From assembly GCA_947652115.1 (NCBI GenBank), contig OX393561.1:44559733-44623732 (forward strand): DNA of 64,000 nt. Reading direction: 5' to 3'. A program made the position numbers and the translations under genes. Below are positions 1 to 64,000 of the stretch, piece after piece (the stretch's first letter is position 1; each line of letters opens with the position of its first letter). The notes under the pieces were generated by a model. The model was not told where the DNA came from. It did no database searches and saw only the letters and a list, made by a program, of their open reading frames with translations. The stretch is from Blastomussa wellsi. Its lineage: Eukaryota > Cnidaria > Anthozoa > Scleractinia > Plerogyridae.

Positions 1-1056
1 GAGATTCCTTGAATTGATTTGCATTGGATGAAATATATCTTTTAAGTACTAACTCATCTCTCTTGTGGACACGGCTTTGTTATTATGTGGATTCTACAGC
101 TGACGCTATGCAAATTGTTTTGGATTTGATGAGAATTTGAAGAATTTACACAAGGACTCACTTGTTATAAGGGTTGCATTGGCAGTGTTTATTCGGTACA
201 TGCTCTGATATCTGAGGTGTCTATAATTTTATGCCACGTGTCGGTGAAACTTCAATGAAAGATGTGCTAAACACGAACTACACATAATGCCTTCAAAACA
301 ACCGCGCAGCAATACATCAAACATGTAAGCAAGCCGCCGTTTACGATACCGGGTCTAAGCCAAAAATTTACAATGGATCTTGAAATATCTTTCTCTCTGA
401 CACTCCAATGATTTCTCGACATTTTGGGCTCTCTGGTGTTAATTGAATGAAAGTTTTGTTAATATAAAAACTGCCGTGTAAGAACTCACACCGATTGGGC
501 AAAATAATACGCGTACAAAGCCAATCAGGAGCCAGCATTTGCCGAGCCATTTGGAAATGGTTTGGAGAGACTCTGTTCCCAGGGGCTCGTTCAGCAATTA
601 TTGAAAACTTCGCCGCTCTGAATTCTGCCCCGGGGATGGTTGACAGCGGCAACAATCTTACCAGTGCGAACCTGCTAACTGACAATTAACATATCGCACA
701 CAAGTCATAACACGAACAGTTTTGTGGGTTTTTCCTCTTCGAATTTACAAGCCTAAAAGCGGAGCTCCGTATTTTTGCTGGTTCTTAATAATTTCTCTGA
801 AATAAATAATAATTAAAAACGTGAACTCAAATTGTAGAATTTCATCTAAGAATGACCATAAAAAGTTAAAAAATGCTGCCAGAAGAAAAAAAATCCGACC
901 TGAGCCCGCGATCAATGAAGAAAACCAATGCCTGGTCAGCGGTCAACTTCAAAAAAACACGTTGTCTCGATGAGTTCTAACCTGGGCCCGCGATATGGTC
1001 ATGTGATACTGGTCAGCGGATACCTCTATTTGACAGCTATCAATTGATCATAAAAT
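1..1056. other. Gene-poor flank
   Basis: I see no supported gene. Open frames at 368-689 on both strands show no recognisable domain. A motif near 752-775 (AAGCGGAGCTCCGTATTTTT) recurs in diverged form near 23027-23047, so this looks like old interspersed repeat. Confidence 0.5.
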
Positions 1057-1314
1057 TGTAAAATTAAACGAAACTTACCGTAAGTTGAAGTTTGATTGAG
1101 ATTCTACGAAGTCATTGGTCTGGAGCTAAGGAGTCAGGTGAGATATGCGCGCGAAACCAGAGCGGTCACACTTTAAAGGCGAATGATCAGGACTGTTGTA
1201 ATAATAGGGTGGGTAGCCCAGATGGGAGGGCACCTGACTCCTTAGCTCCAGACCAATGACTTCGTAGAATCTCAATCAAACTTCAACTTACGGTAAGTTT
1301 CGTTTAATTTTACA
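1057..1314. repeat. 84-bp inverted repeat outside the DIRS element end
   Basis: Bases 1057-1140 are repeated in reverse complement at 1231-1314, with a loop of about 90 bp. The loop start (1141-1172) is the reverse complement of 5624-5655, the DIRS leader just inside its left inverted repeat. The arms also contain a diverged relative of that terminal repeat (CTAAGGAGTCAGGTG against CTAAGGAGTCACGTG). It resembles the internal complementary region of DIRS elements, or the remains of a related element's end, but it lies outside the perfect terminal repeat. Confidence 0.75.
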
Positions 1315-1359
1315 ATTCTACTTCGTCATTGGTCAATGTCGCTAAGGAGTCACGTGAGA
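1315..1359. repeat. Inverted terminal repeat of DIRS element (3' side)
   Basis: These 45 bp are a perfect reverse complement of 5656-5700. They bracket the three ORFs of the element. A perfect match indicates recent insertion or homogenisation. Confidence 0.85.
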
Positions 1360-1520
1360 CTTTAAAGCGTCATGATCATGAGCAAAAACCATGAACATCA
1401 ATAAAATTTAATGCAAAATAGCAACAACAGGGTGCTGAACAAAGCACATATCACTTAGAAATATCTTCCAGTGAGTAACAGTAACAATATGAACAAGTCT
1501 GGTCAATCATGTAAGAAGTA

Positions 1521-2750
1521 TTAACAGCTGTTATGCAAAAGTTCATGCCCAAAATTTTTGGCAGTGTCTTGGATAGGCTTATTGTAAAATCGAGCAAAGG
1601 TGCTCTCACTACTCCAACCTGCTGTAGACAAGATAGTGTCAATAGGGACCAGTTTTTCCTTTGCAGCTGAAGTTGCAGCTGCTCTTGTGCTGTGAGCTTT
1701 ATACACACTAGTGTCAATTCCTGCTTTGGTCATGACATTCTTGAGCCACCGAGCAATGGTGTTAGTTGACACCGGTTTGTGAGGTTTCTGATGGCCAATC
1801 AGCAACTGGTCAGCTTCACCTCTTAGTTGAGATGTCCTGTCAATATAGGCTTGTAGATGACGTACAACACACAGGTTCTTGTCAGGCTCGTATGCCAAAA
1901 ACTCAATTCGACCCAGATGCTTACCTGGCCGAGTGGTCTTCAGAGGGGTGTCAATCGTAAATACACATTTGTCTGCAGTTAAGGCCATTGAGGTTAGAGT
2001 GAGAGCCTTCAGTGTCTGCACTCTCTGGCCAGACAAGAGAGCAAGTAACATGGTTAGCTTCCAAGACATGTCTCTAAGACTCAATTCCACTCCAAGATTC
2101 CAGGTGGCAAGTACCTTTAGGACAGAGTTTACGTCCCATATTTCTTTGTATCGTGGAAGGGAAGGCCTAGTTTCAAAAGCGCCTTTAACAAACCTGGTAA
2201 CAAGCGGATGGCTGCCAAAGTGAACACCCCCTGGAAGCACAATAAGTGATGACAGGGCACTACGTGCAGTGTTTATACAGCTGTACCCTACACCAGTAGT
2301 AAATAGTTCTCCAAGGAAATTTATACCATCCTGTAAAGTGGCCTGAAGGGGATTAATGTTCCGTCGACTGCAGAATGATTCCCACTTCTTGTGGTAAATT
2401 CGGTACTGAGTTGTGGTGCCTGATCTCCAGGACTGCAAGATGATCCTTGAAGCTTCTGTCGAAATTCCTTGGCTTTCAAGAGATCTCCAGACAAGTGACA
2501 CATCAGCAGCTCCAGTTTTGGATACAGAGGGTGGATCATTTCTGGGCTGCTTGGGAGAAACAGCAACCTCTTTCTGCAGGGTAGTAGTACTGGATTGTCG
2601 ATCAGCATTCTCATCAAGACAGGCCACCATGTTTGGGTTGGCCATTTTGGAACAATGATAATTCCTTGAACCCTCTCCCATTGAATCTTTTGCAATACTC
2701 TGCTGATAAGAGAAAATGGAGGGAACATATAAGGCACATATTGCTTCCAT
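1521..2750 (-). CDS. Tyrosine recombinase of DIRS element
   Basis: The 409-aa frame encodes a phage-integrase-type tyrosine recombinase, which in DIRS elements inserts a circular DNA intermediate into the genome. Residues about 95-195 look like the SAM-like N-terminal DNA-binding domain. The catalytic set is visible: Arg in LLSGQRVQTL (about residue 243), His-x-x-Arg in YKAHSTRAAAT (353-356), Trp in AGWSS (379) and nucleophile Tyr in ARFYNKP (389). The frame starts with ATG at 2750 but overlaps the polymerase ORF by 430 bp. The conserved domain begins after that overlap, so translation may start at an internal Met or by another route. All catalytic residues are present and the frame is unbroken. 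Confidence 0.88.
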   Translation of the reverse strand: MEAICALYVPSIFSYQQSIAKDSMGEGSRNYHCSKMANPNMVACLDENADRQSSTTTLQKEVAVSPKQPRNDPPSVSKTGAADVSLVWRSLESQGISTEASRIILQSWRSGTTTQYRIYHKKWESFCSRRNINPLQATLQDGINFLGELFTTGVGYSCINTARSALSSLIVLPGGVHFGSHPLVTRFVKGAFETRPSLPRYKEIWDVNSVLKVLATWNLGVELSLRDMSWKLTMLLALLSGQRVQTLKALTLTSMALTADKCVFTIDTPLKTTRPGKHLGRIEFLAYEPDKNLCVVRHLQAYIDRTSQLRGEADQLLIGHQKPHKPVSTNTIARWLKNVMTKAGIDTSVYKAHSTRAAATSAAKEKLVPIDTILSTAGWSSESTFARFYNKPIQDTAKNFGHELLHNSC

Positions 2751-4441
2751 GATAAGTGAAATGCATCAACTGCCACAGCCCCTGGATCAGGGTGCCAGGA
2801 GACATAAGGCTGAAGCTGGTGGTTTAGTCTGGAAGCGAATAAGTCAATATTGGGCACAACCTTAACTACATTGAGGCAGTCCCTGAAAATAGTTCTGTCT
2901 AGTGTCCACTCAAGTTGTGAGTGAGACTGTCTGGATTGTTTATCAGCTTCCACATTCTCTATGCCTGGGATATGGACAGCTGTAAGCCAAATATTTCTTT
3001 CAGCACACCATAACCAAATTTCTTTGGCAAGGTCATTTCTTTTCTCAGAGCTACTAGTACCCATATGGTTTACATCAGACAGGGCAGTCATATTATCAAC
3101 CATGACTTTCACATGCTGCCCATTAAGGATCGATGAAAAAGATTTCAGAGCCAAGTAAATGGCCAGGAGCTCCAAATAGTTTATGTGGTTTCTGGCCTCC
3201 TCTGGAGTCCAGTGGCCACCTGTACTGGTGTCATTTAGGGCACAGCCCCAGCCAGTGGATGAGGCATCAGTGGTCATGACAACAGAAGGCTCACCATGAC
3301 TAATGACATTGTAGCTTGCTTCAAGGTGTGTGTTCCACCACATTAATTCTTTACAAGCTTTCTCTGATACTTTCATAAAAGCATCATAATCACCCTTGCT
3401 GTATCTTAGGGCCAGAGTTTTCTCCCTCTCTAATTGGCGGAAATAAAGTGGGCCAAACATGACACCTGGGAAACTAGATACCATATACCCAAGGGCCCTG
3501 GAAACCTCCCGTATAGTGGTTTTGGGGGCCTTGATAAGCTTGGTACAGACTGATTGTAGCTTGTCAATTTTTTCATTTGTCAAATAAATTTTCATCTGGA
3601 CTGAGTCCAAGACAAACCCCAAAAATACTAACTTTTGTGTAGGGGTAAAAATTGACTTCTGAGGGTGAAGAATGAAACCCAATGAGAGGAACATTTTCAC
3701 AGTGTCTAGGACATTAGCTAAGCATTCCTCATAACTTCCACCTTGTAGGTATGAGTCATCAATATAAGGTGAGTTTATATGTCCAAGTTGCCTCAAAACT
3801 GCGTAGGCTGGCTTCATAAGTTTGGTGAACTTTCTCGGACAGAAAGCTAAGCCATTAGGAAAACAGGTAAACTGATACAATTTACCAGCCCATTCAAACT
3901 TAAGGTACTTCTGGTGTGCAACCGCAATGGGGACAGAGTAATAGGCGTCCTTTAGATCCACAGATGCCATATAGCAGTTAGGTGTTATAAGGCTTATTAC
4001 ACTTTGAAGTGTATCCATTTTAAAGTGGTTGTATTGTACATGCTTATTCAGGTTTTTAAGATTTAGTATCATCCTGTGAGATCCATCTTTTTTGGGTCGC
4101 ACAAAAACAGAAGAGATAAACTCCCCTGGCTCATGTCTGGTTTTAACAATAACTGCTTTCTTAAGCAGGCTTGTAACCTCTTTAGAAATGATAGCATTTT
4201 CTGCAGCACTAAAACATTTCATTGTAGGGGTGTGTGTTTGACAAGGCTTAGTGTCAAATTCAATGTATTGCCCTGACACCATTTGAAGAATCTCAGTGTC
4301 TGAGGTAATTTTTTGCCAACAATGGACAAATTTTGCCAGCCTACCGCTTTTGAAGCAACTTATTTGTTCAACAAGGTAAGCTATTAGTGTAGGAATAAAG
4401 CCTTCAAACTGATGTACCTGTAGCAATTGAAGCTTTGGCAT
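2321..4441 (-). CDS. Reverse transcriptase/RNase H polyprotein of DIRS element
   Basis: The frame is open from 4510, but its first ATG is at 4441, 17 nt past the gag stop, giving about 706 aa. Numbered from 4510, the reverse transcriptase lies at about 120-310, with the first catalytic Asp in SVDLKDAYYS (185) and the active-site box YIDD (249-252). RNase H follows at about 408-530, with Asp in VMTTDASSTGWG (415), Glu in NYLELLAI (447), Asp in VMVDNMTAL (472) and Asp in EADKQSR. After it comes the C-terminal region typical of DIRS polyproteins, with IDLFASRLNHQL and the WPTQTWWP motif (about 553-640). The enzyme would copy element RNA into DNA. Production as a fusion with gag by frameshift is possible, since the two frames overlap upstream of 4441. 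Confidence 0.92.
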   Translation of the reverse strand: MPKLQLLQVHQFEGFIPTLIAYLVEQISCFKSGRLAKFVHCWQKITSDTEILQMVSGQYIEFDTKPCQTHTPTMKCFSAAENAIISKEVTSLLKKAVIVKTRHEPGEFISSVFVRPKKDGSHRMILNLKNLNKHVQYNHFKMDTLQSVISLITPNCYMASVDLKDAYYSVPIAVAHQKYLKFEWAGKLYQFTCFPNGLAFCPRKFTKLMKPAYAVLRQLGHINSPYIDDSYLQGGSYEECLANVLDTVKMFLSLGFILHPQKSIFTPTQKLVFLGFVLDSVQMKIYLTNEKIDKLQSVCTKLIKAPKTTIREVSRALGYMVSSFPGVMFGPLYFRQLEREKTLALRYSKGDYDAFMKVSEKACKELMWWNTHLEASYNVISHGEPSVVMTTDASSTGWGCALNDTSTGGHWTPEEARNHINYLELLAIYLALKSFSSILNGQHVKVMVDNMTALSDVNHMGTSSSEKRNDLAKEIWLWCAERNIWLTAVHIPGIENVEADKQSRQSHSQLEWTLDRTIFRDCLNVVKVVPNIDLFASRLNHQLQPYVSWHPDPGAVAVDAFHLSWKQYVPYMFPPFSLISRVLQKIQWERVQGIIIVPKWPTQTWWPVLMRMLIDNPVLLPCRKRLLFLPSSPEMIHPLYPKLELLMCHLSGDLLKAKEFRQKLQGSSCSPGDQAPQLSTEFTTRSGNHSAVDGTLIPFRPLYRMV

Positions 4442-4458
4442 GATATCATCATCAGTGT

Positions 4459-5586
4459 TTATTTTTTGCTGGTTTCCTCCTTTTTCTTCCAGTTTCTCTG
4501 TGGTTTCCACTTGGACTGGAAGTGGCCCTTGCCTAAAAAAGGCTGGCTCTGTTTCTGTCGATATGGAGGTTTGGTGGAAGATTTGGAGCTATTGTGAACA
4601 GCCGTATGACTTATTCGATTTGATGCTCGAATCGCAGTAAGCTGCGACTGAAGCTCGTCGCCAAATAGCAAGGTTGTAACCGGTGTTTGAGAAGAACACA
4701 GTGACCCATACTCCTTGTTTAGGTTGGGTTTGATAGCTTCCCGTCTACGTAGCGAGAGCTCGTAATTCGTGTGGCCCAACAGGGCAATAGCATCGATTTG
4801 TGCTGTGAGTAATGCACTCGTGTCAAGCTTCCTACCTTGGCTTCTAAAATCCATGAGCGTCTGGGTTGATTGTGCAATAATGGCTCCAACCTTCACTATC
4901 ATGTTCTGAATAGCGGACAATCTGAGGTCCTGCTTTTTCCCATAATGGGATAATTTTTCCCAAATCTCAGGGTTCACCTTGGGAGCAACAAGTTTCTCGC
5001 AGTTTTCAGGGCGATCGTATTTCTCGACCGTTTCTTTGACCTTGTTCTCGCCAAGTTTTGAAGCCCATCTCTTATTGATAATTTCAGCAAGTTGCTTAGA
5101 GATTGGGCTGCTCACTTTGTCATCTTTGGAGAAGTCTAGGGCCAGTTTCTTTAAAAGTTCGTCTTCGCCATCATTTTTGCAGGAGTCCTGCGAGCTGGCG
5201 GACGACTTTTTGGCGCCTTCAGCCTCGTTCTCCGCGTTGGTCGCAAGAAGCTCGTGAACGTCTGCATCATCGCTCTCACTGTCAGTTTCACCTTCTTCAC
5301 TGACTTCAACTCGAGACTTCTTTGTTTTCCCATTTAAAGGGTTTAAATTCCCAGAGCGAGCGTCTCGCTTTGCTGGGCACTGCTTTGACAAAGTAGCGAA
5401 CGCTTCACCCATGGCGGACATTGAACCCGCCATGTGATCCATGTTTTGGTTCAATTTTGCGAGTACACTCAATAGCGAGTCGCTATTTTCGAGTGCAGAT
5501 TCTTCTAAAAGGTCGTCCTCAATTTCCTCTGTGGAAGGAGGCCCCGTTCCTTCGGGGTTATCTTCGGAATTTGTTGAGTTCGCCAT
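4459..5586 (-). CDS. Gag-like ORF1 of DIRS element
   Basis: This 375-aa ORF is the first of the element, starting at an ATG 70 bp inside the left inverted repeat. The N-terminal third is strongly acidic (runs of Glu, Asp and Ser). A central helical region (about 160-300) is followed by a Lys/Gln/Arg-rich C-terminus ending in KKKEETSKK. I see no zinc knuckle. Position, size and the acidic-to-basic charge change fit the structural protein that packages element RNA, as in other DIRS ORF1 products. The role is inferred from position; no catalytic motif is visible. Confidence 0.75.
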   Translation of the reverse strand: MANSTNSEDNPEGTGPPSTEEIEDDLLEESALENSDSLLSVLAKLNQNMDHMAGSMSAMGEAFATLSKQCPAKRDARSGNLNPLNGKTKKSRVEVSEEGETDSESDDADVHELLATNAENEAEGAKKSSASSQDSCKNDGEDELLKKLALDFSKDDKVSSPISKQLAEIINKRWASKLGENKVKETVEKYDRPENCEKLVAPKVNPEIWEKLSHYGKKQDLRLSAIQNMIVKVGAIIAQSTQTLMDFRSQGRKLDTSALLTAQIDAIALLGHTNYELSLRRREAIKPNLNKEYGSLCSSQTPVTTLLFGDELQSQLTAIRASNRISHTAVHNSSKSSTKPPYRQKQSQPFLGKGHFQSKWKPQRNWKKKEETSKK

Positions 5587-5655
5587 AAGAAAAATTTAAC
5601 GTGCAACTACTACAAAGGTTCGCTTGCAAGTGACCGCTCTGGTTTCGCGCGCATA

Positions 5656-5700
5656 TCTCACGTGACTCCTTAGCGACATTGACCAATGACGAAGTAGAAT
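5656..5700. repeat. Inverted terminal repeat of DIRS element (5' side)
   Basis: Perfect reverse complement of 1315-1359. It lies 70 bp upstream of the gag-like start codon. The leader just inside it (5624-5655) is duplicated in inverted form at 1141-1172. Confidence 0.85.
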
Positions 5701-6659
5701 TGATGCCCTATAACAAAGATGTAAGCTGATAAGGCTGACAAGGCATAGCTATGGCCGCCATGTTGCGCGACTCCTCCGTCGTCGTCGTCGTCGTGCGTAC
5801 GCGCCCACGAGCAATACCGCTAGCCATGATAACCATGAGAAGATCAACTCATGGGTTTCGTTTTCTTTCCCATATGAGTATGGGGCTCCGCTGGGCGGCT
5901 CTTCGGGCCGCTGGAGCTCCGCTATTAAACATCAAAACTGGCGCGAAAGGTTGCTCAAAATCCAAAATAGGACAGGCAGTGTCTGAGAAAAAATAAATTA
6001 AACCCCGCATTTTGTCTTGCAGTGAGGACACTGACGAACCGTGAACACTTGGCCTTTGAGTTTCCTATACATTTTTTACCATTATCCAATGTTAGCCGTT
6101 CATATAAACAGAAGAATTAGCTTTCTTAGGTGCTGAAAACGCTAATCCCGGAGTAATCCTTCGGCCCATACCAAGTAGCTCCCATTGCATAATCATAAAA
6201 ATATGTAAAAATAAATGTCAATTGCAAGTGTTCACGGTCTGAGTGTCCGCACTGTAACTGAAGATCGGTCAACCAGAGAAATGTACATATGCAGTCCCAT
6301 GGGGGGAGGGGGGGGGGGGGTTGCGCGATGGGTGCGCTCGCACCCCCGACAGGCTGCGGAGGCCTACTTTTTTGTTGACTACGATGTAAAAACGTATATA
6401 TAGTACAGTATAATTCTGTTCGGATTTTCAATTTTATTTCTATTTTTGTTCTTTATGAATAGTGACATTATCCTCCAATGTTATAAAATACATGCGTAAA
6501 GTGGTCTCTTCGCTAAAAAAAATCCATTTTGAAGTTGAAAAGTTTGAGTAACATCCACGTTGTTAAGTTCGCTTTTGGCTACCTGTTTTTGCATCATATT
6601 GCCTTCAAATCGCACGCAATGTAATTTCAGACAACCTTAGTTTCAAAATTCTTTCCGGT
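5701..6659. other. Intergenic, repeat-rich
   Basis: No supported gene. It holds a short (CGT)n run near 5778-5795, a poly-G tract near 6301-6320 and a short inverted repeat at 6021-6256. Open frames here are small and cross the simple repeats. Confidence 0.5.
6021..6256. repeat. Inverted repeat
   Basis: A segment ending CCGTGAACACTTG (about 6021-6053) is matched in reverse complement by CAAGTGTTCACGG and following bases (about 6227-6256), both including the GGACACTGA/TGAGTGTCC element. It is probably a small non-autonomous transposon. Confidence 0.55.
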
Positions 6660-6689
6660 GGCGTGGGGGGGGGGGGGGGGGGCTCTCCT

Positions 6690-7115
6690 CGCATGACGTC
6701 ACGATTTCTCGAGGTAGCCATCCTTTAGCAAGGGAATCCACGTTCCAGCGTTCATATAAGTTTAGTCCAAACCGTGTGAACTTACCATGCTTATAGCAAA
6801 CATTGGAAGCAAATTTATGAAGGCGGAAATTGATAGGTAAATAAACATAAAAATGTAGTATAAATTTCAACCTTAAATATTCAGGGTTTTTTAAAAAGTG
6901 CCAAAAGGTTCAAATATTCAGACATTCTCTCGTTTTTCCTCAGTGTTGGTTGGTGGCAAACCACTGAATATTTAAGTTTAAAATTTATACTAACTAGAGG
7001 TACATTGTTTTATGTTCATTTACCTCTCAATTTCCACCCCTGCACCTTCATAATTTTGTTTCCAATACTTGTTATAATCATCGTAAGTGTGCACTTTTCG
7101 TGACGTCATGCACAT
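6690..7115. repeat. Foldback element with long diverged arms
   Basis: Bases about 6690-6885 and 6955-7115 are diverged reverse complements. Shared landmarks are GCATGACGTCACG at the outer ends, then TTTATGAAGG, AGGTAAATAAACATAAAA and TTAAATATTCAG towards the centre. A poly-G tract of about 19 bases (6664-6682) adjoins the left end. Confidence 0.7.
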
Positions 7116-7223
7116 GCGGTGCGTTTTTTAAAGCATCTGAGAGAATTTATACTGAATGGTTGCGGGCGGTCAGTAGAAACTCCAGTCGGTTATAATAAAT
7201 TCTGATTATGTTAGTAATTTTGT

Positions 7224-7453
7224 TAAAGGAGCCAGTGTCACGGCAATTGAAGTCATTTTCCCATTTACTTCCAAATTGAAGGGAATCTGAAAGTAAGAGT
7301 TTTCTAATGCCAAAAAACATCAACGGGATAATAAAATGCTGAAATTATACAAGGATGCTCTCGAATGACAACGATATATACCGATTACAAACGACAAACT
7401 TGAAAAAACTTGCCAGTTTTTTCAAGATGAGTTTCCGTGACGTAGATCCTTTA
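7224..7453 (-). repeat. Non-autonomous inverted-repeat element, copy 1
   Basis: It begins TAAAGGAGCCAGTGTCACGG and ends with an inverted version (TTTCCGTGACGTAGATCCTTTA). The interior is related, in reverse orientation, to 30430-30577 and 34371-34533, including CCATTTACTTCCAAATTGAA and GCCAGTTTTTTCAAGATGAG. Confidence 0.7.
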
Positions 7454-10446
7454 ATAAGGACGAGTTACCCCTTCAATTTCAGCGTTTTCTTGCGAAAAGG
7501 GAATCATTTGCTGCTTCGCGAAATTGCATTTTTCATGTTTTGGGCTTCCCGGCTCCAGTCTTGATGATAAACGGTTATCACTTTTACCTAAACATATATT
7601 TTCCGAAAACATTTCAAGCAATGCAGATGTTAAAGAAACATAAATCTTCAATAAAAATTCAATAATCTAGTCACCTGATATACCTTTCTACCAGGAAACC
7701 AGAGGTCGGACCGTCTAGTAAATAAAGACGTCATATAAAATAGACATTATGCTCTGTTAAATCTTCTGCATACTGAAATCATTTAGTGATAATGGGCTTT
7801 TTGCAAAATCTCTGTCTCTGCATGACATTGACGAGGTGGACATCGAAGGGCAAAAACAACGAGAGATCCAGTGGAAAGTCTGGTGCCGAAGTTATCACCT
7901 GCAAGCCCATTCTCGTCCCCGTGGCCCTTTTCTTTTCTCTTAACAGACTGGGCCTTGGCACGAAAAACAAAGGGCTCTGGGGACATAAGATGTTAAAAAA
8001 AGTCAAATTTTCTTTATTGGCTCGCCAGCCGCCATATTGCAGCAAACAAAATGTAGAAACATCAATGCTATAGAGTATTTTCACACACGTGGCAAGCGGC
8101 CATATTGGATTGCTGAAACAAAAGATGATATTTTCATAACAATAGAGTTCAATTCCCGAAGGACACCAATATGGCATCCGTTTCTTTGTTTTGGGACACC
8201 AATATGGCCGCCGTGACGTCATGTGAAAACACTCTATAAACATGAATTCCGGAAGTCCTAGAATCTGGGACTGGAAGAGCCCTTCGTTTCTCGTGCCAAG
8301 GCCTCGCCGGCTATAAGAAAAACAAAAAGGGCTATGGGGACGAGAATACTGCAAGCCTTCGCCGCTTGCAGGTTTTTGACGACGCTATGGCGAGGTTCAT
8401 TAATCTCGAAAGTTGATCACTTTATTAGACACAAACTCGGTTTGAGGTATCAGTATTGCCTGACTGATGCAAAGCTGTCTTTTTTAATATACATGCATAT
8501 TTTGAAAATCGATCATGAATTATAAGAGTCTTTTAAAGCCTTGACTAAATATAACTGATACTGAACATGTAAGAGGAAATTTGTTTTTATTAACCCTGAT
8601 ATTGTTGTCAATGGCCAGCTGGTTTGCAATAACACACTATCAAGTGTTCATAAAGTCCTTTATGCTTCGACTTGTGCATGCGGTAAACAGATATTGTCAC
8701 CATTAATGATCTCTTAGCCTACTTTAAGGAATACTCTGTTTTTATGTATATTTCTACCACATAACGGAATTTGTATTTCGTTTTTTGTCAACTTTTCATG
8801 ACACACATTTTGCTTTGAATGGATCTACATGTCCATGTAATATATTCACACCTTATTATAAAGACCGCTATAGAACTACTGTTAACATTTGCCAAATTGT
8901 TCAGTTCTTGCTAGATTTGTCAATGTTGTCCATGCGTGCAAACAGACTTGCATTGGTAGTCGTGTTGACCGAGTCCTATCCGAATTATAATCTCAGTTTT
9001 TGTTGATGTTGTGCTAAACGATCAACACTGCTAAGTTTTCTGAGGCAGTGTTGTCGCCTGTGTATATTGAGAGATGTTAAAAAAAGGTAAAATGCTAGAG
9101 ATCTCGAGTGTTAACGGACGGAAACGGATAGTACAGGCATAAATTCCTGTGCTTGACTGTTTTTGTGATTGTAAACCAACGCATATAAACCAGACTATAC
9201 CACCTTGACATCGTTGTGAATTTCACTAGAGAATGCAGGTAAAATACCGACAGCTAAAGCTTGCAGAAACGACAAATGGGCATTGATGTTTGCTGCCTTC
9301 TTCAAGTACAACTTGTAACACTCGAATACCAAGGGCATACTTACAGGTCTCCGCCCAACACAATGGACGCAAAGGGCACCAAAGTGAATAAATCATGATG
9401 AATGTAACTAGTTGCTCACGAAATTAATTTCCACCTTTCTTTCTCCAGGATAAAAGTATGCCTACAAAACTTATTTATATTAATGAATACCATTTCTTCA
9501 AGCGCAAATGAGAACTTAGAAGAGCTTTCACCGGAGATGTGCACTCTAGTTTCGTGAACCGAGTTAGTTTGGTCGTCTGGCAGATCCGTTTAATATTTTT
9601 CATTACCGAAAGGGTCATTTCCTTGATGATTCCAACTGCCTAAAAAAGGTGAATATATTTTGAGATAACGGAACTACGATTTTAAGACAATCTTCTTAAA
9701 GAGACACAGTCAGCTTTGGAACCGCACTGACCTGGACATTAGTTTTCTCACTTTAAAAAAAAGTTTATCTCAATCTTCGAAGTGTTTCACTCAATTTTCA
9801 ATCGTTTACTGAAAATTTGTTTTTGAGTTTGCTTTTGCTCATCCATATATGTTATTCATCCTATGATATTATTTTATCATATTTGGTTTAAAAAACAGTT
9901 TTTACCATAACTGCAGAAATTCTCGCGCGCTCATTGGCTGACATTCGCGGTCTAAATATTCATCGAAACACAAAAAAGCGAAAGCCTGGGTTCCAGGTTG
10001 CACGCGCGTTGAAAACTATCAAAAACAGTTCAATCCGCGCTCAAACTTTTTACAGTTTTGGTGCTGTTGGTTCTTAGAAATCAGCAACAAATTGCACCTT
10101 TAAAGGGGAAATCATCAAATTCGTTTTCAAGATGAATATGGATCGGGATTGAATTAATATGTGAAGGGAAAACTCCAAAGTTTGACGTGAAACTTGTCGA
10201 AGTTATCGTTTATTTTTGCCATGTTCTGCCGAGGAACAGCGAGTGGACAGAACTTTGTATTACTTCATCTGGTTTTCGAGAATTTCCGAATGGAATAAAG
10301 GTTAGTTGTTAAAATTCTGTTTGGCTTTGAGTTACTTTATGTAATTTGAAGTTTGTTGTTCTGTAAGTTTCGAATCGGTTCGCTCGCACTTTTACTTGAA
10401 TCGTGAAAGCAAGTCTTCGTGTAATCATTTTGGCTTTGTTTTATTA
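7454..10446. other. Intergenic without recognised gene
   Basis: No exon or RNA gene is recognised. Bases 7900-8345 are mixed repeat: GGGGACGAGAAT and GACACCAATATGGC motifs also appear near 32250-32370 and, loosely, 38460-38540. The open frames at 7779-8354 lie in this repeat and overlap on both strands without domains. Confidence 0.45.
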
Positions 10447-10905
10447 ATAATGGTAATAGGACTGAGTGGAGTCCAATTCGGTCTGTAATCATACGAGTGA
10501 TTAAAAAAATCGGACGACCGCGAAGCGGGAGTCTGGTTTGTTAATCATGAGTATGATTACAGACAGAATTGGACGACACGATGTCCTGTTACCAAGTCAT
10601 CATAACCATTACAATTTCCAAAAAACAAAAAGTTTTCCTTGAAAAAAGCTTTTAATACAATTCTTAAAATATGATAATTACAATTTCCGAAAAATATACA
10701 GAGAATAGCTTGAGTCATTTTGGAAAAGCCCCAGCTGTGAAGGGTAAGTTTCTGTTGGTATAGTGATTGTAATCAATGTGGTGATTGGTGGATTTAGCTG
10801 ACAGGAATTAAAATGATTGGCTTATGCAACTGTCCGATTACAACTTTGCAGATTAATTAATGCACAATCAGTTATGAGGAAATTGTAATGGTTACGATTA
10901 TGGTA
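10447..10905. repeat. Foldback repeat family, copy 1
   Basis: About 460 bp, closely similar to 41803-42275. The first part is a hairpin: GGACTGAGTGGAGTCCAATT near 10460 is mirrored by AATTGGACGACACGATGTCC near 10570, around a centre at about 10520. A second inverted pair follows, CATAACCATTACAATTTCC (10602) and GGAAATTGTAATGGTTACG (about 10878). Confidence 0.75.
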
Positions 10906-11827
10906 AAAAACAAATAGACGTGAGCTTGTTGTGATACGGTCCTGTGCGACCGAGTGAGTCAACACACAAATTTGACAATGTGATGAAGAAATGCGCATGT
11001 GCACCAGCTGATTTTGTTCTTTAACAATGATTGTTGACGGGAAAATAAAAAACCAATACTTTTATTTTCTGAGTAGTTGAGAAAAAGAACAAAGTGGAAC
11101 TCTAAACGAACTTTTAATTTAGTAATCAGACAATACGAATTGTTTATTTTACTTAATAAATAATACTTTAAATTAAAGAAGTGCACATAAATATTTAATA
11201 TATAATTTTCGTTCTCACCGTTCTAAAGCAAAAATGTGTAGTAATTCAGATGGTATATTTAAAAACATTCAAAGCCAATTTTAAATAATATTAATAGTTC
11301 TTTGGAGAAAATGCTACTTTTGAAGTATACATACTTAGAAAATTCTGAAACGAGATCACAAAATATTACATTCAAATCAAGCCAATTATAATTTTCGTAA
11401 AATCAAACGCATCAAATACTCTATCCAGGAAATAAATGATTTAAAATAGCTACTCTCTTAAAAATGAAAGAATTATTATTTTAAATACAGCGTTAATTTG
11501 ATTTCCTGCAGTGCATGCAATAAATATTTATACTTCGATTGAGCATTAACAAATATATTTCTTCCAGATAAAATTACATGTAACAAAACAAAAAAGAATT
11601 CGCAAAAATAGGATTCTGGTCTGGTCTACTTCTTAACATTTAAAATTGTTTGAAATTTGTCCAAATACCAAGCTAGAAATGGGAACTTCTTGTAACACAA
11701 TGATCCAATTGCCGGAGAATTTCTTTTCCAGCTTGGCATGTAGTTCAGTTGGTAATTTGTTCATATCTACTCGGTGTATACTTACGGTTATCTCGTCGCT
11801 AGAATTACTTTCCTAAAATATTCAATT

Positions 11828-12163
11828 TAAAGGGGCACTGTCACAAGAATCAATTCAAAAATTCAAGAGGTCAACGGCGTTACACCAATGGAAACCTGAA
11901 CATACTGGTTCAGTTTTTTTCAAAATTAAGATGCCAGTGAACAGAAGCCACAAAAGGAGTGATAGCATTGTGATACCATCAGGAGCTTTAGATCCAAACT
12001 AAGAAATGTCAAGCTGACTTTTTCCTGTTTTGTCCTTGAGGTTTGGAAAAACAGCTAAAAGCTATTTACAATTCTCACCTTCCTTCAACAATTTTTCGAT
12101 ATTTTCTCTTGATGTGAGCGAAAGAACTTAGTTGTAATGTTAGTCGGTGACAATGCCCCTTAA
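11828..12163. repeat. MITE-like element beside the ZDHHC1-type gene's stop codon
   Basis: It begins TTAAAGGGGCACTGTCAC and ends GTGACAATGCCCCTTAA. These inverted termini are about 17 bp with one mismatch, over 336 bp. It starts 22 bp past the stop codon of the palmitoyltransferase gene and so probably lies in its 3' untranslated region. I see no ORF. Confidence 0.75.
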
Positions 12164-12185
12164 ATTTGAGAGGAACTCATTGGTC

Positions 12186-15100
12186 TTAATCTTCAAGCTG
12201 TAATGGCGGAAGGGGCCGCCTTCCTGGTTGAGTAATAACTGGAGGCAAGCTCTCTGGCGCAGAGCTTTTAACCTTCTTCCTCTTCTTTTTCCTCGGAGTT
12301 GCAGCGTCTGCATTATCCTGTCCATTATCTACATGTCCTTGTGTACTACCTTTAGTAACGACCTCAACGAGTTCGCACTCCTCGTTGTTTCCAGTCCCTG
12401 TATTCAATCCCTCGTCAACTCGAACCTTCCTCTTTTTCTTTTTCCGAGGACTGGGAACGAGTTCTTCGCCATCGTCTTCAAACGTCATCCCACTTGGCCC
12501 CGGTAGGGCTGATGACGTGTCAACATTGGATTGGTCGATGGAAATCCCTTCTTGTCGCTTCGGCGTGGAAGCCATGTCGAAACTAGCTGGCTGTTCAATG
12601 ACAACACGAGGGGTAGTTGGTGTAATTTCTTTAAGAGATTCCTCTGAAGATACCGGTTCGGTAATGCCCCGAGGCGAATAGTCTTTAATAGCCGAGTGTT
12701 GTTTCAATGGTGAATCCTGGCTTTGCGACGGTTCTTGCTCCCCGTTGGATCTGTGCTGTTTAGCCGCAGCCTGATGCGTGATAACGAGAAGAAGAGAAGT
12801 TAGTCCATGATTCGTGAAGAAAACGCTTCAAACATTTTTTAAACAATATTTTATCTGAGGTGTTTTAGTAAGCCAGGGATTATGAGACTGTTTATCCGCG
12901 ACAAAACAATCACCGTAGAAGGTTTATTAATAGAGAGATTAAGCATGGCGTTATACGGCAAACGGCAAACGCGAGATTGCCTTTCATTTTGTTACCTGAT
13001 TCTTAAATTAATCTCTCCAAAAAATAGGGAAAAATCACTCTTTCACAGCAACCACAAACCAACCTATACCCGCGTGCAAGCGCCAAAGGCAAACCGCAGA
13101 AGTCGAATTTTTGCCGTTCGCGGGAAAAACGAACGTCACACTTAATCTCTCTAATGCTTCAATGAGTTCCCGTGAATTCTCTTCTTTTAGAGAGAGGAGT
13201 TTTAAGAGGCAGGGGGTGCGGGGGTCTGCTCATAAACTATCTACTACATACGAAAATAAGGAAACTGATTTAAGATTATTTATAATATAGATAGGACTCT
13301 GCGCGCGCTCTGATTGGTCAAAAACCCATGTTTTATCAGAGTATAAAACATAGAAAAAGCGGGTTTTATTGTTTTTCGTCAGCTTTACTCTAGTGAAAAT
13401 TCGCAAGGGATGGCGGCGAACATTTTCTATGAAGAAATTCCGGACAAAATTCTGAGTCAAGCTGCTTTCAATACTGCACTCTTCTTCGCTTCGTGCAGTA
13501 TTGAAAATTTCTCGTTCATTGTACAGTAAGCGCGTGCGTGTAATTGAAAACAAAACACTCATAACAGTCTCTAACCCGTAAATAATACATGGCTTAGGCT
13601 TCTTTATTTGTTAACTGAAAAGAAAACTAACAATTAGTAGTTGGAAGGAGGGGAGGGTAAGGCCTTTCGAAAATTTCTCAGTAAATTACAGGCAAGTCTC
13701 TCTCTCTCTCTTGCTCCACGCTGTTTAAATGAGAGAAAGAAACTGGAGCAGATGGTATCCAGTCACCTCGCCACTAGGGAGCTACGCCACGCACCAACAA
13801 ACTGGCCACCACAAAATGACCTGAGTTACGAGCCGTACCATGTATAAGCGCGTACAGACAAATATCACATTGTTAGAGAAATGCACATAGTCTTAAGGTT
13901 ACTTTAGATTCTACTTCAAACCCATTTTGTTTCCATGTTTTTGCCATGTTAATAAACATACCTTTGAACTGACTTCGCTTATAAACTTGACAGTAGTCTC
14001 ATTAGGGAAAGTGTCTTCGGATCCTTCTGATCTGCCATTATCACTTATTTCAAACCTGAAATATTGAAGAAACAAAACAGTCAGTTAAGACGGTTTCTGC
14101 TGAACATACAAGCAATAAAGACAAAAATACAGTTATCCAAAAAAATCTCACATTATGGTGACATTTTTAATAACTTAAAGAAGAAATTATCGAGACTTCA
14201 GCCCTTAAGCTGACCCCACGCGAGAAAACTGACTTTATCCACATTTCAATCAAAACGGCCATTTCATGTTAGTTCAAATCAAAGAAACACGGGCATAAGC
14301 ATTTTTTCAAGGGTTGACATCAACTTTTTCAAGCATGCTTGAGAATTTTATCTCGGGGTAACTTATTACAAAGAAAATAAATTAGGATGATTCAAATAAT
14401 GTTTCCTTGCTACAAATAGATTCTTTAGTAACTAATTTTTCCACTTATTGCTCGCACTTGCGTGGAATCCGTCTTCGATCTTACATTGATAAAGCAAAAT
14501 GAGAAGTGTAACATCGTAATGTTGCACAGGAGCAGATACAGAAAGTATAGAAAGAGGCGGTCAAAGAAAAATTGTGGGGTGCATGAACCCCTCCCCTCCC
14601 TAAATCCCAGATCAACTCGCACCAACCTTACAGGTTCCACACTTTCTCCTCTGTCTTCTTCAGGCTTTACTTTATTCTGTAATCAAAGAACAAATCCAGA
14701 GAAACTATAAGTTCACTCCATTATAAGACAGGCAGTATGAAAAGACACGTCTTTTTCAGACACCTGTATAAAAAGTAACTTTTGCTAGTCAACCCAAATA
14801 GAAATGTCCGAAATAATTTTGTACCATGTAAAATCCTGATTCCCTCTGAGCCTAGCGTGCAGGGAATCATGGTAGCTGTATTCATCATGCGCACGGCATC
14901 TTCCATGATTCCCTGCACACAAGTTTCAAGGGGGAAATCAGCCATTTTGATGGCAAATGTTTTTGGTTAAAAAAGTAAGGCCTCGTGCCAAGCGGCCCAT
15001 ATCCCCATACTGCCAGAGCTTATCTAACCTACGATCATGCCCTCCCTCCCTACTTATCATCTCTGGGAAGGAGGGCATGATACATTTCCTGTACGGATCG

Positions 15101-18100
15101 CATGTCAAAAAGCCAGATTTTGGCTTTTTATCGGATTGGTCGAGAAACAATGCTTATGACGTGCTTGTGTTCTTATTGGCTTCCGGCCGAGACAAAGTAC
15201 GTTTACCCGAACGATTGTAACGATTTTGCTGAAACCCTGACAAATTTGCGGCATAATTCTCAAAAGGCCGAGCACAGAGAGCGTTTTGAAACGCTTACAA
15301 GACGCGTAATTTGTTTGCGTGGAGATGTTTTGGTGTTTAGCCCAACGGGTTTTTCAAATAATTTCAAAGGTGTTTACCGGTAAATTAAAAATACGCTAAT
15401 CGCCCGCGAATGTTGTTATAGAAATAATTCGTTATGGTCAGGTCATAATTCGTTGTTATAGAAATAATTAGTCACTGAAATAATCCCGCAAACACCAGTT
15501 CAACCTTCTTCCAAATAAATTTTCATTTTAATACGTTAGGAAGTTTTTTAAATATAGTCGTTGCGTGTCCAACGAATTATTCTGCAGACATTTTTTGCGC
15601 CTGGTGGAAATCCGAGACACGAAATTAAAGCCAATTAACTGCACTGGTTTTGACAGCTGACTTGGGAGGCGGATGGCGACCGGTTCAATAAATATATCAG
15701 GCGTAATTTTTTCTTCTTCATCAGTTAAAAAAAGAAAATGTCTCAAAAAATTTGCCTGATCGCAGGTTAGAGCTTATCCTGATCTCTGTAGCATTAAGTA
15801 CGTTTTGTAGCAAGGAATATTTCTACTCCCCCTGGATGGGATGCTAGTCTATTGCAGGGTTACTCCCAGCATTATTTCGCCGGTACCCATTTATACACCT
15901 GGGTGGAGGCACTGTGAGATTGAAGTGTCTTGCCTAAGAACACAATGGTGTGCCCTGGCCATAGCTCAAACCTGGAACATCTGATCCGGAGTCCAGTGCG
16001 TTAACCATTAGGTCGCCAGCCTTCAAATCTAAACCCTCATCTCGGAAGTGAATTTGATTAGCAGCCAATAAGACACTAGACAGATCTTTGAAGCATACAA
16101 TACTTGTACCTTAAATAGTTTTCTACTTGCTGGAGACTTGTTTCCTGCCTCAACATCAGAAAGATGAGGTCTGTTATCTCTTGAACTGACTATGAATTCA
16201 TATGTAGACATTTTATGACACACTATTGAAAAAGGAAAGACAAAGGAAACATGTTTTTAAAACCAGTGTCCTTATAATCCTGGGATAAAAGCAGTTTGTG
16301 TTTTGAGGTCTGAGTTGGTGCTACACGGGATGTCATGTACATATGCATCCCCTTACAGGTGTAGGCAGGGTCCGACAAGTTGCACTGACAATTGGTCGCC
16401 AGTGGACATCTAACTATTTGTGATACGCAAATATGTCAAATTTATGATAACTTTGATTTTTGGGTAATTACAATGACATACATAAAATTTAGATCCCCTT
16501 GCCAACAACCACAGGTCACCCAAGCTCCTTTGGGAACCATCAACATGACAGTGCGTAACAGCATTATTATAAGGTTTTATGGGAATATAACAATCGTACA
16601 AAATAGTCCAGGAGGCGTTTCAGAGCGATTCCAGTGGGTTTTAGCTTTCTCTGTAAAATCCAATGGAATTGCTCTGAAACGCCTCCAAACACCATAAAAA
16701 CACAAGTTATACACACAATAGGACAGGTAAGTCTATTTTACTTTTTTTTCTCCTTATTTTGAGCTATTTTGTATGATTGTTATATTCCCATACAAACTCT
16801 TATAATGCTGTTATGCAATGTCATACTCACAGAACCCAAAGGAGCTTGGGCTACCTGTGCAACAACTGGCTTTTTTTATCTGGCCACTAAATCTGAAATA
16901 GAATTCAAATGGATTTTCCTGTTAAGCTACAATTGTAGCAAGTTCCGCCACTGGAAGGAGGAAAAATTTTGGCAACCAGCTGACACCAAGGCAAAAAAAG
17001 TTGATTTCGGTGACTGTGAGGTTGGCTGTGAGGGGAGGCCATCACCAGGACTAACTTGTGATTTTTTTAAATTTAGTTGGTCAGTGAAATTTTGCATTTG
17101 TCAGGGAAAAGTCAGGGAATTTCTTTGTAGATCCTGTGGCTGTGGCAACCATGTCAAAGTGTAGACTTCAGAACCCAAAAGCAGCTTTGCAAAAAAAAAA
17201 ATCATGATTGCAAGATGTTCAGAACCACTCCAAAAATGAGACTGTGAGAATCACGAGATTAATTTTGATTTTGTGAGGCCCTTGTTTTTCACAGACCATT
17301 TAACACTATACATGTATAATTCAAATTCAGATTCAAAACCTTTACACTTAAAATGTAAAACTGAACTCCTCAACATTGATGCAGCTACCAGAAGGAACCA
17401 AAACTCCTGACGATTGTGAGCCACAATCTTTGACAAGAGTTTTACTGTATTGTTACTTACTTAAATAAATATGAAATCCTAGAAGATGCCCAAGAAGAGC
17501 TATGGAAAGAAGCAATAGTGCTACTACAACTCCAGCATATGCTGCAAATGCAACATCAGATGAGATGGGTACAAACACTTTGAATTGTCCTCCTGAAAGG
17601 AAAAACACATTACATACTGTAAATAAAATAGTGCAAGTGGAAAATCAAGAGTGGTGAAGCATGCAAAAAAGGGGGACTACTTTTCACACGTCTTGTTGCT
17701 GAATAATGACAAGGTTATAAATTACATACTACCCTATACTAGTAATGACGATAATTATGGTATACGCACCTGTTAAGGATTTCAAACTGTCTTTGTCTAC
17801 AAAGTACATGATGAAGACATACAGCGTTATTGCAAATACCATTAATGCCAAAACAAAGGCACTGGTAATGCAACCAATAAATAATCTGTAAAATAAAAAG
17901 GAGAGAAGCATTAATAAGCAAAAAGAAAAATAAAGCTCCAGCAGGGATTTGTACAGTGTATGAAATGAGGCCCCCTCCTCTCCAGCTATAAATAGGAGCA
18001 GTGAATAAAATAACAAATGTCTTTCCTGGGAGTCAAAAACATTTTAGCCTTGCAAAATACTTGAAACTTGGACAAGGGGTCACGAAAAATATCACCAAGA

Positions 18101-21100
18101 AAACAGCTTGCTTATGTTATGTAAAATTATTATAATTTATTCAACAAATTGTCATGTTGCCAATTTATGGTCATAAAATGATTGCTATCCATCATCTGCT
18201 CATGACAGATATTCGTCCGAAGTGTTGCAAAGCACCCATTAACCAAAGCTTTTTAAAATGTAGCTGTAAAATGTGCTTCATTGACAAATGTGAGTGATAG
18301 ACTTGTTTATAAGAATTAAATATGACAGTGGAAATTCCATGCTCACACTGCATGAGCAAACAGTTGCCAGAATCGTAATTATTCCCCTTTGCAATCAGTA
18401 AGCAAGTTACGTTAGCTTTCTTTTATAGCAATTTTTTTTCTTCTTCAGCTATCGTCCTCTGTTAGGGCGAGCATTGTGTTTAGTCGTATCCAATAAAGAT
18501 CCAGTTAACTCCAATTGAGTTGCTGTGTACTGGTATTTATGTTGAATAATAAAACAATTAACCTGCTCAATCTTGCAGAATATTGTCTGATTTTAGCCAA
18601 GTCAGTCTACAGCCTCATCAGCTAAGTACATCTGGTGACATTCTGCGTGATTTTGTCGGATAACTGTTAATTAGATGAACAATTACCTATAATTCTGGCC
18701 TCCAACACAGTTGTTAAGCCATTTACAATGATGGTCGAAATTAGAGATGCACTTGTTGCACACTGAACAATGTTTGCTTTGGGGGCCACTGGTGAACAAA
18801 ACAACAACAACCATAATAAAACAAAACAACTACAATTAGAAATAATTATGTGTGTAAACTTGTACTTGAATTTCAAAACAAACTTGGCACAAGATTATTT
18901 GCAAGGATGGTTAAAGCTGAAGTGTGTACATATTTTCAACTGGTTAACTAGTGCATTGTGGGAGGCGTGGTGGCCAAGCTAAGACTCCTGATCAGACAGT
19001 CCGGGTTCGAGCCTTGGCCTTGGCACTGCGTTGTGTTCTTGGGCAAGACACTTTACTCTCACAGTGCCTCTCTCCACCCAGGTGTATAAATGGGTACTGG
19101 CAAATTTACTGCTGGGGGTAACCCTGTTAATGGACTAGCATCTCATCCAGGCAGGAGTTGAAATATTCCTAGCGCTTAATGCTACTGAAACCGGGATAAG
19201 CTCTGGCAGTTTGGTCCACTAGACTCAAGGCTTAAACCTGTTTTTTTACTAGCGCATTTGACTCTGAATTGCGTGGTTGACGCATGGCAGCTTTGTACAT
19301 GCATGTTGCATGTTTCCAGGGTCATACAGGTCATAATAGAGTTAACTTTGGTATGGTGCATGATTAGTTTGAAGTTACTCTGACCCAGTTAAATTTTTTC
19401 TGAACAATAAGGTGTAACATCTGCTGCAAAAATAATAATTACTTATAAGTTCAAATTTGTCATTCAGACAAATGATAAAAGATCTAAGTAATACAATAAA
19501 GTTTAGAATGATCAAGATAAAAACCTACACATCTGATTGGCAAATATAACAATGACAATTCTCAATCACATGTTCATGTTGACTTCTGTCGAAGATTGCT
19601 TTAGCTTTCTTTGTGCCACCTCTTATGTTTGGATCTGCCGGGTCATATGTCAATGCCATCAAATGATATATGATGTGTATAACACAGAAACCACCTGGAA
19701 TCTAAACTTATTCGTCAAGGAATATAATAATTATCAACACTTACACATATTTAAAAGCTATACATGTATAATGGGAATTAACCTACAGTTTATGGTTTGG
19801 TTTTCCAGATATTTCTCAGAATATTTATTTTATTTTGATGTAGCTGAATTCAATAATAGACTTTTGGCACATTTTCACTTTCATAAGTACCAGTTGAAAA
19901 CAATATATTTGGCATTACCATTAAGTAGGAAATGATGAGAGCTGAAAAATAGAAAGTTCTAAAATCAAAACTATTGTCATTGTTAACAGATTCTTTAGCA
20001 ACTCTTGTGTATACATTCAAAATATTAATATTACACCACTCTTGTGTGCTAACATTTAGCAGTTCTGTTAGAAACAAAGATAAATTTTACAACTTACAGA
20101 TTTAATATTGTTGTTTAGCAATGATAGAAAAATCCAAAACATTAAATTCTTGATCTATTTCACCTGTAAGCACCCAGCTGGGTTACGGTACTACCATCAA
20201 TACCACCTTACATTACTGCAAATAATAGTTTTAATGACGTAATATTATTATATATAGAAAACGTTTTTTATGTCAAGTCAGCCTCACCTTTTGATCTTTT
20301 GCATAATGGGAACCATTCAGACTGTTTGTGGACTGAAAAACTCATTAAAAGCCTGGAGGGAGGGGGCATTTGACCAATGCTTGGGTATAGGGGTGCCGCT
20401 GGAGGCCTGAAACCCTAAACCGGTTTAGGACAAAAATAATGTTACACACATACCCTCTTTAGGACAAAGGAAAACCCTTTTTATTATACTATACTGCTAA
20501 TATCTAGTGTCCTGAACCGGCTAAATAAATACTGATGAATGTTTCTGATTTTGAATATGACTAAAAATCTTGAAGCCATATACTGTCTAGCACAACTCCT
20601 TAATATCCATACCTGTTTAGGACACATTCGCTTGAATTACATGTATATACCCTGTTCAGGACTGAGGTGTCAACAACCATACCCTATCCAGCGACACGTC
20701 CCTGTATAGCCCATATACGGCAAAGGTAGGAGGTGGGCTGACTCGGGGAAAACTGAATGCATCAGCCCATTAAATATAACTTGAGTTTACACTCTAATTG
20801 CAAATGTAAGATATTAAACACAAGTTTTGGTTCTGTTAAAAGCCAGGATAACTTTAGATAATTGTTTATCCCCAAGGTCGAAATCTGGGAGTGTCATTTT
20901 TCCATCAACATATATCTCTTCTCTTTAAAAGCCCCAAAACACAGTAAAAAAATGGAGCTTCCATGATTCATCCACAAATTGCTTCAAATATTTGAATATT
21001 CTCCTAAAAAATCAGCCAAAATAAGCACAAAAACACAATTAGTTTTGAGCAATGTCCTTTGTATCTGGAAGATTTTGGTGACCTGTACTGGTAACTGGGA

Positions 21101-22144
21101 GATTCGGTCTGTATTCAGGAGATTGCAACAGAGTACTTGGCATATAATTATGCATTTCCTATAAATCTAGCTTGTCTCAGTGTGTGGTTAACCTTTCATA
21201 ATTTAAGCTTAATTTCCATGTATTTCCTTTCTCAAATTGTTCACGGCATATGTTGGTCTCAATAATGATATATACATAGTTCATTCAAATCATTAAAAGT
21301 TTAATACCTAAAACCAGCTTTACACAAGCAAAATGCATACAAAAAAAACATCAAAAACTTGTCCTGACCAATGTTTATAAAGATGAACGACCACATAACT
21401 GCATCCAACATGTTTTTGTGAATTGATCGTTACTCTTACGTAATCGTTCATCTTTATAAACATTAGACTAGTTTTTGCTGTACTCAAACATAAGCTCAAG
21501 CTTATTTCAGGGAAATAAAAAAAACAAGAAGTCATTCCTGAAACCTATAAATTATAGAAGTCCTACAAACGTCATTATTAATGGCTCTGTTATATTGATC
21601 TCCCAGTTCACTATTAAAGATTCCACGCTTTCAGAAGGTAGAAAAAACTTTAAATGTACCTATGTGTTTTTAACAAAGTGAATCTAAAATAACTTCTGGA
21701 TGAACAGATACAACAGGTGCAGATAAATTTATAAAACTTCACGAACAGCCATGGGCAATTGGGCAATCTCAAATACACCATGCCAACAAATATCAATGAT
21801 TCACCCCAACTAGAAAAAAAGCTTAATTTTTTAAACCATCAACTTACATTAATAACATTCGTGGCAAAAATCCCACATTACAGACTGATTACAGTCGCAG
21901 AAAGGCTGCAAAAGTTAACATCAAAGGATACAATGTATCCAGCTGCCTGCCACTCCGTCGGGAGGTAGAAGACAAACACGCCGAAGTAAGACACAGAGAA
22001 AGCGAAAAGAAAAAACCACGCAACGAACTGCAAAGGATGCCAAGGGCACGACCAGCCATTTATCCTCTCCTTCTGGTTCATAACAACTGTCGAGGAAGCT
22101 CTTGATGAAGTTGCTGTACCGTTTGCTCCGTGAACAGGGGTCAT
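12186..22144 (-). CDS. ZDHHC1: Palmitoyltransferase ZDHHC1/ZDHHC11-like
   Basis: Nine exons (5' to 3'): 22144-21932, 19701-19529, 18788-18687, 17885-17770, 17592-17461, 16222-16110, 14676-14627, 14055-13962, 12770-12186. All phases agree, total 1578 nt, 525 aa. It is a membrane S-acyltransferase that moves palmitate from CoA to protein cysteines. Exon 1 has [15 protein letters not shown], the start of transmembrane helix 1; the second helix spans exons 1-2. Exon 2 has DPADPNIR and CHCYICQSD. Exon 3 carries [10 protein letters not shown] and the catalytic DHHC (147-150), then [12 protein letters not shown]. Helices 3 and 4 lie in exons 4 and 5; [14 protein letters not shown] (exons 5-6) contains the TTxE-type motif. 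The tail is long, with two basic clusters. The start has A at -3. Exon 7's donor (AAG|GTTGGT) was chosen on phase; a stronger GTAAGG 5 nt earlier breaks the frame. Human ZDHHC1 is about 485 aa. Confidence 0.9.
15772..16022 (-). repeat. tRNA-derived SINE in a ZDHHC1 intron
   Basis: Read on the minus strand, it has a tRNA-like head (GCGACCTAATGGTTAACGC) and a body matching 18958-19245: CCTAAGAACACAATGG/TTGGGCAAGACACTT region, ACCCAGGTGTATAAATGG, CTAGCATC and TAATGCTAC. It lies in the intron between exons 6 and 7, in the gene's sense orientation. Confidence 0.75.
16498..16880. repeat. Long inverted repeat in a ZDHHC1 intron
   Basis: Arms about 16500-16605 and 16768-16880 are diverged reverse complements (CCCAAGCTCCTTTGGG against CCCAAAGGAGCTTGGG, and GGGAATATAACAATC against GATTGTTATATTCCC). 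A second nested pair is GGAGGCGTTTCAGAGC (16611) and GCTCTGAAACGCCTCC (about 16671). It is probably a non-autonomous transposon, possibly two nested ones. Confidence 0.75.
18958..19245 (+). repeat. tRNA-derived SINE in a ZDHHC1 intron
   Basis: The tRNA-related head has an A-box-like stretch (GTGGCCAAGCTAAGACTCC) and a good B box (GGGTTCGAGCC). The body is the conserved stretch with TTGGGCAAGACACTTTACTC, CCACCCAGGTGTATAAATGG and ACTAGCATCTCATCC. It pairs with 15772-16022 in the opposite orientation. It lies in the intron between exons 2 and 3, antisense to the gene. Confidence 0.8.
20360..20720. repeat. Degenerate array of TACCCTGTTTAGGACA-like units
   Basis: Variants of the motif recur: CCGGTTTAGGACAAA, ACCCTCTTTAGGACAAAG, CCTGTTTAGGACACATTCG, ACCCTGTTCAGGACTGAGG, ACCCTATCCAGCGACACG. 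Spacing is irregular. It lies within a ZDHHC1 intron and looks like part of an old interspersed repeat. Confidence 0.55.
21369..21466. repeat. Short inverted repeat in a ZDHHC1 intron
   Basis: AATGTTTATAAAGATGAACGA at the left end is mirrored by CGTTCATCTTTATAAACATT at the right end. The element of about 98 bp looks like a small MITE. Confidence 0.7.
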
Positions 22145-24813
22145 TCTCGACTACCATCTGCATTTGAAAGAGAAAATCGGAAAGTCGCACCTTTTTGCAA
22201 TCGAATTTTCTCGGCCTAGATTTGTAAATGGAATTTTCCACAAAACCAAGCAAGAGTTTGGATACTTCGTAAATTATTCTTACAAAAATTAACGAAGATC
22301 GACGCCCTTTATCTTCTACAAAAGCTAAATGTTTCTCGCTGAATGAATCAAACGAACGATCGCCATTGTCACCAATGAATGTTTATCTGTGAAGAGGGGA
22401 TGGACGAGGAGGAATGGGGCTCTGTTGCTATGGAGATTGATAAATAGAAGAGGAAGCTCAAGAGGAAGCCCTTGTGACGCAATGTGACGTCATCTGACAG
22501 GGGATTGGGATCCAGGCTACTGGCTGCGGGCTGCGGGCTGAGCGTTTAGGTTATTAAGACGGAATTATCCGTTAGGACTTCGAGCATTCATTGGACAAAA
22601 TTATGTACCAAAATTATTTACACCTTATTGCAAACTTTTGAGTTACTACTTCAAATATATTATCAAAAGAAATCTTATCTAACAACACCAAACATCAAAA
22701 ACAAATTTCGAAGTTCCACTATAATTCCACTGAATCGCTTAAAGGCGATTTTACAAAATGGCTACACGTTAGATTTTGCCTAGAGTTTGTGATCTTTAAA
22801 ATTCATTTTCTCGGGCTCTGATAAGAAATTGTTGTCGGTGTTATCACAAATAACTACTTTACATCTTTACCTTTTATTAGGGATAAAAAATAACGCAATA
22901 TGATTTAAATTATTCTGCTACTCGATTTTTGTCCAACTTAAATAAATATTACTCAACTTCCTGATGGATTCCGTCTTAAAATCTGAAAAAAAAAAAGAAA
23001 AACACGATATAGATGTAGTCAAGCCTAAAAACGGAGCTCTATATTTTTCGCTGGTAGGTGATAATTTGTGAATATACCTCTAGTAAAAAAAAAAAAAAAT
23101 AAGAAAAATAACAAATAAAAAATGATAAAGAATTGAGAAATAGAAAATTGAAGCCAAACATGATATCTGACTAGTGGCACGTCGTGTTAGCTCAGTTAGT
23201 ATAGGATGCTTTCCTTGCGCTTCCGGAGCCTTGCAATCCCGCCTTGCGATCCCAATGTTGGTTTCAGACAGGGGGTAAGGGGGGGGGGGGGGGGTGGTCC
23301 TGTTTCAGATGATTCCTGAACACCCCAAAAAGCAATTCGTTTCTGTTTTTATTTTTTTTTCAGTAATAAAACGAAAACAACATCTCCATTTTTTACAGCA
23401 ATAACACGATAGTGACATAAATCAAAATTGGCTCCGACTAATTCGTACCTTGGCCGAATTTCGCCGACAACCCCTGAAGATTAGACCACGTTAAGCCCGG
23501 AACTGCTGCATTCATGTCCCGTCCCAGTATTGGTCACCGACTACTTTGTTTTGACAACTCTCAATTGAAACGTGCATGTATGTCCAATAGCAAATATTTA
23601 AGCTAACGTTAACCAAGGCTTCATGCCAGGGTCTTCCTATTTCTGGAGTTGAGCGACGTCGTACGTAGGAGGCACGCTCGATACCTGCGAGCCATGCTGG
23701 TAACCGTTTTGTGGGGCTCCTTCAGGCCGCCATTAAATGAAGAAAAATTGATTAGGTCGAAAAATTTCTCTTTTGTTTGTTGAGTAGCATTTGGTAGTCT
23801 GTAAAAGATTCAAAATATATTTTCATATTTTAGGCTTTAAGAAATTCTATCAAGAAACTATGAATAAGAAAACGAGTCCCCCCATACTCGGCCCTCTCTA
23901 TCCATTTCATAAAGCTTTTTTATGTATAAGAATCAAAATGCTAATGAAGAGAAACAATTTTCAATAATATGATAAGTGATTTCTTTATTATTTAACCAAT
24001 GTTTCTGAAGATACAGAGGCGTACCAACAACACTGATGCTAAACCGGGCTTCTACGTGCCCGAAATGCCGGACAATTAATTCCAATCAGTACTCATTTCT
24101 CAGCTTCGTCGGTTGAAAAGACGGCTGATCGCAGGTTTAATCGGTTATTGGTAAAACCACAGCTAATGCCTGGGAAAATGACTTCAGAAAGCTGTTGTAA
24201 TCGGCAGTTTATTGCACCAGGCAGGAAGTCTGTTCCTACCAATAAATCGCTCAAGATATTAACTGCGAAATTATTTAATAATTAATTATTTTCTACATTT
24301 ATTTTGTAAAGTGAGTATGGAGGTAAAGAAACGTAGACTTTTCAATTCTTGCGCGACGCTTTTATCGTCTATCTGTTTTGTAAAATGCAGATCGCGATTC
24401 AGAGTTTACTTGGCATCACATTTTCTTTTCATGCTTAGCTAGTTTTCTTTCGCTTGGTTACCACTTGCACACGCCGATCCCTTCAATCGTTCAACACTGT
24501 TTTGAAAAGTAAGGAAAAGTTTTGCCCGGATCTAAGTTCAAATTGTAATGATTTTATAACTGGAAAAGCCAGAGACAGGGGCACATGACACAAATGACAT
24601 GGTAATAACAAAAAATTCTAGTCTAAATATATGTATCGATGGTAGATTTTTTTAACACTCCGGGTCTGCCAAAAATTGAATTAAAAACAAGACGTTCGTA
24701 ATTCGCACGCTCATTGAAACTTTTACAGTTTAAAATAATTTGTCGACTAAAACTTGTAAATCCGTGGAAGGACGACTTGACTGTCCGAAATATCGGGAAA
24801 ACAAATTCTCAAG
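22145..24813. other. Upstream region of the ZDHHC1-like gene and intergenic repeats
   Basis: The first few hundred bases should include the 5' untranslated region and promoter of the minus-strand gene; I see no clear TATA box. GC-richer sequence lies near 22380-22560. Beyond that there is a poly-G run near 23280-23294 and diffuse repeats but no supported gene. Confidence 0.5.
23183..23262 (+). repeat. tRNA-like SINE fragment
   Basis: GTTAGCTCAGTTAGTATAGG resembles a tRNA A box and D arm. No B box or closed cloverleaf follows, so this is probably a decayed tRNA-derived SINE head rather than a tRNA gene. Confidence 0.4.
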
Positions 24814-26080
24814 TCATTTTTTCTTTGTTGTTTTTTCATCACCATTAAAACTTGTAAGTGCGTTGTAGATTGTCGTCGTGGCACACGAGGGGGGCGTAAT
24901 GAAAAATCCGATTGAGCAATGTATCATTTCATGACTTTCATCTGAACCTGATACAGACAATCGTTTTCCAGTTTTCTTCCAATTGCTGTTATCCAAATCT
25001 TGAACATTTTGCTTGAAAATGTCAACAATTTTCAAAACTGGGGGCACTGCAGCCTCCGCAAACGGCTTGTACGCCAATGCTCAAGATAAATCATATCGGC
25101 AGACTTTGCTTTCGCTTCTTGTGGCGAAAGACGACAAAGCAGATGTGAAAAAGGTACTCCGTCAGTGTAGTGTTGTCACTGGCTGGTGATTGAAATGATT
25201 GTCAATCGACATCGGCTGAGAGAAGAGCAATTCACCACGCCGGATAACAAATTGTCAGTTTTGGTTGACTAGGAACGCATTAATTTCTGTTTAATTGCAT
25301 GAGAATTGAATGATTTTTATTTCCTTTCATTCGACCTGTTTAGCAATACATTGCCTGGATTTGAAAAGAATGTTTAATTTAGCCAGACGCATATTTCCTG
25401 CGATCAGTTTACTCAAAAGAATACTGAAATCACGATCTAATGCTCAATTTTTGTTTTATCTCGTGCAATCGAAAATTTAAATTAATTGTCACAGTTAACT
25501 ATAAGCTAATAATTATAAAAGCTCTTATGCTGAATAGGCCATCGGCTTGTAAAGTGTGAAGGGGACGATTGAAAGTGCCTTTAAAATTGAATGGGTTTCT
25601 TACTTTGGTCGCCCGCGTTTTGATGGCTTTTGTTTGTGTGCAAAATAATGCATTTCTAAGTGAAGACTTGATGTAAGAATCAGTATCGTAATTTTGACAA
25701 ATTTGAGGACGTCCACTAACACAGCAGGTGCAAATGTAGCGCCAGTCCGCAAAACTGAAAACTTGTTCAAAAAATTGTTTTATCATTTCATCATTTATTA
25801 GCTTCCATTTTCCTCTAATTTAGAAAAAATCTGTAATTCCTAAGAACAAAGACTTTCATTAACCTCGTTCTTGTAGCATTTAGCGAAAAGTCGTGGGCAC
25901 AGAACGCGCCTACATGGATGGTAACTTGTGCTTATATGTGACGTGGTGCAGGAAAAGAATTGGTAAGCAACTCTTATATTGCCGGTGACAGCATGTCAGA
26001 AGGAAATCAACTCAATCAACGTGATTATGGAAACCTTAATTAAACGATATTAACTGTGCATGAAATAGTCGTAGCGTACT
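24814..26080 (-). repeat. Diverged duplication, copy 1, with possible exons
   Basis: Parts of this block match 28960-30030. Bases about 25680-25770 against 29310-29395 share GCAGGTGCAA(A/T)TG and CAAAACTGAAA; about 26005-26060 against 29965-30020 share GTGATTATGGAAAC and GATATTAAC. On the minus strand, 24814-25079 is open with an AG before its 5' end and translates to a peptide starting ALAYKPFAEAAVPPVLKI and ending KTTKKK. In one frame of the 25.7 kb match most differences are silent (APAVLVDVLKFVK against APAEFIDVLKFVN). This hints at old coding exons, but I recognise no family. Confidence 0.45.
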
Positions 26081-27092
26081 AAAGGTCTTCAGATTTACTC
26101 ATTTAACGGTCGAGATCGAAGCACCACAGAAACTGATAAAATTCAATCGCCACAGAAACAAGGTGAGTTCACTCATTGTGAATGGTGACAATATTTAAGC
26201 TTACTGTTTTTTGCAAATTTACAATTTATCTTGCTGAGTGTATTGACTTCTTAAAAGGTCTTGGCTTTCGCTAACTTGAATATCTAGCTTTAATTGGTTT
26301 CGCTGCACAGTAAATGCACACATGTATTTCTGAATAGAAAGATTTTAGAGATCTGTTGGTTTCATTGTTGGCTTCCGAACAAAGGTCTGCACTGCATGAA
26401 TTGTCCAGTTTTTGCTGAATCTTCATTTCCTACTAAAGAACTGAACGGTGGTCTCAACATACATTTGGTGGTCCCAAAATACTCGCCCCAAATAAAATTA
26501 AGCTAGAAATAAAAGCTTATCCGGTGCTTTGAAGTCTTTGGAAGAAATTGAAAAGCTAATGAGAATACTCAGAGTTTTTCCTCGGGTTTCCTTTCGGCGG
26601 CCCTTTTTGTTGATTAAAAAAGATCACAAAAGTTTTATTTGAATGTATTATTAAATTTCGGTAATTGTGCTTTGGGTTTTGGACCCACAGTCCTTTCACT
26701 AATAAAATAACGTGCTTAGGAATAGAAGAGCACGTTAGTCCTGTCTACATATATTGACCGAGCTAAAGGAAACAAATTTTCGATGTGTTTCTTCTAATCG
26801 GATAGATTTGGAGAGGAAAACACCGATTACAGAGCTACTACCGGAGCCGAATATTTGCTCAAAAAGGTTTAACCACTTTTATGAGAAACAAATAATGTTA
26901 CATGTTACTATCGCTGTTACTAGGTCTGCAGCTGAACAAATTCAGAATATATCATTCTACCACTGAAAATAAAATTGTTTTTAACTCTGTAGACGAATCT
27001 GGACGAGGCCGGAATGGAAAATTAATTCCGCTAATCCGAAAATGCATGGAGATTTGGCAGATTTTAGAAAATCAAATAAAATATTTTATTAC

Positions 27093-27112
27093 GTGTGTGT
27101 GTGTGTGTGTGT
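27093..27112. repeat. (GT)10 microsatellite
   Basis: Uninterrupted GT dinucleotides. No gene is seen in the surrounding 26.1-28.9 kb. Confidence 0.9.
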
Positions 27113-28959
27113 CGAAAATGTGATCGGTGGTTTGATGTAACAATTAAAGAGAATATTCAATATTGGTGGAAACGTAATTGCTTGAGGAAATCGATTTTAG
27201 CGCACATGCCACTATTGCGAAGCTTACAGTAAACCGTCTTTCTGATTTTCCCGATTGTTAAGATGGTGACTGCATAGCATGGCGATCTTTTCCTTTAAAC
27301 TATTGCCACTATGAATAACAGCTACACATTTTCAAAACGTCTTCATAGGGATAAATTAAGATGTGAAAGAAAGTTGTTCAGTTGTGTGATCGCAAATTGG
27401 AAAAGAAGTGTACCTATTTTTTTTTTTAGGTTCAAAATACAGCGATTTGTTATTTCTCCTTGCTGGCTTTCTGGCATTCTCTTACCTTAAAACGGAGCCA
27501 CACAGTAACTTATTGTTATAAAAATTTGAAGCCCATGATGAAAGAAAAAAAATTAAGGAAAAAATTTCCGCTACATAATTTATCTGGCAAACGTTGTTCG
27601 TATAATGCACGCCCAAGAACAAGGGAACTTAATCTGTGAATTTTATGACTGAAAAAAAGACGTGTTGTTGATAAAATTTCGATAAATGCTAGTGACTGGG
27701 AATCAGATTTCCCTTTTGAGAAATATACATTAAAATGCCTATTTTTTTAAATTCCGTCAGCAGTTGATGATGAAACTTTCAATGGCTGCATGTGCATTCA
27801 TCCCTTGAGAATCCACAGCCGCATGATTGCCATAGGCTCGGCTAAATGTCATCTTTTTATGCTTTACTTATTTAAAATAGTGCAATTAACAGTGTATTAA
27901 CAGAAGTTATGAATTATAGCATATAGTAGAGCCAGCTGAGGGCTTTTTCACTCAATTTCAATTTATTTTGCTGTTTTTAAGGAAGGAGACCGCTAACTAC
28001 AAAACGGTTGCTATAGATGACGTGTTATAACCATCATATCTCAGTTTCCTTACAATCCTGGGGCTAGTTTTTTTACCATGGTTTTTTTTGGAGGCTGCTT
28101 TCACTTTTGGCAATTGTAACCATATTTGAGAAGCCACGTGACCAGAACAAAGAAACGCTAAAAACTCGCACAGCTTTCATTTTTCTCGGATGAAACCAAA
28201 GCAAATGGATAGATTGAATTCAGGTACAAAATCTGTACTATGGATTCGTGGAGATTCTTATTAATTAAAAATCTATGACGCCATAAAATTTGTATGACAT
28301 CATAACTGTGTTTTTTTTCAGTGTTATGAATTTCAACATGTACAAATCCATACTACCCCGGTAGGAGGGTAGATGACTGTTCTTGTGCGTCCGAGGATTA
28401 AGTTTCATGAAAGCAATTTGGCTTGTATTTTCTTTAAGATGTAACAAACAAAAAGATCAATAAATTGCTGTTCTAAATAAGAACGTTACAAAATTCAAGA
28501 CGACAAATAGATTTATTTTGTAACCTTTCAATTTTTTTGCGTTAGATTTACTGTGTACGTTAAGATTACAAACTGTAACTCACGTAGTTAAGAAAACAAA
28601 ACAACACTGCAAACTAAGTAGTTACGTAAACTAGTGTATTTCGTTTTTTCTTTTGTAATTTGCTAACAATAAAATAAATAAAAAATTAAAAAAACAAATA
28701 GCTCAATTTCGATAATTTAAAATTCAGCGTAAAGCAATAGGCATCACTGCGAGGCTGATTCTGATGCTGCTGCTCGCTAGACGTAAACGTAACGTAAACA
28801 TAAAGTTCCATGTTTCCGTTTACGAAGTACTGAAACGTGCGATCTTGTCCTGTGATATTTCCTGAGCAGAGCAGGATATTTCCAGGATATTTCCAGAGCA
28901 GTTTCTATTCGGATACAGCATTAGAAATTATAGATTAAAGGGACAGAATGATGACATCT

Positions 28960-30030
28960 TTGCCTTCAAATCAAAGGGAAAATTGAAATAATAATTTGCC
29001 AAGGCAAAAACAAAAAACCACAACAACAATAGCATAAAAACAAAGACATAAGGATAGCTACGATTGAACAAGATTGAGAAGGATTGCAATTGACAAACTT
29101 GAATATTGAGGCTAAACTTTTTACTGTGTCTCCGTGACAGAGCTCTTGCAAGTTGCGAGAGTTCCTATTCTGAATAGGTCAACTTTTTGTGATCTACCGG
29201 AAACTGACTTTGAAATTGAAGTGCTTACTTACTTTGCTGTTGCGTGATTTTTTGGATTTCTTCTGTGTTCATTTCTCTATGAACAATAATATGAAAGAAC
29301 CAGTATCAATTTTGCATTGACAAATTTAAGAACATCGATAAATTCAGCAGGTGCAATTGCAGCGCTAGTCCACAAAACTGAAAGCTTGTTCCTAAGATAT
29401 CTTAGTTTCCTTTAATCTCCTGAAACTCAATTTCTAACAACAGTATGCAAGAGAATATCAAGAGGATTGTCTTTCTAGAGTTTCGTGAACAATCGTGTGC
29501 GCACGCAGAATACACCTTAATGGAAACCTCTTATGCTCATATTTGAAAAGACGTGTTTTTAAACAGTAATTTTCAGTTACCTTTGACAGTTGTTGGCTTC
29601 ACACTATAGTTATGGCTTGGAAGTATAAGCTAAGTAAACTTGAAGTCCACCTTGAGTGTGAAGGGGGAAATGTACATACTTGAACTTTACTTAGTGACCA
29701 TGGAAACATTAGCAGTTCAAAGAAGCCGAAAAGCGCTGCCAAGAATGGTCCACACCACACTTGACCAATGAAATAAAAGCCGCGTGCGACGAGCCACGAT
29801 TATGATAAACCGACAGATAAAAGAGTGAGAGATGATTGACGGGTAGTGCTACAAGTAATATACTTTTGTCACCAGGTATGAAGCCAAAATTTCTAAAGCG
29901 AACTTGAGTGAAGTAAGTAACGTAGGTTGCATTGTGGTGTGAAGCAAACAAGGAAGGAAGGAAATCAAGTCAATCAAAGTGATTATGGAAACATTACTAA
30001 TTAAAGACGATATTAACCGTACGTGTATAA
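28960..30030 (-). repeat. Diverged duplication, copy 2
   Basis: Counterpart of 24814-26080 in the same orientation and order. It carries extra sequence of about 380 bp (near 29570-29950) not found in copy 1. Its versions of the possible exons contain stops, so if the block was ever coding, this copy is decayed. Confidence 0.45.
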
Positions 30031-30429
30031 TATTATATATAATATTAGCTTCCACTAATATCTACAGTATTTTTCTACTATCCAAATGAATGTTTCTAGG
30101 TCTGAAATTCAGTACTTTTTATTTCTCTTTAATGGCACTTAGTGTGAAAAGAGTCGAACGGTACATTTTCGTTATAAATATTTAAGTAAAATCCCTGAAG
30201 TTTAGAAATATAATTTAGTCGGAGGATGTCATTCGCGATACAATGTAATGCACGAAAATTAATGGAGACTAAATCCGGTCGGGATATTGTAACTGAAAAA
30301 GCATGCTGCTGATATAAGTTTTCTCTTTTGGAATCTTTACATAGAGAATATTTGTAGACGGCCACAGAGTTATGAAGCCAGCAAATAAGTTATGGTGCGA
30401 AATGACAGAGCTTTCTGAATTGTGCAAGT

Positions 30430-30577
30430 GACGCCTTAGCTACGTCACGGAAACTTATCTTGAAAAAACTGGCAAGTTTTGTTGGTGTTTTTTGGCATTA
30501 GAAAACTCTTACTTTTAGATTTCCTTCAATTTGAAAGTAAATGGGAAAATGACTTCAAATGCCGTGACACTGCTCCT
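30430..30577 (+). repeat. Non-autonomous inverted-repeat element, copy 2
   Basis: Runs from GCTACGTCACGGAAACTTAT to GCCGTGACACTGCTCCTTT. It matches 34371-34533 directly and 7224-7453 in reverse. A poly-G run follows at about 30580-30596. Confidence 0.7.
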
Positions 30578-30597
30578 TTGGGGGGGGGGGGGGGGGT

Positions 30598-31212
30598 GTA
30601 TTATAAGGTGATTGTCCAACAATTTTTTTGAAACTTTCCCTAAATGTTCCCTCCAAGCACTGTTTCAAAAATACAATAAAAAGGTAGGTCACCGTGCTCG
30701 CAAAAGAGATATGATGGGTCAATCTTACCCATTTTTGCTAATCACGCGAGCTATTTTATCGTTTCTCGGTACATTTTACGGTAGCTAAAAGAAAAGATTA
30801 TTAACGGAATACTTGGCATAAAACTTGATAGCTTGCAAGGCTCGATTATATGGAAAAATGCAACATATAATTTATGGAACAGTCAGACAAATTTAAACGA
30901 TACCGACTCCAAACACCATGCTGGTTTACAGGAATAACGACGATTTATCTCGATCGGGAGCAAAATCCGTATATCCGTATATCATGTGCGCGCGCTAATC
31001 GCGCGTAAAATTCTGTGCAGTAAGGATGCGCAGTGCATACTGAGAAATCACCTTAACCGCTATCGACCTTGCGAAATTATGTCATCGAACAATAATCGTA
31101 CAAAAATCGGGTACTTATCCTTGCTAAAGCGTCCGCTCGTGATTTCTTTGAGCTGAAGGAAATGGATCTATGAGTAAAGAATAATAGGAAAAAATGTAAC
31201 AGAAAAAAGTAA
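30598..31212. other. Intergenic repeat sequence
   Basis: No gene is supported. The stretch has short palindromes such as ATCCGTATATCCGTATATCA near 30965 and GCGCGCGCTAATCGCGCG near 30988. Confidence 0.4.
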
Positions 31213-31298
31213 CGTCCTTGATGGGAGTCGAACCCACAGTCTTTGGCTCTATCCTTATGGTCCGGAGGCCAACGCCTTATCCATTAGGCCACAAGGAC
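31213..31298 (-). tRNA. tRNA-Arg(CCG) with a 13-nt intron
   Basis: The acceptor stem is a perfect 7 bp (GTCCTTG with CAAGGAC) and the discriminator base is G. The D arm is GCCTAATGGATAAGGC, the anticodon stem TTGGC/GCCAA and the loop CTCCGG..A with anticodon CCG. The T arm GTGGG-TTCGACT-CCCAT is perfect. The loop holds 20 nt instead of 7, which fits a 13-nt intron (ACCATAAGGATAG) at the usual place one base 3' of the anticodon. Without it the molecule is 73 nt. The B box GGTTCGACTCC is canonical. A run of six T on the minus strand (31203-31208) follows within 4 nt and would stop RNA polymerase III. Confidence 0.9.
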
Positions 31299-31740
31299 AC
31301 AACGCTGAAGTGTCTATTTTACGACTAGTATACTACCAAATGATGATGAGGATGAGTTTGCGTATATGTCCGAGAGTTAACATATTTGCGATTGGGGGGC
31401 TAATGCAAATGCCAGTATTAGGAATTTGTTTCCCTCCGAATGCTCCCAATATGGCAAAAATTCCATCACAATATACCAGAATCAGTGAATTACTTATCAA
31501 TTATATATGGGGCTAATAATTAACAGTAAGTGTGTTGGCACAACCACAAAACGCACTGGCAAAAGTGTTCATTAATTATCGCATATCTATGAAAGCAGTA
31601 AAACGGCAATTTTTCAATTTCCCAAATAATCAATGGAAGAGGGGGAAATAAGACTCCTCAGTCCCCGGCTACGCAGTCCCTGTAATAAAAGGCATATCTG
31701 GTGTTTTCATAAATTTATCTCACACATGTTGCTTCGACAT

Positions 31741-31860
31741 TGCTGATCTTAGCAGTATGCAGGATGCGTGTCAGGAGTTGTCGAAGATCAGTTGGTTCGA
31801 GCGCCCGACCGGTAATCTGGGAGGTCATGGGTTCGAAGCCTGTAAGGGAATCAGATTTGC
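31741..31860 (+). repeat. SINE-like fragment with B box
   Basis: CTGGGAGGTCATGGGTTCGAA followed by GCCTG resembles a tRNA-SINE B box with its flank. No A box is placed at the right distance, so this is a fragment. Confidence 0.35.
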
Positions 31861-32509
31861 TATAACGTGTCATTACTGATCATTTCATCAATTTCATCAT
31901 TTATTAACCGAGCTCAAAATTTACCATCTTTCATATTTATCACAACCGAAAAAATTAATCAGTATAAGGAATATATCAGTGACTTAATGTGCCAACCAGA
32001 AAACTATTGGCTGGTGAAACAAAGAGCTCTTTTGTATAACTTGTTGGCAATTTAAATAACAAAATCAATGTTTGTAAACAAATATCTTCCCTTTAGGCCC
32101 ACTAAGAGAAATTTACATTTAGAGTTGGGGACGTGATTGGGACACCGATTTGGGAGTCATAAAACGAAGTTCAGTTGTTTACTTTGTTGCTTCTCGTACG
32201 CGGATTTCTGAGCCAGAGAACCAGCCGGCTAATCGAGAGACGATGGACCCTGGGGACGAGAATGTTGTCTTCCCTAAGAGGACCCCCTCCCAAAAAATCC
32301 AAAAAGCATTCTCTTCCCCAGAGCTGCTCGTCCCCAGCCGGCTAAGAGGGACGAGCGGCTCTGGGGACGAGAATGCCTAATGAGGAATTAAAATTTGGCT
32401 ATCGTCTTTCAAATTTCAGATTTTACTATTTAATAAGTTCTAATAGCCAAACTTTTATTACTTTCAAACAGTTTTTTGCTGGTCACGTGGTTCCACAATT
32501 TACTCCAAT

Positions 32510-32746
32510 ATGGTATTCCGTCCCAGTCTCTTTATGGCCTTTGCCATTCTCACGGTCCTGATATTGGACTTGGAAGCTAAGCCGCTTGGTGAGGCCTTCG
32601 GCATCAGTGAGGATGGTGCCCTGATTGATGAACCACGCCGTTTGATTCCAGAAAAACGCCACAAAGCCTCTTCAGCCACAGGAATACTACGAAAAAACCA
32701 AAAAGTTAAAAGATGCAGATTTCAGTTTTGTCAATTTGGCCGCTGA
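32510..32746 (+). CDS. Secreted peptide precursor with predicted cyclic amidated C-terminal peptide
   Basis: The 78-aa frame starts with a signal peptide (MVFRPSLFMAFAILTVLIL, probable cleavage after DLEA). A polar spacer follows with dibasic sites RR, KR and RK. The C-terminus reads KVKR-CRFQFCQF-G-R-stop. Cutting after Lys-Arg, trimming Arg and using Gly as amide donor would release an octapeptide amide, CRFQFCQF-NH2. Its two Cys (C-x4-C) can form a ring. A single active peptide at the very C-terminus after a dibasic site is the layout of somatostatin/urotensin-type hormones; similarity in sequence is not claimed. The whole frame is in one exon; an AG near 32413-32421 upstream could be the acceptor of a 5' untranslated exon. 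It lies 2.2 kb from the first gene of the secreted peptide cluster. Precursor function is inferred from layout. Confidence 0.72.
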   Translation: MVFRPSLFMAFAILTVLILDLEAKPLGEAFGISEDGALIDEPRRLIPEKRHKASSATGILRKNQKVKRCRFQFCQFGR

Positions 32747-33258
32747 AAATTAGACTGATTACTGTTAATGTTGGAATTGGTTATTTTATTTATGAAGTAT
32801 TCGTTACTACGACTTCGATGTTATAAATACGTAGTTGGAAATTAAAGCGTAAAACACTCCACTTAGGAGAACTGCTGCAAAAGCTCAGTGAAGTAGAGAT
32901 TGTCACACACGGTAAAAGAAAACTTGATAACCTCGGCTCAAAACTAATGAGAAGTTTGGTTTGACATTATCTATTATCACTAGGTTTCACTGGAGTATGT
33001 CATTAAACGTAAACGTTGTTTTAATATTTTATTAAACAGATATACATGGAATACACATGTAGAAAAGCGCAATAAAGAAAGAATTAAGTAAACTACAAAG
33101 TAAAATCTTTTTTATTCGTGAACCGCAAGTTTTAAACATTACATAAACAGGGGCGGAACCAGGAGTTTTCTTAGTAGTAGGGGTTGTACCAATAAGAAAT
33201 GACGTAACCACCAATAAACCACATTAATTTGAAGAATACTAGATATATTAGAAGGTCT

Positions 33259-33990
33259 TACAGTGCAACTAACTCAACCTAGGCCACCCAACGTTTTTCA
33301 GCCAATCACAAGATGAGCTCAGAACAAAAGAATCAGAGTTTGTTCATCAGCGGATCACTTTTGATTGGTTACTTTCGATCCTAAATTTTGAACAAGATCT
33401 GTAGCAGTCTGAGAGGCTGTCGTATTTTCAGTCACAAAATTTATAAATGGAGGTTTCTTGACGTTTTTCGACTTTAAAAATGACCATTCGCCACCATGGT
33501 TTGATCGTGTTGTATTAGAAACGAACTTACTATTCGAACAAAACAGATCGTTTTCAGCCGTTATTCGATAAATTGTATGTTTACGTTGACCCCGTTTCGC
33601 TTTCCACATTCCAGGCCTTGAATTCAGTAAATTTATTTACGTTGAACTCTGTTTCGTCTTCAACATTTCAGGCTGTCATTCGGCAAATATTTATTCGTCT
33701 TTATAGAGACCGCAGTGAACGTTTCTTTTCTTTTTTCACCGAAAACTATAATAATTTGTGACTGTGAAACAATGACAACCACTGAAAGAGATGTTTTTTA
33801 AATTTAGGATCGAAAGTAACCAATCGAAACAAAAACAAATCATACCAGTTTCCTGAGAGATCCGCAGCATCCTTCAACGATTCCTCATTGCGATTGGTCC
33901 TCTGAAAAAACGCCGATTCTTTTGTTCTGAACGCGTCTTGTGATTGGCTGAAAAACGTTGGGTGACCCCGGTTGAATTCGTTGCACTGTA
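33259..33990. repeat. Non-autonomous DNA transposon with TA flanks
   Basis: The inverted termini begin TACAGTGCAACTAACTCAACC and end GGTTGAATTCGTTGCACTGTA. The match continues inward through CACCCAACG, TTTTTCAGCCAATCACAAG and TTCTGTTC/GAACAAAAG. Total 732 bp. The element may be CAGTG...CACTG flanked by TA, which would fit a Tc1/mariner-type target. No transposase is seen; the inner frames are short. Confidence 0.8.
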
Positions 33991-34370
33991 GAAAGCTTCA
34001 GGTCATCTCATAGAGTGCGGCGCGGGGCGGGGCGGGTGAGGTACTGCGTACCCCCTGCGCCCCTGCCCTAGATTCATCCCTGATAAATAACTTAATTACG
34101 CGGCGACCTTGACATAGCAGCACGAGCTCTCACTCCTCCCTGTTGTTGACCAGTACTAGTTGACTAGTACTAGGAGACCATCGCAAGAAATTCGTGTGAA
34201 ATGTGATAAGTTCCTCCCTCCCCCTCTCCTTCTCTGGTGTTTAGGGGGAGAAGGGCGAGTACGTGGGAATTCCTCTTTCTTCCCCTCTCCTTCACTGGTG
34301 TGGAGGGGGGAGAAGGGCGAGTGGGAGCTCCCCCTTTACCCCTCCCCCTCTTTTTCCGCCAGCGAAGGAA

Positions 34371-34533
34371 TGTTAAAGGAGCTACTTCACTGAAACTCAT
34401 CTTGAAAAAAACTGGCAAGTTTTTTTATCCTGTTGGTGTTTTTCGGAATTAGAAAACTTTTACTTTAGATTTCCTTCAATTTGAAAGTAAATGGGAAAAT
34501 GACTTCAAATGCCGTGACACTGCTCCTTTAAAT
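34371..34533 (+). repeat. Non-autonomous inverted-repeat element, copy 3
   Basis: Starts TTAAAGGAGCTACTTCACTG and ends GCCGTGACACTGCTCCTTTAA. The central part is nearly identical to 30460-30577 (GATTTCCTTCAATTTGAAAG, GGGAAAATGACTTCAAATGC). Confidence 0.75.
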
Positions 34534-34980
34534 CAATAAAGACAAAGCGAGGACACTAAAGGAACTCCACCGCATGGAAAATGCCAAATAATTTTATTTA
34601 TGCATTCGCACAGCCACCACATTGCCAGCAATGTGGTCGATCTCTTCCTCAAAACCCGCTTTAAGAATTTCTGGTTCTGCTTTGATTGTGTGCTTGTGTC
34701 GGAGATCGTGCATGAAATGAATATGTTTTCAAAGGCCAATTAGATTTGACTGGGCCTTAATGTTTAGGGTTACGAATGACACGGTTCATATCTTGTTGCT
34801 TTTTGCTTTATTATTTTTTCAATTTAGCTATACAAAAAGCAATTTTTCAGGAAATTGATGTCATTACGAATTAGTCCAGGGAAGTATTAAAAATCACCGT
34901 TAACGCCGTTATTAAAATAAGCCTCATTAATACATAAATATGTGGCGATAAACCGTTCATAAATTATGGAGAATTATAGT

Positions 34981-35845
34981 TCAGTAGTTTTCTTCCTTGC
35001 ATCGTCTAAAATTTGGTTTGATGGCCTCGTTTTTGCTTTGTCCTTGGCAGATCTGCATGGCCGTGCGACAAAAGCCTTGAGTAGCTCTTCTGAATTGTAG
35101 TTCCTCCTGTAACGAGAATACAATAGCAAAGTTCAAAAATTGTTACTGGCAGCGAGTCGTCATACGCTGAAGGTAAAAATGGGGAAGGGGGGGGGGGGGA
35201 TAAATATGGAGGGGAGGGGTCAAACACAAACTAAGGCATAAAAAACGCAATTAGAAACTTTTAAAAGCCGCGGAGAAAGATGTTCACCAGCTCTGCAGCT
35301 TTCGGTTGAAAGTCTAGTTGCTAAGTAACCCGACATAATGGGATAATGACAGGTTAATGGCTTCTTTCGCTGTTCAATCCGGATCGGAAATTGGGCCTTG
35401 TATGGTACGTTAACTGTGATTTCGTAAAACAGAAATTACTTGTTTATCAATCTTTTATTTTTGGTTATTCTTTGCTCGGAGATGTCACTGAATCGTCATT
35501 GAGCCTCCCAAAAATACTAAAACAACGTTTGTTAAATCAAACGATCTCCATTGTGTTAGACAAATGAACGGATTTTAATTAATATTTTTTTGTTAGGAAC
35601 AAAGTTAACGGAAATTATGAACGATCGTATATCCTGACGATTTGAGTCGTACGTTATATTTATGATAAAAATCCGAGTCTGTGACACGACGAAGATAAAT
35701 ACGAAAATCACAAAACAAATGGCAAATGCTTTACCTGAAATATTTTAGATCTCTTTCCAATTTTACTATTTGAGTTGAAAGCCTCTGAGGAACTCAATGT
35801 ACAGTACAGCACAACAATAACAACACCAAGAAGTTTGAAGTCCAT
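34981..35845 (-). CDS. Secreted peptide precursor, family copy 1
   Basis: Two exons: 35845-35735 (37 codons) and 35106-34981 (41 aa plus stop), with GT-AG ends and a phase-0 intron of 628 nt; 78 aa. Exon 1 encodes a signal peptide (MDFKLLGVVIVVLYCTLSSS, then EAF) and ends NSKIGKRSKIFQ, placing a Gly-Lys-Arg processing site just before the intron. Exon 2 begins EELQFRRATQGF and holds a Cys-x6-Cys pair in GFCRTAMQICQGQS. It continues to a third Cys (FRRCKEENY-stop). I chose the Met at 35845 because copies 2 and 3 start there; an in-frame ATG lies 15 nt upstream. A TATA box lies about 100 bp upstream and AATAAA at 34812-34807. I do not recognise the family. A processed peptide hormone or defence peptide is inferred from layout only. 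Confidence 0.75.
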
Positions 35846-35942
35846 GGCTTGTATCTTCATAAATGTCTTTTTGGAATCCTCACGTTTTACCACTTCCAAC
35901 GTAGGTTTGCTTGCTTGTGTAAGAAATGTTTGGCCTTTCGCG

Positions 35943-35952
35943 ATATTTATAG
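35943..35952 (-). promoter_or_regulatory. TATA box of peptide gene copy 1
   Basis: CTATAAATAT on the minus strand, about 100 bp before the start codon. The same 10-mer lies at the same distance in copies 2 and 3. Confidence 0.7.
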
Positions 35953-36059
35953 AGTAATAGAGCGTTCGCTTATGAATAGAGTCCTGCATGGATGAATTTC
36001 GCAAATTGAAGGAAGTCGTTTTCCACTCACTAATTACACCTGGATTCATTGTTCTACGC

Positions 36060-39000
36060 TTAAGGGTGATTGTTAGATGCGTTAATTTTTCTACAGCAGA
36101 TGTTTAATGACTAGATATTTTCGAGTGGTGACTCATTTTCAGCTATTACCGGTATTGTAAAACGATCTAATGACGCACCAGATTCAGCGCATGAAGCCTC
36201 TTTTGTATCAGAGTCCCTAAATACACGGCAAGTTTTCTACGAAGCTAGTTTCCTTTCCGGTTTCGCTTCTGTGAAAGAAAAGACTGTATCTTAAGATATA
36301 ACTCTCAAAAAGCAACGTTGATCAACCAGGATCTGATGCTGTTGCAATAAAAAATAGCGAATCGATTATTCTTAAAAGACTTGAATAATTATCATTAATG
36401 CCTTTATGATGAACTTACGTTATTTTATTTAGTCACCTGAACGAAGCTGAATGATCTCCACTGTCAAAAATGATTAGCAAATGAAAATATAAAAATAACG
36501 ACTGCAGTCACGTTACGAAGTATATATTCTAAGGAAACACTGCAATCTTTATTTTATACGTCAAACATATCTGAAGATTAATTACATTTTTTTATTTCTT
36601 TATTTATTCAGGGGCATCCAATTAAGCAGAGGTAGTTCTCTCTCGGTGTCTTTTCTCTTAAACTGGGATAGGCTTTCAATTACTTCACGTCACTTCACAT
36701 CATATTAGCAAATAGATTTTATCTGACTACACATAAAAGAGTAAATACTTTTTGGCCAGGACATTTAAATGTAACTTATCTTGTGAGTTGAATGAAGAAA
36801 ACCCATTTGAAGAATAAAACATTAATCGTTGCAAAAATGTTCTTCAGTTCTGATCGTTATTAATGTATATTTTCCACACTTTTCTTTTCATTATATTTTC
36901 CTCTTTTTATTTTTATTTTTTTATAGCGAAACTGACTTTTTTCAACCTCGTTACAAACTCTGTACTAAAAGAGAGAATATATTATCACAATAAATTATAT
37001 TTACAAAACATCGAAGCTCAACATACGGCAGTGATTCACAGATATTTGAACATTGACTGGAAAATTTATATTGCACGGGTTTCAACGTATAACAAAAAAT
37101 TCCTGATAAATCGCAATCGATTGAACTGCACTAAACAATATTAACCTTTCACTGACGTGAATATTCATCAATAATTGTTTGCAACATTGACAGTGGCGTT
37201 TTTTCAATGGATAGATTTCTATACATCGCTGTATCCAAAAATTTATATACCGGTTTTTCCTATTTTTTCTAGGGCATTATGCGGTTTGTTATACAAACAT
37301 ATCAAAACTGGCAGATTGATGCAAAATATCTGCTACATAACTTGTCAAAGACATCTGATGCTTTATACATTGGTGTAAAATTAAAGGACTGCGGATTTCC
37401 TCTTTGATTTTTGGATTCTTTCTCGTCACAGAGTGGCGTGGAATGGAGTTAATGAGAAATGACAATCAGGAAAACTGATGCTAAGAATGAAATTGATCAT
37501 GATTTTGCTTCTAAAGAAACGAAGCCCAGCAAGTCGCTTTATATTTACATTTAACAAAAAGGCTCCTTTACTAAGTAAAAACGGTAGACTGATCCCCATG
37601 GCCCCACGGCAATGAGAAGAAATTAAAACAGAAATGAATTACAATCACAAGCAAATAAGTAGACAATATTTGCCCAAATATAGTCTACTTATTTTCATGT
37701 GATTTGATTTCTGTTTTAATTTCTTTCTACTTGCCGTGGAGATCAGTCTACCGTTTTTTACTTAAAATCTAAAGATTTTAATTGATCCAGGTTTACACAA
37801 GATCCGGCACTATTCATTGGTTTGTCGTTGTGGTCTTGCCTGTATTAGAAGATTTGTTTGCATTTTCAATAACTCTACTGATTGAAGCGAAAGGGGGTAC
37901 GGATTTATTTTGTTTCGCTCTTACGCCTGGCTATGCCATGATGATGAGGCCTAAAAGGCAGAAAAAGCTGTCCATGGCTGCCACTCCAAGGGTAATGGGC
38001 TGTGCGCATGCGTACAGGTTTTGGCCAAATCGTGGGATGTGTTGTGTGACCTTTTAATTCTATTTTGTTTCGCCAGTAGAACATACAGTATTCTCCTAAA
38101 TCTCTTTATTTATAAATTCTGTGAATTTTGCTGCGATGTAACAAAATCAAGTGACGGCAACACTAACTTAACGACTTGGTTTATTCCAATCACCTGTCTT
38201 CTTGACAAAATGTCTGCCAATTTTACAAGAAAACTTCAGAGTTCGAAGCGCACGACGTTTAGCCGACATGGCATGAAAACATTCCACCTGACGAGTTTTT
38301 GGTCAGAATAAAACCACTAACAGTTTTGTCACCGACAACAGTCCTTCTCACCCGGATGATCAAATCATCAAACTACACGATCGATATTATCTGACAATGA
38401 ATAAACCCGATCAGCTATGTAATTGCCGGTTTGCAACCAATCCCGAGAGACTCAAATGACAATAAGCGTGGTGGCCATGTTGGATTACCAAACAAAAGAG
38501 GCTAATCATCCAACATGGCGTCGATGACGTCACCTGCAAACCAAGAATATTGCCAAATGTACCACCACATTCTTAGAATAACGGTCAAAATAAATGAGTA
38601 TAGAACGGCACTAACGGAAATTAGTACTCAGGGTTAACGTTCGGGCTATAATTAGGCTTCACAAAGTTTGACTCAATTGCCTAATTTGTTTCCAGTGTTG
38701 CTCCTAGTCCGAAGAGGTCTGATCATGAGCCAGTAGAGCCACAGAGGCACTGGGCTCTAGCGAGAAGTCGAAAAATTTGGCTAATATTTAACTCTTCAAA
38801 CGTGCAAGGGGTGGAGGAGGGGGAGAGGGGAGTGGATGCCATAATACTATCATATTAATACTGTCACATTATCAATAAGTTAGAGAGAGGGGTTAAAATT
38901 AATTTTTTCCTTTTGAGAGAGGGGTGAGGCTTAATTTGAACCGTATTTTGTCAATTTCCAAGCCTCAAAGTAAATTATTGCACAGTCCCTTAATCTCTGA

Positions 39001-40187
39001 CCAAATTGTAATTTAGCGATCACATGTGTACTGGCCTAACAGCTGCAAGATGGCAAGATTCAGGAGGGCTCCTGCAGGATTGGATGCTGTATGAGCAAAG
39101 ATTGGAAATTTCTTACCTTCCCACGTTTATTTGTTGTTCATTTTTTACATGCTATTAAGAATTGGAAATTAAAGTTGTCTATCAAACAAGGTGGTATTCT
39201 TAGGCGACCATTTAAGAGAGTTACCGTGAGCGAAGTTGGCGCAGCGACCCTTTATGTGAACATTTAAAATTTTTCTCAACCGGGATTGTGTCTAGTGCCT
39301 TTTTTGACATGTTATATTTCACGCAGAACAATTCCAAATGAAAGAGATTTCCGTGAAACAACTAACGATAATTTAACATATATAGTTTCAGTAACATAAC
39401 TTGCGGCGATGAAATAAGATTTCGCTTCACCATACATAAATTCGAGGGCATCGAAAATGGCGGAGGCTAACAAGGCGGCAACTTCTCGATATATCAACAA
39501 ACAACTGAAATACAACAATACCTCTTTCTCTTTATCCATTGCAATTTTTGGGTAATATTTTCTTTTGTGTTCAGTCGTCTTATATAATATTCATAGAATG
39601 CTAAACAATGGTTGTTGATATATCGAGAACGGATTTGTTGTACCCTTCATATTTACTATTACTCGAGTTACCGGCAATTCAGTTACCCACTGCCTGGTCT
39701 AATAACTCAGTCGGTGGAACGATGGTATCAAAAAAGCCCGCACATTGCTTATCTTTATTCATGCCAGAGATCAATAGAAAGGGCGGAGTTTTGGACACAT
39801 GAAAAGGACGATAAGGTTATGTGTGTTTACTCGGGAGATATCATTGATCCGTATATAATATATCATGATCAGTCTATACGGTGAAAAGGGTTGCTTTCGA
39901 AAACGCTGTGTTTTCGATCATATCAGTTTTGATGATAGACAATAAAGCATCGAAAAAATACAATAAAAACCCATTAGTGGTTCCTAGACCTTAATTAAGG
40001 AAATGATGAGGTCTACAGTCATTTTTCTTAAATTTACAGATTTATTTTTCTCGTTAGTTATACAAAAGGCCACTTTTTAGAAAATTGATGTCATCACGAA
40101 TTAGGCCATTCGATTCTTGAAGACCACACGTCGTTATTACAATAAGCCTCTTTAACGTACTGAACTAAATGCGTTGTGATAAACCGT
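36060..40187. other. Duplicated non-coding block between peptide genes
   Basis: No further gene is supported. Sequence up to about 38310 is related to 47840-49870; shared landmarks are GAAGAATAAAAC, AATAAATTATATTTACAAAA and ATTCCACC(T/C)GA. The frames at 36863-37378 and 37782-38311 show no domains and their counterparts at 48.6-49.9 kb are not conserved as coding. Confidence 0.55.
37573..37763. repeat. Foldback MITE
   Basis: AAGTAAAAACGGTAGACTGATC-type left end is mirrored at the right end, with GAAATTAAAACAGAAAT near 37620 against ATTTCTGTTTTAATTTC near 37708. Almost the whole 191 bp can fold. It is missing from the related sequence at 49.6 kb. Confidence 0.75.
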
Positions 40188-41213
40188 TCATAAATTATGG
40201 ATGCTGGCCTCGTTTTCGCTTTGTCCTTGACAGATCTGTATGGCCGTGCGACAGAAGCCTTGAGTATCTCTTCTGAATTTTAGTTCGTTCTGTAAGGAGA
40301 ATGCAATAGTAAAGCACAAAGGAGGGTATCAAGCACAAACAAAGCATGAAAACAAACTTAGAAACTTATAAGAGCCCGGAGAGAGATATTCACTAAGCTC
40401 TGCAGCTTCCGGTTGAAAGTCTATTTGCTAAGTAACCGACATGACGGGATTATTTTTTTTCATCTTTATTTAAACACGGTAAATACATTAACGCATTAAC
40501 AATTTAATATATAAAACAAACTAAAACTTATTATGAAAAATTAAAAATTATTTACACGGATTTAGCTTCTATAGTTTAAAATATGCTAACTATTAAAGAA
40601 AAGTAAACTAAATTAAAGCCTGTTTTACATAAATGCCGTGTTAGAATTAATTAACAATCGGTTCATGGACTATCTGTGCTGACGCTTTTCTTTCACTAGT
40701 CAAAGAGGAGCGGAAATTGGGCCGAGTATGGTGCGTTATCTGTGTTTAAAAATTACTTGTTATATTAATCTTACATTTTTTGGTTATTTTTTTACGCGAA
40801 GATGTCACTGAGTCATCCTTTAGCCTCCCAAAAGTTGGTTAAATCAAGCTACCTCCATTGTGTTTGAGCTGAGGAACGGTTTTTAGTTTTTTGCGAGTAA
40901 ACAATTTAACCGAATTTATGAAACTGAGATCGTATATCCTGATGAGCTCGATGTACGGGTAAACGTTTTAAAATCGGAATAAGTAAAGTATACTATAATG
41001 GAAGTAAACTAGAGTCGTTATACTGATTATAAAAATCCGAGTCTAGGACACACCAAACATACATACCTCAAAAGACCACAAAACAAATGGCAAAGGCTTT
41101 ACCTGAAGCATTTTAGACCTCTTTCCAACTTTTTTATTTGAGTTGAAAGCCTCTGAGGAACTCAATGTACAGCACAGCACAACAATAACAACACCAAGAA
41201 GTTTGAAGTCCAT
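40188..41213 (-). CDS. Secreted peptide precursor, family copy 2
   Basis: Exons 41213-41103 (37 codons) and 40289-40188 (33 aa plus stop) with an 813-nt phase-0 intron; 70 aa. Exon 1 is nearly the same as in copy 1 (MDFKLLGVVIVVLCCTLSSS, EAFNSNKKVGKRSKMLQ). Exon 2 reads NELKFRRDTQGFCRTAIQIC, then QGQSENEASIHNL and stop. It keeps the Cys-x6-Cys pair but lacks the C-terminal third of copies 1 and 3, because a deletion brings the stop forward. TATA box at 41325-41316 and AATAAA at 40046-40041 are conserved. Differences from copy 1 in exon 2 include both silent and conservative changes, which fits a functional gene. Confidence 0.72.
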
Positions 41214-41315
41214 GGCTTGTATCGTTATAATTGTCGTCTTTTTCGAATCTTTTTACGTTTCACCACTTCTAACGGAGGTTTGCTTGCTTGTGTAAGAAAT
41301 GCTTGGCCTTTCGCC

Positions 41316-41325
41316 ATATTTATAG
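41316..41325 (-). promoter_or_regulatory. TATA box of peptide gene copy 2
   Basis: CTATAAATAT on the minus strand, about 105 bp before the start codon. The flanking AGACGCT is shared with copy 3. Confidence 0.7.
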
Positions 41326-41802
41326 AGCGTCTGGTCAAAAGTCTTTTTCCACCCACTAATTACGCATTGATACATTGGTTACGTCTAAGGGTGATTGTTA
41401 AATCCGTTGATTTGTCGAGAGCAGATGTTTAACGACTTTGAAACGACGAGATATTTTCGACTATTACTGGTTGTGAATCGATATAATGACACCAAGGTTT
41501 CTATGAAACTTCCTTTTTCTGTTTCGTTTCTGTGAAAGAAAAGATTGTATCTTAACATATAACTCTCAAAAACCAACGTGAATCAATTCAACCAGGATCT
41601 GATGGTGTTACAATAAAAATAGGGAATCGATTATTTTTAAAAGACAATACTAGTAATAATACAAAATAATGTAACAATTATCATTAATTCTTTTATGATG
41701 ACCTTGCGTTGTTAGGAGAGAAATTGCCGAACTTCATTCATTTCTATGACTAAGCATATTTAGCACATTTTAAATTGAAACACTTTGCCTATACTGCTTA
41801 TT

Positions 41803-42275
41803 AATAATGGTAGTAGGACTGAGTGGAGTCCAATTAGGTCTGTAATCATGCGAGTGATTAACAAAATCGGACGACCGCGAAGCAGGAGTCCGATTTGTTA
41901 ATCACGAGATGATTACAGACAGAATTGGACGATACGATGTCCTGTCATCAATTAATCATAACCATTACATTACAATTTGTGAAAATAGAGACATTATCTA
42001 AAGTTACAAATTTCGCTGTTTTGGAAAAGCCCCGCTGTGAAGGGTAAGTTTTTGTTGCTATAGTGATTGTAATGAGTGTGGCGATTGGTGGATTTAGCTG
42101 ACAGGAATTAAAATGATTGGCTTATGTAACTGTCCGATTACAGGTGTCCGATTACAGCCAACAGTCCGATTACACTGTCCGATTACAACTTTGTAGATTA
42201 ATTAATGCAAAATACAGCAGTTTATGCACCAATCAGTTGTGAGGAAAGTGTAATGGTTATGATTAGCCGTAAAAC
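41803..42275. repeat. Foldback repeat family, copy 2
   Basis: Same organisation and close sequence to 10447-10905, including GGACTGAGTGGAGTCCAATT and ATTTAGCTGACAGGAATTAA. Unlike copy 1 it has a small expansion of TGTCCGATTACA units near 42128-42187. Confidence 0.75.
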
Positions 42276-42712
42276 TACTTAATTTAGCTTTTTGATTACT
42301 TTTCTTATTAAGCTGTTCAGTTCTACAGGTTTAATTAACATTCTGTACTTGCCGACTCAACACGCTTTGAATACTTTTGCTAACACATCCAGTTTCAGTA
42401 ATGAATGTCTAGACAGTTAAATTATTTTGGGTGAGAAGTTTTGGAACAAGCCGCTTCGCAGCACCTTACAGTTTATTACCTATTCACTCGTTTGGGTAGT
42501 TTTTAATTTAGTTTAATTTAGATGGAACTTTTCCATGCAAGAAACCAACACTTTTTACATTAAACTCTGGAATTAACTTTGAACTTTAGGTTTCGCTTTC
42601 ATCAAAAGACTTAATGTTTCATTTTAATTAATTTTCACATCTTTGTATTTATAGCTCACTTATTATACTCGGTTAACAATTGACGCGGTTTTTAATTGTA
42701 TATAAGCAACCG

Positions 42713-42800
42713 CACTTTTCTGATTACATTTCTGATTACATTTCCGATGACATTTCTGATTACATTCTGATTACATTTCTGATTACATTTCCGATGACAC
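42713..42800. repeat. Short tandem array of TTTCTGATTACA
   Basis: About seven units of 11-12 bp, alternating TTTCTGATTACA and TTTCCGATGACA. Another copy lies nearby at 42820. Confidence 0.8.
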
Positions 42801-43497
42801 TTTGTGAACCAGGATTATATTTCTGATTACGTCTTGTCTGTGACGAGTCAGAATAAACTGCTGAGGTGTTGCTGTTTGTCCAGTTCGTGGTTAGATTCCA
42901 GTACCCAAGGTCTCCCTTAGTGTAACGGCTCTTTCTTGCAAGCGGATGCCCCATTTGTGTCAAGTTTCCCAAAACATTGTCGCCGTTTTCAGATTATTCA
43001 AGTGTTCAGAGTTCGCCTTTCCCGTACGCCGTCACGACGAAAACCTACCGTTACTGTAGGAGAGAAGAGATTGGTAGCCCGAAAACATCAACGTCAAAAG
43101 AAGCACGACACCCGTTTGTTGGTTTCAAGAAATGTAATCCCTTGAGCGCCGAAAACACAAAGTCGCTCAAGTAACGCAAGCACATGATCATTTGTTTTGT
43201 TTCTTATGGAGTCAGTAAGACGAAAATACCTTTTAGATAAAATATGAGAAGTAGAAGTTCAGCCATTTCAGTCAACCGATCTAGTACACATAAAGAAAAT
43301 AGAGAAGTACAGGTATCAATGTCCGAAGAAGGGGTTACCTTGGTGTAAAATCCTCTGACTTTTTTTCTTTGTTTTTGAGCTATTGTTTTTCTGTTCTATA
43401 TTGTTTTGAGTTCTTTTTTTACGTCACTCGTGAGTTTCACAGGTTTTTACACTGAGGATGAGCCCGAAGAAGATAATTATACGTTGTTGCGTGGATT
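42801..43497. other. Intergenic without recognised gene
   Basis: Short frames at 42936-43174 and 43406-43645 have no domains or splice context that I can support. Confidence 0.4.
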
Positions 43498-43896
43498 CAG
43501 GGGCACCCAACGAGTCTTTTCCTCACTTTATGTCCTCCAGCGCAAATGTTTCTGGCTGGCAAAATGTCCCAGGGCATGCTTTCTCAGGGAAGTTGTCACT
43601 ATTTTAATTTTGCTCTGGCTGATTGAAACTGAGAAGGGTGACTGAAGAAACTACTCGACGAAGGATTGAATCTTGTTGAGTAGAGCAGATTTCAACGGTT
43701 TTCAGTGCCATTTCCGCGCGTTTGTTGATTGTTCTAATTGTTGGCTGGGAAAATTATGGAGCACGTGCTGGGAAAAATGAACAGATTAATTTTTCCCATG
43801 CAGCAACAATCAAGAACACCTGTAAATGTTTTAATATCATATATATTTAATTCATTTAATGCAATCTGTCACAGTTTGTTCGTTGGGTGCCCCCTG
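43498..43896. repeat. Non-autonomous transposon with CAGGGGCACC termini
   Basis: Termini CAGGGGCACCCAACGA and TCGTTGGGTGCCCCCTG are inverted. The 6-bp TGGATT lies on both sides (43492-43497 and 43897-43902). The termini look hAT-like, but the flanking duplication visible is shorter than the usual 8 bp. Confidence 0.7.
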
Positions 43897-43902
43897 TGGA
43901 TT

Positions 43903-44995
43903 ACCATATTATAATTCAAGTTAATTTCATGTGGCAGCGCCCACGACAAATGATCCCTGCGAATTCATCGTATACAATAGTCATCCAGTCAGCCTGACAC
44001 GCCGCGAAGACTTTCCACAGCCCTTTCAGATCCAAGCCAAGCCAGTCAGACCAATCGCGCAAGTAACCAACGCTTTTAATAATAAGCTCTCGAATTAACT
44101 TTGAATTTTTATTTAGGTTTCGCTGTCATAAAAAGACTTAATGTTTACAGTTATTCTTCGAGGACGCGCCAGATATGAGCCAGATACGAGATATGAGATT
44201 GCATTAGCAAATTTTCAATTCCGGTTATTTATATTCTCGTAGGAATTTTTAAACTGAAAACTTGTTCAGTTGCGGACATTTCAGTTTGACCTAAACGAAG
44301 CGATTGTGTGAAAAGGCGGCAAAACCAGTGGTGCGTCGCTCACTCTGTAAGTTGAATAAAACACGTGAGAAAAAGCGAGAGAGGCTAGTGAAAATCTTCT
44401 TCGTAAATATTCTAGGATCAATCACTGCTAAATTTTTCCCTATCGGGGAAACGATGTTGGTTATTGGGAAGATCCGAAATTACTGCGAAGCTGAACATTG
44501 TATTTCTTGTACAAGTCAAAACGGACGTAAATTTGACTGGCCTGTCTTGCCGAATCGATCTTGCGGACTGATCATCTGACTGAAAATTTATAACTCAGAA
44601 TAACTGCGTTGAAACGAAGGTGAGAATCTCTCTGAGGTAAAGGACAAAATAATCTGTCAATTGCTGCAAGGATTACAACTGATTGAGAATGGGAGGGACA
44701 TTCATCTTCGAAGATGAAGATAATCGGCCGTCACAAGAATTTGTGACGAATTTGTGTGAATTTGTGCCTTCGATCGCATCAGTGTTTTGACGATAGACAA
44801 AGCATGGGCAAAAATACAATTAAAACCCATTAGTGGTTCCTAGACCTTAATTTTTAGAATTATGGAAATGATGAGATCTATATCTTTCTGCTTAAATTTA
44901 CACGTTTATTTTTCTCAAGTTAGTTATACAAAAGGCCCCTTTTTAGAAAATTGATGTTATTACGAATAAGGCCATTCAATTCTTAAAGACCACAG
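43903..44995. other. Intergenic, 3' flank of peptide copy 3
   Basis: Sequence from about 44820 matches the 3' flanks of copies 1 and 2 (34800 and 40030). The 91-aa frame at 44304-44579 is unrecognised and I do not call it a gene. Confidence 0.45.
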
Positions 44996-44998
44996 TTA

Positions 44999-45200
44999 AG
45001 CCTGGTTCACACTAGCGACATAACGACATAAGGAAAAGGTCGGCAATCTTTTCCTTATGTCGTTATGTTCATGTAGCTTTATGTCATTATGTTCCTACTA
45101 TGTCGTTATGTTGTGTTGTTCACACTGGTGACATAAAGCATAAGTGTAAGGTATTTGTATTTGTATTTGTCGGCCTTATGTCGCTAGTGTGAACCAGGCT
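44999..45200. repeat. MITE with TTA target duplication
   Basis: Perfect inverted termini AGCCTGGTTCACACTAGCG and CGCTAGTGTGAACCAGGCT, flanked by TTA at 44996-44998 and 45201-45203. The matching place in copy 2 (about 40126) lacks it, so the empty site is visible. A 3-bp TTA duplication fits a PIF/Harbinger-type origin. It lies between the stop codon and the conserved AATAAA of peptide copy 3. Confidence 0.85.
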
Positions 45201-45306
45201 TTAACGTCATTATGCAATAAGCCTCATTAATGTACTGAACTAAATGCGTGGTGATAAACCATTCATATATTACAGAGCACTGTGGATCAGCAGTTTTTTT
45301 TTCCAG

Positions 45307-47590
45307 TTATCGTCTGAAATTTGGTTTGCTGCCCTTGTCTTCACTTTGTCCTTGGCAGATTTGCATGGCGGTGCGACAAAAGCCTTGAGTATCTCTTATG
45401 AATTGTAGATCGTCCTGAAACGACAATACAATTATGAAGCTGAAAGATTGTTACAGCGTCATCTAAACTATATATGAATTTCTGATCAAATTTTGCTCCG
45501 AAAAGAATGTAGGGCGATTATGATATGCAAATAAAAACTTAATTTAAATAAAAGCAGATCTTGAAAAGAGAGTTACGAGGTCAACCTCTGTAAACAAGTC
45601 GCTTAAAGAATATAATTAAGATTAAAAATAAGATAACAAATAGCAATAATAACAGAATTAAAGTCTGAAAGGGGAAGGCTATCGGCTTCTACCAAGTCTC
45701 TAGGTAATAGACCTTTTTAGCTTCGTTTGTTTGTTGCCCCATTTCAGATCACGTGATGATACCCGTGAGACTTATTGCTTTCAAATTCAAACAAATCCAC
45801 GCTGAAATGAATGAATAATTTCCAAATGGACAAAGGAGTAATTCTCGGGAGAGCATCACATGATCTGAAATGGGCAATTTACATACGTAGCTAAAAAGGT
45901 CTATTCTTTCCAAAGTCTAATTCTGGCAGGATTGACATAAAGTTTAATTTGCAAGAATGATAAGTCCCCGTCGACTGCGAATTTGATAAAAATATTCAAA
46001 TTTCAACATAATAGCCAAAAAGTACGCTACAACACTCCACTGAAGATACAGTAAGATGATACTGCGCATGCCTGCGTTTTTGAAGTGACCAAGTTCGGCT
46101 TATTATGTTAGCCAGCCCAGTGCACGTGAAGTTTTCACAGGTTTAAGGAAAATAATCTTTTAAAGAATGTTCTAAAGGCTCAAAAGACATTATTATAATC
46201 TGCGACTTTCACCAGAAGTTTGCTTTGTAAACGATATCACCGGTTGATGACAGATTGATGATAGGTCTGTGCTGAAGCCTTTTCCTTTTGTATTCAGTAC
46301 GAAGCGAAAACTGGGCATAGTCTCGGCATCGTCTTACATTTTTTGTTAAATATTGATAACTGAGAGGCTTATGGTACTTTGCGAAACGAAACGAAACGAA
46401 ACGAAACGAAATGGTACTTTGCGAAATGGTACTTTGCGAAATGGTACTTTGCGAAATGGTACTTTGCGAAATGGTACTTTTCACAAATAAAAAGTGCAGA
46501 AGATCTTTTATAACACCCGAAAGATTCAAGTACCTCTATAGTTGTCTTATGTGGGGTCCGATCCGTATTGTCCATAGTGTCTGAAGTCCAGTCCAAAGGC
46601 CTGTTCAATTTTTCCAGTGACCACGCAAAACAAGATGGCAGCCAACGCACTCTCACTCTGAACGTAGCGTAACAGGGAGCAGAGTGTTGCTTCTGGTGAA
46701 TAAGCCTACCTATGAGAAGCGGGCCACCGCTGAGAGGTCAAATTTCGCGGAAATATCCGAGGCCTTCGCGATCGAAATCGGAAGGAGAGAGCGCCATGAA
46801 CGATCGATCGAAGCCATGCTGCCGGTGACAACACGAGTGAAGGATGAGAGAACACGCCAACGGGTTAGCAGAAGTTATTATTCGCAAAGTACCGTTTCGC
46901 AAAGTACCGTTTCGCAAAGTACCGTTTCGCAAAGTACCATTTCGCAAAGTACCATTTCGCAAAGTACCATTTCGCAAAGTACCATTTCGCAAAGTACCAT
47001 TTCGCAAAGTACCATTTCGTTTCGTTTCGTTTCGTTTCGCAAAGTACCATAAGCCTAACTGAGAAACTTCTGACAAAATCCTTTTACTAATACTAGGCAG
47101 CGAGATTAACTTACCGCCAGGTATTGTTTATGCAATTTTGACTATCCTCAGAGTTTTCAACTGCCCCGCAAGAAAACCTTTTTCGGAGATGCGACTTAGA
47201 TGTTAAGGCTCCAAAAATAAATAAATAAATAAATAAAAGCTTGATACGTCGAATGACCTCCAGTATGTGTTGATTGATAAAGGGTTTTACGTTATTACAA
47301 GCGGAATTGAGAGCAACAAAGTTAGCCAAGTTTATGAACAATCCTGATGTTTTAATGAAAGGAATTGGAAGTAGACTAGAATAGTTTGACAGCAATTTTT
47401 TATGCTAGCTCGCTTATGATCAAAATCACTCTGTGATACAACGTAGATACAAATACAAAGGAAATGACAACTATTTTACCTGTAATATTTTAGATCTCTT
47501 TCCAATTTGGTTATTATAATGTATAGCCTCTGAGGAACTTAAGATGCAGCACAGTACGACAATAACAACAGCAACAAACTTGAGTTTCAT
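45307..47590 (-). CDS. Secreted peptide precursor, family copy 3
   Basis: Exons 47590-47480 (37 codons) and 45414-45307 (35 aa plus stop); intron 2065 nt, phase 0; 72 aa. Exon 1 encodes MKLKFVAVVIVVLCCILSSS, then EAIHYNNQIGKRSKILQ. Exon 2 reads DDLQFIRDTQGFCRTAMQIC, then QGQSEDKGSKPNFRR and stop. The signal peptide core, SSEA, GKRSK and the GFCRTAxQICQGQS block are the most conserved parts. The intron is longer than in copies 1 and 2, partly because a MITE (45706-45905) and a foldback element (46366-47055) lie in it. The C-terminus ends at Arg-Arg, where copy 1 continues with a Cys tail. AATAAA at 44910-44905 is conserved but now sits beyond an inserted MITE. Confidence 0.74.
45706..45905. 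repeat. MITE in the intron of peptide copy 3
   Basis: Termini AATAGACCTTTTTAGCT and AGCTAAAAAGGTCTATT are perfect inverted repeats. A subterminal pair CATTTCAGATCA / TGATCTGAAATG follows. 200 bp, no ORF. Confidence 0.85.
46366..47055. mobile_element. Foldback element with 15-bp subrepeats in both arms and 9-bp target duplication
   Basis: The ends are GGCTTATGGTACTTTGCG and CGCAAAGTACCATAAGCC. Each arm has a run of AAACG pentamers and then a tandem array of the 15-mer AAATGGTACTTTGCG: about five units on the left, about ten in inverse orientation on the right. The 9-bp TAACTGAGA stands immediately on both sides (46357-46365, 47056-47064). The central part (46481-46870) is unique sequence with no recognised gene. 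Arms made of short subrepeats with a 9-bp duplication are the form of Foldback/Mutator-type elements. Frames that read through the arms are artefacts of the repeat. Confidence 0.88.
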
Positions 47591-47673
47591 GGCTTGTATC
47601 GTTACGTTTTCAGCGTTTGAATACTTCCAACCGCGATCTACTTCCTTGTGTAAAAATTGCTTGACCTTTCACG

Positions 47674-47683
47674 ATATTTATAG
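47674..47683 (-). promoter_or_regulatory. TATA box of peptide gene copy 3
   Basis: CTATAAATAT on the minus strand, about 85-95 bp before the start codon; flanked by AGACGCT as in copy 2. Confidence 0.7.
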
Positions 47684-47699
47684 AGCGTCTGGTTGTCCT

Positions 47700-50301
47700 C
47701 TTATGAAAAGAGACGTGACTGAATTTTGTAAATAGAAGGAAGTACTTTTCCACCCTCTATAATTAATTGCGTCTAGATAAGTTGTCCTATGCCTAAAGGT
47801 AATTGTTAAAATAAATCCGTTGATTTGACTAGAGCAGATGTTTTTAATGACTTTGAAAAGACGAGATATTTTGAGTGGTAACTCATTTTCGGTTATTGCC
47901 GGTATTGTGAAAGGGGTGAAACAATTCATTAGGCAAGACGCCGATACTTCAGCACAAGAAGTAACATATTCCTTGAATACAAGATTTCTTCGAAGCTTCG
48001 TTTTCAGTATCTTTTTTGAAAAAAAAAAGCCTGGATCAGTTTGACCAGGATGCTAATGGTGTAACAATAAACATTAGCGAGTCGAGGCTTAAAAGGCTTC
48101 AATAATTATCATTAGTAGAAACTCAGCTGTGTTCTATTTAAAATGCTTGAATCTGATTGGTTCTCCCACTGTTTTCTATTCACCGATAGAAAACGATCGC
48201 GCGCGTGTTGCTGTTTGAAGGCAAGATTTTTCTTGATTTTTCGCTTAAAAATACATAAAATGGTAGCTTTTGGAATGCAATCCTTTAGAGTTTCTATTAA
48301 AACAATTAGACTACTCGCCCTCGTTTCTATGAGCGATGGTCAAATCGGCTGCGGCTCGTTGACTATTCGCTCATAGTAAACTCGGGCTCGTAGTCTGTTA
48401 ATTAACGTTCAGTCATGATGATCTTAAGCCATTTAATTTACAATAGTCACCTGATCATGAGCGAAGCTGAAAGATCATCACATTTATAGAAAAATGTAAA
48501 AAAAATAGAAAAATAAGCAAACATTGTAATCTTTATCTCTGTTTATTTTGTTTGTATGGCTGACGTTTCCCTCGCTGTGCTTTCAATTACTTTGCCGCAT
48601 ATTTGCAGATAGTAAATATCTGGTGTGGCATAGTCTAAAAATAATTTTCTTTGTTTCCCTAATATATCGTAACTTTTCTTGGAAGTTGTAAAATCGAGCC
48701 CGTTTGAAGAATAAAACGTCTATCTTTACAAAAATGTTACTGTCATCATTGCATGTTAACGTATATTTTCGACATTTGTGTTTTGATCGAAAACGTTTTT
48801 CTGTGTCAAAAATTCCAAGAGCGTTAAATGGACTGTTTCCAGTGTCAGGCTCAACTGTTAATTTAAAGTAAAGTAGCGAAGACCGAAACAATAAATTATA
48901 TTTACAAAACATCGATGCACAGCATACAGGGATAATTCACAAATAATCGGACGTTAACTCTTGCACTTTAATTACGGTTTTTAACCCATAACAAATTAAA
49001 ACCCATAACAAATTAAAAGCAAAAAAGCGATTGAACTCAACAAAATTTCACTGTCCACATGGATATAAATCATTGAATTCATTGGTGTTTTTTATTGGAT
49101 GTAGAATCGAATTTCTGTACATCGCTTTTAAACTAGACGAATCCAATATTTAAGCAATAGACCACACTTTCTATGGGTTTATAGGGGTAATAACCCACGC
49201 GGGATGTTTGGGAGAACACTCGAAAAGTTTGTAAGACGCGCGATTTTTCCGTGGGTTTACCGGCACAATAAACCATAGCTGATTGACCAATCAGAGCACG
49301 CGCATTTATTTTGTTATTATATAAATATACATATGCTAGATTTCATTTGTTCAATATGTGGTTTGTAACCCATAAAAACTAAAAATGGCGGATCGATGTG
49401 AAATGTCTGCTAAATTAAAGCCCCGCAGTTTTCCTCTTTGTCTCTTGGGACGACCCACACCATAGAGTGGTATATAATTAAATTCTAAGGCGATATAGTG
49501 TTAATGAGAAATGACAAACTGATGCTAAGACGGTGAAAGTAATCCTGATTTAACTTGTAAACAAACGACGCCTTGGTCGACCTTGGTCTTTTGATATTTA
49601 CATTTAACAAAAACGGCCAGTTTTTCAATAGCTCTGCTGATTGATCCAGAGATCCAGGGATTAGTTTGTTGCGTCAGTAGAAGAGTCAGTCGTGAAACGT
49701 TGATTTTCCTAACACGTTATAAAATTTTCTGTGAATATTTGCTACAATTAATGAACAAAATCAAGAAGCTAACTCAACGATTTAGTTTATTTTTTGCCAG
49801 GTCAAAGATGGCTCAAAGCGCAACACGTTTAGCCGTCATTATATGAAAATATTCCACCCGAAAAGTGTCTGTAAGTAGAGAAAAACTTCAACATTTTACA
49901 ATTTCACCTTATTGTCGAGCGTGATCTTGCAATCTTTAAACAAACTTGGTGGCGCTCAAAATAGTTTTGTAATTTAACAGGCCAAAGATGGTACTAGGAA
50001 TCACGCCACGTTTCCGGGCACCGAAAGCCGGAGCAGTTTGCGACTAATTGACCGAGGGAACTTTTAACGGACACTTCCGTTTTCTCTTTGGAGACGTTTT
50101 CCATGTCCATTAGAAATATAATGCCTTTTATCCAGAAATAATGAAGGGTTCAATTATCCACTTTTTTCGCTATATTGATATTAATTACAACTAGCTTCTG
50201 TTTTAACCATGGGCGTATACAGCTATTGTTGAGAAATAGTTTGTTTGAAAATACTTTAATGAAAGCATACCTGGAGTATCAACACATGGCAGTATCAGTT
50301 T
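47700..50301. other. Upstream duplicated flank of peptide copy 3
   Basis: No gene is supported. It parallels 36.1-38.3 kb in order and sequence at low similarity. A stretch near 49190-49310 with GGGTTTATAGGGGTAATAAC and GTGGGTTTACCGGCACAATA looks like an interspersed repeat. Confidence 0.5.
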
Positions 50302-50467
50302 TAGTATTTTCCTGCGTTTGACAGCGGAATTAGCAGGAAAATATGCTCTCATCGTTATCTTTGTTTGTTGTGCGTTGGTATGTGGGGTATTTTGGCGGGT
50401 GTATATATATTAGCCGTGAAAGAGTGGGTCTTTCATCTCGGTCTCGCTTTCCGGCGTTCGTGTTTTG
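50302..50467 (+). repeat. Split direct repeat A1
   Basis: 166 bp, identical as far as I can read to 54004-54169. It forms the left end of the Ngaro/PAT-like element. It contains a TATA-like GTATATATATTAG near 50400-50412 and ends 3 bp before the gag start, so it is the likely promoter and leader. Confidence 0.9.
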
Positions 50468-50470
50468 GTG

Positions 50471-51193
50471 ATGGAGAAAGCAGAGCTGATTGAAATTTTG
50501 GCGAAGTCTCAAGAGAAGATTTTGAGTTGCGTTGATTCTAAATTGCAAGATCTCAAGAGAAGCATTTCTGAAGACCAGGAAGACTGTGTTCGGTCTGTTG
50601 TGAAAAAAGTAAAAGAAGATCAGTCGATTAGTTGGAAAAAAGTCGGCAACGAAAAGCAGTTTAAGTTTAACGACTCCTTGGAAACCAAACTCGATTCGGC
50701 CATTGCTGCCATTGACAAGAAGAAGCTGGATAAAGCCAGGCAGGAGTTACAGGAAGGTAAGAAACTTTTGGCTGAGCGGCAGAAATTGATTAAGCTTGCC
50801 GATCGATCAGAGTGTGGTTGGGCTACTGTTTCAGCGTATTTGGCCGATGATTTAGCAGATACTCCGGACGATGAGCGGCGTATTTCCAAGGCTGAAAAAT
50901 CCGCTAAGAAGGCTTGGGACGCCAAGAAAGAGAAATCGCGGTCCAGATCTACGGGGTTTAAGTCCAATTACTCTGCTCCCAGTAATGATTATTTGCATTT
51001 GCGTTCCTCTACTGACAGTTCTTTGCAGTCCTTTCAGAAGCCCTTTCAGTTTCGGCAGGCCAACTTTATCCCAGGGGTTTTCAGAAGAAGAAATCAAGCC
51101 GGAGTTTGCTTTGCGTGTGGATTGGAAGGACACTGGAGAAGAAGCTGCCCCAACGTCAGGTCCTTCACACGATCAGATAAGTTTAGCAAGTGA
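50471..51193 (+). CDS. Gag-like ORF1 with CCHC zinc knuckle (Ngaro/PAT-like element)
   Basis: 240 aa from the ATG at 50471, directly after the A1 repeat. The N-terminal half is charged and helical, with many Lys, Glu and Gln, and probably forms coiled coils for multimerisation (about residues 5-130). A Ser/Arg/Lys-rich stretch (about 140-165) follows. Near the C-terminus CFACGLEGHWRRSC is a C-x2-C-x4-H-x4-C zinc knuckle, the nucleic-acid-binding motif of Gag nucleocapsid. The next ORF overlaps its 3' part in another frame, so the polymerase is probably made by frameshifting or re-initiation. In the DIRS element at 1-5.7 kb the gag lacks this knuckle. Confidence 0.85.
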   Translation: MEKAELIEILAKSQEKILSCVDSKLQDLKRSISEDQEDCVRSVVKKVKEDQSISWKKVGNEKQFKFNDSLETKLDSAIAAIDKKKLDKARQELQEGKKLLAERQKLIKLADRSECGWATVSAYLADDLADTPDDERRISKAEKSAKKAWDAKKEKSRSRSTGFKSNYSAPSNDYLHLRSSTDSSLQSFQKPFQFRQANFIPGVFRRRNQAGVCFACGLEGHWRRSCPNVRSFTRSDKFSK

Positions 51194-53126
51194 TGCATTT
51201 GAATTTGAGAGCTCTTCTGAATCTACTTTATTTAACGTTGGCTCTCTCAAATCTCACGTTGATTTTTGGTCGAATTCTGTTCAGGCTTCGGATTTCATCA
51301 TCAGTACCATTGTTGATGGGTACAGAATTCCTTTTTTCGATTTGCCGGCAAGTTATGCTATTCCTAATCGATCTTCTGCTTTTAAGTTTAAGGATTTTGT
51401 CAATGAAGCCATTTCTGAATTAATTGAGCGTGGATGTGTTATGGAAGTTGACATTCCGCCCGTGTTCATTAATCCGTTACACGTTGTACAGCAGTCCAGT
51501 GGGAAATGCAGGCTTATTTTGGATCTGTCGTATTTAAACAAGTTCGTTTGGAAGCAGTCGGTTCGTTATGAAGATGTTCGTACTGTGTTTGATTTATTTC
51601 ACTCGGGTTATTTTTTCTTCACTTTCGATCTCAAATCCGGTTATCATCACGTTGAAATATTTCCTGATCATCGGCAATATCTCGGTTTTTCTTGGCGGTT
51701 TGATTTTGGTGTCAAATATTTTGTTTTTTCGGTTTTGCCTTTTGGCTTGTCGTCAGCCCCTTATATTTTTACCAAGTTAGTGCGGGCGCTTGTTGGCTAC
51801 TGGCGGGGTCTTGGTCGTCGTGTCGTTATGTTTCTTGATGACGGTATTGGCGGCGCTCCTGATTTCATCGCTTGTCAGGAAGTTAGTCGTCTTTGTCGTG
51901 TCGATTTGGAAAAGGCAGGTTTCTTTGTAAACGACCAAAAATCTGTGTGGATTCCAGCTCAGGTTGGTGTTTGGCTGGGTTTTTGTTTGGATTTTAGTCG
52001 TTGTCTCATTTCCATGCCGAGTGCTAAAATTATGAAGCTTAAGGAGAGCATTTCGCGCATTCTTTCGCAACGTTTTGTAACGGCCAAGGAACTTGCCAGC
52101 GTTGCTGGTCAGCTTATTTCTATGTTTTTGGCTATTGGCAACACTGCGCGTTTGATGTCTCGATCAATGTATTCCCAGATTTCGGAGCAAGTATCTTGGT
52201 TTTGCCCTTTTACTCTTCATGACTCGGTCAAGAGCGAGTTAGTGTTTTGGCTTTCAAATTTGGATCAGCACAATGGGCGTCCTATTTGGTTCAAGTCCAG
52301 TACAGTAAGGATTGCTTACTCGGATGCGAGTGACACTGGTTATGGCGGCTACATTGTTGAACTTGGTCCTCAGGTGGCCGCGCAAGGTGTTTGGTCTTCG
52401 GACATGGCGAATCAAAGCTCAACGTTGCGTGAGATTTTAGCTGTTCGTAAAGTTTTAGAATCTTTTGCCGCTAAGTTGGCGGGGTTGTGTGTTAAATGGT
52501 TCACCGATAATCAGAATGTTGCCCGTATAATTGACATCGGTAGTCCAAAATTGCATTTACAAGAAGAAGCCAGGCGCATTTTTCATATTTGTGTTTCTCA
52601 CGGTATTTCAATTGAGCCCGAATGGGTACCTAGGGCCAGTAATGAGCAAGCTGACTATTTGAGTCGTATTGTTGACCCTGACGATTGGTCTGTTAGTCTG
52701 CCCATTTTCCAGCTTTTGAATTCTAGATGGGGGCCCCACACTGTTGATCGTTTTGCTGATGAACATAACTGTTTATTGCCCAGATTTGATTCCAGGTTTT
52801 GGAATCCTCTTTGTGAAGCCATGGATACTTTTACAAGATCGTGGGAGTTCGAGAACAACTGGCTTTGCCCGCCGCCTCATTTGGTTGTGAGAGCGCTCAG
52901 GCACATGAGATCATGTTGTGCAGAAGGGACTTTGATTACTCCTTTATGGCGATCCGCTCCATTCTGGCCTCTTCTTACTTCCGACGGTCTACATTTTGCA
53001 TCTTTTGTGGTGGACTGGATGGATCTTCCTCCTTTGAAGTCGACGTTCTGTCCCGGTCGTCACAGTCATGGTTTTTTTTTTTGGCAGGGAAGATCTTCAC
53101 TTCAGAGTTTTGGCAGTTCGCATTAA
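50871..53126 (+). CDS. Reverse transcriptase/RNase H polyprotein (Ngaro/PAT-like element)
   Basis: The frame is open for 751 codons; its first about 100 overlap gag and the real start is probably near the gag stop or by frameshift. Reverse transcriptase motifs in order: CRLILDLSYLNKFV, FTFDLKSGYHHVEI with the first Asp, LPFGLSSAPYIF, and VVMFLDDGIGG with the catalytic Asp pair. RNase H motifs are IAYSDASDTGYGG, STLREILAVRKVL and VKWFTDNQNVARI, with SNEQADYLSR at its end. The C-terminal region (TVDRFADEHNCLLPRF, NWLCPPPHLV, SAPFWPLL) is shared with DIRS/Ngaro polyproteins. After a run of 11 T (53071-53081) the usual ending (HFRVLAVRINF) is in another frame that stays open to 53214. The frame given here therefore ends early, most likely through a one-base slip. 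Confidence 0.88.
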   Translation: MSGVFPRLKNPLRRLGTPRKRNRGPDLRGLSPITLLPVMIICICVPLLTVLCSPFRSPFSFGRPTLSQGFSEEEIKPEFALRVDWKDTGEEAAPTSGPSHDQISLASDAFEFESSSESTLFNVGSLKSHVDFWSNSVQASDFIISTIVDGYRIPFFDLPASYAIPNRSSAFKFKDFVNEAISELIERGCVMEVDIPPVFINPLHVVQQSSGKCRLILDLSYLNKFVWKQSVRYEDVRTVFDLFHSGYFFFTFDLKSGYHHVEIFPDHRQYLGFSWRFDFGVKYFVFSVLPFGLSSAPYIFTKLVRALVGYWRGLGRRVVMFLDDGIGGAPDFIACQEVSRLCRVDLEKAGFFVNDQKSVWIPAQVGVWLGFCLDFSRCLISMPSAKIMKLKESISRILSQRFVTAKELASVAGQLISMFLAIGNTARLMSRSMYSQISEQVSWFCPFTLHDSVKSELVFWLSNLDQHNGRPIWFKSSTVRIAYSDASDTGYGGYIVELGPQVAAQGVWSSDMANQSSTLREILAVRKVLESFAAKLAGLCVKWFTDNQNVARIIDIGSPKLHLQEEARRIFHICVSHGISIEPEWVPRASNEQADYLSRIVDPDDWSVSLPIFQLLNSRWGPHTVDRFADEHNCLLPRFDSRFWNPLCEAMDTFTRSWEFENNWLCPPPHLVVRALRHMRSCCAEGTLITPLWRSAPFWPLLTSDGLHFASFVVDWMDLPPLKSTFCPGRHSHGFFFWQGRSSLQSFGSSH

Positions 53127-53214
53127 TTTCAGATCCGCTCGCTTTTTCAATGCTGGCTTTTGCACCAGTGATCTTGGCTCGTGTGCGAAATGTGGCTCTG
53201 TTCGTGTTTGGTAA
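53071..53214 (+). pseudogene. Out-of-frame C-terminus of the RT/RNase H protein
   Basis: Downstream of the T11 run, the frame one base away reads EDLHFRVLAVRINF and stays open to TAA at 53212-53214. This is the ending expected from related elements, so the T run probably gained one base, or the assembly did. Confidence 0.6.
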
Positions 53215-53280
53215 GTAGTTTCATAGTTATGGGGTATAATCTAGGTGACCTTTTGTTCGGGGGTATTTTTATTTAGTCTA

Positions 53281-53650
53281 TAGCCAGTGGGTGGCTGTTG
53301 AATAGTAAGGCCAGTGGGTGGCTGTTGATTAATAAGGCCAGTGGGTGGCTGTTGATTAATAAGGCCGGTGGGTGGCCGTTGATTATAACGCCAGTGGGTG
53401 GCTGTTGAATAATAAGGCCAGTGGGTGGCTGTTGATTAATAAGGCCAGTGGGTGGCCGTTGATTATAAGGCCAGTGTGTGGCGGTTGAATAATAAGGCCA
53501 GTGGGTGGCTGTTGATTAATAAGGCCAGTGGTGGCTGTTGATTTTAAGGCTAGTGGGAGGTTTTTTGATTAATGGGGCCAGTGTGTGGCTGTTGATTTAT
53601 GAGGTCAGTGGGTGGCCTTTGATTTATGAGGTCAGTGGGTGGCTCTTAGT
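53281..53650 (+). repeat. Minisatellite inside the Ngaro/PAT-like element
   Basis: About thirteen copies of a 27-28 bp unit beginning GGCCAGTGGGTGGCTGTTGA, with variants. Later units are diverged and single relatives appear near 53715 and 53770. It lies between the polymerase ORF and repeat B1. Confidence 0.92.
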
Positions 53651-53912
53651 TTAGTTTATGGGTAGTCTTCGCTCTTCGTGTAGTTGAAAGATCAGGGAGT
53701 CGCTTTGAATTCTTTTTAGCCAGTGGGTGCTTATGTTATTAGTCTGTTGTTAGCCTTTATCGCCTGTTCTTAGCCTTTGGGTGGTTTAACTGTAGTTTAT
53801 TCTTTGCTTATATCGATCTTTCGTTCTGATTTTACCTTTTGCTTGTTGTTTTGTTCCTTTACTGTTCGCTAGATTTCGATTCCCGTTCTCGGGCTCTCGT
53901 GTGTATCTACAT

Positions 53913-54003
53913 GCTGGTCTCGAAGCGAGCAGCACCCAAGTTAGGCTTGTGTGTTTCTTTTTGGGGGACGGGGGGTTTTGGCGTTCTATGATTTAGAGGA
54001 GAG
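53913..54003 (+). repeat. Split direct repeat B1
   Basis: 91 bp from GCTGGTCTCGAAGCGAGC to TTTAGAGGAGAG, matching 55439-55529 with one visible mismatch (GGCTTGTG against GGCTGGTG). It adjoins A2. Confidence 0.9.
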
Positions 54004-54169
54004 TAGTATTTTCCTGCGTTTGACAGCGGAATTAGCAGGAAAATATGCTCTCATCGTTATCTTTGTTTGTTGTGCGTTGGTATGTGGGGTATTTTGGCGG
54101 GTGTATATATATTAGCCGTGAAAGAGTGGGTCTTTCATCTCGGTCTCGCTTTCCGGCGTTCGTGTTTTG
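54004..54169 (+). repeat. Split direct repeat A2
   Basis: Second copy of the 166-bp A1. It carries the same TATA-like stretch (about 54102-54114), 140-150 bp before the recombinase ATG. It could thus drive a separate recombinase transcript. Confidence 0.9.
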
Positions 54170-54252
54170 TTTTTATTGTATCATATATTTTTGTTGCCGT
54201 GTGTCCTTTTGTTTTCCTCTTTTTTCTTTTTGTAGATGTTTTTAAGTCCGCC

Positions 54253-55239
54253 ATGTGGTCGAACCTTCAGGCCGCGGTTCCTCGGGACGACTTTGAGTTA
54301 AGATTGTTAGCCGATTCGCTTCCTGATGTGGCTTTGGCGGGAAGAGCTTCCAGTACTGCTACCAAGTATTCCGCGACCTATGCCAGATGGAAGCGTTGGG
54401 CGCGCGATCAGGGCTTGCCAGCATTTCCTGCGTCTCCTTATCACTTCGCTCTCTATTTGCGTCACTTGATGGCGGAAGCTAGGACCGCTGCTCCCATAGA
54501 GTCTGCCATTCATGCCATTGCCTGGGTGCACCATTTGGCTGGGGAGAGATCGCCTTCAGAGCACCCGTTGGTGAAGGATGTTCTTGCTGGTGCTCAGCGT
54601 CTTTTGGCCCACCATACGTGCAAGAAGGAACCTATTACCGTTGCTTAATTGGAGCAATTAGTTAACTCTAAAGCCCTGTCGATGGCTTCGTTATATGACA
54701 TTCGTTCTGTTTTAATTTGTCTGCTGGCCTTTGCAGCTTTTCTTAGATTTGATGAGCTTGCGAAATTAGTTCGCTCAGATGTTGAAATCGATAGTGAGAA
54801 GTTACAGTTGTTCATTGAGTCTAGTAAAACCGATAAATACAGGGACGGTGCATGGGTTGTTGTAGCTGTTACAGGGAAAGTTACCTGTCCTGTTAACATG
54901 ATGAATCGGTATCTCGATAAGGCTCAGCTTAGTCACGACAGTCCTCTTTTTTGCCAGTTAACTAGAACCAAATATGGCTACAAGGCTAGAGCTAGAGGTC
55001 TTAGTTACACTAGGCTAAGAGAATTAGTAATTGAGGTTTTTAGAGGCATTGTTCCTGATTTAGCGCGTTTTGGAACTCACAGTCTTAGGAGTGGCGGAGC
55101 TACTGCTGCAGCTAATGCCGGTGTTCCGGATCGTCTCTTTTTACGTCACGGTCGCTGGTCTAGTGCTTCCGCCAAAGATGGCTATGTCAAAGATTCTCTC
55201 GCTTCTCGTTTGTCTGTTTCTAAGGCTTTAGGCATTTAG
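54253..55239 (+). pseudogene. Tyrosine recombinase of the Ngaro/PAT-like element, interrupted by one stop
   Basis: Starting at ATG 54253 the frame encodes 131 aa of SAM-like core-binding domain ([29 protein letters not shown]) and reaches TAA at 54646-54648 just after KKEPITVA. The same frame continues without change to 55239 ([12 protein letters not shown] onward). The catalytic part is complete: Arg in [10 protein letters not shown], Lys in [10 protein letters not shown], His-x-x-Arg in [13 protein letters not shown], and Tyr in DGYVKDS. A single nonsense codon thus separates two otherwise good halves. Read-through or a sequencing error would restore function; as written it is broken. A pyrimidine tract and TTTTTGTAG at about 54205-54236 before the start look like a splice acceptor. 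Confidence 0.82.
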
Positions 55240-55427
55240 GTTTTTGTTTTTGTTGGTCTTGCCCGGGGGACCGTCCGATTTGGGGTTCAGCTGGCCTGGG
55301 GTTTTCCTCTTAGGGGCAAGTGGGCGTACGGAGAGGTTTTTCACCCAGCTGTTGTCCCACAACCCCATTTCGGTAGCTTTTGCTATGCTTGTTATGCTTG
55401 TACGTGGTTTTTACCTTGCTATAGTGC

Positions 55428-55433
55428 AATAAA
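55428..55433 (+). promoter_or_regulatory. Polyadenylation signal of the Ngaro/PAT-like element
   Basis: AATAAA six bases before repeat B2, downstream of the recombinase stop. It would place the RNA end inside B2. Confidence 0.55.
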
Positions 55434-55438
55434 CGAAC

Positions 55439-55529
55439 GCTGGTCTCGAAGCGAGCAGCACCCAAGTTAGGCTGGTGTGTTTCTTTTTGGGGGACGGGGG
55501 GTTTTGGCGTTCTATGATTTAGAGGAGAG
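55439..55529 (+). repeat. Split direct repeat B2 (right end)
   Basis: Second copy of the 91-bp B1; the match stops at GAGGAGAG, which marks the right end of the element. Confidence 0.9.
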
Positions 55530-58500
55530 CGATGATGATCCCAGATAATCTATTGTAGCCACCTCAACTGAAAGTACGCGTGTCGTAAAATATGCAAAGA
55601 ATATGGATATGCAAAGAATATGGATTTCCGCTTGTTACAATATATTGTAAAACAAGAAAAGTTTTTGGCTCCAATGCATTAGGCATAATCTTCTATCACT
55701 GAGCGAAGAGAACACTCTGCGAGCTTCGAGCACTTTGGATTTGAATAAAAAGAACCGGCAACTCTTTTCTCGATGCAAGAAAGGCGTAAAGATTTGAGAG
55801 TTCTCCTGAGTGTACGCTTCAGCGAAAATTTTTCTGTTCGAACTCAATGTTGTTGTCCATGTTTTACCTTGGTCGCCAAGTTTATGCTGCTAGCTAGGAA
55901 GCTCTTTCATCGAGATACAAGAACTCTTTAGTTGTTGTAATTTATAAAAATTAAATTTTGACTTCGCATTATGTTAATATTGTAAAAAAGATGAATAACA
56001 GGTGTGTACTGCCATTCACTTTTCAGATAAAGTCAGACATTTTCAGTTATGAAGCCGGGGTTATTAAAAAAGTGCTAGAAATCACGTAAGATGGAGAAGC
56101 TGTTGTAGACAAGCGTTACGTTTAGGATTGCACTGCAGTCTTATTGAAGTGATGTGACATTCAAATGTAGAGGTTCATGACCCACGGCGTATCACTCAGG
56201 TTCTCCTAGCGTCAGTTAGCAATAACAATTTTTATTTTCAGCGCTACTTACACTAGGGCGGCCATACTGTAAATTAGAACTTTAGGTTCGACATTCCAAA
56301 ATATTGCAACGGAGAAAACCCAAATTGCATGGTGCAATTTGAATCTCACATCTATTTTCCGAAAAAATTAAGAATTTTTACGAAAATGCCGGTTTGTATT
56401 TCTATTTCGAATTTATTTATAAAAACACCATCCTCCCCCCACCTTCCCCTAAAGATAAGTAGTCTCATATAGTTAGAATTTGCCTTAGAATTTGCTAACT
56501 TCCGAGACAAATAAAGCGCGAGCGACCCTCTCCCCAATGGCAACAAAAGCCGACCTGTTTTGGAGCACTGATAATCAACATTTCTTTTCCTTTATGTTAA
56601 AATCTACCCCTCGCAGGTGTTGTACGATGAAACAGAATTCCCCTTCAACGATTGCTTGTGTGTTCAGTTAAGGTGGTTTCTTTCATTGATCCAGTCCAAT
56701 CATTACTGAGCTATAGGTGTTTTATCGGTTTTATGACTGAATGGAAAACAAGCATTGCCACACGGGAAAGCATTTGGCGTTGCGTAAATGGGTATTGCTA
56801 GTGATAAAAACAGTAAAAATACGGAAAAGTGACAATATTTCGTAATAAAGTCAGTGTGTCACACTTCAGAGTGTAAGTTATAATTTGTGAATTCTGATTT
56901 AAGTTCTTAGTTCACTGCTTCCTTTATAAGTACGATATTTGTAATACTGATTTTGTAATGAAGATGAACAAGGATCTGACATTATCAACATAATTTCTCT
57001 TCGCCTAAGTTTACAGGAGATAAAGTTTAAGCTAAAATGGAATTTTAGAAGTTACATTTATTGACCTTCATAGACTCTTCAAGGTTACTACGTATTGAAA
57101 CAATTTGAAATGATGTGCTTGTTGTTTGCTTTCCTTTCCAACTAGCCTAATCAGCTCATCAGAGGTTTCAGTTGATTTACGGTCACGGTGAAAATGCCTG
57201 CTATTTGCAATCTCGGGGCGGGATCACTGCAAATTTCCGCTATATTTGGTATTTTCGCGTATAATAATATCTCTTTTGAAAATAAGTATTGCGACTGAAG
57301 TAAATTGAGATGACTAATTAAGAAGTTATTAAACATAAAATTCTGACATCAAGTACTGAGCTTCTTTCCTTCTAATTTTCCTATTTTAATTATTTTTTCG
57401 GGCTAAAACACTGAACGATCGATAAATATCAGGAAACTTAACGGAACAGCTAAAGTAATATTTTAAAGGTGGTGTGCATCACAATTAGATAGGTTAAAAG
57501 TGTAGTGCGGACAGTCTCGTTAACATGTTGTCAAAGCAAAAACTTCGATCGCGATGTTTTAAAAATTACTGTTATATGTTTCAGAGTTCGGATCACTATT
57601 TCCTTCAATCTCACTGACCAGGCGAAACACTGTAAAGTAAAAAAGAAAAGCCATTTACTATGTCTGTTAAATGGGACATGTAAAAGTTGCTTTTGTATTA
57701 AATACAGTACATGTGCATAGAATTGATGTGTTTCCCAAAGTAAATCGCCAAGCATTCTCGAAGCTTGTTACTTGACGACGAAAAATGAATAAGTAACGAG
57801 TTTTTATTGTGAGGCGAACTAACGCATTGTAGCTCATTATTTACCTCTTGTCCCAGCGCGGACGGCATTCAGCTATTACCGAAATTACGCGATGGGACTT
57901 GATGTTCATAGTAAGTAATGGAAGCTCTTAAAATTACTCAGTAATTTTACGTCGATTCTTATCACTCCCAAATAAACCTCAAAGAGCAGCAAATATTTAA
58001 TTCTGACAAATTGGGAGCACAGCGCGTGATAAAAAGTGTTCTGAATCAACGAATTTACCAGCCTGGCTTCCTCTTTAACGAGCGTCTCTTAACGTCAATT
58101 ATCTGATGCAGAAGATAATTTTCTTCCGTCCTTTGCAATTAGCGCTAACAAAAATAAAAATGAACTTTTACTTTCATTGTAAAACTTGCTAGTCGAATAC
58201 AAATAAAGCCAAATTCATCCCTTTGTGTGAGCTTGTTGGTAGATTTCATAGGCCTAACAATCTTTAATTTGCTGACAATACTAATACTTCTCTACGCATT
58301 TGAGTCTTTTGTGAAAAGTAGAAAAACGAGAAAGAGTTTGAGACGTCTTTGCAATAATCACCTGTAGTGAATGAAATCGAAATTACGTTTTTAATTGTTC
58401 TCGTTAGTCTCATTGTGCATGAAAATAGAAAGAATGCTTCTCTTTTGGAAAAACCTTTCTCCAGAGCGTTTGAATTTTCCGATGCTACATACATCTCCCA

Positions 58501-59547
58501 CGTGAAAGGCACAGGGAGAGCTAAAGATGGTTATTTAGACCATTAGCAATCCGATTAACATCAGATTCATTTTCGATCTCAAAGGGTTTCCCATAGAGAG
58601 CGCCGGAGATGAATTGAAAGTTAAGTTCTACTAACACGCGTAATATTGAATCTATTAAGCGGGCAGGTGCTATCTACATGTTTAGTCAACACGAGGTGTT
58701 TCAGCTAAAACCCAGACAACTCATTTAGCAAATCTTCACGTACAAAATACCCATAACTTCAACAATCTATCCTCGTTGCCTATTTTTACTTGACACGTTT
58801 TTCGATTTTTTTTCACTCGAACTGTGTTTGCGTGTTTGAATATGAGCACCGTTTCGATTTCGATTTTACATCTTCCTATAATTTCACAGATATATTGGAG
58901 CATGCAATCATAAAAGTACTTTGCTCGAAAGGAAAGCGTTTTAATTTCCCTGGATAATTTGGAAGAACTATCTTTCGGTTTTAGGGTAAAAGTAAGACCA
59001 CTGTATACTTTATGGAAGACAGAAGTCAATAACTCGTGTTATGGACCGATGCTATGAAATAACGCGTGCAAATAAACTCAAGATAGACAGATTAATCACA
59101 TATTAACTGTTTAGCCATCTAATCATTCTTATGGTTTTGAAGTAGGTTTGGGAAGCAACAAGTGGTTGCAACGTTCAGTATGGAAAATGTGAATCGATCT
59201 TGCTTACGCGAAGCAATAAACGCGTGTGGGTTGTACTGAAATTATCGCTTCATTCTTGATATTGTAAATCAGTGGTAGTTTAACATCATTAGTGTCCATT
59301 TCTTTAGCACGACCAATTTTAAGCGTTTCTAGTTTAGAATAATGTAAAATCACCTTGAGGCCAAAAATATTCAAAATGTCAAACAATATAGATCAGCTTG
59401 TTTTGTTTCTTTATGTTGTTTTGTCATATCACCTTGTTACGATGTCATGCAAGATATTAACACGCGCCCACTTATAGCCTTAGGGGGCCGGAACAATTTC
59501 GCGTAAGATCAGAGAGACTTTTTTGTTGCTTTGTTAAAGTTCGAAGA
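55530..59547. other. Intergenic without recognised gene
   Basis: About 4 kb of AT-rich sequence. Open frames are at most about 97 codons, none with a signal peptide, domain or supported splice sites. Confidence 0.45.
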
Positions 59548-59556
59548 TATATAAAG
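59548..59556 (+). promoter_or_regulatory. TATA box of peptide gene copy 4
   Basis: TATATAAAG about 95-100 bp before the start codon at 59651, the same spacing as in the minus-strand copies. Confidence 0.65.
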
Positions 59557-59650
59557 GTGGATGGAACATCGTTGACTCTACCGCTCGGCTACTTGAAGGA
59601 AAGGTGCACATCTATCTCCTGCTAGAGATTCCACGATTTGTAAAATAATT

Positions 59651-60532
59651 ATGGCAACTTCAAGATGTATATCTACCGTGTTTTGTATTCTTCTACTGTG
59701 GTCGTTTCTCTTGTCTTCAGAAGCGTTTTTTGGTAACAAAGTTGGTAAAAGATCTGTTAAGGTAATTTGTGACACTGAGTAATTTAGTGAGTTTGAATTT
59801 TAATTAGCTTGTCACTGTTTGCCCTCCTCTTCTGAATAATGTAAAATTCACCAGTATCGTTTAACCTCATCGAGTTTCAAAAATCGCTAACACACAGCCG
59901 GCAGAATTTAAAATTTCTTATTAATATCCGCTAATAATTTGGCTTTCAAAATGTTAAACAACGAAAGATTTTATTTTTTTTCAATAGCCCAAGTTCGGTA
60001 TATCACTATTCGAACATGACTTGGAGGCACAGTTCTGGTTAAAAATGCTCTCTTCCCTGTTAATTCTTAATTGAAAGGAAATAAAAGCCAAAATAAAAGT
60101 TTAACCATAAAGCCTCGGCCATGTTTGAGCGTAGGCTATAAATTCTTTATTTTCCTTACTGTCAACAAAAAGATTTATCAGGCCAAACAGATACTTGATA
60201 GACTCGAGACGAAACGTAAAACGGCGAATATTATCAACTAATTCCATTTTGTGCTTCATTCCCTTTTTGAACATATAATGAAAAATTCGTCGTCGGTTTT
60301 TACCCCATTTTAATTCATTCAATTTTTTTTACTTGTATAAAAATTTTCTATCATGCAACTGTAATAATGCGAGTACATTTTTTATAACTTGCAGTTTCAA
60401 AGAACTCTTCAAGATGTTTGCCTATTTGCGCTCGAAAACTGTGACGACTTTGATTCCCAACAGAGGTCACGTGATGCAGAAATGACCAACGAGAGGCCAC
60501 AACGGAGGGAAATCAAACATTTTCATCAATGA
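59651..60532 (+). CDS. Secreted peptide precursor, family copy 4
   Basis: Exons 59651-59761 (37 codons) and 60395-60532 (45 aa plus stop) with a 633-nt phase-0 GT-AG intron; 82 aa. Exon 1 encodes a signal peptide (MATSRCISTVFCILLLWSFL, LSSEAF) and ends FGNKVGKRSVK, so the Gly-Lys-Arg site and intron sit exactly as in copies 1-3. Exon 2 begins FQRTLQDVCLFALENC with a Cys-x6-Cys pair at the same distance from the intron. It continues DDFDSQQRSRDAEM and ends EIKHFHQ. Outside exon layout and Cys spacing the sequence differs much from copies 1-3, so this is a second subfamily on the opposite strand. A candidate AATAAA is at about 60767. Confidence 0.72.
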
Positions 60533-61991
60533 ATGTTGTGTTTGATCACATTGGCATTGGCTTTAGGAGATCATTTTCAAAGCTTATCAAAGTTACGGAG
60601 ATATTTGGTTTGAACGCAGGTTTTGAGTTTTGATAAAATCATGAACTTGAAATTATCAGAACTGACTTATGAGGATTAAGCGAATGTTATGCATTAAAGA
60701 CAAGAAAGTAACATTTTTTATTTAAACAGAGATACTCCATCAGCCTTATAATTAATACTGATATCAATAAACTGAGACCCTTAAATAAGCTGACAGTATA
60801 CCAAATGTTAAGAAGATTAAAACTTATAAAAAATAAAAGATTTAAGCTAAAATTACATATGTATAAAAAGTACAGAACATTAAAGCTTCCTGAAAGAAGA
60901 AAAGTTGAAAGAGTTTCTTCTCTTAATTGAAAATGGGTTATCGTGTTATGTGATAGGAAAAAGTCGATAACCAATAAGAAGGCCAGAATAAGGTTTTTAA
61001 CTGTTAAAAGTTAACGGAAAAAGGTTTCAGTAAGAATTTCAAAATTTATTTTTCATTGTCGAACTGCGAACAATTCGAATCAATTCTGCAATCAATTATT
61101 AAACTTGATACCCAGAACATACAAGGCCGAGGTTTGTTTTATTAGCTGATACGAAAGCCTGAGGCTAATAACTTACAATTAGAGTGATTTTCTTGAATCC
61201 GCGAAACAACTTCTAACAAGTCATGCCAAATAGCCAAAACTAACCAAAGAAAACAATGGAATTAGTTTTTATTTTAATTTATTTTAATTAATTAATTTAT
61301 TTTAATTCATTAATTTATTTTAATTCATGGTTGGCGCAAAACCAATCAACCGAAATCTCCAAAGTTGAAATTCTTTCATTAGGTTTCAGAGTCACCTTTA
61401 ATTTATGAAAAAATAACATAACTCCGAAACCTATTGACATAATTTTTATGAAATTGCAGAAATGTTCCTTTCGTAGACCTAACAAAAATAGTTATGTAAA
61501 AAACAAAAACTTTCATCGAGTAGTATTTAAGTTATTAGCCCGAAAATGTCAAATATAGAGCATCTTTGACTTCTTTTGACGTTGCCATGGCAACGGAGAA
61601 AAGAAAAATCTACACACGTCTATTCGAAAAGTATGACTTCAGTGTTATCGGTGTTGCTGCAATAGAATTCAAAAGACAGTGATGTGTAAACCATTGTAAG
61701 CCACCTTTCAAACACTTACCGGGTCGCCACCAAACCCAAAGCTACTTAAAACACCAAAAGGATCGCTCCTTGGCTATTCCATGCTAATATAATTTGGTTT
61801 TATCAACTGGGTTGACAATGTGAATTGGCCACCGTAAAGAGATTCAAGAGCTGACGTTTCGAGCGTTAGCCCTTCGTCGGAGCGAATCCGACGAAGGGCT
61901 AACGCTCGAAACGTCAGCAGTCTTGAATCTCTTTACAGTGGCCAATTGACATTATCAACCCAGTTGATAAAACCAAATTATATTGTTATAC

Positions 61992-62036
<45 letters not shown>

Positions 62037-63137
62037 CTATTCCACGCTAAGTTACGTCCTACAACAGCTGTCCATGGTACAATTTCATGGGTATTTGCCG
62101 TTACGTAGATATGTGATGTGTTCTTTTTTTAATGATTTATTTTCAAAGTGAATTAATTGAATTTTATGTTTTGCACAAAACGTGTCGAACAACGGAAAAA
62201 ATGAAGATTTTTCTGAATTTATTTTCTTTGCGGAACTCAGTACTGTACACCCACTCATGTTCTTACATAAACCGGAAAAAAGTACACCAGCTAAAGAGAA
62301 CTTCTGGCTCGAACACATCGTACTCAAAGACATCGTAAAGAAAAAATGATAATAATTATTCCGTTCACTTATCAACCTAAAGGGAAAATCGATCTTTCCC
62401 TGCCCAGAGGTTACACGTTTTCAATTGAAAAATGGAATTTGTGCCACTGGTTTACTACCATGGATATCTTCTTTTTTGCTGAATCCACAAATTTTCAAAT
62501 AATTACGTTTTTGTAGCACCTTTACTCTAGCTTGTGGATATAGACTCACTTTGCTAAATGTCAGTGACTATTCCTATTCACAGCCGTAGAGTACGCAATT
62601 TCTTCCTAAAGCTAGCTTCCTTAATTTTAATTCAAAGCCTAATATCGAAACATACCTGTGTCAACATACCTTATACGTATCGCTAAAGCAAGCCTTGACA
62701 ATTGTCCAATAGTAATGCTCATTAATACGGTCTAGATTAGCTCTAAATTGATCCAAAACAAATTTTCATGGACAAAATACTGATCGAATTTCACTATATT
62801 GAACTTGATGCTAAAATACAAATTTAGCGCGCACGTGAGTAGTTTGATGGAAACACTTGTGAAAGTCACGCGCCACAGCGAGAAACGGAAACAGCTGTTG
62901 AAATAGTTGCCGTGGGCTCGTGTTTCAACAGCTTTTCCTTTCTTCGCGACGTGGAAGGTCCATCTTGTATAAGGCAAATAACTGCATAGCTCTCGACCAA
63001 TCAGGACGCGAGAATTTTGACAGTTATCGCAAAACGATGAACTAATGGTTGGTGAATCATTTACTTTATCGTTTAGCAAGATGAAAGCAATACTTCCACC
63101 TACCTTGCAGTAGTACTGTTCCGCGTTTGGAAGAGGT
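60533..63137. other. Intergenic between peptide copies 4 and 5
   Basis: No gene is supported. It contains a TTTTAATTAATT-rich stretch near 61270-61330 and the palindrome at 61786-61985. The frame at 62732-63163 on the minus strand overlaps exon 1 of copy 5 and has no domain. Confidence 0.5.
61786..61985. repeat. 200-bp near-perfect palindrome
   Basis: Left arm AATATAATTTGGTTTTATCA onward through CGTTTCGAGCGTTAGCCC is mirrored by the right arm with only a few differences. The centre is CGTCGGAGCGAATCCGACG. The core GAAGGGCTAACGCTCGAAACG is, from memory, a common interspersed sequence in cnidarian and other animal genomes. Confidence 0.88.
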
Positions 63138-63654
63138 ATGGCGGATGCAAGATTAATGTCCACCGTGTTTTGTATTCTTTTTATGTTTTATTGGTTCGTG
63201 CATACAGAAGCATTTAATTCTAATAATCGTGTTGGTAAAAGAACTGTTAAGGTAAATATTTGATGTTGAGTATTTTACCCATAAGTGAGTTTGAATGTCA
63301 GACGCGTAGGCTAGTGGTACTGGGCCTTTAAAACAATAAACGAAGGAGATGAAAAGCTTCTCTAACGCGAAACATCGACAAATTTTGTTCTGAAATTAAT
63401 GTAAGAATTTATTATAACTACCTAAAAGGAATAGACGGTTAGGAAAAAAAAGAAAACGCAAAATTGAACAAGAGAAGCCCTTCGTTATACAATTTTTATT
63501 ATTTTTGCTTTATTAATCGTAGATCCAAAGAACCATTATAGACACTGGTAAATCTGCGCCCGACATGCCCGAACAGAGTATGGAATTTGATTCCCAGCGA
63601 AAGTCACGTGACGCGGACCAGTCCAGTTCAACTCCGAACAAGAGGAACATTTAA
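63138..63654 (+). CDS. Secreted peptide precursor, family copy 5 (cysteines lost)
   Basis: Exons 63138-63251 (38 codons) and 63523-63654 (43 aa plus stop); intron 271 nt, phase 0; 81 aa. The signal peptide (MADARLMSTVFCILFMFYWF, VHTEAF) and NNRVGKRTVK correspond to copy 4. Exon 2 begins IQRTIIDTG and shares EFDSQRKSRDAD with the FDSQQRSRDAE of copy 4. The Cys-x6-Cys block is replaced by a Cys-free segment (GKSAPDMPEQSM). Either this copy makes a linear peptide or it is losing function. The frame and splice sites are still intact, which argues for some constraint. No clear TATA box is seen. Confidence 0.65.
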
Positions 63655-64000
63655 TATTTTCATCAACGAGGAAGAAACAAACAATTTTGAATCACAAGGC
63701 GACTGGAAGGAAGAATCTATTAAACTCATTAAGTTAACAATAGTTAATGTTTAAGGTATTAGTGAGCTATTTTTATTAAACTTCAATATGTTTAATTGCC
63801 ATAGGAAGGCAGTCATATGAGATTAAACTTAATTTCCACGATTTGAAAGATGATGATATTTATAATTTGTTTATAAATGTATTGTCAACAACCTCTATCT
63901 TTGCCGTAAATAAAAACATTTTCAAACTTTTGTGTCAGAGAAGTACATCGTACATCCTATGGAAACCTGCGTACTAAAATTATTTGATAAATTCTTCAAA
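63655..64000. other. 3' flank of peptide copy 5
   Basis: A candidate AATAAA lies in GTAAATAAAAAC near 63908. No other gene is visible before the window ends. Confidence 0.45.

What the first reader, a model, noticed from the sequence alone, without database searches (positions are those of the whole stretch)
34981..63654. Unrecognised five-member family of small secreted peptide precursor genes
Seen: five two-exon genes, each with a signal peptide, then Gly-Lys-Arg-(Ser/Thr), then a phase-0 intron within four codons, then a 33-45 aa exon 2. Three are on the minus strand, two on the plus. Established: a signal peptide plus a dibasic site is the layout of processed peptide hormones and defence peptides. 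Inference: a lineage-specific expanded peptide family, perhaps neuropeptides or antimicrobial/venom-type peptides.
Basis: partly seen in the sequence, partly recalled or inferred. Interest (0 to 1): 0.88.

Follow-up and report, generated by a model that had tools for sequence, protein, structure and literature searches.

The report
Coral amidated neuropeptide gene cluster
What is likely a stony coral genome carries a tight cluster of six related two-exon genes that likely make short amidated signalling peptides cut from just behind the predicted signal peptide, a layout reported for sea anemone neuropeptides whose counterparts a published survey could not find in stony corals.

Summary
Five two-exon genes lie at the stated places with GT-AG, phase-0 introns. 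A mechanical scan of the window finds exactly these five (Markov controls: mean 0.03). A sixth copy lies 5.7 kb past the window edge; protein searches of the 368 Mb genome with three members found no other copy with this layout. Oculina patagonica, a stony coral, has two annotated homologues with consecutive locus tags, aligned end to end (80% and 74%).

I read it differently: in all eight members a 6-7 residue peptide sits between the predicted signal-peptide cleavage site (Glu-Ala) and an invariant Gly-Lys-Arg, the classic amidation and cleavage signal: FNSNSKI, FNSNKKV, IHYNNQI, FFGNKV (twice), FNSNNRV, FNSNNRI, FFGQQI. Layout and (K/R/Q)(I/V)-amide ending resemble sea anemone Antho-RIamides (FYRI/FYRV/FYKI), whose counterparts Koch and Grimmelikhuijzen (2020) could not find in stony corals. 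The tetrapeptide itself is absent, so I claim that it works like Antho-RIamide, not membership.

Against: within each subfamily the short peptide, Gly-Lys-Arg aside, is the least conserved segment, and exon 2 keeps a C-x6-C in seven of eight, so an exon-2 product is a live rival. No transcript or peptide data.

The parts
35735..35845 (-). Copy A exon 1: signal peptide, FNSNSKI-GKR, SKIFQ
   Evidence: donor CAG|GTAAAG; TATA box 106 bases before the ATG used
34981..35106 (-). Copy A exon 2 (41 aa, C-x6-C plus a third Cys)
   Evidence: acceptor TTACAG; similar to P0001, 70% over 55% of the precursor, E=9e-9
41103..41213 (-). Copy B exon 1: signal peptide, FNSNKKV-GKR
   Evidence: TATA box at -111
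40188..40289 (-). Copy B exon 2 (33 aa, C-x6-C, shortened end)
47480..47590 (-). Copy C exon 1: signal peptide, IHYNNQI-GKR
   Evidence: TATA box at -92
45307..45414 (-). Copy C exon 2 (35 aa, C-x6-C), after a 2,065-base intron holding a tandem repeat
59651..59761 (+). Copy D exon 1: signal peptide, FFGNKV-GKR (same peptide as Oculina P0002)
   Evidence: TATA-like site at -103
60395..60532 (+). Copy D exon 2 (45 aa, C-x6-C)
63138..63251 (+). Copy E exon 1: signal peptide, FNSNNRV-GKR
63523..63654 (+). Copy E exon 2 (43 aa, no cysteine; recognised by likeness to D only)

Best explanation
Five clustered two-exon genes in this window (six counting one just outside) encode small predicted prohormones from which one 6-7 residue peptide, lying between the predicted signal-peptide cleavage site and an invariant Gly-Lys-Arg, would likely be released and C-terminally amidated to act as a coral neuropeptide resembling sea anemone Antho-RIamide. 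Proposed steps: (1) signal peptidase cuts after Glu-Ala, exposing Phe (Ile in copy C); (2) a prohormone convertase cuts after Lys-Arg, a carboxypeptidase removes Lys-Arg, and the Gly is turned into the C-terminal amide, giving FFGNKVamide, FNSNNRIamide, FNSNSKIamide and so on; (3) the N-terminal Phe may be converted to phenyllactyl, as in sea anemones; (4) the peptide acts on a neuropeptide receptor, plausibly to modulate muscle and polyp expansion; (5) exon 2 is left over as a spacer or as a second, disulfide-ring peptide. Shown: the gene models as open frames with splice sites, the homology, the invariant Glu-Ala and Gly-Lys-Arg, and the selection pattern. Inferred: steps 1-5, and that the host is a stony coral.
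For: Exactly 5 hits in the window against a mean of 0.03 in 30 controls. Two Oculina patagonica proteins with consecutive locus tags match copy D over the full 82 aa (E=8e-37 and 2e-33); one carries the identical FFGNKV-GKR. Across eight exon-1 sequences the only invariant columns are Met, two signal-peptide positions, Glu-Ala and Gly-Lys-Arg. Selection in exon 1: D/F pS 0.63, pN 0.25 (p=0.001); E/F 0.68, 0.27 (p<0.001); A/C p=0.011; B/C p=0.027. In E/F the peptide plus Gly-Lys-Arg has 1 nonsynonymous change in 23.7 sites against 21 in 58.3 in the signal peptide (p=0.002; one pair, picked after looking). TATA boxes or TATA-like sites lie 92-111 bases before the ATG in A-D. The same genome encodes Antho-RWamide-2 in the same layout, signal peptide | QGLRW-GR. 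Sea anemone precursors with FYRIGKR-type peptides directly after the signal sequence are published (PMC7523074 section 7).
Against: No transcript or peptide data. Without the Gly-Lys-Arg, the short peptide is the least conserved segment within both subfamilies: A-C 38% (signal peptide 79%, exon 2 62%); D, E, F and Oculina 46% (63%, 50%). In D/F its nonsynonymous rate (0.30) is not below that of the signal peptide (0.23), the opposite of E/F. Exon-1 pairs A/B and D/E show no purifying signal. The C-x6-C of exon 2 is conserved in 7 of 8 complete members and in P0001. None of the peptides has the anemone FY(R/K)(I/V) tetrapeptide, and the anemone precursors could not be compared because supplements were not available. 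The cleavage site is read by rule, not predicted with a trained tool. The amidating enzyme was not confirmed in this genome (all six requests unanswered).
Confidence: 0.62

Rival explanations
1. The active product is the exon-2 peptide, a roughly 20-residue disulfide ring (C-x6-C) cut out at basic residues; the N-terminal piece is only a propeptide and Gly-Lys-Arg is the propeptide cleavage site.
For: C-x6-C kept in A, B, C, D, F and both Oculina proteins and in P0001, where QGFCRTAMQICQGQ is identical to copies A and C. Within both subfamilies exon 2 is more conserved than the short peptide without its Gly-Lys-Arg (62% against 38%; 50% against 46%).
Against: Copy E has no cysteine in exon 2 yet keeps FNSNNRV-GKR. 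Between the two subfamilies exon 2 is the least conserved part (22%, against 42% for the peptide alone and 59% with Gly-Lys-Arg; 15 pairs). The Gly before Lys-Arg is invariant in 8 of 8, and a plain propeptide site would not need it.
Confidence: 0.23
2. Antimicrobial or venom-type peptides released from exon 2.
For: Signal peptide plus dibasic site; divergent exon 2; tandem expansion.
Against: Exon 2 net charge +3, 0, +1, -2, 0, -4 and 3, 2, 2, 2, 0, 2 cysteines for A-F; no Pfam family at curated cut-off for A, D or E (the three scanned); no relative of A among solved structures at E up to 1.
Confidence: 0.05
3. Some copies, E above all and perhaps B, are decaying duplicates with no product, and only D- and A-type genes work (this can be true together with the best explanation).
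For: E lost the ring cysteines and its exon 2 is not recognised by the exon-2 profile; B has a shortened exon 2; D/E exon 1 gives a nonsynonymous/synonymous ratio near 1 and A/B shows 1 synonymous against 6 nonsynonymous changes.
Against: All six reading frames and splice sites are intact; E/F exon 1 shows constraint (p<0.001), with 1 nonsynonymous change in 23.7 sites of the peptide plus Gly-Lys-Arg.
Confidence: 0.2

Closest known systems
Antho-RIamide family of sea anemones (FYRI/FYRV/FYKI; family 8 of Koch and Grimmelikhuijzen 2020, PMC7523074)
   Same: One peptide copy directly after the signal sequence; N-terminal Phe (7 of 8 here); (K/R)(I/V) before Gly-Lys-Arg in 6 of 8 (Q-I in the other two).
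   Different: 6-7 residues instead of 4; no Tyr at position 2; a six-gene cluster against one precursor per anemone species reported. Described from Actiniaria; corresponding peptides were not found in Scleractinia by that survey (sections 7 and 9).
Antho-RWamide single-copy precursors (family 10 of the same paper)
   Same: Single amidated peptide directly after the signal sequence, often several genes per species; an Antho-RWamide-2 gene is present in this genome.
   Different: pQ...RWamide peptide; Gly-Arg rather than Gly-Lys-Arg in the gene found here; no likeness in the rest of the precursor seen by eye (not aligned).
Hydra PKVamide (Hym-176) precursors (PMC8638164, passages)
   Same: One or two peptides per precursor, KVamide ending; one Hydra peptide ends in SNKVamide (pQSPSNKVamide).
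   Different: Reported only in Hydra; pQ start or Pro-rich; the likeness is 3-4 residues and may be chance.

Membership tests
Antho-RIamide (family 8) | Single peptide copy directly after the signal sequence, followed by Gly and basic residues | tested here: met
   8 of 8 members by sequence; the cleavage site is read from the sequence by rule
Antho-RIamide (family 8) | N-terminal Phe (source of phenyllactyl) | tested here: met
   7 of 8 (Ile in copy C)
Antho-RIamide (family 8) | Tetrapeptide FY(R/K)(I/V) | tested here: not met
   0 of 8 members. In the whole genome a pattern covering FY(R/K and some others)(I/V)GKR gives 5 hits (reversed-pattern control 18); all 5 read, none directly after a signal-peptide-like start in the same frame
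Antho-RIamide (family 8) | Sequence homology of the rest of the precursor to anemone precursors | not testable with these tools
   Additional file 8 of PMC7523074 is a supplement; no supplement look-ups were allowed
Antho-RIamide (family 8) | Phenyllactyl N-terminus and neuronal location | not testable with these tools
   Needs mass spectrometry and expression data
Antho-RWamide (family 10) | C-terminal RWamide | tested here: not met
   0 of 8 members
Antho-RNamide (family 7) | FLRN directly after a signal sequence | tested here: not met
   0 of 8 members. Genome pattern: 20 matches (control 32); the 15 of 20 with loci were read, none directly after a signal-peptide-like start
Antho-KAamide (family 9) | FFKA directly after a signal sequence | tested here: not met
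   0 of 8 members; the rest of the genome was not searched for it
Cysteine-rich toxin or cationic antimicrobial peptide | Many cysteines (six or more, recalled criterion) or strong positive charge in the mature part | tested here: not met
   0-3 cysteines, net charge -4 to +3 in A-F

The most novel reading that the evidence does not exclude
Stony corals did not lack the Antho-RIamide system: they carry it as a lengthened, tandemly multiplied form, phenyllactyl-(x)n-(K/R/Q)(I/V)-amide, made from a precursor that also releases a conserved C-x6-C ring peptide, so that one gene yields two signals.
Probability: 0.28. Interest if true: 0.75.

Novelty: new variant of a known kind. Interest (0 to 1): 0.6.

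Why it matters
A published survey of hexacoral neuropeptides lists single-copy RWamides but no phenyllactyl-type peptides for stony corals (PMC7523074, section 9). Its script asked for at least three processing sites with similar peptides, and its other searches used known peptides or precursors as queries (section 13), so a one-copy peptide of new sequence could be missed. This cluster gives named peptides (FFGNKVamide, FNSNNRIamide, FNSNSKIamide and others) that can be synthesised, looked for by mass spectrometry, and tested on coral polyps and receptors. [quoted passage not shown]

Tried and rejected
Chance or artefact: rejected by the Markov control, by full-length annotated homologues in another genus and by the selection pattern.

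Dispersed genome family: not seen. Protein searches of the whole genome with A, D and F gave 6, 6 and 12 matches; 6, 6 and 5 of these are exons of copies A-F, all on contig C1 within about 36 kb. The other 7 matches (E 0.2 to 2) were read: none has the Gly-Lys-Arg layout; one is a 184-aa frame with a hydrophobic start but no Gly-Lys-Arg, and six are copies of one repeated frame. The tool scores only its best candidates, so diverged members could be missed.

A true FYRI-type or FLRN-type gene elsewhere in the genome: not found (5 of 5 and 15 of 20 matches read; a signal peptide coded in a separate upstream exon would be missed). One search read minus-strand matches in the wrong orientation; read those correctly.

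A degraded copy near 56911 (weak exon-1 profile match, E=0.05): no DNA similarity to copy D there, so not counted. No relatives of copy A confirmed in viral contigs (4 pattern matches, none confirmed). Amidating enzyme (PF03712) in the genome: six requests, never answered, so that step rests on established knowledge. A stricter pattern for QG(L/I)RW-GKR gave no match; the looser one, allowing Gly-Arg, gave the single RWamide gene (control 3). No structure was predicted: I judged the peptides too short to inform.

Selection tests not computable: most comparisons between the A-C and D-E groups are saturated. The E/F exon-2 alignment is poor, so its p=0.004 is not used. The A-C exon-2 tests use the first 27 codons.

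Papers without a result: text finds in PMC6756747 and PMC9545775 for such peptide endings gave 0 places; passages of PMC12225738 name no such peptide.
Full report
WHAT IS THERE. Five two-exon genes were confirmed at the stated coordinates: A (-) 35845-35735 / 35106-34981; B (-) 41213-41103 / 40289-40188; C (-) 47590-47480 / 45414-45307; D (+) 59651-59761 / 60395-60532; E (+) 63138-63251 / 63523-63654. All introns are GT-AG and phase 0 (628, 813, 2065, 633 and 271 bases). A mechanical scan of both strands for a signal-peptide-like start, 3-9 residues, then Gly and two basic residues finds exactly these five; 30 Markov controls average 0.03, maximum 1. Exon-1 and exon-2 profiles find no further convincing copy in the window; the exon-2 profile does not recognise exon 2 of E (E-value 6), whose likeness is to D only. 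Copy A has further in-frame ATGs upstream, so its start is chosen by likeness to B.

A SIXTH COPY. The window is G000:C1:44559733-44623732 of a 368 Mb genome. A search with D finds a sixth gene, F, 5.7 kb past the window edge (exon 1 44629444-44629560, exon 2 44630110-44630247). Exon 1 reads MTTKQPLISAVFCILLLSSVFLLSEA-FNSNNRI-GKR-AFK and exon 2 NKRAVQDLCQFAFEHCGDSEPLRRSRDADTDYAWLNTREDEHFHQ. Searches with A, D and F gave 6, 6 and 12 matches; 6, 6 and 5 are exons of this one cluster, and the other 7 were read and lack the layout. The 5,000 bases after the window end, up to 44628732, read N.

RELATIVES. Searching copy D against 5.8 billion proteins gives two hits, both from Oculina patagonica (Scleractinia): ACROYT_G011309 (80%) and ACROYT_G011310 (74%), each 82 aa and aligned end to end, with consecutive locus tags. 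So the same joined protein is independently annotated in another coral. Searching copy A gives one hit, P0001 (54 aa, from a 2.8 kb JGI contig of no named organism), which shares QEELQ and QGFCRTAMQICQGQ with exon 2.

WHERE THE PEPTIDE IS. Aligning eight exon-1 sequences (A-F, two Oculina) leaves these invariant columns: the start Met, two signal-peptide residues, Glu-Ala, and Gly-Lys-Arg. Glu-Ala, with Ser or Thr before it, fits a signal-peptidase site (small residues at -3 and -1; established rule, read by eye). What remains between the two invariant blocks is FNSNSKI, FNSNKKV, IHYNNQI, FFGNKV, FNSNNRV, FNSNNRI, FFGNKV and FFGQQI: 7 of 8 begin with Phe, 8 of 8 end in Ile or Val, and 6 of 8 have Lys or Arg before that (Gln in the other two). 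Gly-Lys-Arg is the standard signal for prohormone-convertase cleavage and C-terminal amidation, so the expected product is the upstream peptide as an amide.

SELECTION. Exon 1, Nei-Gojobori proportions: A/C pS 0.40, pN 0.17 (p=0.011); B/C 0.44, 0.18 (p=0.027); D/F 0.63, 0.25 (p=0.001); E/F 0.68, 0.27 (p<0.001); A/B 1 synonymous against 6 nonsynonymous changes; D/E ratio 1.09 (p=0.8). So 4 of the 6 within-subfamily pairs show purifying selection; the pairs are not independent. Exon 2: B/C p=0.04, D/F p=0.02, A/C p=0.38, D/E p=0.17; A/B pS 0.13, pN 0.09, not tested. In E/F the peptide plus Gly-Lys-Arg has 1 nonsynonymous change in 23.7 sites, the signal peptide 21 in 58.3 (p=0.002); in D/F the order is reversed (0.30 against 0.23). 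Between the two subfamilies (15 pairs) identity is 59% for peptide plus Gly-Lys-Arg (42% for the peptide alone), 34% for the signal peptide and 22% for exon 2. Against my reading, within both subfamilies the peptide alone is the least conserved part: A-C 38% (79% and 62%), D/E/F/Oculina 46% (63% and 50%).

EXON 2. Net charge is +3, 0, +1, -2, 0, -4 and cysteines number 3, 2, 2, 2, 0, 2 for A-F. Two cysteines six residues apart are kept in 7 of the 8 complete members and in P0001; E has lost them. A second, ring-shaped peptide is therefore possible but not kept in E. The charge and cysteine counts argue against a cationic antimicrobial or a cysteine-rich toxin.

PROMOTERS. A TATA box or TATA-like site lies 92-111 bases before the ATG in A-D (E: -170) and TATAAAA lies upstream of F. 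A, B and C share CTCTATAAATAT.

COMPARISON WITH WHAT IS KNOWN. Koch and Grimmelikhuijzen 2020 (PMC7523074; abstract, sections 7, 8, 9, 11 and 13 and passages of others read) describe sea anemone precursors with one peptide directly after the signal sequence: FYRI, FYRV or FYKI (Antho-RIamide), FLRN and FFKA types, whose Phe becomes phenyllactyl, and LRWamides. [quoted passage not shown] Their script required at least three processing sites with similar peptides, and other searches used known peptides or precursors as queries (section 13), so a one-copy peptide of new sequence could be missed. As a positive control, this genome encodes the published Antho-RWamide-2 peptide in the same layout (MEAKHLVIFFLVSCVFFSICLQPTSS | QGLRW-GR). 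No FYRI-type gene with a signal peptide was found. The family thus has the position, Phe start and (K/R)(I/V)-amide end of Antho-RIamide but not its tetrapeptide. I claim that it works like it, not that it is a member. Hydra's PKVamide family includes pQSPSNKVamide (PMC8638164, passages), a short resemblance that may be chance. In Nematostella, FYRVamide weakly activates the FLRNamide receptor R197 (PMC11087051, passages).

NOT IN PRINT, AS FAR AS SEARCHED. Library searches for Antho-RIamide/phenyllactyl/FYRVamide, for KVamide, NKVamide, QQIamide, SKIamide and NRVamide, and for stony-coral neuropeptide precursors list no paper that, from titles, abstract starts and the passages read, reports these peptides. 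Subscription journals and supplements were not searched.

VERDICT. A real, conserved, tightly clustered gene family in what is likely a stony coral, most likely precursors of short amidated neuropeptides of the single-copy, signal-peptide-adjacent kind; a new variant of a known kind. Transcription, processing, the phenyllactyl step and function are inferred.

Noticed in passing
window 32510-32746 (+): A 78-aa open frame with a signal-peptide-like start ends in KVKR-CRFQFCQF-GR-stop, as expected for an amidated C-x4-C ring peptide. It is the only frame of that kind found in the window (0 in 60 Markov controls), gives one match in the genome (itself), and found no homologues in the protein search. 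It could be a second, unrelated peptide hormone gene.
   Followed up: partly
L022 (G000:C2:28935256): An Antho-RWamide-2 precursor gene (signal peptide | QGLRW-GR) in the same genome, with Gly-Arg rather than Gly-Lys-Arg.
   Followed up: yes
window 50471-55239 (+) and 1521-5595 (-): Two retroelement-like regions: the plus one has zinc knuckle, reverse transcriptase and tyrosine-recombinase (phage integrase) matches, as in DIRS elements (recalled). The minus one looks similar by eye and was not scanned.
   Followed up: partly
window 46365-46480 and 46886-47056: A 15-base tandem repeat (GGTACTTTGCGAAAT-like) in inverted copies, inside the long intron of copy C.
   Followed up: no
window 36325-37560 and 48044-49613: Patchy similarity between the regions upstream of copies A and C, well beyond the genes, consistent with segmental duplication.
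   Followed up: no
window 31213-31298 (-): tRNA match in Rfam (59 bits); ARAGORN reports it with an unclear anticodon.
   Followed up: no
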